NCBI GenBank assembly: GCA_025765595.1
Contig: JAIVFH010000122.1
Span: forward strand, 28,191-92,190
DNA: 64,000 nt
Reading direction: 5' to 3'
Origin: Obelidium mucronatum
Lineage: Eukaryota > Chytridiomycota > Chytridiomycetes > Chytridiales > Chytriomycetaceae
Positions 1 through 64,000 of this stretch are shown piece after piece (the stretch's first letter is position 1; each line of letters begins with the position of its first letter). Made by a program: the position numbers and the translations under genes. Under the pieces are notes generated by a model. It saw nothing but the letters and a program-made list of their open reading frames with translations. It made no database searches and was not told the DNA's origin.

Positions 1-258
1 TGGGACACTGCTCCACAATACTTTCCAATAAAATCAAGGCAGCGGTAGGAGCAATCTGTCTAAAAAATTAGATGCAAGAATTGACAAAGATAACCAACCT
101 GTTTGATGCTTCTGATTGTCATTTTGCTTGAAAGCTCTTGCATTGCTTTCTTTTTGGAGTTTTTGCAGCAGCGGCAGGGGCATTGTTGGCAACAGTTTGA
201 AAGAAGGCCCTTTACTGCTTCCTTCCTTGCCGTTGCTTTTGCCGTAAGCACTTGACAT
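1..258 (-). CDS. 5' end of an unidentified gene, cut by the window edge
   Basis: A reading frame on the minus strand starts at an ATG at 256-258. The first exon is Ser/Lys/Gln-rich (it opens MSSAYGKSNGKEG) and is followed by a likely intron with donor GTTGGT near 111 and an acceptor about 50 bp further on. Beyond the acceptor, one frame reads as a short hydrophobic helix (IAPTAALILLESIVEQ) and stays open to the edge of the window. The phase of the intron is ambiguous: another upstream frame would join that helix more naturally. The product is not recognised and only the N-terminus is visible. The start is about 900 bp away from, and divergent to, the glucosidase gene. Confidence 0.35.
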
Positions 259-1155
259 TTTGGGTTAGTTTTTTTTGGTAGAGTGAGAAGTTTGAATAGG
301 AAAACAAAGGTACCATGAGGGGGTTTGGCAGCCCTGGTCATTTCCAGAAAGAAATTGCTAGAAAGACTAAGCATACGTTGGCTTCAATGCAATACGCTTT
401 TATGTCACATATCATGCTGGACATTTTACCGGAGTACATTTACTGCCAGTTTGTTGGAAATGGAAACCCAATTGATGCCAGCTTTCCCCCTTCCCTTCCC
501 TGCTCTGTATTCTTTTATTAAACCTCTGTCACTTGCTGGCTATCTGGTCCAATTGAAGTGTGACATTGCAATCAACCCAACACATAAAACCAAGAAGTAC
601 GTCAAGTTGAATCAATCTTAGCTAAATACGATGAATTCAATAATAATAAATTAATCCACGCACATGTCGGGGGTATGCAGTGTCGAATATACCTATGAAG
701 CGTGAATCAAACTAGGGGTCACTCGGACGCAACAGATGGCCGACTCTGCAGATGCATTCACTACTCATCGCTACTCAGCTACATTCCCAGTTCTGGGAAT
801 GCGTTTTTGCGTTTGAAAAGAGAAATAATCTCTTAGGACGCTCCACTTGCTGCAAGGTGGCCAAGGCCGTTGGTACGTAGTTTAAATAAAAATGCTCATC
901 GCTTCTTTTCCCGCCTTTTAATCTGGCCCAGCTTCCCCAGCTGCTGCTGCGGCGGCGGCATACGCGCCCCCGACAACTCTCACGCTCACGGCTTCAGCGC
1001 CGTCGTGCCATTGCAACACAATTTTTGTTCAAGCCCATCTCACGTTGATGCAACCGTTCGATCCTATTTTGGCTAGAACGAGAAAATGGAAAAAAACTGC
1101 CAACTTTGAAACCCTGAGTAAGTTTTTTCCTTAGATTTTCTTTCAATTAAATCCA
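259..1155. other. Intergenic, divergent promoters
   Basis: This stretch of about 900 bp lies between the minus-strand start at 258 and the plus-strand start at 1156. It has short open frames on both strands, but none has biased composition, splice structure or a recognisable domain. A T/A-rich patch lies just before 1156. I see no RNA gene in it. Confidence 0.5.
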
Positions 1156-4100
1156 ATGCTTATCGCGCTGGGCGTCCTTGCCTCTGCGCTGCCGCTCGCC
1201 GCCGTCGCTCACTCGGCCGCCAATGCGTCGCTGTTCTGGGGCTCTTACCGGCCCAATGTGTACTTTGGCACGCGAAGCCGCTCGGCCGACAGCGTGCTTT
1301 CGGGACTGATGTGGCACGGCGTGGGCGACTACTCGGGCTTCAGAAGTGTTTATTTGTTTTTTCTTCTCTTTCTCTGCTCTTCTTTTCTTTCGTGTTTTGA
1401 CTCTTGCCAGACATCCGCCACACGTGCGAGCAGGGCGACAACCTCGAGGCGTACGCCTGGCTGGAGCATGACGGCCGCAGCTACGGATCGCAGACAATCA
1501 AGGATGGCGCAAACAACGTGGCGATCAAGACTGAGTTTGTGAAGGTGGCGGGGGGAAGCAACGGTGGGCCTTGCGTTTCTTTTTCTGAGCAGAAGTGTTA
1601 AATCGGGTTTAAGGCGGCGAATGGACGGTGCGCATCTCGGGAACGCCAATCGATGAAGACCAAGGTAGAAGATTGATTATTGCGCGGCTGGTGCTTGGGG
1701 ATTGGACTGATCACAGTTCGTGAAATGCAGAAACGGCCATTGCAGTGTACTTTTACACTGCCCTCACTAGCGACGGATCTTTCCAGTTGCTTGATACTGC
1801 TTCCGCTAAGAGGGTGTGTTTGACCGATCAGTTTATAGGCCCATAGTCAGTTTTTAATGCATCCCACAAGGGTTTAAAACGCGTTCAACTCAATGGGGAG
1901 GTTCCATCTCTCGGAAAATTCGCCTTCTTTATCCATGACGGTAGGAATGAGTGTTGTATATTTGGTCGTTTCTAATTTTTTCCTCAAATGATTGCACAGA
2001 TATTGGTAACTCTGAGCCAGAAGTCACAAAATCGGAATTCCGCACATTCGCAGACTTGACAAAGACCCAATATACTGCATTCAATGTTCCCGTAGATACT
2101 ACTTGGAAAGTGAAAGGTAGCTTCCTTGTTTCGGTTTTTTGATATTCCAATCTTTCTTTCAAACAGACCTTTTGTCTGAGCGACTTCTGGCCGATGCTCA
2201 AGCTTTCGTCAAGAAACACGCTGTTGCCACTCCAAAACCACCTCACGCCTTTGCCTTGCACAACAAGGGTGTTTCTGAAGGAAACATTTTCGTGTTCCAA
2301 AAAATGTTACGGGCCCCCTTTCAGGTATGACTCTCTATCTCTAAATATTCAAATCATCAAATGTTGAGTCGATTGATGTTTTTCTTCTGTTTTTGCGGTG
2401 CATTCAAGTTTGATGTTGCTTTTGTGTCGCAAAGTGCTCACCCTGAATCCGACTTGCTTGGTCCCACTGATGGTAAAGTCGAAAAAATTTTGGTTTGAAA
2501 GTGCTAAACTCGTTTCATCAATTCCAGCTCGTGAACTTGTGGGCGACGCGTTGACTGTGAAATTAGCCCAGCAAAAGAGAGCATTCCACGACCGCTTTGA
2601 AAAAACATTCAAACTCAAGGCAAAAGGATTCAACAAGGAGCAAGTTGCCTTTGGGGAAATGATGTTGAGTAACATGCTTGGTGGTATTGGGTGAGTGTTT
2701 TTTTTTCTTTTTTGGCGAAAAACCATCTCTTGTTGTTGAATGCTTAACACTTTGAAATTCAGTTACTTCCATGGCACAAACATTGTTGATCGATCTCTTG
2801 AAAACTGGGAAGAATCAGAGCCTGTTGATTTTCTTGGCGGTGGCGGTGACTCTGACAAGGATGATGATGAGTATTTTGCAGAAGAAGACGAAGAAGCGAA
2901 TGGAAAACCCAAAAAACCGGCTCCAGCGCCAAAAGTCGAAGGCCCTTCAAGCTTATTCAGTGCTGTTCCGTCTCGGCCATTTTTCCCAAGAGGTTTCTTA
3001 TGGTATGTCACCACCCTATTGAAGGGTTTATCCACCACCTGTTCTTAAATTTCTTTTTTTTTCGCGCAGGGATGAAGGCTTCCATGAACTTCTTATCGGA
3101 GCCTGGGATAATGATTTAAGTCTGGATATTATTTCCTCATGGAGCAGTAAAATCGATGAGAACGGTTGGGTTGCGCGCGAACAAATTTTAGGTGACGAAA
3201 GCGCAAGCAAAGTTCCCTCCGAATTTCAAACTCAGTACTCGCACTTTGCCAACCCACCTACTCTTCTCATGAGTCTTTTGAAATTTATGGAGCGATTGAA
3301 CTCAGAAAGCTCCTTTGACGTGACTCAACAGCAGCAGCAGCAGCAGCAGGCAGGGGCGCAAGTAAAGAGTTTGGACGATCTGTCTGTGTTGACCAGGTTG
3401 CATTTGGATAACCCGGAATTGGCCCGACAGTACTTGAGAAAGGTGTATCCGCAGTTTCGGAAGCAGTATTTCTGGTTCCGGAGAACGCAGTGGGGTGATG
3501 CGGATGGATATGGACGCGACGGAAAGAGTCCTGAAGCGTATAGATGGCGTGGTCGCTCAGACTTTCATACCTTGACTTCTGGTAAATTGGTTTTTTATTT
3601 CTTCAGACATTTCAATTTTTCTTTGTGTTTTCTGATTCCGTTTTACCTTATAAAATAGGATTGGATGACTATCCACGTGCATATCCTCCCGATGCCAGCG
3701 AAATCCATGTGGATCTTATTTCATGGGTGGGATCGATGGCGAAGGCATTGAAGGCTGTTGCCATTGAAATTGGCGAAGAAAAGGATGTTGAAAAGTATGA
3801 TAAGCATTTGAAGAATATTCAAAAATCGTTGGAAGGTTTGTGCCAATGCCTTTTTGTTGTTTTGTTGGGATGGATGTTAACTCTTTTTAAAAAAAAAGCA
3901 TTCCATTGGAGCGATAAAGCTCAAGCCTATTGCGATGCTGCAGCTGATAGCACTGGTACTTTTTTCTTTCTTTTTTTTTTTTTTTGTTGTTTTTTTTTTT
4001 TTTTTGTTTTGCATCGCCTTATGCATTCATATTACTTCTTCAAGGCGAATCAGCGGCCGTCATTCATTTAGGATACGTGAATCTCTTTCCCTTTGTGCTC

Positions 4101-4580
4101 GACATCATCCCCGCCGATTCTCCCCGCGTTGAGCACTTTTTGGACCTGATCAGTGATCCAACAAAACTCTGGACCGATTACGGGTTGGCCTCGCTTTCCA
4201 AAAGCGACAAGTTATTTGCGACGGGAGAGAACTATTGGCGTGGTCCTATTTGGATGAATATCCAGTACCTCGTGTTGCGCAGATTGTATGAATACAAGGC
4301 GTCGTCGTCAAGTCCGCATGCTGCGCGGTCGGGAGAAATTTATGAAAAACTGAGATTGAATATTATTAATAATGTTTTTGAGGTAAAAAAAAATAATGTG
4401 GTGGTTGGAGATTTTATTTGGGGTTAGCAGTTGCTGATTACTTTATTTTTTGTCTAGAATTACAAGGAGACTGGATTTGTGTGGGAACAGTATTCCCCAA
4501 TTGATGGAAAAGGGCAAAGATCTCATCCGTTTACTGGTTGGACGTCGTTGGTGTTGTTGATGATGGCGGAGATTTATTGA
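1156..4580 (+). CDS. Mannosyl-oligosaccharide glucosidase I (GH63)
   Basis: Processing alpha-glucosidase I removes the outermost alpha-1,2-glucose from the N-glycan precursor in the ER lumen. The chosen ATG begins a hydrophobic signal or anchor segment ([20 protein letters not shown]), followed by the family-typical N-terminal motif [16 protein letters not shown]. The gene is split into about a dozen exons; the first intron is 1346-1410 and the second is 1564-1613. The C-terminal catalytic domain carries [13 protein letters not shown], the GH63 signature SGLDDYPRA (spliced across the intron ending near 3658), and a terminal [11 protein letters not shown]...[10 protein letters not shown] block holding the conserved acidic residue. 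An acidic, Lys/Pro-rich insert (around 2840-2940) and a poly-Gln tract (3330-3350) are extra to the core. The length and the order of motifs fit a complete enzyme. Family assignment is by recognised motifs; the exact minor exons are less sure. Confidence 0.93.
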
Positions 4581-5334
4581 AGAAGTTTGTCATATAAACC
4601 CCGGTATTAATAAGCTTCTCCATAAAATTCCCGGCTCAGTTTTACATACAACCCCACAGTTCTCATGGAGAAAAGTCACATTGTAACTTCCTGTCAATTG
4701 CCCCAAAACCAGCAAAATGAATTTGGTTCGCCGAAGATACCGTGTCATGCATACTTGTACCGTCTCATTCAATATTCACATCATCTGTTGACAATTTCGC
4801 TTCGATACTGCTTTGCCTCACTCAGTTTCACTTGCATTGTAATCAACCATCGATTTTTCCGCCGTTTTGCACTGTGAATATCAAGATACACAAATCCATC
4901 AAAGCTGGACACAGTTTTCAGAGCTAAACTCTGAGCGCTTTGTTTCTGGATATCTCTGGGATAGCCGAGTGACGCTGATGTTTTCGATAGCGGGAATAGA
5001 AACAGTATGGTCATTTGCAAGAGATTGGCACCTTGTAATAATTTTGCAAGTGGTATGGAGCTAATGCCCAGACACGAGAAAAGGGGCAAACGTTGTCAAC
5101 TTTTTGCAATGAAGATTCTTCTTTTGATGTTGACTTCTTGTTCTTCGTTGTAATAATTTTGTACCTTTTTTTACCTTGATTCAAAATAAGGGGCTTTTGT
5201 ACAAAGGTTAATGTCATCAAAATAAACAGAATGTTATCTGAAAGTAAAAAACAAGTTCAGAATCAACCACACAAGTCATTTGGCGACAAGCAAAACATGA
5301 TTCTTCAATATAATAAACTGTTGTAAACAAAAAA
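4581..5334. other. Intergenic, no supported gene
   Basis: About 750 bp separate the glucosidase stop from the ZMYND10 start. Open frames of up to 102 codons exist on the minus strand (4781-5089). They lack a domain or a consistent splice pattern and look like chance. The sequence is AT-rich, with runs of T that may serve as 3' processing signals. Confidence 0.5.
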
Positions 5335-7197
5335 ATGTCCACACCGTGAGCCTATTCTCCCTCACGCGATACCGTTTTCAACTATCGAATTTCTAATAGA
5401 ATAAGCGCATTTGAAGCGGACCTGTTTGTATCTCAACTAGCGGCGAAATCCATCACACTGGATTTGATTGCAACTGAGCGATGGTACAAGAATCATGAAA
5501 CTCTTGAACACCTCAACATCCAAGCGCACATGAATGTTCAATCACAATGCGAAGAGTTTGTGACTGAGTCCTTTATCACGCATGGAAAGGTATATCTTTG
5601 TTTTATTTTTTTATTTTGACATGCACTCGAACGCGTTTTTTAAAACAAGCAGCGGTCATTATCGCCTTTCATAATACATAGATTGAATATTTGATCAAGG
5701 ATTTATTAACGATCGATGCGTGGAAAACCAAAGTGTTTCCAAAAGTCGTGGCGGTGGCAGCTGCTCAGAGCATCAAATCATATTTGATTGTAAAACGGCG
5801 ACCCCTCTGCTTTTTCAATACTTCGCTTCTAAAACCCCGCTTTTTTTTAACAGCTTTACCACGAAGCCACACTTGTGAATCTCTTGGAAATCTTGTTTTA
5901 CAACAAGGAAGCAGTCCTTCAAGCAGGCGATCTTTTAATTGATCTTGTTGACTACTGTTCCAGGAAAATGGCGTTCTTGAACACCTGGTAATCATAGAAC
6001 CGAAAAAAACAAACAAGAAAGATAAGAGAGATTAATTTTGGTTTTTTTTTTTTGGTTTTTAGGGTCCCCAAAGAAACAACAAACCCACTCAACCAAACCG
6101 ATACAGAATCTCTCCTTGGAAACCACCGCGACCTCAACTTTGCAACAGCCATCAATTCTCTCTCCTTGTTCAGATACATTTCTGACCAATGCGCGAATGT
6201 TTCGTTGGCCGTCTTGACGCGAATGCTCAACTTCAACGATATGGTGTGTTCCTGTGTTCACTTGATTGAGCAAGCGCCATGGATCCAACAGAAAAATGCC
6301 TCTTCATCAAAGAAGAGTGATGGTACCACCAACAGCAACAAAGAACCCAAGTTTTTGAGCTTTGAGAATGGAAACTGGAAAGAAATTGACCAAGAAGAGT
6401 ATCAACGTCTTGGAAAAGTAGAGGCTCAGGTTTTTGTTTTTTGCTATATATTTTCTTTTCACAGATATCAGCCGTAAACTTATTGAAAAAAATTAAAAAT
6501 AGGTGTGGATTACACTGTACAACCTCCTTCTCGACAATGAATGCCGCAGAAAATTTATTTACAATGATTCGAAAAAATTAGTGATTCTGAAAGTGAGCCC
6601 CCCCCCCCCCCCCCCCTCCATTTTTTTCAGCATTGCCACGATTTAACACCAACTCTCTCTCAGTTACGACCCTACATTGAAGAAATCCTTGTCGACCAAC
6701 TCCCAATCCTCAGCCACCTCCAAAGATACTTGGACGAACTCTTGATCATGGATGTTCCCACCAACGCCCCCATCACCGCTAATGACTCTTTTCTCATTGA
6801 ACAAGTCCCAGAAACAACAAACCAAATCCAAAACACAATCACAAAAAATAGTACCTACTTGATTCAAAGATTCGAAACCCTCATGAAGGATGATGCGGCG
6901 GTGGTGGCGGGAGGGATATCCTCGATTGCGGTCGCTAAATCAATGGCTGCAATGTATGACTTGGATAACTTGGATTCTCTTTTGGAGGACCCGAAATGTG
7001 GGAAATGCGGTCGTCCGGCCGAGAACCGCTGCTCAAAGTGTAAATCAGAGTGGTATTGTGGTAGAAAGTGTCAAGTGGAATCGTGGAAAAAGCATAAGGC
7101 GATTTGCGAGGTATTGGAACAGGCGTTGAACCACAAGGAATCCCAGCAAAAACATCAACAACATAGACAAGGTGCTTTGATTGAGGAAATTGCATAA
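5335..7197 (+). CDS. ZMYND10-like axonemal dynein assembly factor (MYND zinc finger)
   Basis: ZMYND10 is a cytoplasmic factor that helps preassemble axonemal dynein arms. The ATG at 5335 is followed after 11 nt by a 54-bp intron (5346-5399), giving MSTPISAFEADLF; this removes an apparent stop at codon 5. The body follows ZMYND10 closely: HETLEHLNIQA, AWKTKVFP, LYHEATLVNLLEILFYNKEA, LIDLVDYCSRK, LFRYISDQCANVSLAVLTRM, VWITLYNLLLDNECR and LVDQLPILSHLQRYL occur in order. The C-terminus is a MYND finger (6996-7110) with CGKCGRPAENRCSKCKSEWY, then CGRKCQ and a final His/Cys pair. One intron begins with a run of 19 C (6598-6616). The gene implies a motile flagellated stage. Family assignment rests on co-linear motifs recalled from the animal proteins. 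Confidence 0.9.
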
Positions 7198-7340
7198 TAA
7201 GATGATCAACTTTCAAATAAATTTCCCTTTACACTATTTTATTCGAATGGGCCAAAAAAAAAATGAAATAAAACGATCCAAGCTAAATCAACTTTAAAAA
7301 AAAATGAAATGACATCCAATTTCGCGCCGTCTCTTCCCCT

Positions 7341-10300
7341 TTACTGCTTGCCCTGTGCAGCAGCAGCAGCCGCCGCCGCCGCAGCCGCAGTTCTAGCATC
7401 TTCTTCCAACTGCCTCTGATTCGCTTCAGCAGTCGCCACAATCCCTTGCAATACCGTCTGCTGTTCGGCATTCATGGCAGTCATCAAGACATGATCCGGT
7501 GGACATGACTTCAAGAACCGTGCAAACTCGATATATGGATCCACAGTATCCAACGGTGTTTCAAAGTATGGGTCTTCTTCTAATCCCATAAAGTCCCCGT
7601 AGTCCTCAAAGTCCCGATTTTGGCCCATGAATCTAACGTAGTCGTCGTCGTCATCGGATGCGTCTCCGTCGTCTTCTTTGGGTTCTTCGGACGCTAAAAT
7701 GAAAGAAAAAATGTGTTGAAAACGAATGAAACGGAATAAAGTTTTTTTTTTTTCGGTTCAATGAATGTGTGTCGTACCTGACTGTTCCTGTTCTTCGTTT
7801 TCATCATCTTCATCATCATCCTCACGAGTCAGCTCTTTCATGTACTCTTTACGAACTACCAAACAGCAAAGAAGAAAAAGTCATCGGTTAAAATAAAATT
7901 ACGAAAAAAAAAAAAAAAAAAAAAAAACACATACTCTCCAACGCCTTTGGATACTCCCCAAACAGCCTCAACAGACTCTGCAACAGCGTCCCCACATGTC
8001 CTTGCAAACTGGGAATATTCTGCACAGGAACTCCCAAAAGCGCCGTCAAGGCCAAAATCGAAATCTTCTTGTCATGAACACGTGAAAATTCGTCCAGCTC
8101 CTTGAACCAAATGTAAAAAAAGGTGCCCGTTGCGTTACTGGCTTCTAAAAATTGGAGCGTTTGTAACGGGCTGTGGTACAGACAGTTGATGATCAATTCT
8201 AGGAGATGGACTTTGAAGTTGGTTTGGAGATCTTTTTCGTGCTTCAAAAAGTTGAGGGCGAGGCCGACAAATTGAGGAATGAAGGGGTCGAGGTGGCCGC
8301 GGAGGTTTAGGAGCAGAGACTCGGCAATCATGCATCCAAAAGACCTGTCTTCGTCTTCCATGCTGTCGTTGTCTGGGGTGAGAATCTGTTCCCACAACAC
8401 AATCAGACCACTTCAACAGCAACAACAATTAGAATTCGACAACCTTCTTGACCATTTCCATCATTTCCATCGCAATATTAGGGTTTGCCAATATATGGTC
8501 CTTTCCGTAGCGGATAAAGTTGTCAACAGAGTCAACAATATCTTGCAAAAAGAAAACAAAACGCTTAAGCTCAAAGTTCGCAAAAAAGCGCGCCAGGACA
8601 AGAAACAATCACTCACCTTCGATAAAAACAATGTCTTCTCGGTTGTACGCGGCAAAAAGTTCAGTCCAAACTTGCCAGTCAAGCAAAGTAACCTGCCTTG
8701 AGCAGCCGACCAAAGCATTCACAACATCCATACATTCAGTAATGAGATCTATTTTTTTTTTTGAAACATCAAGTTTTTGAAAATTCAACTGTAAATAATG
8801 AAAAAAACAAACCAGAGAATCCATTCTTCAACACTTCCACAATCACAGGAACCAACAAATCGTCCAACTGCTTCAAAATCTGCGGCGCATTCTCAACAGC
8901 ACTAATCAAGCTGCAAATCGCCTTCAAAATTCCAGCAGCTGTTTCCAAGGGCGATAGAGTCTTTTCAAAGTCGTCTTCGCCGGCTGCCGTGATATCCTTG
9001 ACAAGAGAAATAAAAGATTCACACATTTGCGTGCAGAGTTGGACAGAGAAGGGGGCAAGTTCGTCTGGGAAATAGGCGGCAAGGTTTTCCATTCCACTTG
9101 TGAGTGTGTCCATGTCGATTTCGCTTGTCAAGGTCAACAATGCTGGGCAAATTCCACTTGTTAAGGATTTATAGTTCTCACCCCAAAAAACGAATTGAAT
9201 ACATACTTTGCATCATGGCTGGGACATATGGCTTCAAGGCATTTGCAACTATTAAAGCGGGGGAAAACAAAAGATGTTATTGGTTGGGAATGGAAAAGCT
9301 GTAAAAACCAAAAGGAACACTCAACTGGCTTTATACTCGATGATTAGAGAAATGGTTTGGGCCGCATACACCTTGACGGGAAGTTCTGGATCCTGGACAC
9401 CTGCCAAAACTGCCTCCAAAATGACTTTTTGGTACTGTTGAAAGTAAAAAAAAAAGGGCGAAATGAGAAAAAGCAGAAACACCACTGAGAAACAAACCTC
9501 TTCAGAGAATACAACGCCATCAAACATAAGCAACGCCTCGAAAGCAATGGCTCGCATGAATCCAAAACGCGACTTGAATTCAGGGGAAGACATGTTGGAC
9601 AAAGAAGGAGTCCATTTGGTTGTGGATTGGAGATTTCTTGAAAGTAGTTTGAGAAGTAGAAGTCAGCAGTTTGGTTGAATACAATAAAAAAATCACAGAA
9701 AAAACCTTCTCATCCATCACAGTATCGCAGATTGACAAAATGACACGAAGAGCTCCGCATTTCCGACGAGCAGAAGCCTCATTGGTGGATGCATCAGCAG
9801 TTCCTTGGAGAGTAGCCATAATAAATTGCAAAATTTCTCCCAAAGACTTGCTTAAATCTCTTGCTGACAATCGCATGCAACAAATACTCGGCCGCCTCAA
9901 CAGGGTTCACGCGTTCTTCGTAGCTGTAGTCGCCCATTTTCTTTTGAACGTATTCAATAGAGTCCTCCTCCCATAATTGCGCATCAGCTTCACTGAAGCA
10001 CATTTGAGGATACGCATACTGCGTGACCAAGGCAACAGCGTGGGGCTTCATGACGGCCCAAGTGGACTTGTATTTAACGCAATCAGCAAGGAAAGTGCTG
10101 AGCTGTTGGCGCACGTGACGAGTGACCCACATTCCACTAATGCACTTGTTCACAACACTGAGATAGGCCGTTGCGATTCCGGGTGCAAAGTGGGAGATGA
10201 ACATGTTTGCGAAAGGGGCATATTCTACTTCGTCACGACGAGAGCAGTATCTGTTTTGTATATTGTTGAGAATTGAGATAACAACATGAAAAACTGGGCT

Positions 10301-11531
10301 ACCGAAGCAGACCCTTCCGGCGGAAAGAAAAAAAAGAATACACCGCCTAAGGCAGGTACGATAGACAAATAACATACCTCATGAGATACATGTGGAGACA
10401 TCGGAAAGCCCACTTCTTGACCTTCCACCATTGATGCTTTTCCCGTTCTTCTTCATTGGCAATGGTTTCATTCAAGAAAGATAAATCCTTTTCGATAATC
10501 TGTGCAATAAAGGGGCATTAGTTGCTTTTACAGCGCAAAGCCAAAGTACAGAATGAATGAGATAAAAAACAAAAAAATACACCGCCTTCGGCGGTTCAAT
10601 CAATGAAATGAAAAACAGATAATACACCGCCCATGGCGATACCATACATTAACAAACAAGGTTCCCCAAGGAACAAGCGAAGAAGAATCTTGCAAAGAAG
10701 GAGGCAAATCACGAGAAATAGTCTTTAAATAAATCTTGACAATCTATTGAGTTTGGTGATAGAATTCCAGTGAGTTTCTTAAGCAGTCAGATAGTCGAGT
10801 CACACAGACAACCAACCAGACGCAACATTGCAGCAGCTTCGGGGGTAGTCTGGGGCAAGAGACCAAGTGCAATTGCATGCAGACCAGAGAAACAGGACGA
10901 AATCAGTTCCTTGTATTGTTCTGCAGGGTCTTGCATGTGGAACAAGGATTTAGTGAGTGCATGGAGCGACATGAGGCCGCCGTAGACTGTTGCGGGTGGA
11001 TTCTTTGGGTCCAGCAGAGCGATTGCAGACGGAAGAAACTGTGGCCACTGCTTGTAGTCCTTTTGCAGAATGCGTTCAAGCGCCGACAGGAAAAACACGC
11101 TGTCAAGGTTGCAGGGAACATCAACCACACTCAGAAGGAAGGAAGGAAAGAATACCTCAGATCCTGCTGCACCTCGATGACTGCCGTCACAATGTGTGCG
11201 CGCACAAAGGCCCTGTCGTTCGGGCCCACCAGCACCACGTCGGCATCGGGAGTTGCGGGGGGGTCGCGCCAGCCCTTCTGGACTCTGTTCTTGAAGAAGA
11301 TTGCGGCTGCAAGCGGCGGGGTTAGGCCTCCAAAGAAACAAAGACGGACAAACCGTTCTTGCGCACGCCGCTGTTTGCCGCCGTGTCCATCACCAGCCGC
11401 ATCAGCGCCTGCAGCACGCCGTCGTGCGCCTCGGCCTGCCTGAGTCCCTGCTCGGCCTGCGTGCGGATGCCCGGCTCGGCCGCCAGCGCGTGCTGGAAGA
11501 GCGCCGCAAGCTGCGCGGTTGTTGCGTCCAT
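7341..11531 (-). CDS. Importin-7/8-type karyopherin (importin-beta family)
   Basis: Nuclear transport receptor built of HEAT repeats. The start at 11529-11531 opens the first helical repeat (MDATTAQLAALFQHALAAEP), followed across an intron by AIFFKNRVQKGWRDPP, the Ran-binding N-terminal hallmark of importin-beta proteins. Further exons run leftward (for example 10787-11100, 9880-10250, 8800-9150, 7920-8400). The C-terminus has an acidic stretch and then EEDPYFETPLDTVDPYIEF with a Glu/Gln-rich helix and an Ala tract (about 12 residues), which is the arrangement of the importin-7/8 (yeast Sxm1/Nmd5) subgroup rather than importin-beta1. The roughly 1000-residue length is normal. Several introns hold homopolymers (A run about 7905-7926) and small GC-rich hairpins (see separate entry). 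The gene is divergent from the proteasome gene. Confidence 0.85.
10337..10641. repeat. Three short GC-rich hairpin units sharing AATACACCGCC
   Basis: Three related units lie in introns of the importin gene: 10337-10357, 10576-10596 and 10621-10641. Each starts AATACACCGCC and continues into its own complement after a 3-nt loop. The middle one is perfect (ACCGCC-TTC-GGCGGT). The outer two have one or two mismatches. The surrounding intron is AT-rich, so the units stand out. Confidence 0.75.
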
Positions 11532-11851
11532 TTCGTCAAAAGTCGGTCAAAAAGAAAAAAGATTCAATCTGTCGTCTGTCTGCAAACCAATAGCCAACAT
11601 TGGCAATGGTAGAAAAAGTGGCAGCAATCGTGCATTCGCCTGCTTCGACTTTCGTGCTCGTTATTGGTCGCGGCTTGACTGCAAACTTTGAACACGCCTT
11701 CACCACCACTAAACTACATGCTTCCTAATTCAACGATTTGACGTCAAGGCATGCAATAGCAAAGGTTATTAAATTAATAAGTGATACTATCGGATATTAT
11801 ATTAAAACTAAATTAGAATAAACTTAAATTTAAAAAAACTTCAACTCAAGA
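11532..11851. promoter_or_regulatory. Divergent promoter region, importin and proteasome alpha-6
   Basis: 320 bp separate the start codons of two divergently transcribed housekeeping genes. The half next to the proteasome gene is strongly AT-rich. No specific binding site is claimed. Confidence 0.5.
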
Positions 11852-13024
11852 ATGTCTCGAGGTGGAGCTGGCGGATGTAAGGCAAACCCCAAGCTGCAAC
11901 GCACTCTCGCCAACAACAAAGCAAATAACACGCAACTCTTCTAGACGACAGACATATTACCATCTTTTCACCGGATGGACACCTTTACCAGGTTGGGTTT
12001 TTTGAAATAACTCACCCAAGAGAAAGAGCTTCATTCCAATCTAACCCTCCACCCCCCCTAAAACAAAACACAGGTCGAATATGCATTCAAAGCCATTTCG
12101 AATGCCGGCTTGACCAGCGTCGCAATCAAGGGAAAGGACTGTGCCGTTGTTTGCACACAAAAGAAAGTTCCAGACAAGTTGCTTGATCCAGAGACTGTAA
12201 CTCACGTTTTCCAACTCACGCGAGGAATTGGATGTGTCATGACGGGGCTGATTGGTAGCGTTTTTTTGTTATACCCAGAAGGACGCGTTGTCCAAATTTT
12301 TACTTTTTGACCCTCAACCCGCACTTGCTGAAAACATGCATTCTAACTTGTAAAAAAAAAAAATATTAAAAATTAACAGCGGATGCAAGAGCACAAGTCG
12401 CTCGTGCTCGTATGGAAGCCGCGGAATGGAGGTACAAATTCGGCTACGAAATCCCTGTCCACATGCTTGCAAAGAGAATCGCAAACTTGGCGCAAGTGTA
12501 TACTCAACATGCTGCAATGAGACCCTATGGAGTTTGTATGTTACCCATTTTCTTTTTGGACACCCGTTTTTGTTTTTCACTCACACTTCCAAAAAAATAT
12601 TTTCAGCAATGATGCTTATTGGCTATGACGATGAAGCCGGACCACAAGTCTTCAAATGCGATCCCGCTGGATACTACGCGGGATACAAGGCCACATCAGC
12701 CGGCGCCAAAGGCCAAGAAGCCACAAATCATTTGGAAAAGAAACTCAAAAAGGAGCAATCATTGAGTGTGGAAGATACCGTTGAAGTGAGAGAGAGCTTT
12801 CATCTCCAAAAGATTGTGATTTTTGTGTGTGTTGTATACTAAACCAAACCAAACCAAAAAAATTCTTTTAGTTGGCAATCACAACTCTCAGCAGTGTTCT
12901 TTCAATTGACTTTAAACCAGCAGACTTGGAAATCGGGATTGTGACAAAAGACGATCCAGAGTTCCGTCAATTGACTGTTTCTGATATTGAGCAGCACATT
13001 ACACGTATTGTTGAACGCGATTAA
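11852..13024 (+). CDS. 20S proteasome subunit alpha type-6
   Basis: Structural alpha-ring subunit of the 20S proteasome core. The first exon encodes MSRGGAGG and splices through donor GTAAGG to [16 protein letters not shown], the N-terminal alpha-subunit signature. Later exons give [74 protein letters not shown] sequence, [19 protein letters not shown], and a C-terminus ending [12 protein letters not shown]. The order and spacing match the alpha-6 (PSMA6) subfamily, including its KKVPDKLLD motif. Five or six exons span about 1.17 kb, and the protein is near the usual 245 residues. It lacks a propeptide, as expected for an alpha subunit. Confidence 0.95.
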
Positions 13025-13222
13025 GGAGGAAGGGAAACACACTCATCAAAAAAACAAATACGGATAAATGCGGGATTGAAAGCCAAAAAAATAAACTGTC
13101 GAACCATCAAATTAAATTCAAATGAAAAACTCTAATTTTTCCCAGGAATAATATATCTTTTATTCAATGACGTTCGGCGATTTCCACATTTTGTGCTTCG
13201 TGTCATAGATGTTTCAAAAGGA

Positions 13223-14931
13223 TCAAATATTTCTATTATTTGAAGGCAAAGAATCTATGGGTTGTTGTGGCGGACGTGGCGGCGGCTGCGGAAGAGGCAG
13301 CTGAACTTGATGTGGATAATTTGTTTGATGGTACCCACTGGGGGGTGTATACACTGCTGCGTAGTATGACGGCTGGAATCGCCAATGTTCCCCTTGATAG
13401 CTTGAATAGTTTGGTTGTTGCTGTTGCTTGTGATATGGGGGATATGGGTGGTGGTATAGCCATGATGCGAGGGGTGGTAAATGGCGGGATGATTGGGGGA
13501 CAATTGATGCTTTATCAGTTGATATAAAAGGGTGTGTTGGATTACTTGAGGTGGTACATCTTTGTTGTTGTTGTTGGTGCTGCTGCTGCTGATGCCAGTG
13601 TTGCTGTTGTTGAGGAATCATTTGGATTCCACTAGTGCATGAAGTTGGCGGTGATACAGATCCTGTTGATAATAACGCTGCAGTCACTGAAACTTCTTCA
13701 GACAACTCAGTATATAGCCCCTTCTTTTGCTTTTTCGAAACTGCTGCTTCACAAGATATAACCGGACGTATGCAATCTTGTTCAGATTCAACAGATCCTT
13801 TCCGCTTTTTTAACAACGTTGATGATGATGGCGATGCTGATGATGACGATGACGATGCAGTACTAGCAGCAATGATAACGGGGATCGACTTTTTACGTGC
13901 TGGCTCTATTGAATCAACAGCAGGCAGCGGCCTCTTGTCTATCCCGACAGTTGATTTAGCCATGAGTGCTTTAAACTGCGTTTCATTATTGCCTTCCAGA
14001 AACTTTCTGAGGATTGGGACTTCCGTGGGTGTTTTCAACTTGATGATTCCTTGATGATGCGGGAATCCGAAAAAGTGGACCACATCTTTTCGGGTGTAGT
14101 AAGATATAACTCTAAATCATGCAAAAAGTTTTTTGTGGTATTATTCTGTTTAGGAAAAATCATCGTTTTTTTTGGGGGGCTGTTTTATTTACCGATACTT
14201 TTGTCCATCAGATCCAAACATGGATATCGTGCGTTTCGTTAATCCATCAGGTAAAATACGTGTATTCGGTTTCAGGGTTTTCTCGCTGAAAGATGGCTCT
14301 AATCCTGGAATATTTTGGTTGGCTGCCGCGCCAAAAGACGAGGTAGGATCTTTGGCTGAGAACTGTGGTTCTGTATTATTGGATGACGCTGCCACTGCAT
14401 GTCTTGTGGATTCAACTTCTCTGTAAGTTATTGGTGTTGTTTATGTTTTTTTGTGTTTCGTTTTTTTGTAAAACTTGTCAGTTCCAGGTTGGATGGTTTT
14501 TACCCCATATATTTGTATCCTGGAACAAACACATACCTATACAGAAGGAAGCTTCCGTGTGCTCTTGATGGGGACCAACGTTCTCCGTCCTAAAAACAAA
14601 AAACAAAAAAAATAGTACGGATGAGTGTATGAAGCGCTGGCTGGAGGGGTGGGGGAGTTCTGAACTCACACGCCATCTCTTCATTTGGACTGACGTATCG
14701 GAGAAAACAAAACAGCTTCCACTGCGAATCAGAGTATTCGCAGCGCCCGTAAACGTTCTTAAGGTCCCGTGTATACATCCTTCAATGACTAGAAGCGCGT
14801 CAGTTGGATCTTTGATGAATCTTAAAAAAAACGTCGTGTCAAGTTTTGGCAGTGCGGTTTTTTTTTTGTCTTGCCGATTATACGCACCCGTAGAAAGATT
14901 CCTCGTCTCTGCTCTCGATACCGTCGTCCAT
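13223..14931 (-). CDS. WOPR-domain (Gti1/Pac2 family) transcription factor
   Basis: WOPR proteins are fungal DNA-binding regulators, often of morphological switches. The start at 14929-14931 (MDDGIESRDEESFYG) splices to FIKDPTDALLVIEGCIHGTL, then IRSGSCFVFSD and MKRWR; the next exon gives DGERWSPSRAHGSFLLYR, the conserved WOPR1 block that contacts DNA. Two more exons supply WOPR2: GLTKRTISMFGSDGQKYR then VISYYTRKDVVHF. The C-terminal half (13223-13900) is disordered: a Ser run, a Lys-rich patch (KKQKKG), Gln/His tracts and a Tyr/Pro-rich end, typical of activation regions. It is a paralogue of the single-exon gene at 56189-57340. The target genes cannot be told from the sequence. Confidence 0.88.
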
Positions 14932-15165
14932 AATCTCAAAAGGCGCGTATATCAAGGTTGTGTGGTTTTTTTTTTTAGAGAATTGTCAGACGCTCGGAGA
15001 ATTTCGACTTCTCACCAGTTGTAAAGAAAATCGCGTAAAGGCAGAAAAAAAAACATGTTTTTATGTTATTATTACTTGTTGGGAAGCAAAGTACATGAAG
15101 TGCCTTTTTTGCTTATTTTTTTTGTAACAAGAATATATAAAAACCCCTTTTTGGACTATTACTCA

Positions 15166-16010
15166 TCAGTCCTTCAAATTGCGAATCGATCCATAATCAA
15201 ACTTGGCAGAAGGACCAAACTCCTTTCGCTCCATCTCCACAAACATGGATCGCGCTTGACAATCTTCTACAAGGGCTCTCCAATCTTCATTGTTGCACAA
15301 GGAGACGCCTCTGCCGACAATAAATAAAGAGTTTTTGGCCTATTTTTTGATCATTTAAATAATCCTTCAATTTGATAAAAAAGAAACGGTATTACTCTAG
15401 TCAAGGCCACATTCATTCGTCTCTTGTCCTTCAAGAAACCGACAGCTTCTCCCAATCCAGCACGAACAGTAGATAAAATGATAATATCCTTTTCTCGTCC
15501 TTGAAACGCATCAATCTAGAAATCCCTTCAAGTTTTAACCAACCAAAACAACCAAAACAAAATAAAAATTGAAAACAAACCGTGTTAATATCCACGTAAT
15601 CCAAAACACCATCCCCAAACTTTTCCTTAAACTTATCCTTCATCTTCAACATTTGCATACGATACGGAGTAATCACACCAATCCGAGATGCAAAGTTGAT
15701 TTCTGGGAACGTCTTACACAGCTTGGCCACAAAGTTGACACACGCAATGATTTCGTCTGGGTTGTAGAGAGAATGGCGCTCTCGAAGCTCTCGACCCCAT
15801 CCCACGTTTAAGAATCTGTATGTTGGGTATTCGTCTTTAGAGTGCCATGGAGCAACGCACTTTGATTCCATCTTTTCGGCGTCGAGAAGACGAGATCCAT
15901 AGAATTGGGCAGATGGGAAAGAGCTGATATTTGGGTGCATACGGTATTGGATACTGTGGAGATGGAAGGAAGTTAGAAAAAAAAACCATTGGAATTCCTT
16001 CCAACCGAAA

Positions 16011-16081
<71 letters not shown>

Positions 16082-19000
16082 CTCAACAAACACACACTGT
16101 CTCCATACATTCCCATGATACGTTGAAACAAACTATTTTCGTACCCATACTTTTTCGCAGTTGGAGACAAGACTGTTGGTGGCAGTTGCATGGGATCACC
16201 AACAAGAATACACTTCTTGGCTCCATAGCGCAATGGAATCAAAGAACTCAATTCAACAGATTGACAAGCTTCATCAATAATAACAGTTGGGAATTCAAAG
16301 TTCTGGAGAGTGCTGACGATTTCGTGTCCAGCTCCAGACAAGGTTGCCATGCTGTCAACCAGAACATCAAGTCAATCCTAGAAAAACAAAAAAAAAAACC
16401 CCAAAAACACTCACATAACATCAGCTTCCAATAACAGCGAAGCCTTAATTCTGGACCGAATATGATCCGAGCTTCCTTCCCGCTCCAACCTCTTCTGCTT
16501 AAGCGCTTTGAACTTTTCATCAACAGCCTTCAGCTTCTCAGTAACCTTGGAAATAGCATTTCGAACTAAATCCGCCTCCTTGGTCGAGTTGACAGCTTTC
16601 TGCTCCTTCTCGCGCAACGCATCCCGCTCCTTGTTGAGTTCGGCTTGATGCTTTTCTAATGCCAACCATTGCGAATTGTCGTTCACGTCTTGGTTGACTT
16701 TTCTAAACTCTGCGTCGTTGGCAAGCTGCTCCTTGATGAGACTCTCGATTGTAAGGTCTCGGATGTCGGCACCGATACTGTCACTTGTTCCGAGACGGAC
16801 GATTCTTGGCTTGAATTCTTTACCTTGTGCGTTCAGAATTCCCATTTTTAATCTACGCACGATTTCGTCGCAAGCTGAAAGGAAGAATAGCGTAAGCAAA
16901 CAAATTTATGCGGATAAAGGGCGATGACAACGAACCAGCATTCGATGGTGCGCAAATCAATAACCGATTCTTCTTGGCCGCACTGCTTGGCTGCACATTT
17001 CGAGACGCCTGCACTACAGGAGGCCCACGACCCACTGGTGCACGAATTGCAGAGCCACCACCTGGAGGTCGAATAGCCGAGCCTCCGGGAGCTTTAATAG
17101 CAGTTCCCCCACCACCAGGAGTTTTAATTGCGTTGCCGCCGCCGGGGGCATTGATGGCTGTGGCGGCACTGGTAAGCAGTGACCCAACAAGCGACAGAAT
17201 AGTCTTTGTTTTTCCAGTTCCTGGAGGACTGTAATTTTAAAAAAGTAAGGTAAGTTGACAAGAAATAAGTCCTCCTGTTTAAAATCCAACAGCTTACCCT
17301 TGAATCAACACGAAGCCACTGGGTCTCTGAGTAGCAGTCGCAATCGCTTCTGCCTGTGGTCGATTCGCCCCAAAAATCTGCATCGCCTTTTCCACCGACC
17401 CTTCCTTTGGCACGAACTTTTTCCTATACAATGGCGTAATCACTTCCGAACACAGCGCCACCTTCGGCAACTGCAACAGCGACTCGTATTCACGCAGAAC
17501 TGTTGTCATGGGGAACAACTTCGTGACAACCCATTTGGAGTTTTCAAAAAGGAGAGGTACGATAGTGTGTTGGTTCTTCAAGTGGATTCGTGTGATGTAC
17601 GTGGTTTCTCCCTTTCGCGAAAACATTTTTTGGACTTTACCAAGGAATCCTTTGCGGTCGCCTGCTTTTCCACCTTGTTGCTGGATATAGACTAAATCGG
17701 AATCTGTGACTCGTTTCTTGCTGTCTTCAAATGGCTGGACAAAAGTAACATCTGATTGAAAAAAATAGTTATCATTAGAGAGAACAAAGCTTCGAAAAAA
17801 AAACTGTGTTAAGTTTACCATGGAAGTCGTCCACCATCATGCAAGTATCCAAAGTCCAAGTGAAATTCTTACTGAAATCCGTTTCCTCCACACTTGTTTT
17901 GAATTGCTCCCAGCACTCCAACACCAACAAGGGCTCAAAAACATTCATATAGTCATCATTGGATTCAAATCTATCCGGAATCGGCACCAACTCAAATGGG
18001 AAATCGACAGGCAACTTCCCACGATCATCCACCCGCCACTTCAAAAAGATTTTATAAAATTCATTCATGTTTCTGAAGCGCGTTGCTACTTGCTTTTTCA
18101 ATGGTGGGGCTTCCTTCTTGGCTGCGGCAAGGTTCTTTTTGTGGGTATCCAAATCGACAACCATCCCATCGTCAATCATTTTAATCGACTTGTATGTTTT
18201 ATAGTCGGGTTCTGTATCGGATGAATCTGCACGCGAAAGGATCGTGGCCACTGTTCGGCTTCGTGTTTGATCTTGCACATGACGTCGCTGTTCGGCAATG
18301 TGGGATTGTCGCAGTTGTGATAATTTGGAAATTGGCTTTCCTGAGGCTGTAGTTGATGGCTTTGCTGCTGGTTTTGGCGCCAAAGGAAGCGCTTGAACTT
18401 TCATGAAAAAGGGCTTAGCTGGGCGAAAAGTAACCGGTCAAAAAACAATTCCCTGCATACCTCTCTTGACAGCATCATTGAACGCCGACGATTCAACTTT
18501 GGCAAATTTGTTTGGTTGTTGCGCAGTGGAATCATCAACGCTAAGCTTTCTCCTTGCAGCAACTGGTGGTGGTTTCACAGCGCCAACTGCATCTGCAACG
18601 CTCTTCTGAATCGCGCTAACAGAACTGCCTCCACTCGCAGAAGCAACACTCTCCAAACTCTTTTTCGGCTTCTTTGCTTCCTGCCGTTCATACATACCCA
18701 CAACCCAATCCTCCAACACCTTCTTACTCTCCGCAGTCAACCGCGACTTCAAACTTCCATCCATATAATGCATAATGGCACCAATCAAAGACTCATCCAA
18801 CACATACTTGAACCCTTCCGCCACTTTCAAAAACAATATTGTCAAGGCCACACTCTCTTCTCTGATCCCATCGTCCAAAACGCGGTACCACTGGAAAATA
18901 CTCCACACCGTATTCATGAACGGAACAGTCGCACTCGCAATAAAGTTTTTACTTGTCAAGACGTTGGAATGCCCCAAAAGTTGTCGCACGATCGCAAATG

Positions 19001-21534
19001 TCTGCGCAATGATTAGTTTAATGTCTTTTTTGATGCTGAGGTCGCGTTTCGCCCATTTCACACTGCTGCTGAGGATGCTGCTGAGGAACGGCCAGGATTT
19101 TATCCAGAGGTCTGGGTTCGTGTCGTTGAAGCGGTAGGATTCGTCGCTTTGGAAGACAATCTCGCATGTGTTTTTGAGGAGGGTTTGGATTCTTTCGGCG
19201 CATCCGAGGAGTGGTGGGCCGCTGCCCATTGTACAGAGATCTCGAAATGTGTCAAGGATTGTGAGAAGAGTTGTGATTTTGGTTTCTTCGTCGTCTTTGA
19301 AAACCCATTCGAGCATGGAGAGGTATCTTTTGTCAAGAATAATGTTAGTTTGTTAATTAACCAAAAAAAGGCAAAGAAATAACAAAAATACTTGGTTACT
19401 CCAGCCTTCTTGAACAGAATCTGTTTGGCAAGCTCCGAAATATCATCACTTCTACAAACCAAGCAATACAACAAATCTCCAACAACGACCGAATTTGCAA
19501 CTGAATCACCATCAACATCGTTATCATTAGCAACACTCAACCCAATCCCACGATGAACCACAAACCAAACCAACGACAACCCCATATTAAAGCTATTCCC
19601 ATACTCCTTCTGATGCTCACTCCACCCTTGCCCAAGCGCCACTGCATCCACATTGACATGATCAAACAAGAAAACTCGCCCAAACACTTTGAAAACATGT
19701 CCAAACAGTGAATCGTATCCATCTGTTTGGCTACTACATCCCAAGACTTTCCAAATCTCACTGTGCAGGAGACTCGCATTTGGCGCGGCGGCATCGAATC
19801 CAGTGCAGTCCCGGTAGATATCTTGGAAGGCTTGTTCGAGCGTGTCGATATCGTTGTCGAGGCATTCGGTGATGAGGTGGTGGAGAACCATGTCTTTTGT
19901 TGTTGAAGCGGGTTCGGCTGTTGTTGTTGCTTGCCTTGTTGATGAGAGACTGTAGGCGCAGATTTTGTCAATCAAAGGTTTGGGGAAGTTGTAGGTTTTG
20001 ACGTGGGGTAAGAGTGGGAGGAGGGCAAGGCGGACAAATTCGGGCTTCGCGTGAAGAGTCCACGTTTCGTCGTAGTCTGAAAGAAGTGTGAAAAGCAGTG
20101 TTTGAATCAAATCTGATGATGATTCCAAGGATAGTGACAGTTGGTGGAATGAAGCAAGAATAGGTGGGATCCAAGCAAAGACGGCAATCCAAATGTCACT
20201 GATGGGGAGATTATTATGAATTGATGTGGATTCATGGATCCATGGAGTGGTTTTGAGGATGGTTTGGGACCATGGATGGGCAAAGATGGTTGTCCAAATG
20301 TTTGTCAGGGTATTGATGGTTTGGTTGGGGACATTTGGAACACTTTCACGGAATTTGGAGAAAGTGGAAAGAATAAATTGGAATGAGTTACTGTCAGTAG
20401 ACGATGTTGCTGTAACAGACGTCAGGCTCTTGCACACAAATTCGTCAAGAGTTGGGAACATTTCCAAAAGGGCGACAATTCCATCTGTTGTAAAGCAGCA
20501 GACCATTGCCGCAAAAGTGTGCCAAATGAGTGTCGTCTCAGAGACGAGGTTGTACTTGGTGTTGACCAAAGTATCATCAATTACTTTGCTGACAACAACT
20601 TTGACTGCCAAGTCAATTGAGGATAAATGACTACGATCTGTGTACAATGAAGGATCCATTTGCGCCATTGAATTCAAGGCCCAGTTTCGAACAAACTCGT
20701 TCTTGTGTGCAGCAAGAATAATCAATCCAGGAAGCAGAGCTGTTTTGAATTTCAGAAGTTTCACTTTTTGGCAAGACACGAGGGCTTTTGTGAATTCAGT
20801 GTCCATCCGGGAATCCATCAAGTAGTGGGGATACTTTAAAATTTCGTAGGCATAGTTCTGGAAGTGAATGTATAGTCAGAGTCAATTTTTAAACTGGGTA
20901 GTATCCGTTGAATTTCACGGAATCATTCACTATATTCGATAGTGATCAAGAAGTTCGCCTTTGGCGTTGGCCTTCGGCGATGATGATTCACTGCCTTCAC
21001 CACGATGTCACACCACAACCACAAACACACGAACCGTAAATGCTTTTCGAACATCCTTCAAAGGACAAGAACTATTCTCCAAGGCCATATTAACATCTGC
21101 AAGAGCCTTTCCTAAACGAACAACATCCCTTTTGTTGGCAATCGAAAACGCGGCAGCATCCAGCGACTCGGTCTTTTGCAAATAGTAAGCATCGCAACAC
21201 ACATCGCAATTTGTCAGTGAAAGTTCGAATGAAAGTTGGAGTTGTTCTGGTTTATCGATGTGATTCAACAAAGCAGAGTGAGCATGGACTGCCGAAAGAC
21301 AAAGCAAGAAAGACGGAAAGAGCAAGGGACTTTTAAAAACAAACCATCATTAGTCTGCGTCCACTTGAGAGCGGCCCCTTCGATACAAGACCCATCAGCT
21401 GTGTGGAACGGGTGAAGCAATTCTAGCGAATCATCGCACACGAAACCAGTGGTTAAGAATCGTCACGCAGTATAGTATAACTCCCTTTCGTGATGCACAC
21501 CTTGTTGTCCCTCATCGCCGCCTTCCACTTCCAT
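15166..21534 (-). CDS. Sen1/senataxin-type RNA-DNA helicase (superfamily 1)
   Basis: Nuclear helicase that resolves R-loops and promotes transcription termination. The start at 21532-21534 encodes [11 protein letters not shown] and splices to [13 protein letters not shown], followed by the SEN1 N-terminal helical domain (about 21325 to 18440; the largest exon is 19330-20820). The helicase core follows: Walker [10 protein letters not shown] (about 17220-17300) and [18 protein letters not shown] (motif Ia). Next come a charged coiled coil (16500-16700), [18 protein letters not shown] (Walker B), [49 protein letters not shown] and NVALTR. The end reads ARSLFIVG-like then [11 protein letters not shown]. 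An unusual Gly/Pro-rich insert ([19 protein letters not shown] repeats, 17030-17170) lies just after Walker A. The intron before IQYRMH contains 65 consecutive T on the coding strand. Confidence 0.92.
16014..16078. repeat. Homopolymer A65/T65 inside a Sen1 intron
   Basis: 65 uninterrupted A on the plus strand, read as T65 on the coding strand. It begins two bases after the donor (G|GTA then T) of the intron that separates the DPMQLPPTV exon from the QYRMH exon. It is the longest homopolymer in the window. Its exact length could be a sequencing or assembly estimate. Confidence 0.9.
20952..20985. repeat. Two adjacent GC-rich mini-hairpins in a Sen1 intron
   Basis: TCGCC-TTT-GGCG is followed directly by GGCCTTCGGCG. 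Both are stems of 4-5 bp with 3-nt loops and match the style of the units in the importin introns (GCC-TTC-GGC core). Confidence 0.6.
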
Positions 21535-21626
21535 CTTGTGTGTCAGCATTGAGACCAAAAAGAAAGAAAGAAGAAAGCAAAAAAGAGTGTTTAAAAACCA
21601 CCCACCAGCAAACCCACCGACCCGCA
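21535..21626. promoter_or_regulatory. 92-bp divergent promoter of Sen1 and BRF1
   Basis: Only 92 bp lie between the divergent start codons of the Sen1 helicase and the TFIIIB subunit gene. The spacer is purine-rich on the plus strand (AAAGAAAGAAAGAAGAAAG). Both products act in transcription, so shared control is plausible but not shown. Confidence 0.55.
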
Positions 21627-23837
21627 ATGCTCTCCTGCCGCTGTGGATCCTCGCAGATTGAGTTTGAGGGAAACCTGGGCCACTCCGTGTGCACCGCCTG
21701 TGGCGAAGTGGTTGAGCAGAACGCCATTGTGTCCGAAGTTACGTTCACCGAAGGCGGCGGCGCGGACGGCTTCTTTGTGGGCGGCGGCACTGGTTGGTGT
21801 TTGTTGTTTGTCAGGGCTGCCTGGTTAGGGCTAACTGCTTCCTTGCGAACAAACACCGAAACAACAAACAAACAAACAACAAAACACCGAACCAGCCAGG
21901 GCAGCTTCGAGGGGCGGCAGCGGCATTGGCCGCATGGGCGGTGCGGCGGCCGGCGAATCGAGAGAGCAGACTATCGCAAATGGTGCTATCGCTCATCGCT
22001 ATTCCGTGGAAACAATCGCTCATTGCCAAATTAGGTCACAGGCGGATCGCACAAATCGGAAACCAAATGAGAATGACTGATCGCCAGATTGAATCTGCTC
22101 AGAGATACTTTAACATTGCCGTTGTTCGTGAGTGTGTTTGTTCTGTAACTGGTCGACCGAGTATGTTCTGATTGATTACCTACATCTTGTGTCCAGAAAA
22201 CTTTACAAAAGGCCGAAAAGCAATGAATGTGGCGTCTTCTTGCCTGTATATTGTCTGTGAGTTGTCCATTTCTCTTCGAATCTTGTTTTTGACTGCAACA
22301 CACACAAAATCAGGTCGAATGGAGAAAACATCACATATGCTTATTGACTTTTCCGAACACTTGCGCATCAATTTATACCTTCTTGGTTCAACCTTTGTCA
22401 AACTAGTCCATGTTTTGAAAATTCACGATTTGCCTCTTGTCGATCCAATGCTTTATATCGTTCGTTTTGCTTCGAAATTGGAATTTGATGAAAAGACACC
22501 GGATGTTATTCGTGATGCTACGCGCTTGGTTTCTAGAATGGACAGAGACTGGATTGTTAAGGGGAGGAAACCTGCTGGTATTTGTGGTGAGTTTCGTTTG
22601 ACGCAGGCCTTTCTTTCGCCAAGGCAATATCTCTACCGCCGTAGGCGAAATCTCTACTGCCGAAGCTAGTGCTCCTTTATCTTGCCGCCAAAAAAGGCGA
22701 GCACAGCTGAAGTAATTGTCATCCCACGAAGACGCACCTTGAATCATCATGCGAAAGATCATAACACCCAATCGAACAAAAAAAAACAGCCGCCTGTCTC
22801 TTTATAGCAGCACGCATGAACGGATTCGCTCGAACACCACGTGAAATCGTATCCGTAGTGAAAATCTGCGAAGCAACACTCGCAAAACGACTAGAAGATT
22901 TTCGCGAAACTCCAAGCAGTGCCTTATCTGTTGACGATTTCCAAAACTTGATGCTGGAGAGTAGCCAAGATCCGCCGAGTTTTATGCGTGAAAAGAAACG
23001 GAAAGCTGCGGCGTTGGAGGCTGCTAAATTGTTGAAGATGAAAAAGGCGGAGGAAAAGGGGAAAAAGAAGAGAGATGGACCAGAGGGCGATGGAGAAGAA
23101 GGGGGAGACGAAGTCGAAGACGAGGAGGAAGAAATGGACGAGGACTTGCAGCTGGCGGTTGGAGACATGAATCATACTATGGAGAGTGAGGCGTTTAAAA
23201 AACTGGCTGCCACTGGTAAGTGTGTTCTTCTCTGTGTTTCGTTGGAATTCTAACGCGTTTATAGTCGGTGTGAATATGGACACACTGGACGATGATTTGT
23301 CACTGCTCGACCAAGATTCTGAAGTTGAAGACTGTCTGCTCACAGAACAAGAAATCGAAATCAAGAAAATGTTCTGGGAAGCTGAAAACAAGGAATGGGA
23401 GAGAGGTATTTGGAACACTCAGATTTCCCAATCGTTCGTCGATTGATATATGGTACAACAGAAAAACTAGCTGCTGGAACTAGACCAGTGACCAAAAAAG
23501 CCAAGAAACGGAGGATTGCAGGAAACAGCAGCAACAATGCCATAATACCTGCCGACTCTGTTCAACAAGCTGGAATGAACGTGTTGGCGAGTAAACCCTC
23601 GTTGTCTAAAAAGATCAATTATGATGTGATTGGTCATTTGGTAGGTGTTGACACTTCTTTCTGTTGTGTATCTACAGGCCTGTGTATCAGGCTCTAATCT
23701 TCTCATTGCCCACTGTATTTTTTTTGAACTAGTTTAATGATGACCCCAGTGAACAATTGTTTGATATGGAGCCTGCCCGCCCTGGCAATTATGCTTCCAA
23801 TAGTGTAACTGGCTTTGGGCTTGTTGCATTTGAGTAA
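21627..23837 (+). CDS. TFIIIB subunit BRF1 (TFIIB-related factor of RNA polymerase III)
   Basis: BRF1 recruits TBP and Pol III to tRNA and 5S genes. The N-terminus is a TFIIB-type zinc ribbon (CRCGSSQIEFEGNLGHSV then CTACGEVVEQNA). After a Gly-rich linker come the two cyclin-fold repeats: MRMTDRQIESAQRYFNIAVV, RKAMNVASSCLYIVC and HMLIDFSEHLRINLYLLGS, then LEFDEKTPDVIRDATRLVSR, WIVKGRKPAGIC and ARTPREIVSVVKICEATLA. The C-terminal part is acidic and Lys-rich and includes the TBP-binding BRF1 block LLTEQEIEIKKMFWEAENKE (about 23335-23400). Eight or so exons are seen. One long intron (about 22588-22806) has GC-rich mini-hairpin sequence. The length is at the short end for BRF1. Confidence 0.9.
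22605..22700. repeat. Hairpin-rich segment in a BRF1 intron
   Basis: The intron contains TCGCCAAGGC, ACCGCCGTAGGCGA, ACTGCCGAAGC and TTGCCGCCAAAAAAGGCGAG, each a short GCC/GGC stem. Two are preceded by the same TCTCTAC. The intron is about 220 bp, three to four times longer than its neighbours. Confidence 0.5.
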
Positions 23838-23992
23838 ATGCTAATCAATAAATATAAGTAACATTGTTTATTTAATTATTTTTTTGTGTATTTGGATCTC
23901 TCGTGTTCAAGTAACTTAATTAAAATTTTGTGCTGCTTTGTCTTTCCACGTTTTCGCAACGCCTGCGTTCTTGGAAACACTCAGGCCTTTTC

Positions 23993-24206
23993 CTACATGA
24001 AACCAAGTCGTCTTTGCGCAAATGAGTATTTCTTGATTCGCAGCAGAGTGTACCACTCTACAGCTTTGGAATAGTCCTGGGTAACTCCTTTGCCTTTCTC
24101 GTACATGTCACCCAAGTTGAATTGTCCACCTGCATCTCCTTCAATGGCAGCAAGAGTGAAAATTCAGACGCTTTCCTGTCGTTTTGGGCAACTCCTTGGA
24201 CATTCT
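23993..24206 (-). pseudogene. Cut-off 3' end of the Sel1-repeat kinase gene (relic)
   Basis: Read on the minus strand from 24206, the sequence encodes VQGVAQNDRKASEF, then after one missing T in a T run TLAAIEGDAGGQFNLGDMY and EKGKGVTQDYSKAVEWYTLL, then a diverged stretch ending RRLGFM and a stop (23993-23995). This is Sel1-repeat sequence in the same order and register as the kinase gene whose coding now stops at 43320. Its first codon joins the truncated end of that gene in frame (see the island entry). The one-base deletion and weakened tail show decay after separation. It has no start codon of its own. Confidence 0.85.
24201..24206. repeat. Left copy of 6-bp target-site duplication (CATTCT)
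   Basis: CATTCT at 24201-24206 is repeated at 43331-43336. Each copy sits exactly where Sel1-coding sequence meets non-Sel1 sequence. Confidence 0.8.
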
Positions 24207-24369
24207 TTGTAGTAAAATAAGCCTTTACTTTCAGGTTAAGTGTGTGAGATTGTCCTTTTTCTTCTTGTTATCTTCTAATGTGATTTCTGTCCTATATATA
24301 CCAATTTTCCTTACAGCTGATTTCAAAAAGAATGGCACATCCTCTTTTTTTTCGATTTTTCCAAGTACA

Positions 24370-24640
24370 CCGCTAATTCAAAATCCGGATGAATGCCGGC
24401 CGGAAGCAGCATCTGGCGGATTGCGCCACGAATGCCGGCCGCAATCTGCCCCTGACAGAATACGGGCGCCGTTTCCGTCTGGATTCCGGATGACAAGTTC
24501 GCCCGGCATACGCCACGGAAATGTCGTCAGAAATCTGCACGACGTTCCGAAAGTCTTGCTCCAGTGCAAAACCACAGAATCCTGCGGAGGTTCAGCCGCA
24601 TCTCAGACGTTGCGCCGGTAGTATTTCAGCAGGGCTGAGG
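24370..24640. other. GC-rich block of unknown nature within the island
   Basis: This stretch is much richer in G+C than its AT-rich surroundings, with repeated CCGG/GCCGGC words (ATGCCGGCCG occurs twice, at 24391-24400 and 24431-24440). It has open frames on both strands but no recognisable protein. A second block of similar style lies at 26050-26315. It may be part of a degraded element. Confidence 0.4.
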
Positions 24641-25103
24641 GCGGCACAATCAGCCAGTTGGATGATTAATACACCAAATAATAAAACCAAATGAAGTATA
24701 TAAAATCAAACAAAGAAATAATAAAATTGATTTTATTATCTTTAACGCCTTCAACAAAAAGAAAAATGCAAGAAAAACCTCAAAACAATGCAGAAACCAT
24801 GCAGAAACCAAGCTTTGCCGTCAGTAGGCTCGTATCATCCAGTACTACAAGCCAATCGGCAACATGGACATGGAGGTATGGGCCATTGTTGTTTTTCGAT
24901 TTAACAAACTGATGTCCGAACTAATCTTTCTCTGGCAGGTTGCCCACCAAGTCCACCCCTTTAGAGCAGCCCCTCAGCGTAAATTGTCGGCTGTCATTGC
25001 GAAGGAACCAGCCTGGAGTGCGGTTTTTTTTGACGCAGGGGCCACCATTATCCAACCAGCCGCACAAGAAAGGTATGCTCATATCATTTGCTTTTCGTTT
25101 TGG

Positions 25104-25255
25104 TTTCTGCCCATAGGGGCATTTGCATTTTCCTCTTTCGCGTTCTGCTCATAGGAGCGTTCGCATTTTCTTGTTTTGCGTTCTGCTCTTACGAGCGTTC
25201 GTATTTCCCTGTGCCACGCACGTTCTGCTCATAGGAGCGTTCATTTGTTTCCATC
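25104..25255. repeat. Four tandem units of about 38 bp with an internal palindrome
   Basis: Units begin at 25104, 25142, 25180 and 25222 with (G/T)TTCTGC(T/C)C(A/T)T. Periods are 38, 38 and 42 bp. Each contains CTCATAGGAG or a variant, a 4-bp stem with compensating changes in some units (GCCCATAGGGGC, GCTCTTACGAGC). Confidence 0.75.
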
Positions 25256-26049
25256 TCTCTACACCTTTTCCAACCATGTTACATTCAATAAATAGTTTAT
25301 TAATCTCACTTAAATTGATGCTTTATTTGAGTAAATACTTATTTATTTATTTATTCAAGATCACGCCATTTTTCAATTGCGTCATTTGGAAAATTATAAG
25401 TGGAAGCCAGAAACTAAAACATAAGCAAAATCACCCTCCACAACCGAGCACCAGTGGGTCGTCACACTATTTCTTAATTAAGAGTATTAACGACAAGTCT
25501 TTGCCGTTCTAGGGGTGTATCCAAGGATTTTTTTTGAATTCTCTATGTGTTATCCTGGTTTGTACCTTCTATCAAAAAACTCGAAGCTCACAATCTCTGC
25601 CTTCTAGACCAAGTATGGCAAGAACAGCAACAGTAAATGGCCAACAGTATCAACTGCTACTGCTGAATCATTGACTCCCGCGATCTTAGATGGTGAGTAC
25701 TTCGGTTTTTATTTCTTTATGACACTAAAGATCCAGTGTCCTAGGGATCAAACCAGACTTGAAGGCCAGCCAGTGCTATTCACTGCAATTTGGACGCCTT
25801 TGAGGGCAGTATATGTTCGCCCTGCGAGAATGAAGTCATCTCTTTTTGGCTGCAGTCTCGAGAAGTGTTAGAGGCATTAAGCCTGGACCTGCAGAGAAGT
25901 TGAGGATACACTGTCCATTGCTGTCAATGCTGGCTGCGTTGGAATTTCTGCTTGGATCAGCCGCAACAAATCTAAGTAGAAGGGGTAGTTGGATGGGAAG
26001 ATGCAAGATAGTCCAATAAATAATTATATACTGTTTTGATTTTAAATCT

Positions 26050-26315
26050 AATTCTGTGCGGTGGATGTGTAGTGCTGGCGATTGGGCTTGGATTTATTGC
26101 AGTTGCCGAAGGCACTTCCGTGAGTATTCTTCCGAAAACGCCGCCCAATTTCTGCCAGAATACCCGAGGGGTTCCAGCAGTCTGGCCGGCTGTTTTTCCG
26201 TCTGGTGGTGTGGACGACCGGAAGCGGTGGGATTGGTCTTCCGGCAATCGCCACGGTATTGCCGGTCGATTTCTGATCGCATGCCAGACGTCTGCCGGTT
26301 GCCCCGTATATTGAG
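26050..26315. other. Second GC-rich block, upstream of the DD34E transposase
   Basis: Rich in TTCCG, CCGGC and GCCAG words, flanked by AT-rich sequence, and ends about 65 bp before the transposase start. It resembles the block at 24370-24640 in composition and in TCTGCC...AGAATAC words. It may be part of the mariner-type element or a separate insertion. Confidence 0.35.
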
Positions 26316-26380
26316 GTGTATTGCATTTGGTAGCTTTGTATAACTTTTGGTAGAGATCCCATAGCACAAGCCTGGAGGCT

Positions 26381-27581
26381 GTGAAGAAGCGTGCAGTTCA
26401 GCGTTTCTGCAGAAGCTCCATCTTACAAGGCTGCTTACAAGGGATGCAACTTTTCAATTTTGAAATGACTTGGAGCTCTGACATCCGGAAGAATATCGTT
26501 CTTGACATGCTGGATGGTATACCTGTTGACACTACTATCAAAAACCAAAGGGTCTCCCGGAGAACAGTCGCTCGTGTGCGCTCGTTCTGGAATCTATATT
26601 CTTGCACAAGCAATCCCTTTGCACAAGTAAGCGGTCGTAGACGAACTGTAGAACGCATGTATTGCGAGGCAAGCCAATGTGCAAGAACCCGATGTTTGTT
26701 GTACTGAACTTGTTGCGACAGTACCTGCGGACATTGTTGGATGAAAGAACAGACTGGTACTTGTTTGAGCTTCAAGAAGAGCTTGAAATAGTCATAAAGC
26801 GGAAAGTCCCACTTCCGACCCTATGGAGATGCCTACAAAGAGAGGGATACACTCACAAAAAGGTTTGTGTTAACAAACGACAGTACCATATCTCAGTTCC
26901 GTGGCTTATATTCCTCCAAATTCTAGCTTTCTGCTCATGCCTCGGAAAGAAATGAATGGGAACGAGCTTGTTTTGTGGCTGAGATTGGAAACTACCAAAG
27001 GGAGTACCTTGTATTCTTCGACGAGGCTGCAAATGACAAGAAGACCCTCGAAAGACGATTTGGTTACTCCATTGCTGGAAGAAGGTCCATTCATATTGCG
27101 CCATTTGTAAGAGGAGTCCGATACTCAATCATAGCCGCAATTTCATTATCTGATGGATACCTTGCATTCTCGGTTGAAGAGGGGGCATTAGATGGGCTGG
27201 ATGTGTTTGATTTTGCCGTGAATAAGCTGGTGAGAAAGATGCAATACCACTACTTCTTATTTATTCATCTTATTGTTGCAGCTTCCAGAATGCAGTAGAT
27301 ACCCAGGACCAAATTCAGCAGTTATCTGCGATAATGCAGCGATTCACAAACACCCTGCAATCCGTAGAGCATTCGAAAGAGCTGGAGTATTACTGATTTT
27401 CTTGCCACCGTACTCGCCAGACTTAACCCCAATTGAGAATTCGTTTCACCACACAATGCAATGGCTCAGAAGAAACAAAGAGGACATAACTGACGGAAAC
27501 AGAAGTGCAAAAATCATTGAAGCCTGTGATATGTTCACTCCCACTCTTGCTGATGCATGTTTTAGATTGTGCAAATTGTAA
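26381..27581 (+). CDS. Tc1/mariner (IS630-like) DD34E transposase with three introns
   Basis: Cut-and-paste transposase. Exons are 26381-26626, 26686-26862, 26927-27229 and 27282-27581. The 59-, 64- and 52-nt introns all have GT...AG ends and restore one frame. The N-terminus has a helix-turn-helix-like region (WSSDIRKNIVLDMLDGIPVD). The linker GYTHKK leads to ASERNEWERACFVAEIG. Catalytic residues are Asp in LVFFDEAAND, Asp in VICDNAAIHKHP and Glu in PPYSPDLTPIENSFH, with 34 residues between the last two (DD34E). The start could be an internal Met at about 26447. No stop or frameshift is seen, so it may be functional. Terminal inverted repeats of its own were not found. Confidence 0.85.
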
Positions 27582-27717
27582 TAAACTCTTCTTACTCTCC
27601 TATCTTACTCTCCTAATTGTTTGACCATTCAAATTGAATAAGTTCTGATTTCTATTACAGCACAAAATGTTCAAAAAAAAAAAGATAAAGTCTAAGCAAC
27701 AAAACAACTTTGAAAGT

Positions 27718-29078
27718 TTAGGAGAGGTCAAAAACTCTTCTTTGGACTTGAGTTCCTTCAATCTCCAAATGATCCTGGTCAAAATGTGCCCACAATGCTC
27801 CTTCAAAGGAAACACCTATACTTCCCAACTTCCAAATAATTCGAACATCTAGCTTTTCGGCAACAGCTGACAGGAATTCTGGAGCTTCCATCTCAAGAAT
27901 TGAACAGATTGAGCAGGTCTGGCTGATAGCATGTTGTGAAACAAGTTTGAAAAACCGACCCGAAGACCTTACAACTGTGATTGTGACTGTTCGAACATTG
28001 CTTCCAGTTGATGCTTGGGAAAGGGTGCCCTTCACAGAAGGGCGGGCTGATGGGGGTTCTAAAGTTGACAAGCCAGTACCCAACCTTTCCTGTTGAAGAA
28101 GATATGCGTTTTTCATATCAAAGCATGCATAGTTGGGAGGTGTGTTAAGAGTAAGATGTGGATCATTTCCAGCTGTCTGAACAACATTCAGTTTGTTGAC
28201 AGGTTTGCTCTGAGAAACTCACCAAGATTCTAGCCCAAGGACGCAAATGCTTATCTTCAGATAGAAGCAAATGGTAACCATTTCTTCTGAGGCAACCATT
28301 TGAGTGGTCGCCATGGTTGTCCTTGACTTGACAAGTACCCACATACAACTCCTTCAGTTGACCAAGAGAGTCATTTCGAGTATGTGGATGCCCTGCCAGT
28401 TTTTCCAAAATGTCGCGACGGTGGGTAGCTGGTTGAGCTGAAGCACTACTACTGGAACCTATAATTGTAATTGACGTAAGAAGACCTGAAGATGACCAGA
28501 TAATTCACCTTTTGACAGGAAGACAACAAAACTAAAGCTGTTTGGAAATTGAAACACTCCTTTCACTGCCTTTACCTTGACTCGAAGCACAAAGGCCAGA
28601 CCGTCATCTTCAATTTCTTGTTTGGCTGCTGCCTTCGTGTCTCTGAAGGCAATCTTGAATAAAAGATTCGACCAAGCTGGTTTAGAATCGGTAACCAATC
28701 TAATAAAGGATGCTTTGTTCAACGACGTCAGACGTGTGAGCTTTGTGAACATGCTGATTGATTGTATATCTTTCCCAGTGGCTTCATCAACAGCAACAAC
28801 AGGAACCACTGTAAACCAGCAAATGTTATTATGCTTACTTTTCGTGGCAGTACATCAGTAATAAACTCACTGATTTCGCAGCTTGCTGCCTTTTCGAAAC
28901 CCTCGTCATCCAAATTGATTTTTTTGCCGAATCTTGGCTCATTCTCGTTTGAAATTTGCCGCTTTAGATGACGATGATCTGATTGTTCCGATGGACAAGA
29001 TGAATCAAAACAAAAAGTGGGTGCAGATGATGGTCTTTGGGATACTAACCTTGATGTAGTTGAAGCAGCCAATCCCAT
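27718..29078 (-). CDS. Unidentified four-exon gene in the island
   Basis: Exons run leftward: about 29078-28871, 28810-28509, 28458-28216 and 28169-27718, joined by GT...AG introns that keep one frame. The N-terminus is Ser-rich and disordered (MGLAASTTSRLVSQRPSSAP). The middle has VAVDEATGKDIQSISMFTKL. A conserved-looking core reads RRDILEKLAGHPHTRNDSLG, HSNGCLRRNGYHLLLSEDKH and RPWARIL. The C-terminal part is folded-looking (QTCSICSILEMEAPEFLSAV then IWKLGSIGVSFEGALWAHFD). I do not recognise the family. An intact splice pattern within a mobile island suggests a cargo or accessory gene of the element. Cysteine pairs are too few to claim a zinc finger. Confidence 0.6.
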
Positions 29079-30141
29079 ATGTTCTCTCTGAGCGGTACAG
29101 TATTTCGAAACAGCCCGGATATTGCAATCAGCTGCAATCAGTAGGGGCTACTTCCAAATCGTTAGAGCTTGTCAGCAAAAAGTCCTCCAGTGGCCTGCCA
29201 TTCAATGCAATCTTGCCAACCAACCCAAAGCCTTACTCTACTGTAACTTTCTAATTTCGATGTAGATGTACACTAAATCGCTCTCACAGGTGGCATGTGC
29301 TTGAGGGAAGGATATAGGGTCGTTAGCTTTGAAACCCCCCTCCTGAAAAACATGAAAAAACTCAGTTTTTATTTTCGTTTTTATAAGTTTTGTTGGCAAG
29401 ATTTCGAACAAGAAATCGGAAAAAATCGGTCAACTTTGAAACCCCCTATTGAAAGGCCCATATAAAAAATCGAAAGGCAGGCCTGATAAAAAGTGATGAA
29501 CAACTTGGTCGGCGCACCACCCATAAACACCCCGAAACAGCCGCCCCACCTTCCGCGGCACGCCCAGAGAGATACAGAATATTCCATTTATATTCAAATA
29601 AATTAATTACTTGATACATTGCTTTGACATACTCTGGACGGTCAGCCACGACGGTCCTACACCAAACTTGAAAAAATAATCAAATCAAAATAATCGACAA
29701 ATTCGGAATTACATTTATTTGCAACCTATTTAATTGATTGTAACTGGCTGTAATTGGATGTAATTGGGTGGATGGAGAAATAAATAGTTGAGTATTTTTG
29801 ATTCCTTTTTTTATTCAACTCCCCAAAATCCACACCAAGACTGTTGGATGATTGTGCTCTTCATTGAGCTGTATCCGGCTAGTTGGTGTTTGGGGACTTT
29901 ATTTATAGTTTATTTGAAACTTGCGTTTCTGTCTTGTTTGTTCGACATGTCATTCAAAGCCGCCGCTGCGAAAGTTTCCCTCGAGTCCGAGCGATAAGGC
30001 AAGGTACGAGCCAGCAAGGCGAGACCTGCGACACGCTATTCGCGCGAAGCGCGTTAGAAAATTTTGAGTTTTTGACAGGACTGTGTAGCCTAAAACAACG
30101 TTTACGAACCAATACTGAACGAACATATTAGAAAAGATTTA
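29079..30141. other. Island spacer without a supported gene
   Basis: Short unsupported frames only. Two notable details: GTCAACTTTGAAACCCCC near 29429 resembles GTTAGCTTTGAAACCCCC near 29321, and a perfect hairpin CGCGC-GAA-GCGCG lies at about 30043-30055, in a GC-rich patch (29990-30055). Confidence 0.4.
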
Positions 30142-30624
30142 TTATAGTTTATGCCACAATAAGCTCGGAACAATCTGGATTTTTGCTTCCATGCCGTCAA
30201 TCGTTAGTTTCTCAAACACCGCACCATTTTGGCATTCGACAAAGGCAACTCCGTCAATCACCAATACAGTCGAGCCCTCTTCCTGAAACTCATTCTCACA
30301 GTCTAAATCTTTCCTCCACTTTTTGGACACATTTGTAAGGGAGTGAACAATTCAATCAGCGGCTTTCCCACCCTTGGGAATGTAAGAATAGTGAGCTTGC
30401 AAATAATCGTTGACTGTTGTTCCTTTGAATCCCTCCTCCAAGATGCATTTTTCAAAGAGTTTTTGCAACCGCGCCCTCACAAACACATTCGCCTTGGGGC
30501 TTTGCTTCAGTTTTGCCAGAAACAATTTCCGCTTTAACTTCACAGCATTGACGCTGATTTTGTTTCCATATATTTGAATCAAATTGTTCCAGTTTTTGAT
30601 TGGATCGTTGAAGGTTTGGAGCAT
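30142..30624 (-). CDS. Two small ORFs, possibly one degraded or spliced gene
   Basis: The upstream frame (30352-30624, 90 codons) is Lys/Asn-rich and helical (NDPIKNWNNLIQIYGNKISV, then KLFLAKLKQ). The downstream frame (30142-30330, 62 codons) reads MSKKWRKDLDCENEFQEEGS then VLVIDGVAFVECQNGAVFEK. They share a reading frame separated by one stop (30352-30354), but no clean intron could be placed over the stop. Neither product is recognised. They follow the zinc-finger-like gene in the same direction. Confidence 0.3.
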
Positions 30625-30863
30625 TAAAAATTCATAAGTTGTCTGGCAAACAACACTGGTTATTGGTCTTGCTTAATGAATAAGAATAAATCCACCTTCC
30701 AGACGCTATAAGACGCCTTAACGAACAAGGGAGGAGGGGCGTTATTCCCCAATTTGAGTGGTGCTCGTTTTAAACCCCGAAGTACCAATGGAACAGCACC
30801 TACTGGAATAGGAATTATTGATTTTGCAACATGATCTACAAAGAATATTGGTTCAGCATTTGA

Positions 30864-31985
30864 TTACATCAGGTTACTAAAAGAGCACAAACCATAACCT
30901 CTCCACAACACGTGGCTTCTCATTTGTGCAGCAGTAGGCTTGCACCACCCATCAATAAGGTCCCTGACACTTTCAAACTCGCATGCTGCAGTCGGCTCAA
31001 TAAGCGTGTCCAGTTGGATAGAGTATTGGTTCGTTGCAAAAGCAAATTTTCGAATGCTTGAACCTAAATGCTTAAAAACTGGATTGACAGTAGGCTCCTC
31101 ATTCGATGGTTCGTTTGCCAGTTCTAGACTGTGCAGAATTTGAATTTCATGGTTACGCAATGGTTGGTTTGACAGTTCTACAGGATTGACGTTCAAGAGA
31201 TCAGGAAGCATTGTTGACAGCTTTCGGAAGTCACAGGCTCTCGAAAGAATCCAAAACTCATCTTCTGGATCAAGTTCATCCAAACTCAATTGAAAGGGCA
31301 ATTTGCCATCGCAGAGAAACTCTCCAATCTGCTTTTTGATTAATCTTTGGTGATGAAACTTGAATAAAGCTGGACAAACCGCTTGATCTTCGGCTGCCAC
31401 AGTTTCCTGATTTCGAAAATCATCAATAGAAGTCTCCTTTACCCCATAAGACATGATATCTGAATGAAGTTTGCAGTATTCTTTTGGGTTATTCTTTTGT
31501 TTCTTTGCAGCTGGCTTTGTGACAGTGTCCTAGTGTCCTGGCCTACTTCCGCAGGATCCACAACGTCTTCGCCTAACTGAATAGTAGTAGTATTTGCTGT
31601 ATTTGTTGGTGGTTTCTGTCGCCGTCCCTTCCTCTTCTTTGCATTTTCACACCCAACAGGTCCTATGTATGCAATTAAAACAGGGTTCCACCTTTCTGCC
31701 AAATTTTTTGCTGAAGGGAACTGATGACACGGGTGAAAATGGTTGTTTTGAGGTGTACCATTTTCAACAAGAAAATGGGCAACTTCTCCTTTTCCTTCTA
31801 CATTGCAATTCTGCTCCAAAATGTACGAAAGAGCAAATTGATCTTCAGAGTGGTCAGCAATGCTTCCATCGGCACATACATGCCGAGACATTGATGGCAG
31901 AACTTCGGAGGTCCAAGAATAAAGCCCAAATTCCGCATCAAATAAAAACTCGGTTTTAAAGAACTCTCCCAGAGTAAAAACCATC
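30864..31985 (-). pseudogene. 3' part of zinc-finger-like gene split by a copia element
   Basis: From 31985 leftward the frame opens VFTLGEFFKTEFLFDAEFG and continues through HPCHQFPSAKNLAERWNPVL and a basic patch KKRKGRRQKPP. A probable short intron near 31510-31550 (exact borders unsure; a one-base shift is the alternative) leads to NNPKEYCKLHSDIMSYG and VKETSIDDFRNQ, ending at 30864. Removal of the copia element (31986-36766) and one target duplicate joins this frame directly to the 36772-37244 segment. The product is not recognised. The gene is disrupted unless the element is somehow spliced out. Confidence 0.65.
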
Positions 31986-32048
31986 CGTTAACTGTTATTG
32001 TTGTGTGGGTGGAAAATAAAGACTTTAATTCTTCCCAATAATCTAAAG
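31986..32048 (+). repeat. Left terminal repeat of the copia element
   Basis: 63 bp identical to 36704-36766. It begins CGTTAACTGTTATTG and ends AATAATCTAAAG. It is followed by CGTTATCAGCACC, a weak candidate for a primer-binding site. The same words are translated in both host-gene halves if read through, but these are repeat-derived. Confidence 0.85.
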
Positions 32049-32077
32049 CGTTATCAGCACCAATCCAAAACAAAACT

Positions 32078-35000
32078 ATGCTCGCCGCGTATGGCCCACC
32101 AAAAGAGTCTAACAAACTCACCAAGTCGAACTACACTACCTACTTTCGCAAGTGGTATCAAGAAATCAAGAAGGTCCTGGGTAATATCGGTCTACCTGCT
32201 AGCTCTGCTCTCTACCAAGTCACCGCCACCCCAGACACTGTCCCAGTTAACTCTCTCGTGATGTTCATGACCGTCCCAGTCACACACGTCTCCAAAGCGA
32301 AAGTTTACAGCTTCGAACCACTGGTTGAAGGATCTGTTGTCTGAACTGTCAAAACACCAACTTTCGACCAGGAAATGCGATTCAACGGAATTGTCTCCAA
32401 CTTCGAAACCGCTAAGAGTCGGGTATGGGGAGTTATACAAGACTATACTGATGAAACTATCTTCACTGTCTTCAAGTCTTCGGCGGGAATTCAGGAAAAC
32501 ATCGTCACTGGCCTCAATGCCCTTCAAAGCCACTGTCTCGTGTCGAATCAGGCAAACATCAATGCCGCAAAGAATACCCTCCAGTCATTACGTCTATCTC
32601 CAAACAAACACCCTCTCTCCCTCCTGCAATCAATACAAACACAGGTACTCATCCTCGCCGACCTCGGATACCCCGATTCGAATAATCCAGCTTTATGTGC
32701 GGAATTCGAAGCAAATAACATCGAAAATTTCTTTATTGGACTTACGGATGATGAACTCGCAAGATCGATGAAGGCACTTATATTCTCCAAAGCTAAAAAG
32801 TCCCCAATGGACTTCATGGAAGTACTGGCTATTGTATCAGAAGACGAACTTGGATCAAGAGGGCGAATTGTGCACAAGGAATGGTTTGGTACAGGTGTAA
32901 GCAAATCGTTTGTCGCTACTGCAGATATGTCATTGGAATCACAAGTTAATATGATAGTTACAAAAGCCTTGGCAGCCATGAGTACCACCGACAACAGACC
33001 AAAGACCAAAGATCCTCTCAAATTGTTTGTCCTCGGTTTCCCACATGGTACTACGTCAGAATCGCTTCAGAGACACTTCCAAGGCTCCAAACGTGTCGAC
33101 TTGGCAAAGAGTGCGAATGGAAGCCCAATAGCCTTTGTGTTGTTTGATACTCATATTGCAACTACCAACGGATTGAATACTAGTGTGGATTTTGGGCAGT
33201 CTAAATTGGTTATTCACCGTGCTTTCAATAAAGCTATTCAATCCTACAAGATTTCCGTTTCTACACCTGTAATTAATCGGACTATTGAGCCGATTGCTTA
33301 TCTCGACTCAGGTTCCCAAAAACACTTGACCTACTCAGCCGCTCTACTGAATAACACATCAAAATGCAAACCCTCATCAGTACAAGGAATTGTTTCAGGC
33401 GCATTGTTACATGGAAGTGGTATCCAAGGGGACGTTAAAATCAAGGAGTCCAATCTCACCCTGAATGGGGTTGAACATATTCCGAACTCTACTGAAAATT
33501 TAGTCTCAATATGGAAACTATTAGTCGAGAAACTCAATGTCTATTTTGACCATGAGACAATGACAGCATACATTGGAACTATGAAGAATGGAGAGTTCAC
33601 TATAACGGCTCGTGCAAAAGGTGTCGATGGACTATTTCACCTACTTCTTGATGCACCTGGTACCCAAATCGATTTGGATTCGGATCCAAAAATAAAAGCT
33701 ATGCTCGGTTTGACGTTCCCAAGTACTACTCTCAGAACATGGCACGAAAGATTTATGCAGGCTGGAATCGACCAAATATTGAAAACTGTCCCGGCCGTAA
33801 ACGGTCTTGACTTTGCAGGTTCGAAAGAAAAAGAGTTCTTCTGCGAGACGTGTGTACTCGCAAAAATGCCAAGATTGCCATACAACAAATCCGGTTGGAC
33901 GCCAAGCAAAATATTGGATACCATTATTATTGATGTATTCTTCCCAGAGAGAGGCAATCCTTCTCTCGACGGCCACACGTGTATGCTGGGTGTCATGGTT
34001 CCATCTATTAATCTTAAACTATGTTACGGCCTCTTCAAACACAAAGCCACAGATGCTGTCGAGGCGCTACGCATTGCTATTGACTATTTGGAATCACACT
34101 CAAATGAAAAAGTTCAGAATATTCGGATGGACCCCTCAGGCGAAGCCGAAAGCAATTTGATGCGTGAAACTGGCCTCAAACTGGCAAAAACAATACAGAT
34201 TACAATGACCGAGGCCCACAATCAAGACGGACACCTCAATGGATACTTCAAAGTCATGATGGAACGCGTTCGGGCTAATATTATACAAACGGGTTCTCCA
34301 ATGAACTTCTGGCTTAACAACGCTTATTAGCACACATATGTTGACAATAGGACAATACACGGTACCGAAACAAAAACGCCCATTGAATTACTCACTGGAA
34401 AAAAACCACTGGTTAAACACTGGAGAACATTGAACTGTATCGCATATCCGCGAATTCTTCCAAAACACGTCAAAATTACTGAGGCCAATATTGAAAAACC
34501 TGGTGTCTACTGGAAAACTGGACCTCGCGCCAGACGTGCTCATTTTATTGGCTATGGAAATTACGATGGCCACCCGATCCAAAGAATGGGCTGGAAATTC
34601 TTACTGGATGTTTCGGATCCCTCCACGGTTATCTATTCGCGTGACGCATACTTTGTCGAAAATGCATTCAATCTGGAGCAACTTCAAGGAAAACAACATG
34701 AGAATATCAAGGCCATTCGCTGGGCCAACATCTACGAAGATCATGCTCTAGAAGATTTGATTGCCATGCCTCTGGATTGTCCGATACAGGTACTCGAAGA
34801 CGCCGCCTCCGATACAAGTGAAATTCTTCCGATTCAGGTACCGATCTCTAGACCATCCACTCCAACAAACTCCATTTCAGATGATGAATTTTTTACTCCA
34901 GCTTCTAATACTTCAACTGCTACAGCTACTACTCCTACTACAATTACAGCCGCTACAGAAAACACAGAAAGTCCACCACCAACTCCTACACCTTTTACTC

Positions 35001-36709
35001 GAAGATCAACGCGTAATACCACTCAACAACAACACTACGACGCTGCTACAGGAAAACATTATTCCGCTTTCCTCTCTAGAGACGCAAAAATTTCAGTGAG
35101 GGATGCGCTACAAATGCAAATCTGGAGAGATGCCTTCAACAAACACCACAAGAAACTTGATGATGCATCTGCATATAAGTTTGTGGTCAAGTCTGCAGCT
35201 ACAACTCCAATCATCCCGCTTTTCTATGGACTTACCGAAAAACTAAACGAAGACTCTGGACTATTCGAACCGTATGTCCGTGCTATCGCTGACGGTAGTT
35301 CCCAGAATCTCGCAGACGTTGGACAAGTCTATGTAACAACTCCAGACATCGAATCGAACAAGATTTTCTCCATTCATGTTGTTCAAAGAGGTATGAATAC
35401 ACGAAAGGTGGATGTTAACGGGGCATTTCTACAAACCCCAAACAACCCAGACCGACCTGTTTTTACCTACATCCCGGATGGTTTCCCGACCCCCGCAGAA
35501 GTATTGCCTGCAACACACTGTCTCCAATGGCTAAAAGTTATCAACGGTCAACGGGATGGTTCTTTCCTGTTTGCAAACCATCGCGACAGTCTATTTAGGG
35601 AATATGGTTTCGAACAATGCCCCTCAAGCCCTTCTATTTGGGTGAAACAACTTACAAATATTGCACACGAAAAAATTCTCTTCATGCAGTGGTATGCTGA
35701 CGACGGTGAAATTGCGGACAACCCCGGTTGCAGAGTAGAGGCTGATGCATTTCTGGACTGGTTACACAAACGCTTACCGATCACTGTAAAGGACAAAGTC
35801 GGTACTATTATTGGATGCAGAAAAACGTACTCAAATGGAGTATTCGACATGGATCAAGAAGACTATATTGTGGATTCATGCCTACCATTCCTTGCCAACA
35901 AAGCTATCAAGAACAAAACGCCATGGAACACCTCCACCGACTTAAAAGAATTTGACAACCCCACGGTTGAAAGCCCGGCTGCTATGGACAGAAAACAGTA
36001 TCAAGTTGTGTTTGGAACCTTGCTCACTTTACGCAAAACTCGAGTCGATATTCTGTTTGCGTTGAGCAAATTGGGACAACATGTCAAAAATCCTCAACCT
36101 ATTCACTGGAAAGCTTTACAACATCTCTTGGGATACTTGAATCGAACAAAAAGCAAGGTACAACGCTTCAAAAAGTCAGCGGATGGAGTGGTCAAACTAG
36201 TTGGTTACACAGACTCCGACTTTGCTGCAGACAATAATACTCGTAAATCGCGAACTGGAATCGTTGCTACGCTCGCGGATGGAACAGTCTCTGCCTCTTC
36301 GAAATTACAGAAAACAGTAGCTGATTCCTCGGTAGCGGCCGAAACTACTGCTGCAGTTGCAGGATCCAACGTATTTTTGTACTTGAACAACATCTTGAAA
36401 TGGCTCGGTTACAATTACTCTACCCCTATCGACCATTTCTGTGACAACCTGCAATCAGTAACAAATGTCATTGAAGGTTCTGGAAGACACAAAACCCGTC
36501 ACCTGGACTTACAGTACATGGTTCTTAAGGATCGCCATACATCCGAACAGATAAAATTTCAATGGTGCGGCTCGGAATCAAATAAATCGGACGTTATGAC
36601 AAAGCCTCTCCGTGCAGTAAAACATGAACGCGCTATGTTGGAACTTGGATTGGTGGACAGGGAATCGACAGAAACACACTCTCTATCCCTCTTTGCTTAT
36701 GTCCGTTAA
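32078..36709 (+). pseudogene. Gag-Pol frame of the copia element, with two in-frame stops
   Basis: One uninterrupted phase runs from the ATG at 32078 to the stop at 36707-36709, broken only by TGA (32342-32344) in the Gag part and TAG (34328-34330) in the integrase part. Order: Gag-like N-terminus; protease with IAYLDSGSQKHLT; integrase with zinc-binding CETC and a degenerate core; reverse transcriptase with RKVDVNGAFLQTP and the catalytic box QWYADDGE; RNase H with GYTDSDFAADNNTRKSRTG. Protease-integrase-RT order is copia-type. The integrase position usually held by the third catalytic acid appears to be Asn (DGHLNGYF where family members have NG..ER). Either stop readthrough is used or the copy is dead. 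Confidence 0.8.
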
Positions 36710-36766
36710 CTGTTATTGTTGTGTGGGTGGAAAATAAAGACTTTAATTCTTCCCAATAATCTAAAG
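36704..36766 (+). repeat. Right terminal repeat of the copia element
   Basis: 63 bp identical to 31986-32048, with no mismatches. This identity points to recent insertion. The polyprotein stop codon overlaps its first 6 bp. Confidence 0.85.
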
Positions 36767-36771
36767 CCATC

Positions 36772-37244
36772 CATCGAACTTTGGTGTCTAGTGAGCCTTT
36801 TCGGACTTCACTTGGAACTGTCCAATCAGATAAAGCCCACATAGCAGCAAATTGTCGGTCTTGGAACTTTCCCAGCAGAACATTAGCATACTCTGCAGGA
36901 CAGTCTGTGGAGCTTTTTCTTTTCACTGTTCTCACCCTCAGCACCACATTGTTACGATGAAGGCCCCCCCACTCCGCCCCCCATTTGCACTGCAAACACA
37001 CAACAGAGCTTTTATCCTCCTCTGCGCATATAGATTCATGACAATATGCTTTGCACTTGGAGCATACTGCTAGCAGATCAGATGTCGACGGACAATGCGC
37101 TTGATAGCATCGCGGGGCTGCTTCGCCAGTGGATGATGTTGGAGCTGATGTTGCACTTCTGTTCGAATTTTCAGCTGCTGTGTTTGTATTTTGCGCCAAC
37201 GGCTGGATCGAGGTAGCATGGACATTGAAAGTCGTTGAGAGCAT
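36772..37244 (-). pseudogene. 5' part of zinc-finger-like gene, broken by the copia element
   Basis: Start at 37242-37244 (MLSTTFNVHATSIQP). After a Ser/Thr/Asn-rich leader comes a cysteine cluster with spacing C-x4-C-x9-C-x2-C-x3-CH-x3-C-x9-C-x2-C (CYQAHC, CSKCKAYCHESIC, CLQC), resembling a PHD-type or related zinc-binding fold. It continues through WALSDWTVPSEVRKGSLDTK to VRWM at the insertion point. Its start is only 62 bp from the divergent tyrosine recombinase start, so the two probably belong to one element. The DNA-level break is at the CCATC duplication. Confidence 0.65.
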
Positions 37245-37306
37245 TTTGGCGGGACAATTTTCTCTTCCAAACACAACTGAAACAGCATCTAAAACAAACC
37301 ATCACT
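37245..37306. promoter_or_regulatory. 62-bp divergent promoter, zinc-finger-like gene and recombinase
   Basis: Only 62 bp separate the two divergent start codons. This tight spacing suggests a shared promoter and a common origin for the pair. No core element is identified. Confidence 0.45.
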
Positions 37307-38961
37307 ATGATTGGAGAACTCGCTGCTGCCGCAACTGAAATGGCCGGAAGTGATATGGAGCAAGCAGTAAAGCAGCTTGCTCCTGACATTGATGAAGCTG
37401 GTCTCAACCTCGCGCCCCTTACAAACTCACTTCTTTCGAAGTTGATGTCAGTGATACAGCAAATGGCAAAGGATTCCGCCACAGACTTGTCTATAGAAAC
37501 GTCAGCCTCCATCGAACTTGAACAGGACTTCAAGGAAGTCCAGATTCACATGGAAAAGACACTTGGGCATGCCCAAGCAGAGAAGACAGGAAAAGGATAC
37601 GCTTCTTACGCTCAGAAATTCACTGACTATGTCAAGAATCCAAAAATCTTTGAATCCCCTGATTCAAACACACCTAATCTCATAGCCTCATACATATTCC
37701 TTAACTGCGACTTTGTTGATACAGCCGATTCTTCAGGAAAGTCTCTTGAATGCAAAGGGCTGTCTGTAAGTTCATCAAGCTACTCTTGGGTTGTATGGTG
37801 ATGATTTTTTTTGAAGATGGGATCGGCACTAATGATCAGGTCGGCTCTCAGCCATGCTTTCAAACAAAATGGATTTGATGGAACTTGGAACAAATCTACC
37901 TGTACAGGAAATCCAGCTATTGCCCCTGTAGTCTCGACATATATGCTCAGTTTAAAAAAGCGCAAGGTTTCCCACTTGCTGTTTTTATGAAGCCACATTT
38001 ATTTACATTTTATGTTTATCAGATCCGTGCTGGTGATGTTTCATCTTCTGTTAAAGCTCTAACATCTCATGATCTTCGAGATATGGCAAGACATATGTTC
38101 TCAAATGAATCTGTGGATCAAAGAAAACCAACTTGGCGTGGAAATACCAGGGAAGGACGACCCCAGTTTGTTCAGCCATTCTTCCGTATGATTCATGTAA
38201 GTAATATTATCGATGTTCATGATATCACTTAAAATAATTCAGCTCTCATTTTTGCTTGGGTTTTTGTGCTTATTGCGATCTGATGAAGTTCTCGGTGTTG
38301 AAGTGAATCACATTCTCTACCATCCCTCCAATAGAATGCTAGAAGTTCGCTTGCCTTGGAGAAAGACTCATCAGTATGGTGGTGAGCAATTTTGTTGGTT
38401 TCATGCTTTTGGACTCTGACTGCTGTTTGGAAATTAAGCCCTTTTATCTCTACCCAAACACCAAGTACCCGTGGATGTGTCCAGTGACAGCTTATCTGAT
38501 TTGGAAAGCTTATCTTCATCGAAATGACATCGCCGAATCGAAGTATCTCTTTCGCTCTTGGAAATCGAGTGCAGCTGGAATGAAGATAACTACAAATCAA
38601 CTGGTGAATGTATTTGCTTATTGATTTTGTCCCTAATTATTCTTTTGTGCAGACTGCTGACAAGTTCATTGATGTGTTGCACTATCTTCTTGCAGACACT
38701 GGCCGCCGCTGGTACAAGTATGGGACCCACAGCTTCCGCCGCGGAGGGTGCCAGTACTTACATAATGAGAGGCGGTGGAATTATAATCAAATTTGCGATT
38801 GGGGTGGTTGGTCTTTGGCATTTGATAACTTTACTATTGTACGGTACCTTCATGGTGTATTTGATGACTCACCTTATCCACGCATTCATCTCATGGATTC
38901 TAATTATACTGAGCACCAAAAGTGTGGCTACTGTAACCGATCTTGCGCATGTTCGCGTTAA
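37307..38961 (+). CDS. Crypton-like tyrosine recombinase
   Basis: DNA strand-exchange enzyme of the tyrosine recombinase superfamily. Six exons with consistent GT...AG introns: 37307-37765, 37816-37967, then segments starting IRAGDVSSSVKALTSHDLRD, LSFLLGFLCLLRSDEVLGVE, PFYLYPNTKYPWMCPVTAYL and TADKFIDVLHYLLAD. Catalytic features: Arg in LLRSDEVL (box A); His-x-x-Arg in GTHSFRRGG (38727-38753); Trp in DWGGWS; and candidate nucleophile Tyr in FTIVRYLHG. The N-terminal helical region is the DNA-binding arm domain. The C-terminus ends in a Cys-rich tail (CGYCNRSCACSR). No stop or frameshift is seen. Starship captains are also tyrosine recombinases, but the central location here does not match that arrangement. 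The Crypton assignment is by motif style. Confidence 0.8.
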
Positions 38962-39018
38962 AAAATAGAAAAAAATAAACTAACAAAACAAAAGAGAATA
39001 AAAGAGAATAAATTGATC

Positions 39019-39957
39019 TCAAAGAGGGTTTCCTGCTTGATCCAATGTTGCTCGAATCCAGCGAAACCAACCAACACCAAGCAAAATCGAATCGCAAATA
39101 TCATGGATTTCGAAATTTTCAATGGCGCCACCAATAAGAAATCCAGAGGTACGAAATTCCGCGATTCTTTCCAGCGTGTTCTGCTTTTTAAGGAGGCGAA
39201 TAGCTGCAGCTCTCGACTGAGCATTGCTCCTTGCAGATAAATGTTCCTTCTGCGCATCAGTTGCTTCCAGCAAGAACAACCGTGATATCTTCAAGGGATT
39301 TATTGAGCAGCTTATAGAATCCAAGCCAAGGATTTCTCGTTTTGCAGCAAAAGCCATTATTGCGAAAGACTCGCAGTTGTAGGTTTTGAGAATACTATCC
39401 GAAAGCCCAAACCCTCCTCGAATAGATTGCTCCTCTGCAAGCTCTACTCTTTGAAGGTTGGCGTACTGGTTCGGAAGCTGGCTCCATGCATGCGTGATCA
39501 TACTGTAGACTTGTTGGGCAAGTGCTGCCTTGGACTTTCTGTTGTCAGCATCAAAGTCGTACACCCCCGAAGCCAGTACTGTAATCGGAAACGTTTCACC
39601 AAAAGGAAGTCTTGGAGGAGGAAGCAGGAGCAAACTCCAGGCGGCAGAATCGCAGCCGTTGTCGATGGAAAGGCACACCACCTCTGCCAAGTCTTTTCGA
39701 AGAGCGGCATCCACTTGTCCACGGGTTTCCAAGAGACTTTCAAGCATTTTCGCCTTGTTGATTCCGGCATAATTGATTCCTTGAGGTTGGCAGCTTCGCG
39801 CAAGTCCTTCTGTCGGAAAGGTTTCATCGTTCCAAATGGCACTTGTAGGAATAGACGCACGCGCGGGAGCTGGATGATCAAGGACATCTTCATCATCTGA
39901 ATCGGCAGTGAGATCAATGACAGGTACGTCGCCCGTGAGGTCAATTACAGCTTGCAT
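39019..39957 (-). CDS. Island protein with two N-terminal SUMO-interaction motifs
   Basis: A single exon of 312 codons. The first 25 residues contain two hydrophobic cores, AVIDLTGD and PVIDLTADSDDEDVLD. The second is followed by an acidic run, the classic SUMO-interaction motif layout. The rest is mostly helical and not recognised: NYAGINKAKMLESLLETRGQ, SLLLLPPPRLPFGETFPITV, and a basic Ala/Arg helix (SARSNAQSRAAAIRLLKK), ending WIRATLDQAGNPL. It converges with the tyrosine recombinase, their stops being 57 bp apart. A role in docking on SUMO-modified host chromatin proteins is an inference. Confidence 0.7.
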   Translation of the reverse strand: MQAVIDLTGDVPVIDLTADSDDEDVLDHPAPARASIPTSAIWNDETFPTEGLARSCQPQGINYAGINKAKMLESLLETRGQVDAALRKDLAEVVCLSIDNGCDSAAWSLLLLPPPRLPFGETFPITVLASGVYDFDADNRKSKAALAQQVYSMITHAWSQLPNQYANLQRVELAEEQSIRGGFGLSDSILKTYNCESFAIMAFAAKREILGLDSISCSINPLKISRLFLLEATDAQKEHLSARSNAQSRAAAIRLLKKQNTLERIAEFRTSGFLIGGAIENFEIHDICDSILLGVGWFRWIRATLDQAGNPL

Positions 39958-40298
39958 GATTGGCTTTTGTGCTCAGTCGAATTGGAGGAGGCCCCCCTGT
40001 CTTTATAGACTACCAACGGCACCTGAAACGCTCCGAATTGACTTGAAACTGAAATCGAAAACTCGGGGTTTGTGCAGTTGGAACGAGGTTGACACGTTCA
40101 GTGGCGATCTTGTGAAAAATACAAACCAGGCCTTTGGGACCATCTAAAGAGCGCAAATAGGGTGAAATAATTTATTTATTGAATTAGAAAGGACTCACGG
40201 GGCGGTGCAGGGTGGTGGTGGGGAGTGCCAAAGTAGTTGGTTGGTGAACGACTTTTTTTTTGTCCCCTGGAGAGCACGCGAATATCAGTTTCTTTATT
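39958..40298. other. Spacer between island genes
   Basis: About 340 bp upstream of the SIM protein and downstream of the DDE nuclease. It holds a run of T near 40252 and no supported frame. Confidence 0.4.
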
Positions 40299-41282
40299 TT
40301 ATTTTAAATAATATTTCTTTATAATTATTTTTGACAAGTGTTGATAAAGTTTATTATTCTGATTCACACAAGCCGTCCACTTCACTTGAGTAATCTGACA
40401 AACAGCTCCAAAGATTTGATGGTGCTCCGATTGGCTTCCACGATACATTTTACGCAAGATTTGGAAATCCTTCAACCGTCCATTCATAGACTCATGCCTT
40501 GACTGCATCAATGACAAGTTTCGGTTATACTTCTTGACAGCAACAGTGGCAGTCCGACCTTTGATTGGTATTAGGATGCGATCAGGCTCTCCCAAGTACC
40601 CACAATCAGCAGCCACCTTTTCTCCTTGACGAAGCTTTGGCAAAAGGTTTGTCCGAACCATTTTAATATCAGGCCATTCACCGCATGGTACGCCACCAGA
40701 CACATGGACAAATTTAGAGACACCAATTGCACTAGCAACTTGATAGCGAAGGCCAGCATGCTTGAACTTATGACTGAAAAGCCCTTTGTTGAATGGTCGG
40801 GTCTCCTGAATAAGAACGTCAATGCCGTCAACGTAGCAAGATGGAACCATGCTGTTCCAACCTTCAAATCTATCCTCAAAATGAATCTAAGAAATATTCT
40901 TTCAAATACAGATACACCCAAACATCACAGCAAATAAAATAAAAGTTACCTCATTCATGCCGTTGAAGATGCGAATCATTCGCCATACTTTGTCCCTCCA
41001 GTTTGTCGGACTTGTTTTAAAGGTTGACGATGATGACAGCTCTGTGTTGTATTCCTTGAAGAAATTCAGACACCAGAGGAAGTGGACCTTAGTTAGCTTG
41101 TCAGCCAAGACTGGCTCTGCGACGATGAGCCAAAGGTCTACAGCTGATTCAATAGAAAGGCCAAACTTAGCCACAAACCGCTGTTTCCAAACAAGCTTCT
41201 TGCGGTAGAAGGAATCTCCTGACAGATTGAGTAGCGGGGCAGCGCGAGAAACCATGAGGGTGAGTTGCTCGTTCCAGTCCAT
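40299..41282 (-). CDS. PIF/Harbinger-like DDE nuclease (transposase)
   Basis: Two exons: 41282-40951 and about 40887-40299, joined by an intron with GTAACT donor and TCTTAG acceptor. The first part is helical (WNEQLTLMVSRAAPLLNLSG, KKLVWKQRFVAKFGLS). The second has the DDE_4-type pattern: first Asp in CYVDGIDVLIQE, a beta-rich middle (HAGLRYQVASAIGVSKFVHV) with SGGVPCGEWPDI, second Asp in AADCGYLGEPDRILIP, and Glu in SRHESMNGRLKDF. This matches the layout of PIF/Harbinger (HARBI1-like) nucleases. The final segment is basic (KIIIKKYYLK). It is divergent from the 41890-43005 gene, as in two-gene Harbinger elements. The frame is intact. Confidence 0.7.
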
Positions 41283-41889
41283 ATGAAAAGAGTTGTTTGT
41301 TTTTTTGGAAGAAGTTTTTTGGTAAGTGATTGCTCAGCATTTGTTAAGTCTGTAAATGAGTTAGGTCTGTAAATGAGTTTTCAGAGGCTTTCAGTGTCAC
41401 GTGCCTGTCGGCATGACTTACAAGGCATGCGGGTGCTTCACGACAAATTTACAAGACGATTTGGAGACACTGAAACGCAATTTTGAGACACCGAAACACG
41501 ATTCTGAGCCACCCAAAGTCGAATCTTAGCCACCCAGTTTGCAAATTTATGCAAAACATGCGATTCCATTGAATTCAGCCTGCAAATCACCCAAACTCAT
41601 CAAAATACTGAAGGTGCGCTTTTCAGCCAATGTTTTTGCAACTAACATTTTATTTTTTTATTTTTTTTTCACTCGATTCTGAAGAAAAAAACCACACAGT
41701 TGTGAACATCCGAATGGTGGAGGGGATTCTTTTCGGCTACAACAAATAGGTAAGGAATTGCACTTTCATTTTAATGGAAGACACTCATTGATAATTCATT
41801 TCGAATGCCATGCAAATTTTCATGGGCTTGTTGAAACAAGCGTATAAAACTTGAAGAAAAAAAAAAAACAAACATGCTCAAGTTCAGAA
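41283..41889. promoter_or_regulatory. Divergent spacer with imperfect 21-22-bp repeats
   Basis: 607 bp between the DDE nuclease and the acidic-linker gene. At 41461-41536 there are about three and a half degraded units of GAGACAC(T/C)GAAACxCxATT-type sequence. At 41347-41378 GTCTGTAAATGAGTT is duplicated. Such repeats could be binding sites for an element-encoded protein, but this is not shown. Confidence 0.45.
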
Positions 41890-43005
41890 ATGGCTGGCCA
41901 GAATCTTGGTGCTACCCACTGGACTGTCGAAGACTCCAAGCGCTTGCTACCAATTGTCAAGAAGAACCCTGGCATCAAAGGAGCAGGAGTTAAAGCCATG
42001 GACGGCTGGTTTGGGAAGTTCAGTGCCTCTTGCTTGAACTCGAAGTTGAAAGTCTGTCGAACTGCTCTTCAAAAGAATGCTGGTAAGTTCTTAATTGTTG
42101 TGTAAGTTAGGAGTTAGTTTCTTCCTGACATCTATTCTATTTTAAGATTGGGAGCCAGGGACCGAGAAGCCACCACCTGACATTGCTGGACACCTGAGAC
42201 AACAAGACGACGAATCTAATGACGACAACTACGAAGATGACTCAGATGTTGAAAACTTCGGATCTTCTCTGCTTCAGGAAGTCTACGGTGCTGCCGCCAA
42301 GCCCCCACCTCCAAAGAAGCGTCACCAGACTGCCCCAACTGTTCCAATCCCAGCCAGTCCAAAGTTTAGTGGCGTCGATCCATTTCTGATTCAACGCGTT
42401 ATGGGTGGAAAGAACTGGAAGAAGTACTGTGCTCAAGAAATCCATGAGTACAATGCAAAGACTGCTCTGCCTACTGTGACGGCACCACCACCTGCAACTC
42501 AAGTGCAATCATTGGTCTATTCGAAAGCAGGAGTCAAAGCAGCAAAGAACTTTCACTCCAACCTTCGTCTTCATGAGGTCGTTCGGTTCTATGATGCTGG
42601 ATCAAAGCTGTGGAAGGTGATCGTGTTTTTGCGACTGATTCACGATACTACTTTCGTAATTTCAGTCTCACCTGATGGCAGAAAGCTGCTGTACAACATC
42701 ACTGTCCAACATTCAGAGTCTTCTTTCAAGTCAACCCACGTGACAAGGGTGCTCAATTGGCTTCAACTCAAGCTATCATCGGGTATTTTGGAAATGATCC
42801 TGGAGCTGAAGAGTTTGTCTACAAAGTGAATCTGCCTGAAGCAGTTGACTCGAATGAGCTGGAATCTTGTTTTATTCACACCCTTGTGAAGACGCGGGAT
42901 GTTCGCAATGGTCATGAAGTAATGGTGAAGGAGAATGTAGCAGTTGCTCAAACTTACTTGGTATCAGGACAGAAGTCGGAGCAGCGTCGTAGTACCCGCT
43001 CTTGA
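41890..43005 (+). CDS. Possible Myb/SANT-like partner protein of the DDE nuclease
   Basis: Start at 41890 (MAGQNLGATHWTVEDSKRLL); exons 41890-42081, about 42147-42616, and 42682-43005. The N-terminal 60 residues (HWTVEDSKRLLPIVKKNP then GWFGKF) resemble a helical DNA-binding fold of the Myb/SANT or trihelix kind, though only weakly. An acidic linker (DDESNDDNYEDDSDVENF) follows. The third exon was chosen because acceptor CAG at 42679-42681 gives the only frame that stays open through PRDKGAQLASTQAIIGYFGN and LPEAVDSNELESCFIHTLVK, ending SEQRRSTRS. Its position divergent from the nuclease suggests a two-gene transposition module. The function is inferred from context. Confidence 0.55.
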
Positions 43006-43330
43006 TTTAATTTTAATAAACGTTCATTGCTCATTTCTTTATTTTAATGAAAATCGTGTGCTCTCCTGCAAAAAAGTAGTTCATCCTCCTGAAGAATTGA
43101 AATCAGCTGTAATGAAATTTTCTGGTATTAGTCCCTGGGCCAACAATGATAAGAGTTACATCTTACTAATGTACGCACTTCTTTGTCTCACTTCACTCTA
43201 GGACCATCTTCACCCGTTTCAAGTAGCAATCAAGCTCCCTCTCGAACCAGTATCAATGTTGAGATTTACTTATCATTTATTACTAATTATCTTTGTAATT
43301 GTCTTATAATAAAATACTACTATTTTACAA
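43006..43330. other. Right end of the island
   Basis: AT-rich sequence leading to the terminus ATACTACTATTTTACAA at 43330. A small open frame (43090-43201) has no support. The terminal bases supply the last codons and the TAG stop (minus strand) to the truncated kinase gene. Confidence 0.5.
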
Positions 43331-45601
43331 CATTCTTGTACTTGAGCCCCAAGTTATTTTGAGCTGTTGCGTTTCCTTGGTTGGCAGCAAGAGTGTACCA
43401 CTCCACAGCTTTCGAATAGTTGTGGATAACTCCTTTGCCTGTGTCGTACATGAAACCCAAGTTGCATTGTCCATCTGCATGTCCTTGATTGGCAGCAAGA
43501 GTGTACAATTCAACCGCTTTTCTATAGTTCTGGACAACTCCTTGCCCATGCTCGTACTTGAGCCCCAAGTTATTTTGAGCTGTTGCGTTTCCTTGGTTGG
43601 CAGCCAGAGTGTACCACTCCACAGCTTTCGAATAGTCCTGGGTAACTCCTTTGCCGTTGGCGTACATGAAACCCAAGTTGCATTGTCCATCTGCAAGTCC
43701 TTGATTGGCAGCAAGAGTGTACAATTCAACCGCTTTTCTGTAGTTTTGGACAACTCCTTGGCCATACTGGTGCCTGAGACCCAAGTTACTTTGCGCTATT
43801 GCGTATCCTTGGTTGGCAGCAAGAGTGAACCACTCTACAGCTTTGGAATAGTCCTGGGTAACTCCTTTGCCTTCCATGTAGATTAAACCCAAGTTGCATT
43901 GTCCAACTGGATGTCCTTGATTGGCAGCAAGAGTATAAAATTCAAAGGCTTTCTTGTAGTTTTGGACAACTCCTTGGCCATTCTTGTACCTGTGACCCAA
44001 GTTAATTTGCGCTACTGGGTGTCCTTGGTTGGCAGCAAGAGTGTACCACTCCACAGCTTTCGAATAGTTGTGGATAACTCCTTTGCCTGTGTCGTACATG
44101 AAACCCAAGTTGCATTGTCCATCTGCAAGTCCTTGATTGGCAGCAAGAGTGTACAATTCAACCGCTTTTCTGTAGTTTTGGACAACTCCTTGGCCCTGCT
44201 GGTACATGAACCCCAAGTTACTTTGCGCACTTGCATGCGCTTGGTCGGAAGCCAGAGTGTACCACTCCACAGCTTTCGAATAGTCCTGGGTAACTCCTTT
44301 GCCTGTCTCATACATGAAACCCAAGCTACATTGTCCACCTGCATGCCCTTGATTTGCAGCAAGAGTGAAAAATTCAGCCGCTTTCCTGTAGTTCTGGGCA
44401 ACTCCTTGCCCGTGCAGGTACATGAACCCCAAATTGGCTTGGGCATCAGCGTTCCCTTGACTGGCCGATTTTGACAGTAACTCAATGGCTTTGGAATAAT
44501 TTTGAGGAACTCCAGCACCATCTCTATACATCAGTCCCAACTTGGCTAACTCAGACGCATCGTCCGCATTTTTGGCGGGTGTGGAGGACTCGAAAAGAGT
44601 CGTATCAGCCTTCTCCTTGGAAAAAGCAGGGGCAGCGACCTTGGATGATATCGACAGCGATGCGAAAGATATCAGTTCGAGTTTCGGTATATCCGAGTGT
44701 TGCTCAATAATCTTGACAATCTCTTCAAAGGACGGTCGTTTGGTTGGGTCTTGGTCCCAGCAAGCTTGAATCAACGACCACTCCCAAGAATTCTCAGGGA
44801 TTTGGTCTGGCTGGCTTTTCGGACGTTCACCGTCTCTAACCCATAGTAGAATATTTTCTGGATGGATAGCGTCGTCAAATGGTTGAACTTCTGAAAGAAT
44901 CTCGTAGATGGTCATGGCAAAGGAGAAGACATCGTAAGCCGTGGTGGCCTTGTAGTCTCGGCCAAAGGATTCAGGCGGAGAGTATCGTATTGTTCCGTGC
45001 ACTTGGCGAGAGAAGGTATGGGATGCATTTTGACAACGAGAAAGGCCAAAGTCCGTAATCTTAGCAATTCCATCATAACCTGCAACATCGGGAGAAACAG
45101 TGTCAAAAATGGAGCAACCAACCTCCTCCCCCTTCAAGATCACCTACCAATCAGCACATTACGCGGATTCAAGTCAGCGTGAATAACCGGGTTCTTTTGC
45201 GCGTGGAGATATTTGAACGCCTGGGCAATCTGTAAGATCCAACGCATCTTGACGTCCCTAGACACTGGCTCCTCCTCTTTCCAGCAATGGAGACGACTGA
45301 CGAGACTTGTTTCGGCACGTTCAATGATCAACGTTGGATTGCCACGTTCATCGACAGACACTCCGTAGAGCGGAGTGATATTGGGATGCTTTAGGGTGTG
45401 CCAGATGGCAGCTTCGCTCTGGGCCATCTTTACGGCTTTGGGATCAACAAGTCCCGTGATGGTCTTGATTGCGACAGGGTTGGTTCCGTAGTAGCCGGAG
45501 TACACCTCCCCGAAGCCTCCTCGCCCAAGCGGCTTATCCTTGTCGATAGCGACGTCGGCGGCTGGAATAAACCACGCGTTCCCTGCGTACGCATTGGCCA
45601 C
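43320..45601 (-). CDS. TKL-like protein kinase with Sel1 repeats, C-terminus cut by the island
   Basis: The first exon (45601 to about 45150) holds the kinase N-lobe: Gly loop LGRGGFGEVYSG, Lys in NPVAIKTI, EAAIWHTLKHPNI, and catalytic loop HADLNPRNVL. A short intron leads to KITDFGLSRC, GTIRYSPPESFG and VFSFAMTIYEIL. After the kinase domain a linker leads into Sel1 repeats of 36 residues: eleven complete and part of a twelfth. They alternate between two types (for example GQGVVQNYRKAVELYTLAAN and GKGVTQDYSKAVEWYTLAAN), giving a 72-residue (216-bp) higher-order unit. The HRD Arg is Ala (HAD), while the catalytic Asp, Lys and DFG remain. The last residues (VVK, stop) are encoded by the target duplicate and transposon end; the original continuation is the relic at 23993-24206. 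Confidence 0.88.
43331..43336. repeat. Right copy of 6-bp target-site duplication (CATTCT)
   Basis: Matches 24201-24206. It lies inside the Sel1 codons for Lys-Asn of the partial twelfth repeat. Confidence 0.8.
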
Positions 45602-45797
45602 TATGAATACAATTGTGGAGAGGGAAGGAGTGAGAAACGCGCGAAGTGGGGATCAACAAGAGACACTCACTCTTGAATCACTTTTTATAAATGCGAAAAA
45701 AAGGGAACAGTAGACAATAAACATAATTGCGCACCACTGACTAGAGTCGTTGAACAAAACAATGGTGTCAATTTTTTTAGTTGTGCAGCGTTGCACT

Positions 45798-48722
45798 CTA
45801 TATTCCCAAAGTATTCAACCAAACAACCAACTCCCTCGCTGTCGGTCTCACACCCCCATCCATCTCCAAACAAGCACACATGATCCGAACAGCCTCAGGA
45901 TCCAATCGACTACCTCCACCACTCCCACCAAATCGCAACACCCCTTCCCCACCAGCAACACAATCTCCTTCTTGTAACCACCGATTCGCTTTAATCCCAC
46001 TCACACCAGCGCTACTACTTCCACCGCCTTGACACAAGGACTTCCGCATCTTAGCCCCATTCCTCGCAAACGTGCCCGCCACAGCTTGATCAACAGTTTC
46101 TCCCCCTTTAGGCATGCTCGAAACCTCAGGACCATACACACCAAACCCAGTTTGCAACCCAGACGCCCAAAACCCTCTCCGGATCCCCATCATCATATAC
46201 ACGCTCCCCTGCGCGCCATTGAACGGCTGCACCCCCGTCACTGCAACGAAAAGCGTGACTCCAACCGCGTACACGTCAACCGCGAAACTGTACTCTGCGG
46301 CGGATCCGGTGGGAAGAGTGAACATTTCAGGGGCCATGTACGCTTGTGTTCCGCGGCCGAGGCCGTCTGTGAGGGATCCGGTTCGGGATGAGCGGACGCT
46401 GGCTGCATCGCTGAGTTCGCTTTTGAAGCGGTCGACAAAGGACCGTGGGCTAAGACAGCTGCTGGTGTTGGGGACGGATGAATTGGTGTTGGGGAGGTAG
46501 AGGGATTCGCTTTGGATGGAGCTGTTTTCGCGGGAGATGGGGAACGGGATAGCTCGCGCTTGTGGGCTTGTGTTTGGGCTTTGGGTTAGATGCGGATAGT
46601 AGTTGGATGTGGTTGAAGAAGGGTTTCGACTGTGTTCTGCTGATGTGGTGGCTGATGATGCCGATGATGGCATAGGGAGACTGGATGGTGGTAATAGGTA
46701 CGACGTCGTGCTAGTATCTCGAAGATTCAGTTCATTCGGTGTCAATGACGGAGAGTCTGCTGATCTTTGGTGTATTGGTTGAAATTCGTTCACTTGTAAG
46801 GCATTTCCAAAATCAGCAAGCTTGATGTCAATGCTCTCAGTCAGCTATTCCAAATAAATATCAGTAAACTCATTTTGAATTTCGACAAGAAACTCACCAA
46901 ACAATTATGAGGCTTGATATCGTGATGGATAAACCCAAAGGAATGTACATAATCCACTGCACTGGCCAACTGTTTCGCCCATCGCATCCAAATATCTTGA
47001 CCTACGCCCCCACTGCCTTGTACTCGATTGATATAGTCCATCATTGTTCCATGAATCGCCAATTCCATCACAAGTAGAATCCGTGGAATTCCATCCTCAG
47101 TATCCTCGTCGTCATCATCTTCACTGTAGCCCACATCATCATCGTCGCTCCATCCACCAGTGTTGCTTGCTTCATCGCCGTCACGATCAGCAACCACGCC
47201 TTGTCCCAAAGAACTTCTCATTCTTCTCACACCACCACCACCACGAATAAAAGACGCTCTCCGTCTCCGCCTCCTCATCTGATTCCTTTGATCTCGACTT
47301 CCAGCGGCAGCAGCGGTTATCGTGGTTGAAGAATTTTCCTCTTCACTTGTGGTTCCAATCAGTTGGACAATATTTGGATGCCCCTTCAACAGCCGTAAAA
47401 CTTTTGCCTCCATCAGTGCGCCATCAAAGCATTCTCGCGTTGCATGCATTTGTTTGGCGGCGCACGGGAACGCATCTTGATCCGTTTGCAGTGAGATTTT
47501 GTCGAGTGAAGTTGCTGTTGATGCAGTCTTTGTTGTTGGTGGCTTTGTGTTATCGATGGAAGGCAGAGATGACGGTGACGTCAACGTGTAGTTGGAGAGG
47601 TATACTCGGGAATATCTGCCTTGGCCAAGATAATTCTTCGCCAAGGGGAGAAATAAAAGGTGTAGGTTTGCTGGATTTGGTTTCGCGAATTCTGAGAGAT
47701 TGTCTTGTTGCGGATGATCTTGTTCATCCGCCTTTGCTTCCATTGCTGGTTTTGATGTTTGTTTAGGCAGTGGTGGCTTTGCTGAAGCGGTTGGTGAAAG
47801 GTTCGTATTGGAATTCACAGTGGATGATTCACGATTTTGTTGAGAGCTGAGGGATGGCAGTATTGCTGTTCCAGCAATTACCGGTACTTGGTTTTTGGGA
47901 GTTGTAGGAGTACCAAGGGAGAAATTACTCATGGGGGATTCATCTGCCACTCGATCAAAGTTGTCGCGATTAAGCGCCAGTGTTCCAGTATCCCCGCCGC
48001 TACTTCGTCCAGGCGACATTGTGATACGAGAAAAGTCTGACGGCCCCAGAGCTTGTTCCAGATCGACAAACCCTCGATGTGCGCGAATTCTTTCAGAGTA
48101 TGGTTTCTCCTGACGGTTGTAGTTGGCAAGAGGAGGTATAACTCGACCCGGTGTGCCTGCAGAATATTCTCCTGAAGCCGCGGCTCCTTCTGTGCCGCTC
48201 TCGTGTGTCTTGGCATTCCCAGCGGCCAACAGCTGCTGCAGTTCGTGCGGCAGCATCTTCGAGGCAGGCTTGAGCACCGCATGCGACACGGCAAAGATGT
48301 CGTTGCGCGACTTTTTCTCGACAGCGGAGACTGAATTCGAATTCGAGGCCTGGCTCAGCCTTGCGCGCTCATCGTCCGTCAGAGAGACAAACGGGTGCGC
48401 AATCGAGTGCGAGGTTGAGTCAAAGAAGGACCGCGACTTGGACTTTGCCGCTGGCGCCTCGGCCGCCGCCTCCCAGAGGTCTCGCTTGGAGCCCAGCGGC
48501 GTTGTTTGCGACTGAGAGAAGGACCGCGATGGCGGCTGGCGTGAGAGGGGTCGGTGGTGGTTTGAGTACAAGGAAGAAAGAAAGAAAAAGAACAGAAAGT
48601 GCAGAAAGAATACAACGCACGATGCGGTCGATGCTTCCGTGGCTGCTGCTTCCCGCGTGGGTGTTTGAGTTGACTGGGGCAGCTGTGCCGTGGCTCTGCT
48701 GCTGGTGGGCAAGGTTTCTCAT
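45798..48722 (-). CDS. Serine/threonine protein kinase with large disordered insertions
   Basis: Start at 48720-48722 (MRNLAHQQQSHGTAAPVNSN), then an intron from GTGCGT to an acceptor before PPSRSFSQSQ. About 400 disordered residues precede the kinase domain. Kinase elements in order: Gly loop LGQGRYSRVYLSN, Lys in PCAAKQMHATRE, ALMEAKVLRLLKGHPNIVQL; a basic/acidic insertion (RRRRRRASF to SEDDDDEDTEDG, 47080-47290); LLVMELAIHGTMMDYINR; catalytic loop FIHHDIKPHNCL; after an intron IKLADFGNAL. A Ser/Pro-rich insertion of about 150 residues sits between DFG and GTQAYMAPEMF. The C-lobe continues through VDVYAVGVTLFVAVTGVQPF. HRD is HHD. The family is not pinned down. Confidence 0.82.
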
Positions 48723-48806
48723 TCCTCTGCCATCAAAACTCCAAAAAAAGAAACACGGCAAACGGAATATATTTAACACGGCAAATAAATCAACCCTCTC
48801 CGTCCT

Positions 48807-49441
48807 CTACGCTGGAACAATTGCAAGAACGCGTCGGCAAGCTGGGCACCGATGAACCTGGTCCTGACAACGTGGTGCTAAAAGAGGAACGCAGAAACAA
48901 CAGCCACATCCAATCAAACAGAGGAAAGCTGATGTTAAATATGCGAGGCAGCCTGGTGCATTTTCCACAATCGACACTACATTCGTCTGACAAGTTGTGG
49001 AAGGACAGAACATCAGCACCGAATCAGTCGTATCGATAACAAGCGTTTGCGGCAAGAGAGGTTCGAGGTCCGAGTGCTGAGAATGATGCGAATGAGAATG
49101 AGAGTACATTGAGGGCGGCGGCTGGGACCCCGAGTGGAATGTAAGAATAGTCTGGCCACTGTGGTGGACAAATCCCGACTGCGAGTGAGATTGGGAAGGA
49201 CGGCCGATGACGATTGGCGGCTGTTGCTGAAGGAAGACTGGCATTGCTTGAGTCGGCAGAGGAAAGCTTTGCTGGGATTGAGAGGCACCAGCATCGTCAT
49301 AACTACATACAGGTAAGTCACGAATGGGGTTAACGCCCCTTCCCTCCTAACTACTTACGCTGGCGGAGGCGGCTGTGATGCTTCTCCATTGGCTCGTTCC
49401 TGTTGTGTTTCCGAGAGTATGTCTTTCTTGGACGTTGTCAT
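48807..49441 (-). CDS. LITAF-domain membrane-associated zinc protein
   Basis: Start at 49439-49441 (MTTSKKDILSETQQERANGE); the exon ends after PPPP and an intron with GTAAGT donor and GTAG acceptor joins to YDDAGASQSQQSFPLPTQ. The N-terminal part is Gln/Ser/Pro/His-rich and disordered (HSHSHHSQHSD). The C-terminal 70 residues form the LITAF fold: a Cys pair in FCPSTTCQTNVV, a hydrophobic membrane-facing stretch (CLAYLTSAFLCLIGCGCCFC) and a closing Cys pair in HRCPACRRVLAIVPA. The first pair is CPSTTC instead of the usual CPxC, a small departure. LITAF proteins sit on the cytosolic face of endosomal membranes. Confidence 0.85.
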
Positions 49442-49578
49442 TTTCGTTGAAGTTATAATCTGGGTTATAATATTCGTGGGGCCAGCTTGAAAGCAAGATT
49501 CACGATATCTTCCTCTTACATAAAACATATATTCAAACATTATATCAGTGGCTAATGGTAAAATTGAAACAGCAATTG

Positions 49579-50391
49579 TCAAGCGTAAGCTTGCACGCAA
49601 AAATCCAGCTCTTCGTCCACAAACTCCTCACTCTCAAACACAATTTCCTCTACTTCAGAGCTGAAAGTTATCTTTTGGCTATTGCATAATTTTCCCTTCT
49701 CTGACGCTAAACTATATCGCCACTTCTTCCGATTGGTTGGGACCTTCAAAATGCTCTTCACATTCTCCGGCTGAATATACGGCTTGATACCAAGAGTTTG
49801 ATTTTTCCACGCCACCAATGCGATCCGAGTATCCTTAAAGAGTGGTCGTGCTTTCAGTTCATCTCTGTTCTCTTGGACAGTCTGTTCAAGGAACTCAACC
49901 TCCTTTTGTAGATATCTCACTTTCCCGTCAAATACGAGTCGCATGTATGTTTTCATGTTGTTCTGCTGAAGTTCTTCATCATCCGGCTTTGTTGGGCTTG
50001 TGTCACTTATTGGATGTACCGCCGGAGACAGCGGAAGCCCATCCACGGACGCATTTACAAAGTATTTGTCTGTAGTTTCAGATTCAGCAGGATCCGGAGG
50101 GTTGGTGTTTTGTTCGCTCCCACCCAACAACACTTGGTTTAAAGCAACTCCTGACTCTGAACAATTCGAAGACGGCTTCATCCCAGCTTCCTTCACAATA
50201 GCCAAATCGAGCCCGCATTTCGATGGCGGAGTTCCTTGCTTGGTCAGCTTCTCGGCATGATGTTGGTACTTTGCCAGCTGCTGCTTGGCTCGAGCCAGGT
50301 CCCACTGGTCAAGCAGCCGCCCGACTACGGCTGTTGGTGAGTATCCTTTGTTGCGGTCCAGCTTTAGTTTCCAAGTGGCGAAGTTTGGCAT
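49579..50391 (-). CDS. Unidentified single-exon protein with a coiled coil
   Basis: 270 codons, no intron. The N-terminus reads MPNFATWKLKLDRNKGYSPT and continues with a helix (LLDQWDLARAKQQLAKYQHH). The middle is disordered (Ser/Thr/Pro/Asp-rich). A second charged helix (GKVRYLQKEVEFLEQTVQEN) looks like a short coiled coil, and the C-terminus is acidic (EVEEIVFESEEFVDEELDFC). I do not recognise it. It is divergent from the first fungalysin. Confidence 0.65.
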   Translation of the reverse strand: MPNFATWKLKLDRNKGYSPTAVVGRLLDQWDLARAKQQLAKYQHHAEKLTKQGTPPSKCGLDLAIVKEAGMKPSSNCSESGVALNQVLLGGSEQNTNPPDPAESETTDKYFVNASVDGLPLSPAVHPISDTSPTKPDDEELQQNNMKTYMRLVFDGKVRYLQKEVEFLEQTVQENRDELKARPLFKDTRIALVAWKNQTLGIKPYIQPENVKSILKVPTNRKKWRYSLASEKGKLCNSQKITFSSEVEEIVFESEEFVDEELDFCVQAYA

Positions 50392-50748
50392 TATCGAAAA
50401 GCAATCTTGTGCGATTGTAATCGGAGAATTTGCCGGAGAATTTCAAACATCTGACGGTTCGTGAGAACCCAGAAAACTGAACCCAAAGAGGTGCAGCATA
50501 CTGCTATTAAATGACGGATATAAAAAAAAAGAATTGCATACTTCTTCTGTAACGAAACTTTGAGTTTCATTATTGGTTTTCAAATATTAATATCTAAAAA
50601 TCTGAAGTCTTGATGAAAATGACAATGAACAAAACCCCGTCAAACAATCCATTCCTGGCTGCAGAATTCATTGAATCTAACACCCACTTGGAATTCATAT
50701 AAATAGTAAAAATACTCTTTCGGTAACAGTCTCTTTTCACCCACCATT
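50392..50748. promoter_or_regulatory. Divergent promoter upstream of the first fungalysin
   Basis: 357 bp between the unidentified gene and the fungalysin start. It contains a TATA-like TATAAATAG about 50 bp before the fungalysin ATG (50698-50706). A similar TTATATACTATAC occurs ahead of the second fungalysin (about 53650), consistent with inducible secreted enzymes. Confidence 0.5.
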
Positions 50749-53263
50749 ATGCATTCCCCAGCATTCTTCATCAGCATCCTTGCATTATCTGCATCCTACT
50801 CTGCCGCTGCTCCTTTGAGCGCCAAGCGACCCTCGACTATGCCATCCTACTGGCAACCAACTGCAGTCGCGGCTCCTATTCCGGTAAACAACGGAACCCC
50901 CTCTAGCTTTGCTGGTACCACTAGTTCCGCCGGAATCAGCCCACAAGATGCTGCCATTATGGTCGAGCACATGATGCTTGGAGAAATGGGAATGTCCAGC
51001 AACGATTTCACAATTTCCAACTCGTATGTATTGTTTCCAGTGAAAAAAAAACTATGGTTGTCGTTGGCATGGATCTAACTCCAAAACAGATATTCTTCTT
51101 CTATCTGCCAAGGAATGAGCCACGTCTATGCAACCCAAATGTTCCAAGGCTTGCCTATTGCAAACGCCGTGTCAAACTTTAACATTGCCGCCTCCGGTGC
51201 TATGCTCTCTGGTCACCAAAGTTTCGTCCCGGCTTCCATCATGGCCAAAGCGACTCCAGTTTCCAAGAGAGATGCCCCCATCATCCCGCCTGAACAAGCT
51301 GTTCTGAACTTTGCCCAAGCAAATGGGTTCAAGGTGACGGACAAGTTGTCAAGCACCCCCAAGGGAGATGGATTCGCGATTTCTGGTGCGAGTTTCGCGA
51401 ATGGTCCTATTTTGGCAAGTCAGAAGTACTACCAGACTGCTGATGGGTTGGTTCACACTTGGGATTTGAATGTTAATATGAACGATAACTGGTATGGATG
51501 CTTCTTTTTTTGTAAAAAAAAAAATTTCAGTGATTTCTTACTCTTTTTGTCTATAATAATAACCCGTACTTTATTTTTGTGTGTTTATAGGCAGAACGCT
51601 TTTGTGGACTCAGCTTCCGGAAAAGTTGTGGCTGTTTCAAACTGGACTTCTGATGCCAAGAAAACCAGAAAGGCTGGAAAGCAGGGTACTGCCGCTGGTG
51701 GTGCTGCGGCTGGTGGTGCTGCGGCTGGTGGTGCTGCCGCTGGTGGTGCTGCCGCTGGTGGTGCTGCGGCTGGTGGTGCTGCCCCTGGAGCCGCTGGAGC
51801 TGCTAGCAACCCACCACCAACTGCCCCAACCGTCCCAGTTACACCAGGAGTCATTCCTCCAGCGACTTACAACGTCATTCCAATGGGAAAGACCGACCCA
51901 GTCCAAAACAACGGCCTTACGGCCGTTACTACCCCATGGGACCTGAACGCTTCTCCCAACGGCTGGCACATTGTTGGAACCACCCAAAATACCGACTTGA
52001 GTGGAAACAACGTCATTGCTCAATCCAATCCAAACAATTTGCAAGACCCAAACGCGTTGGCTGCCCTCACACGTCCTACTTCGGCGAATCTCCAATTCCA
52101 GAGTCAATTTGATGCTACTCAAGGACCAACAGCTCCAACCAACAGAGATGCCGCCACCACAAATTTGTTCTACGTATCAAACAGTGTGCATGACATCTTT
52201 TACAACTATGGCTTCACTGAAGCTGCCGGAAACTTCCAGATCTCCAACAACGGTAAAGGGGGTGCGGATAACGATCCAGTTATTGCAAACAGTCAAGACG
52301 GATCGGGAACCAACAACGCAAACTTTGCAAGTCCACCTGATGGACAGGTTGGAATTATGAGGTGTGTTTTATTCTGCGGTTTTGATATTCTCAGGATATT
52401 CAACTCAAAATTGACTGTATGACCCTTTCTCGATTAGAATGTACACCTTTACCGTGAGCACTCCAAACAGAGATGGATCTTTGGAAAACGATATTATCGT
52501 AAGAACTCCCATTCACGTAGACTTCGAGTGAAATCTGATTTCCAAGACTCTTTTTTTAGACTCACGAGCTGGCGCATGGTCTCTCCAACAGATTGACCGG
52601 CGGTCCAGCCAACGCCAACTGTCTTCAAACTCTTGAAGCCGGAGGAATGGGCGAAGGATGGTCTGACGCGTTTGCATTAATTACGTCGCTCCCAGACGCC
52701 AACACCAGAACCACGGATGTGACAAGTGGTGGATACGTTCTCAACAATCCTAAAGGAGTTAGAAACTTCCCCTTTTCTACAAACTTGGCGACAAACCCAT
52801 TGACTTTCAGCAGCTTGGCTCAATTGAATGAAGTCCACAATATCGGAGAAGTCTGGACTGCCATGTTGAAGTGAGTTTTCTTTCTTCATCGTGGTTTACT
52901 ATATCTCATCATCGCCCAACATTTTTTTTCAGCGAGGTCTTGTGGAATATGATTGACATCTCCGGAAAGACTCCCACCGCACAATTGGTTTCAAGCGCTG
53001 GCGCCAAAACCGGAAACGTTGATTTGATGCTCCTAATGATTGCTGGAATGAAGATGCAGCCTTGCAACCCTACATTCATTCAAGCTAAAAACGCGATTCT
53101 TGCTGCTGAGGCTGCTATGTACAACGGCAAGTATGCATGTGCTATTGCGAACGGGATGGCGAAACGTGGGCTTGGTGTGAATGCTGTATCTGCTGGTGAC
53201 CCAGGCTCTGGAAAATTCACTGCTAATCAGGACTTGCCAGCTGGTTGCACTAAGACTTTCTAA
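50749..53263 (+). CDS. Fungalysin-type metallopeptidase (M36), copy 1
   Basis: Secreted zinc endopeptidase. A signal peptide (MHSPAFFISILALSASYSAA) is followed by an FTP-type propeptide (YATQMFQGLPIANAVSNFNI, KYYQTADGLVHTWDLNVNMN). A low-complexity linker of repeated AAGG units (51690-51785) precedes the catalytic domain (PATYNVIPMGKTDP onward). Catalytic motifs: FYVSNSVHDIFYNYGFTEAA, zinc motif HELAH with GLSNRLTGG (52564-52603), and the third ligand in GGMGEGWSDAFAL. It ends GSGKFTANQDLPAGCTKTF. Six or seven exons. Fungalysins are expanded in some animal-associated chytrids, but the host range cannot be read from this. It is a tandem paralogue of the next gene. Confidence 0.93.
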
Positions 53264-53676
53264 GAGTCTTGTCTCGTTTTTGTGTTTCCTGTTTTATCTC
53301 TCTTTACAAAATTGCATCTGTAGTTTTTACCCACGACAATCAAATAACAAACCAGCATCTTTGCATTTTATCTTTTTATAAAATTGAATATCAAGGATAT
53401 TGTGAATCACCAATTTGATCACAGATGAAATGAGCTCATTTTGCATCCTTACCGCACCGATTTGGAGAGCCTCCTAGCTTTTGGAATCTCATGCAACTTT
53501 CATAATGAGTCTTGTTACTGGTGGCAGGCTGTACGAAAAGTCATCAATGAGACTTGTTATGAAATTTTTTGACAATGCCAATAAAGAGGGAATTCCCGTC
53601 AACCATTTTCAGCATCTTAACATAATAACATAAAAAAGCATTTCAGACATTATATACTATACACAAGATCTACATC
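53264..53676. other. Spacer between the two fungalysins
   Basis: 413 bp of AT-rich sequence with no gene. A TATA-like run (ATTATATACTATAC) lies about 25 bp before the second start codon. Confidence 0.5.
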
Positions 53677-56072
53677 ATGCATCCTCCTAGATTCTTCATT
53701 GGCCTCCTTGCTGTATCTGTCATTTCCGTTATGAGAGGCGTTACCGCTGCTCCAGTTTCTGCAACCTCTGCTGTTAATATGCCAGGCTTCTACCAGCCAA
53801 CTTCAGTTGCTGAAAATATTTCGAATGTTTCATCTGCCAAGTTTGCTCCAGAGAAGCCATTTACACTGCAGGATGCTACTGAAATGGTCCAACAGCACTT
53901 GGTTGCGGAAATGGGGATGAAACCGAATGATTTCAAAGTTACAAACTCGTGAGTGTGCTGCTTCTTTTGTTTCTTTTATTCATGTGGCCACTTTCAGATA
54001 TCACTCTAAGCTATCCGGCTTGAATCATGTGTATGCTGTGCAAATGTTCGAAGGACTCCCAATCGCCAACGCCGTTTCGAACTTCAACATTGATGCCAGC
54101 AGTACTAGCGGTGGCGCAGTCATGGCATCCGCGCACCAGAGTTTTGTTTCCCAACAGAAGTTGGCGAAAGCTGTTCCAGTCCACAAGCGAGACGCGCCTG
54201 TGATTTCAGCCGATCAAGCTGTCTTGAATTTTGCTAAAGCAAAAGGATTGAAAGTGACGGATAAGTTGACGGTGAAAAAGAATGAGAAGGGTGCCGGGTT
54301 CCTTGTAACTGGCGCTAGTTTCGCGATGGGGCCGATTCAAGCGACGGAAAAGTACTATCAGACGGCTACTGATTTGGTTCATACTTGGGACTTGAATGTT
54401 AACATGGAAGACGCTTGGTGAGTACTATTAGTAAATGTATTATTCTTTCAGTGAGGACACTTTTATTGAAACTCGGTTATTTTCAATGAAGGATGAATGC
54501 TTTCGTGGATTCTGCCACTGGTAAAGTTGTGGGACTTGCGAATTGGACATCCAATCATTCAGCTTCCGGCGCTCAAAAAAAGAAAAAGAAGAAGGCCAAG
54601 AAGGTTCAGAAAAAGCCGGCTGCTCCAGCTCCAGCTCCAGTCCCTGCACCAGCGCCTGCACCAGCGCCTGCACCAGCGCCTGCACCAGCGCCTGCACCAG
54701 CCCCACAACCAGATGCTGGGCCAATCCAGCCGGCAACGTACAACGTTGTTCCCATCGGAAAAACAGATCCAATTCAAAACAATAACGGTCTTACTTCGGT
54801 CACGAGTCCATGGGACCTCAAGGCATCCCCCAACGGATGGCACAATGTCGGAGCCACAGCGAACACCGACTTGAGTGGAAACAATGTTCTAGCTCAATCC
54901 AACCCAAACAACTTGCAAGATCCAAATGACTTGGCTGCTCTCCCTCGCCCAGTCTCTGCGAACCTCCAATTCCAATTCCAGTTCGACCCTGCTCAAGCCC
55001 CAACTAACCCAGTCAATCGCGACGCGGCTACAACAAACTTGTTCTACGTGGCAAACAGCATGCACGATATCTTTTACAACTATGGATTCACAGAGGCTGC
55101 GGGAAACTTTCAGATTGTAAACAATGGCAAGGGCGGAGTTGATAATGATCCTGTGATTGCGAATAGTCAAGACGGATCCGGAGTCAACAATGCGAATTTC
55201 GCAAGTCCTCCAGATGGTCAAGTTGGAATTATGAGAATGTTTACTTTCACGACCACGACTCCGAATCGAGACGGATCACTTGAGAATGATGTTGTGGTGG
55301 GTTACCATTCTTGACCACTTTTTCAGTATTTTGGTTATTGACCTTCGTTTATTTTCAATCTATAAAGGCGCATGAAATGACGCATGGGCTTTCAAACAGA
55401 CTTACTGGTGGCCCAGCCAACGCCAACTGTCTTCAAACATTGGAAGCTGGCGGAATGGGTGAAGGCTGGAGTGATACTTTCGCGTTGATGGTCTCTCTCC
55501 CGGATGACGCAACTCGTGCAACAGACTTAATCACTGGAGGATATGTTCTGAACAACGCAGCGGGAGTCAGGAATTTTCCCTTCTCGACCAACCTGGCGAC
55601 AAATCCACTGACATTTGCAAGTTTGAACAAACTTAATGAAGTTCATAACATTGGAGAAGTGTGGACTGCGATGTTACAGTTGAGTTTTTCTTTTACTTGA
55701 ATTTCTCATACGTAATTTGTTGATGTTTTCTTTATCTATAGTGAGGTCATGTGGAACATGATTGATGTTTCTGGCAAGACTCCGTCATCCAAGATCGTAT
55801 CGAGTGCGTGCACCAACACTGGAAACACTGACTTGATGCTTCTTTTGATAGCTGGAATGAAGATGCAGCCTTGCAACCCCACATTCATTCAAGCTAAAAA
55901 CGCGATTATTGCTGCTGAGGCCGCCATGTTCAAGGGAAAATACGCATGTGCGATTGCGAACGGGATGGCGAAACGTGGGCTTGGTGTGAACGCTGTATCT
56001 GCTGGTGACCCAGGCTCTGGACAATTCACTGCTAATCAGGACTTGCCAGCAGGCTGTACCAAGTCGTTTTAA
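53677..56072 (+). CDS. Fungalysin-type metallopeptidase (M36), copy 2
   Basis: Same layout as copy 1: signal peptide (MHPPRFFIGLLAVSVISVMR), propeptide (YAVQMFEGLPIANAVSNFNI), linker, then the catalytic domain with FYVANSMHDIFYNYGFTEAA. The zinc motif is HEMTH followed by GLSNRLTGG, and the third ligand lies in GGMGEGWSDTFAL. It ends GSGQFTANQDLPAGCTKSF. The linker at the same position is a different low-complexity sequence: a basic patch (KKKKKKAKKVQKK) then repeated Pro-Ala units (54625-54705). The last exon (55742-56072) is nearly identical to that of copy 1, as expected after recent duplication or gene conversion. Confidence 0.93.
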
Positions 56073-56188
56073 TCACCACCTTGCATCCAAATTTTTTTAA
56101 AAAAGGTTTTTTTTTCTCAAATGCATCATTTTCACTGCACCATTAAAAACTTCAAGTATTATATATTCCTGCATTAAATAAAAAGTAA

Positions 56189-57340
56189 CTAGAGTCTAAT
56201 CTTCTTCAGAGGGCTCAAAGTAATAATTGATTCTGTCCATTCAGGACTTACTGAGTAGTAATCCCATGGACTCAAGTTCCGAAGACCCCCACAGTTACAA
56301 CAGTTTTGAGGTGCTGGAGGTGATATTAATTCAGGGGTAGGTGATGCAACAGATTTAGAGAGCGGGCTAGGGCAAGGACTTTTTGATTGATTGGTATCTG
56401 AAGGTACGTCCAAAGTACGTTTCTTTGATTTCGAATTAAGCTCACTGTTGTTGGCCAGCAATGACGGTATCTTGAGATCAGTGGCAAACTTTTCGAAACC
56501 ACTACCTGAAGGAGTTCTCAAGGTTTCCCCAAGTTTTAATTTGCGACGCATGTATCCAGCACTATGTGCTGGAGAAGGAGGTGGGATTATGTCGGCGTCA
56601 TCATAAAAGTGTTCCACATCCTGTGGATAAAAGCAAGAGATGACTCTGTACTTGCAGTTGTCGCTTCCAACAATTGTGATGGTCCGTTTGGCAAAGCCAT
56701 GCTGTACTTGACGGGTGTTGGGTCTGTATGATGTTGTTGCGAAACGGCAGCGTTCGGTGGCTTGAGGAATATCAGAACTTGATTGCTTTTTTCCTTTTGT
56801 AGACTCAACTTCTCGATAAAGAAGAAAGGAGCCGTGGATGCGCGACGGTGACCATGATTCGCCATCTTCAGGAAGAATGATTAGAAACGGGAAACCAGAA
56901 ACTATCAAGAAAGTACCTCGCCATCGAGACAGTTGGGTATTTGCTGAAGACTCCATGAATACAATAACTGAGCCGCTTCGCAGCGATGCATTGGCTGGCA
57001 CGACTCGCAGGGGTCGAATCACGCCTGCCAAACAAGCTTCAACGAGCAGTTGGGCATCACGCTTGTCTTTCACGAAGCCAAACCAGGACTCAAATGGAGT
57101 AAGTTCCTTGCACGCTAGGGCTAGCTCCGAAGGGGCAGTGGCAGTGGCAGTGGCAGTGGGCTGGTTGCTTCCAAGCTCGGACCCATGTGCTCTGACACTT
57201 GCCTCTGTGGGAGGAATGGCTGAACCCAACAAGCTTGGCAAGTCGAGCGTCGCTGGTGCGGGCGTTCTTTGCGGCGAATCCAAGATGTGCAATTGCGTGG
57301 CAGTGGCTGTCTGGGGAAGCAAGGCCGAGACCGTAAGCAT
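56189..57340 (-). CDS. WOPR-domain (Gti1/Pac2 family) transcription factor, second copy
   Basis: Single exon of 383 codons. A disordered leader with a Thr-Ala repeat (TATATATAP) leads to the WOPR domain: WFGFVKDKRDAQLLVEACLA, LRSGSVIVFMESSANTQLSR, WRGTF, SWSPSRIHGSFLLYREVEST and, in the second lobe, HGFAKRTITIVGSDNCKYRV with ISCFYPQDVEHFY. The WSPSR..GSFLLYR block, which contacts DNA in this family, is intact. The C-terminus has Lys/Arg-rich and Ser/Pro-rich stretches. It is divergent from NAT9. Unlike the first copy (13223-14931) it has no introns, so it may have arisen by retroposition or intron loss. Confidence 0.88.
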   Translation of the reverse strand: MLTVSALLPQTATATQLHILDSPQRTPAPATLDLPSLLGSAIPPTEASVRAHGSELGSNQPTATATATAPSELALACKELTPFESWFGFVKDKRDAQLLVEACLAGVIRPLRVVPANASLRSGSVIVFMESSANTQLSRWRGTFLIVSGFPFLIILPEDGESWSPSRIHGSFLLYREVESTKGKKQSSSDIPQATERCRFATTSYRPNTRQVQHGFAKRTITIVGSDNCKYRVISCFYPQDVEHFYDDADIIPPPSPAHSAGYMRRKLKLGETLRTPSGSGFEKFATDLKIPSLLANNSELNSKSKKRTLDVPSDTNQSKSPCPSPLSKSVASPTPELISPPAPQNCCNCGGLRNLSPWDYYSVSPEWTESIITLSPLKKIRL

Positions 57341-57796
57341 AATGTTCGTTGCGGTGCTGGATGGGTATTTGGTTCTGGTGCTAAGGATGTGGCGTTAGAC
57401 GGCAGCGAGAGAATACACCAGGCTCCGTTCACGCTTCTTACATTCAAGCTGTAGAGCGATGCGCTGCTAATTGTTAGATGCAGTTATGCTCCACTTGGAA
57501 AATAATTTCAGATTCATGAAAAAATTCAGAGTTATTTGTGGACCAACCCCCATGTGCTCCGAGTTTTGTCATCTAAGCTTACAAATAGCTTCAACCTTTT
57601 GGCAAAAGATAACAACTCAGATAACCTCATGGCTCGGATTCTATTTGGCTAACCCACATGAAAAAAAAATTCATGTTCCGTTCGGTTCCCTCCTTTTCAT
57701 ATTTTTTTCGTCTGGTGTTTACGAAGGACTCGGAAGAAGACTGTCTTATACTGTCTGTGTTGCTTGCTCTGAAGTTGGCACAAAAAAATCACCGCC
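57341..57796. promoter_or_regulatory. Divergent promoter, WOPR factor and NAT9
   Basis: 456 bp between the divergent starts. No clear motif or gene. Confidence 0.45.
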
Positions 57797-58543
57797 ATGA
57801 AAGTCAACTCAAATCACATCGTTCGGGGAGCATCGGCAATCCTTGTTCCTTACAAGGCACACCATGTAGAAACTTATCACAAGTGGATGATGGACCCGTT
57901 CCTGCTTGGTATGTTACGACCGTCATACAAGTGTAAGGAGGTTGAAAAGTTGAAAAGCCCATCTCAGAAATGACAGCTTCAGAGCCGCTGTCAATCGAAG
58001 AAGAGTACGAAATGCAGAAATCTTGGGCCGTTGATGAAACAAAGCTTACATTTATCGTTCTGAGTCCTGGGATGGACGGCGCTAAGAACTCTTCGCCTGC
58101 CTCTGAAGTCGACATCCTCAAGGCTGGTATGGTTGGAGACGTTAACCTGTATTTCACTGACTTTGAAGATCCGCTGGGAAAGCCAGAAATCGAAGTAATG
58201 ATTGCTGGTGAGTTCTCAACACTTGAAGCCAGTTCAAACTGAAAGGAAAAGGCCAGAACCATCAATGAGAAGAAAAGGCGTGGGCCTGGAAGCGCTTCAA
58301 CTCATTATGAAATACGCTATGCAGCATGTTCCGTCTATTCACACCTTTGTTGCCAAGATTTCACTCAAGAATGAGGCGTCAAGGGCACTGTTTACCCAAA
58401 AGCTGGGATTCGTTGAAGTTCGCATCGTAGAAGCTTTTGGAGAAGTTACTCTAGAAAAGACTGTGACCGCTGCAGACTTCAACGATATGTTGGATGTGGC
58501 AGACTATGATAAAATTGTTGAAGCGGTCACGGTTAAGGAATGA
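57797..58543 (+). CDS. NAT9-type GNAT N-acetyltransferase
   Basis: GNAT-fold acetyltransferase of the NAT9 family. Start MKVNSNHIVRGASAILVPYK, then HVETYHKWMMDPFLL; a first intron (about 57909-57967) splices to EMTASEPLSIEEEYEMQKSW, TFIVL and VGDVNLYFTDFEDPLGKPEI. A second intron (about 58208-58248) joins VMIA to EPSMRRKGVGLEALQLIMKY, the acetyl-CoA binding R-x-x-G-x-G region. The end includes FVAKISLKNEASRALFTQKL and GFVEV. Reading through the second intron would give an early stop, which supports the splice. The length (about 215 residues) and the motif order match the family. Confidence 0.9.
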
Positions 58544-58664
58544 TACCAAGAAAATACCACCTTCTCCATTAATTCACTGATTTACCTATATGTCTCTTTT
58601 TTTATTAATATGGGAGTTTTCCTCCCTTTTTGCCATTTTTTTTTACGACAATCCCCCGTATTGA

Positions 58665-61600
58665 ATGGCCCACATGCTGACGCCTTCGGATCTCCATCGG
58701 ATCCTTGTATCCGACATTATGGATATGAAAGCCGATATTCTCAGGCGAACCGACGCGTTATTGGCTCTGATTAGCACCTACGACAGAGGAGGAATCGCGT
58801 CGTCCAACCCATCATCGAAGCACTATTCCCCTCAGTCATTTGGAGCAGAACTATCTTCGGTCACCGCTTTGAATCAGCAGCTTCAGCTACAGCACCAGCA
58901 AAATATTCCTGACTCGCACCTTGATCTTGGTATTCGGTGGGACGAATCGGATTACACGGCTGATATTGACATCAACAAGTCTATCGCACCAAGTATTTTC
59001 AGGCATAAGGTTGATATTCGACGGAGCCCCACTTCAGGAAGCATGGCTCCTTCCACGCGGACAAGTAACGGGCCTCGAAGAGGATCAATTTTTAGCATTA
59101 TGAATTCATTCAACGCAATAGAGCAGCCCATTCCTATCTTAAGAAGTAAGAAGCAGACCATGATTTTCCCAACTATCATCGTCTGAAAAGAAAATATTTT
59201 GTAGAGCCCGAAACAAGGGAGGGGTCTCTTGCAAGTGGATTGAATCTGCAAGCCAGCAACGGAAAATTACAGCTTCCAGGAAGAAGCGCGACAAAAATGA
59301 GCAGAAGTAACAGCAGAATAAGAAATCCCAGTTCACTCAGCCGATCGCGTACTGTTGCTTCAAATGCAACAAACCAGCCTGCCAAAGTACAATCATCTAT
59401 CAGGTCCAGCGTTGGTGCTAGACCTGCTTCGAGTGCCGTCAATGCCGCTAAAAAAGAAGATTTTCCAAGCAATCTTCAAGAAAAGCGATCCAGTGTTCTG
59501 ACATCGAGTATTATGGCGTCAGGGAGTTTGGGAAGAAGCTCGGATGTGAATAAGATCAAAGAATCATCGTCGGCCGATGCCTTGGACGCATCAGCTCTGA
59601 AGATCACTGATGATGCCTTTCTATCAGATCTCCCCAGAGACCAACAGGAATCTCAACAAATCAACCAACAAAAGTTGCCTACCACATTGAAAATAAAGAC
59701 TCAGCTTCGACAGCTGCAGACAATCAGCAGCAAGAATACGCTTGAGGGAACGAGTTATTCAAGTGTGGGAATGGCGAGTCGCTCTCTTGCTGGTGGTGAG
59801 ACTCAGTCAAGCGGTGTCAGTATATCCAGAGTTCCCATAAAAGATGCTGAAAATGGGCAAACGAAAGCTGCTGGAACTTCAGATCACCATATTGTAATGA
59901 ATTCAACGGGTGATACTGGAAGTGAGCCACCAGACACCACCAGTGGCGGATATAATCGGATTCTTTTTTACTTTTTGGTTCCGGCTTTTGATAATAAGGG
60001 CGGAATTTTGACGTTGGATCAGTTTGACCAGTCCGACTTTGATGACATTACCTTCAAGGAAAATGGGTTGCACCCAAAGTCCGTATTTTCTACGGTATGG
60101 GACTTTATCATGTCCAGTAAGTTGATAACAAGAGCTGGATATGATCGCAAACCATATTTTGTATTAGTATTCTATTCGGCAGTTTTGTGGCTCGTTCCAT
60201 TCTACATTGGCTATGAGGAAAATATCCCTCACTCCATTTTTATTCCGTATGTCAAATATTTCGTTTCAGTGTGTCCACGAATCTTATGCTTCTTTCCCCA
60301 GAGTTGCGCTCATTTTCTCTGTTGATTCGTTGATAACATTCGTCACACCACAACCGCAGGCACTCATAAACAAAATTTGTAGCTTCAGAGAGTACGAATC
60401 AATGCGACCGAATATCAGTCAATGGATATTTTCGTGGCTAAAACATCAGCTTTTTATTGACGCTCTTTCTATCGTTGAGTTCACATCATACTTGGTTGAC
60501 ATGGGTGTTGATTCGAGAAAATTCCTTTAGATACCTTTTGAAATAATCCTAGAAAAAATTCCAGAAGCTAAATGGCTATCACTTCTTCATTTACTGCGCA
60601 TGTATCGATTACCGTCGATGATGTCCCGTTGCGCCATTTTTAAACGATGTAGAACCAAACTGGAGGGGAAAATGGGGATGGGAATATCCACAGTGATACC
60701 AATCGCGATTGTTATCTTTTACTTTATACATGTGAATGCTTGCTTTATGTATTTGATTGGGAAGAGTACAGGGTTCATTGGATGGAGTGCGGTTTGGTTT
60801 GAAGCGAATACCGCAAACTTGGTGGACACTTATATTTGGACAATCTTTCAGGTAATTTGATTTCGCTACATTTTTTGTCAAGGACTGTTTCTCCTTAAAA
60901 CTGTGTAATTTCCAGGCCGTGGGGAATCTTTTTCCAATGTCATTCAAGTATGAACAAAGATGCCTCCATACCAAGTACTTAGCAACTAAAAAAGTAATCC
61001 CTATATTTAGGCCACAAACTCCAGCCGAACAGCTTGCTGCTATCGTATTTATTGTTTGTGGAGCTGTTCTGGTTTGTTTTTCAACGAAACAAAATGAGTT
61101 ATTAACATCCAAAAAAAAAATCAACAAACAGTATGCTATATTTATTGGATCTATTTCTTCAGCGGCAATGTCGATAGACTCGTCTGGTAGACTGTACAAT
61201 CAAAAGATGGAGGAGTTGGTTGACTACGTCAAGTTCAAGAATCTGAGCGAGGAGACAAAGGAGAAGCTGATAAGTTATTATGAAACCAAATATCGCGGAA
61301 AGTATTTTGAGGAAGAGAATTTGTTGGCTGATATGAATGAGTCGTTGCGAACGGTAACCATAAAAAACACACTCGCCAACAGCATCAATATTTATTTTGA
61401 AGGGGTTGCTTTTTACAGGAAATATTGCATCAAAATACGAGAAGCTTGATTGAGAAGGTTCCATTTTTGAGGAGAAGCCAGCAAGATGGACGCGATGAGA
61501 TTTTCTACAATAGGATCGCGACGGTATTGCGCGCACGCTATTTTATTCCGGGTGATTTGATTACCATTCAAGGGGACTCTGGAAGTGAAATGTTCTTTAT

Positions 61601-61980
61601 TTTGTCGGGAAAGGTCCACGTATTTGTGTGAGCAACTTATCCACCGATTCTGCAATAGTTTCTCATATCGTCGTTTAGAAATGGGCATAAAGTTGTGTCC
61701 CTTTATGATGGTGCATACATCGGAGGTGAACCTTCACGTGGTTTGCTATGCGATAGTAACTCCTTCCCTTTCTTTAGAAGTGGCGCTGATCTCCAGAGTT
61801 CTTCGAACAGCTTCGGCACAAGCAGCTATGCCAACTGTAATGTATCGCTTAACATTTCAGGATTTCCACACCATCATATCAGAGTTTCCAGATATGCAGC
61901 TACGAATCAATAAGCTCGCGCTGGAACGCGAACGCATGATTAACCATCAGCTGAAAAGTATCTTACATCCTGAAAAGTAA
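58665..61980 (+). CDS. Cyclic-nucleotide-gated channel (CNG/HCN-like)
   Basis: Six-helix cation channel with a C-terminal cyclic-nucleotide domain. Start MAHMLTPSDLHRILVSDIMD; a long disordered Ser-rich N-terminus spans the first two exons. Membrane segments: YFVLVFYSAVLWLVPFYIGY (S1), VALIFSVDSLITFV (S2), LFIDALSIIPFEIIL (S3), LLRMYRLPSMMSR (S4, weakly charged), STVIPIAIVIFYFIHVNACF (S5), LAAIVFIVCGAVL with YAIFIGSIS (S6). The pore loop reads AVGNLFPMSFKPQTPAE, without GYG. The C-linker (EELVDYVKFKNLSEETKEKL) leads to the binding domain: RYFIPGDLITIQGDSGSEMF, then GAYIGEVALISR and RTASAQA, the phosphate-binding cassette with its Arg. About nine exons. In chytrid-type fungi such channels can act in zoospore signalling; this role is inferred. 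Confidence 0.87.
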
Positions 61981-62162
61981 AGTTTCAGAATAAACTGGCT
62001 CTGACTTGATATCAATTTTAATCATCCATAAATGGGTTGTACCCCTTTGTTTTATTTGGAAAAAGCAGCAATGCCAACCGTTATCTACCGATTTGTATAA
62101 TAAAGCAAAGGAGTAGAAATAAAAAATCTTGACAGAAAAGAATTGTCTGATTTTAAAAAAAC

Positions 62163-64000
62163 GTGTACCAGTGCTGGATGCCACAACAACTTGTAAACCC
62201 TTCTGATGTGCAAAAAGCACTACTCTCGGATATTTTAGATATGAGGGCTGATATTATACGTCGGACGGACGCGTTGATTGCCCTTCTTCGCAGTGAGGCG
62301 TTTGGCGGCCCATTGCCTCTCAATGTCCCAGCAACCCCCAACCCGGCAGCCCATCGCAGCTCTATGTTTCTCAAATCTTTGAACAGAAAGTCATTTACCG
62401 GTGTCTCAGTCGTAGCCCCATCCACCGCTCCAATCGTGGCGAGAAAATCCAACACGAGCATGTTTGGTCAAGAAGAAGCATCGAACGAGCCCATGATTGT
62501 GCCCACTGATGATCCAAGCGACATATCAACTTATTTGGATATGGGCGTACGGTGGGATGAGGCAGATTACGCAACGTCAGCCAGCAAACAAGTGCCACAA
62601 AATGCAGTCCATTATAAATTGGCTCGGAAGCGGCAAGCAATGAAAGCCAAGGGAGGAGGAGACGCAAAGCCATCCTCGATTTTTAAAATTATGAATACCA
62701 GTATGGCGAGTACGGGGACGTTTTCATTGAGAAAGTTGAGGTCTCCTGAAGATTCTGTTACGCGACGATCGTCCGTGAGGGAAGGGCCGAACCGGGAGTC
62801 AGTACAATCCCGCATTTCTTCGAATCAGCAAATAAATACGTCGCGGCAATCCATGCGGAAAAGTCCAAGTGAGGTGCTTCCAATTGTTCGCGTTCGCTCG
62901 TTTGGGTCTGTGAATTCAGTGAAAAAGACGGCAGAAGATAATAATGCTACGAACACGATTATTGTGTCGGACTCTTCACCGGGAGGTACACTCGGAAAGA
63001 GAAGAGCATCTCATTCTCTTTTGCTGGACCCTTCAAGGATATTGCCGACTGTTGTTGCAAGCTCAAAAGATGTAACACATCCCAGTACCAATATTTCAAT
63101 AGTACAAACCGCGGCTGTGGGAAGAGCGAGCGCTGTTTCCGTTGGTATTTCATCGAATGACGATGTCCACCAAACGGAAACAATGACTGCAATTGAGAAC
63201 GAGAATATGGCAAAACACGAGCAAGAAATGTATGAACACTTCACGCAATACGACAGGATTTTCTTTTATTTCTTGATACCCCGCTTTTGATGGGAAGGGC
63301 CGGATTCTGACTCTGGATCAGTTTGATCAAAGTGACTTTGATGGTATTTCGTTCCGACAAAATGGAATCCACCCCAAGTCTTGTTTCATCAGCACTTTGT
63401 GGGATTTCGGAATGTCAAGTATGGACGATTAGCGCCCCATAATATCTGTACTGAAATACTTTCGAACCCATAGTTGTATTCATCGCCATCCTTTGGGCGA
63501 TTCCTTTCATAATCGCCTTTCAGGAAGAAGTAGAAGCAAATATGATATCGGCTATATCAATTGGGTGAGTAGTCTGCTGAAGGGAATCAAAATATTATGC
63601 AATACGCAGGCCATTTCAACTTTAAAACTGACTTTTTTTTGTGAAGTATTTCGGCCGTTTTCGTCTTTGATTCGGCAGTTTCGTTCGTTTGTCCTCAGCC
63701 ACAAGCAGAGTCAAGCCCATTATGCAGCTTCCGAGAATACGAGAGCAATGAGACCGGATTTAGATGAATGGATGATGTATTGGATCAAGTACGTTGCGTT
63801 TTTGGACCTCATATCTGCGGTCAGTGTGTATCAATCTCGACCGGCTTTTTTTTTTGCTGTTATTAAAAGCCATCAAATAGATACCCTTTGAATTAATACC
63901 CACAACAACCCCAACTTTGTCTATTGCTTTCTCATACGGTTTCTCAGATTCTATAGACTCCCATCCATGCTGACGCGATGCGCCATTTCAAACGAATAAA
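62163..64000 (+). pseudogene. Frameshifted tandem copy of the CNG channel, running off the edge
   Basis: The first exon (62163-63290) is a paralogue of the upstream channel (DVQKALLSDILDMRADIIRR, TDALIALL; YDRIFFYFLIP). At 63279-63282 a run of four C, where the intact copy has no matching extra base, shifts the frame and creates an early TGA; the next frame then reads LTLDQFDQSDFDGI, matching the intact copy. S1-like sequence follows (FIAILWAIPFIIAFQEEVEA). A second one-base insertion near 63747 breaks SFREYES from MRPDLDEWMMYW. Near the right edge (63950-63995) the S4-like RFYRLPSMLTRCAI matches but the frame fails again. Three breaks point to a pseudogene, though one could be a sequencing error. 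Confidence 0.8.

Follow-up and report, generated by a model that had tools for sequence, protein, structure and literature searches.

A 19.1-kb block within a chytrid kinase-Sel1 gene is very probably a nest of independent transposable elements

A 19.1-kb block interrupts a kinase-Sel1 gene of Obelidium mucronatum within the 64,000-nucleotide stretch of contig JAIVFH010000122.1 that was analysed here (the window). Very probably it is a nest: independent transposable elements lie within one another at a single spot, each of which would owe its movement to its own enzyme or to that of a relative, and there is no sign that the 19 kb ever moved jointly. A preliminary description had proposed a single insertion and possibly a new large transposon family. 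Neither proposal held: the inner parts have boundaries and duplications of their own, two of them are absent from C40, a second copy of the locus on another contig, and the nest is made of known kinds of transposon. Its sole part that may be new is a gene pair in which a tyrosine recombinase is accompanied by a probable resolvase. The features of the locus are as follows.

24203..24207, no strand: target duplication TTCTT, left copy (5 bp)
24208..24311, plus strand: solo LTR, left part, beginning with TG (match to LTRs on C37, C43 and C69)
24312..24313, no strand: TA duplication, left (the intact LTR on C37 reads CCTTGATGAAATT)
24314..24367, plus strand: left terminal repeat of the Tc1/mariner-like element (98% to C19)
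24368..26317, no strand: unclassified 1.95-kb insert flanked by GTA on both sides (found in neither C40 nor C19)
26318..29027, plus strand: mariner-like remainder with the DDE_3 transposase gene and part of a second gene (minus strand)
29028..29451, no strand: truncated MITE (C334, C126 and C49 carry fuller copies)
29452..31986, minus strand: recombinase block, left part, including the larger part of a gene that matches a zinc finger weakly
31987..36767, plus strand: copia-like LTR retrotransposon (66-bp terminal direct repeats, CATCC duplication)
36768..40266, plus strand: recombinase block, middle part
37229..38958, plus strand: Crypton-like tyrosine recombinase gene (read by us as several exons)
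39022..39957, minus strand: 312-aa ORF, probable RuvC-type Holliday-junction resolvase
40270..43065, minus strand: PIF/Harbinger element (DDE_Tnp_4; CTG duplications at 40267-40269 and 43066-43068)
43069..43096, plus strand: recombinase block, right edge (resembles the end of the C27 element)
43097..43109, plus strand: mariner right terminal repeat, final 13 bp
43110..43111, no strand: TA duplication, right
43112..43332, plus strand: solo LTR, right part, ending with CA (match to LTRs on C37, C43 and C69)
43333..43337, no strand: target duplication TTCTT, right copy (5 bp)
43323..45652, minus strand: interrupted kinase-Sel1 gene (Pfam kinase and 11 Sel1 stretches)

Outermost layer and target site

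Outermost lies a solo LTR from a copia-type family, flanked by the 5-bp duplication TTCTT. Three full elements of 6.8-6.9 kb with this LTR are present elsewhere in the genome; LTR ends and 5-bp duplications were found in all three, and the only one scanned, on C37, gave a copia-type RVT_2 match (2.5e-51). The LTR family starts with TGTTGTAAAATACG and ends with TATTTTACAACA. In the window TGTAGTAAAATAA is read from 24208 and TATTTTACAACA up to 43332, and because the LTR runs between these positions the duplication is the 5-bp TTCTT at both sides, not a 6-bp CATTCT as had been proposed. CATTCT does occur at both places (24201-24206, 43331-43336), and the sequence next to it within the block is TTGTAGTAAAATA on the left and TATTTTACAA on the right. 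The right one consists of the final CA of the LTR plus TTCT, and the left one of the gene's own CA, which stands before TTCT by chance. An LTR ending in CA together with a flank containing CA is thus a trap that makes a 5-bp duplication look like one of 6 bp. A chance 6-bp match was rejected, since the outer ends match full LTR elements. As TTCTT by itself is common (347 occurrences in the window, both strands counted), the weight of the evidence for the outer boundaries is carried by the LTR ends. The TG...CA ends, the 5-bp duplication and the full relatives with RVT_2 are those of a Ty1/copia solo LTR, but here the LTR is split by other elements. It would have originated from recombination between the two LTRs of one full element.

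The preliminary description was right in assuming a precise mobile insertion into the Sel1 part of a chytrid kinase gene that left a target duplication behind. By translation, the kinase-Sel1 frame enters the LTR, gains VVK and then stops. Joining the flanks with a single TTCTT yields LGLKYKNVQGVAQNDRKASEF, which keeps both the frame and the Sel1 register; the undisturbed site GGCCATTCTTGTACC is found at 43976 in another repeat of the gene. The joined frame is lost after ~15 residues. Beyond this point Sel1 residues continue in a different frame, and thus the left Sel1 relic has decayed.

Inner layers and the second copy of the locus

The element inserted in a TA of the LTR is Tc1/mariner-like. 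Its remainder matches C19 at 98.3% across 2712 bp, and the transposase gene (26354-27578, plus strand) gave a DDE_3 match (5.2e-14) within 27234-27578. C19 and C41 each carry a complete mariner-like element that lies between TAs and lacks the recombinase block; a TA duplication and inverted terminal repeats are found in the window, C19 and C41. The DDE_3 transposase, the TA duplication and the inverted terminal repeats agree with Tc1/mariner, whereas the second gene on the opposite strand, for which searches gave no identification, and the loss of the right part from the window copy do not. Fuller copies of the adjoining MITE (C334, C126, C49) have an inverted repeat of ~30 bp. A deletion may have taken away the right part of the mariner-like element, the recombinase block's left end and the left part of the MITE, and it is solely by such a deletion that the junction 29027/29028 would be accounted for.

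The PIF/Harbinger element was recognised by a DDE_Tnp_4 match (4e-11; transposase 40302-40886), and all three copies seen at both ends have their own ends with CTG or CAG duplications. For PIF/Harbinger elements the duplication is usually given as TWA. The DDE_Tnp_4 transposase and the 3-bp length of the duplication fit this group, but its sequence is CTG or CAG instead. In the search for a second, Myb-like Harbinger protein, no Pfam match was obtained in the two ORFs scanned, nor in 42146-42826. The copia-like element has an in-frame stop in its pol region.

C40 is 97-100% identical to the window locus, depending on the segment. The older layers are common to both, the 1.95-kb insert and the copia-like element are absent from C40, and C40 carries a different 3.48-kb insertion. 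As C40 keeps the older layers without the two latest ones, the nest was built stepwise and not as one 19.1-kb unit. The three recombination enzymes reported earlier are present (DDE_3, tyrosine recombinase, DDE_Tnp_4), but each is part of a different element that has its own boundaries, and elsewhere in the genome the internal parts have boundaries other than the outer ends, an observation that the preliminary description had itself named as a refutation of its proposal.

Block with a recombinase and a probable resolvase

The left end of the recombinase block is missing in the window, and its right edge is separated from the right end of the mariner by 13 bp; the block would have entered the mariner terminal repeat as a separate element. 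Except for C40, no long genome copy of its middle part was found. The gene of 29452-37301, with only a weak zinc-finger match below the cut-off, is cut by the copia-like element in the window and uncut in C40. In the aligned window exon the recombinase has the residues H, R, W and Y (of R-K-H-R-W-Y), and LLRSDE and RKTHQYGG are read in further exons.

The same convergent recombinase-resolvase gene pair is found in a 7.05-kb element on C27 with defined ends of its own, and three shorter relatives retain resolvase sequence. The right end of the C27 element resembles the right edge in the window over a short stretch (29-30 bp; in a first test a modest score of 47, maximum 39 in 200 shuffles), and its left end gave no convincing match to 29001-30500 (score 38, maximum 56 in 100 shuffles). 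For both copies tested, the site was also found without an insertion. The copy on C91 has the short direct repeats TTAA at its ends, whereas no clear repeats were made out at C27. A search gave 104 recombinase relatives, and P0002, a recombinase of Rhizoclosmatium globosum, is 70% identical to P0003.

Judging from weak matches and motifs in the sequences, the protein of 39022-39957 and P0001 are probable RuvC-type Holliday-junction resolvases. Acidic active-site residues are conserved in order in both (IDPG/IDNG, EEQ, HD..DS), and the RuvC alignment spans the first two of these motifs. No RuvC profile scored above the cut-off for P0001 (sub-threshold values: PDB 0.06-0.15, NCBIfam 0.022, PHROGs 0.053) or matched the window protein, and in a joint profile of both RuvC was likewise unmatched, the sole results being a SAP chain (0.031) and dehydrogenases. 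The Ydc2 family (PF09159) matched nowhere, the controls likewise being without match, and is thus uninformative here. Protein searches with the resolvase, which depend on shared 5-residue words, yielded Obelidium proteins only (one of 1,719 candidates; two among the best 8,000 scored). Viral contigs scanned with one and two peptide patterns contained no relative of either enzyme.

Comparison with known systems

The recombinase-resolvase elements share with Cryptons a tyrosine recombinase, and they may also agree with them in lacking a reverse transcriptase, none being detected in the ORFs scanned, and, in the C91 copy, in short direct repeats at the ends. Unlike Cryptons, the inner block has a probable Holliday-junction resolvase gene, and the GCR1_C domain of CryptonF was matched neither in P0002 and P0003 nor in the scanned exons of the window and C40. 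The separate insertion in C40 gave a GCR1_C match below the cut-off. A DIRS/Ngaro retrotransposon was rejected as far as the scan goes: P0003 and seven ORFs in the C27 element gave no reverse transcriptase match, two further ORFs of at least 110 aa lay outside the scan, and 868-2176 of L039 holds no ORF of that size. A tyrosine recombinase within a large fungal block is also shared with Starships, but here the block is not a single unit and the DUF3435 captain was absent from the matches listed for P0002, P0003 and the scanned window exons.

One paper links the endonuclease of the R2 non-LTR retrotransposon to Holliday junction resolvases (PMC3636483). A transposon enzyme tied to these resolvases would be common to both systems, but R2 is a retrotransposon and is not known to have a tyrosine recombinase partner. 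Our literature search found no description of a partnership between a tyrosine recombinase and a Holliday-junction resolvase.

It is quite possible, though slightly short of probable, that the inner block and the C27 element represent a DNA-transposon family that moves by means of its own Crypton-like tyrosine recombinase and SAP/RuvC-type Holliday-junction resolvase. On this view the recombinase would create the junction, leaving it to the resolvase to complete strand exchange or to bias it, and short derivatives that retain the resolvase after loss of the recombinase would be mobilised in trans.

One unit or nest

Part of the nest could have arrived together, if 24314-43109 (~8.8 kb once the 1.95-kb insert, the copia element, Harbinger and the MITE are subtracted) entered the LTR as a mariner/tyrosine-recombinase composite. 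MarCry-1_FO of Fusarium oxysporum has 16-bp terminal repeats and TA duplications, and it shares with the present locus mariner ends, a TA duplication and a tyrosine recombinase inside (PMC3212892). In addition, CAGCTGATTTCA is kept at both ends of the region, in both cases beside the TAs. Nevertheless we consider a composite unlikely: a genome search gave no second copy except C40, so that mariner and recombinase are joined at one locus (two contigs), complete mariner copies lack the recombinase, and the right end holds just 13 bp of a repeat matching at 162 of 165 sites (C19) and 48 of 50 sites (C41). The completeness of C19 and C41 without the block also speaks against a larger ancestral mariner that already contained the recombinase block.

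One target duplication encloses everything and the gene frame resumes across the block, as expected for a single large transposon of 19.1 kb. With outer ends that are those of an LTR, inner parts that have other ends and their own duplications, and two of these parts absent from C40, we find a single transposon scarcely credible and, for this genome, refuted. Equally improbable is a misjoining of unrelated repeats during assembly, although the block is rich in repeats and the draft assembly comprises 694 contigs, since C40 shows both the outer and the older inner junctions and both contigs would have to be misjoined alike. The locus is thus best explained as a nest.

The giant new family was a false lead that can be closed, and the nest itself is ordinary. 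A 2013 survey of DIRS and Ngaro retrotransposons reports no detectable tyrosine-recombinase elements in Batrachochytrium dendrobatidis and Spizellomyces punctatus (PMC3783388). What may matter lies within the nest, where a chytrid element codes for a tyrosine recombinase and, probably, also for a junction resolvase. Should this pairing prove real, the way in which such elements complete strand exchange becomes testable.

Nested elements within the kinase-Sel1 gene

The genome search covered 48.3 Mb in 694 contigs, which are denoted by C and a number (the window is C122:28191-92190); C40 carries a second copy of the locus. The block inside the kinase-Sel1 gene is composed of nested elements: a solo LTR of copia type, a Tc1/mariner-like element interrupting it and, as third layer, a recombinase block.

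Features of the window locus
24208-43332: whole block; its first and last parts are one LTR
24368-26317: unclassified insert of 1,950 bp, window only
29028-29451: truncated MITE
31987-36767: copia-like element, window only, duplication CATCC
37229-38958 (+): Crypton-like tyrosine recombinase
39022-39957 (-): probable RuvC-type Holliday-junction resolvase, ORF of 312 aa
40270-43065: PIF/Harbinger element, between CTGs

The motif CATTCT is indeed present at both block edges, as the preliminary description had claimed. The flanks, which were said to connect without loss of reading frame or Sel1 repeat register, do so for about 15 residues; beyond this point the joined frame is lost, and thus the left Sel1 relic has decayed. 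Translation showed that the kinase reading frame enters the LTR, gains VVK and then stops. Two adjacent ORFs with fungalysin M36 peptidase matches are located at 51079-55311, with further kinase ORFs beside them (45801-48718).

Matches to genomic LTR copies identified the two parts of the LTR, which starts with TGTAGTAAAATAA at 24208, ends with TATTTTACAACA at 43332 and is flanked by TTCTT on both sides. Compared to the C37 LTR, 306 of 325 aligned sites are identical, with 36 gap columns. Full elements bounded by this LTR on either side are present on C37 (6,817 bp, duplication GGTAT), C43 (6,829 bp, TGATG) and C69 (6,911 bp, CTAGA), the target duplication being 5 bp in all three. The C37 element, the sole full element scanned, contains a long ORF with RVT_2 (2.5e-51) and SH3_retrovirus matches, and the LTR family is therefore of copia type. 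A further solo LTR of this family, flanked by GAAAC, was found on C578 and C125. On C655 (stretch L016, 243-6180) and C165 (stretch L017) a solo LTR of this family, sharing the flank of the C578/C125 one, is interrupted by about 5.7 kb, representing another nest inside an LTR.

The window LTR is interrupted at a TA by a sequence starting with CAGCTGATTTCA and ending with TGAAATCAGCTG, with TA on each side. A genome pattern search revealed 13 occurrences of TACAGCTGATTTCA versus none of the reversed pattern. Besides the window locus and C40, two pairs of TACAGCTGATTTCA enclose complete elements between TAs, one of 3,684 bp on C19 and a co-linear one of 3,508 bp on C41. The window copy encodes a DDE_3 transposase and is 98.3% identical to the C19 element across 2,712 bp; its left end matches C19 at 98%, and of its right end only the last 13 bp are retained. 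On C33 (stretch L044, 1649) a Harbinger-family copy begins near a TACAGCTGATTTCA end, like at the right end in the window, which may reflect insertion preference or chance.

The recombinase block and its relatives

The recombinase block is located between the truncated MITE and the 13-bp mariner end, and its two genes, for the tyrosine recombinase and the 312-aa protein, are convergent. Outside the copia and Harbinger parts, genome matches other than C40 extend over at most about 0.2 kb among the best candidates scored. The same convergent gene pair is found in an element of about 7.05 kb on C27, delimited against C1, C91 and C132. C1 and C91 carry 2.7-kb derivatives retaining both ends and the resolvase ORF. 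The C132 relative has no right end; its left end is preserved, as is part of the resolvase. The C1 derivative (stretch L040, 4067-6792) lies between a tRNA-Ala gene (3930-4002) and a tRNA-like match (6851-6933). Empty-site comparison covered two copies: the joined flanks match over full length C279 (95%) for the C91 copy and C318 (92%) for the C27 copy. The C91 element is flanked by two TTAA, of which its empty site has one; the C27 insertion site is A-rich.

Window positions 43069-43098 resemble the final 29 bp of the C27 element; a score this high was reached at two of the 15,992 positions tested in the window. On this resemblance we read them as the putative right end of the recombinase block, sited within the mariner terminal repeat. 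A left end was not found on comparing that of the C27 element with 29001-30500.

Later insertions and the second locus copy

LTR, mariner, recombinase block, MITE remnant and Harbinger element are common to the window and C40. Other Harbinger copies seen at both ends (n=3) have the duplication CTG (C2) or CAG (C241, C48). For the copia-like element of the window, Pol_BBD was above the cut-off and the remaining matches were below it; no reverse transcriptase was among its domain matches. In the unclassified insert, GAATGCCGGCCG repeats are located close to the left end, and the middle contains tandem repeats of 38 bp. C40 alone carries an insertion of 3.48 kb, bounded by AGGAATT on either side, that matches NDC10_II (7.7e-27) and, weakly, GCR1_C; this CryptonF-like element (stretch L010, 1952-5427) sits within the Harbinger copy. 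Positions 28306-29297 are missing from C40, and since the portion up to 29029 is present in C19, this absence is a deletion. Segment identities between window and C40 range from 97.3% to 100%. We regard C40 as the presumed other allele of the locus, given that an additional Sel1 array occurs on the two contigs in matching order.

Comparison with described elements

The outer layers are known kinds of element. One paper in the literature on Holliday junction resolvases and mobile elements (PMC3636483) reportedly deals with the R2 endonuclease. With the terms used, no transposon with both a tyrosine recombinase and a Holliday junction resolvase was found in the open-access library searched; passages in PMC5718144 and PMC13236599 deal with classification and giant viruses. 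Among published cases, MarCry-1_FO comes nearest to the middle layer; this fusion of mariner and Crypton has TIRs of 16 bp together with TA duplications (PMC3212892).

Tyrosine recombinase and probable resolvase

A protein search yielded 104 recombinase homologs at E ≤ 0.001 among 3,335 candidates; those with species names are mostly from basidiomycetes, with some from ascomycetes, Rhizoclosmatium and Amoeboaphelidium. In an alignment of 18 of the 104 homologs with the window's last exon, the active site (R, K, H, R, W and Y) shows little or no variation. Of these residues, H, R, W and Y fall within the window exon; R and K were read by eye in other exons.

The probable resolvase of C91 (P0001) contains a SAP domain (1e-6). 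Outside this domain it gave sub-threshold RuvC matches in three libraries (PDB 0.06-0.15 in four of five hits, NCBIfam 0.022, PHROGs 0.053), all around the first catalytic strand. Against RuvC, the top NCBIfam match is rad18 (4.6e-4) over the SAP part, and a RuvC match was absent from the Pfam scan of P0001 as well as from a joint profile of P0001 and the window protein. The window protein also counts against it, with no match to any resolvase family; the top PHROG for this protein is of unknown function (0.0054). P0001 and the window protein are homologs with 24% identity (4e-17) and have the acidic motifs in common.

For the first exon of the resolvase, dN/dS is 0.12-0.13 for C27 versus C1 or C91 (12-14 synonymous and 5-6 non-synonymous changes), 0.155 for C1 versus C91 (three changes only) and 0.40 for the window versus C40 (seven changes only), and C40 has an in-frame stop. 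These data suggest that the resolvase ORF is under constraint in copies of the C27 group, and that it may be degenerating at the window locus.
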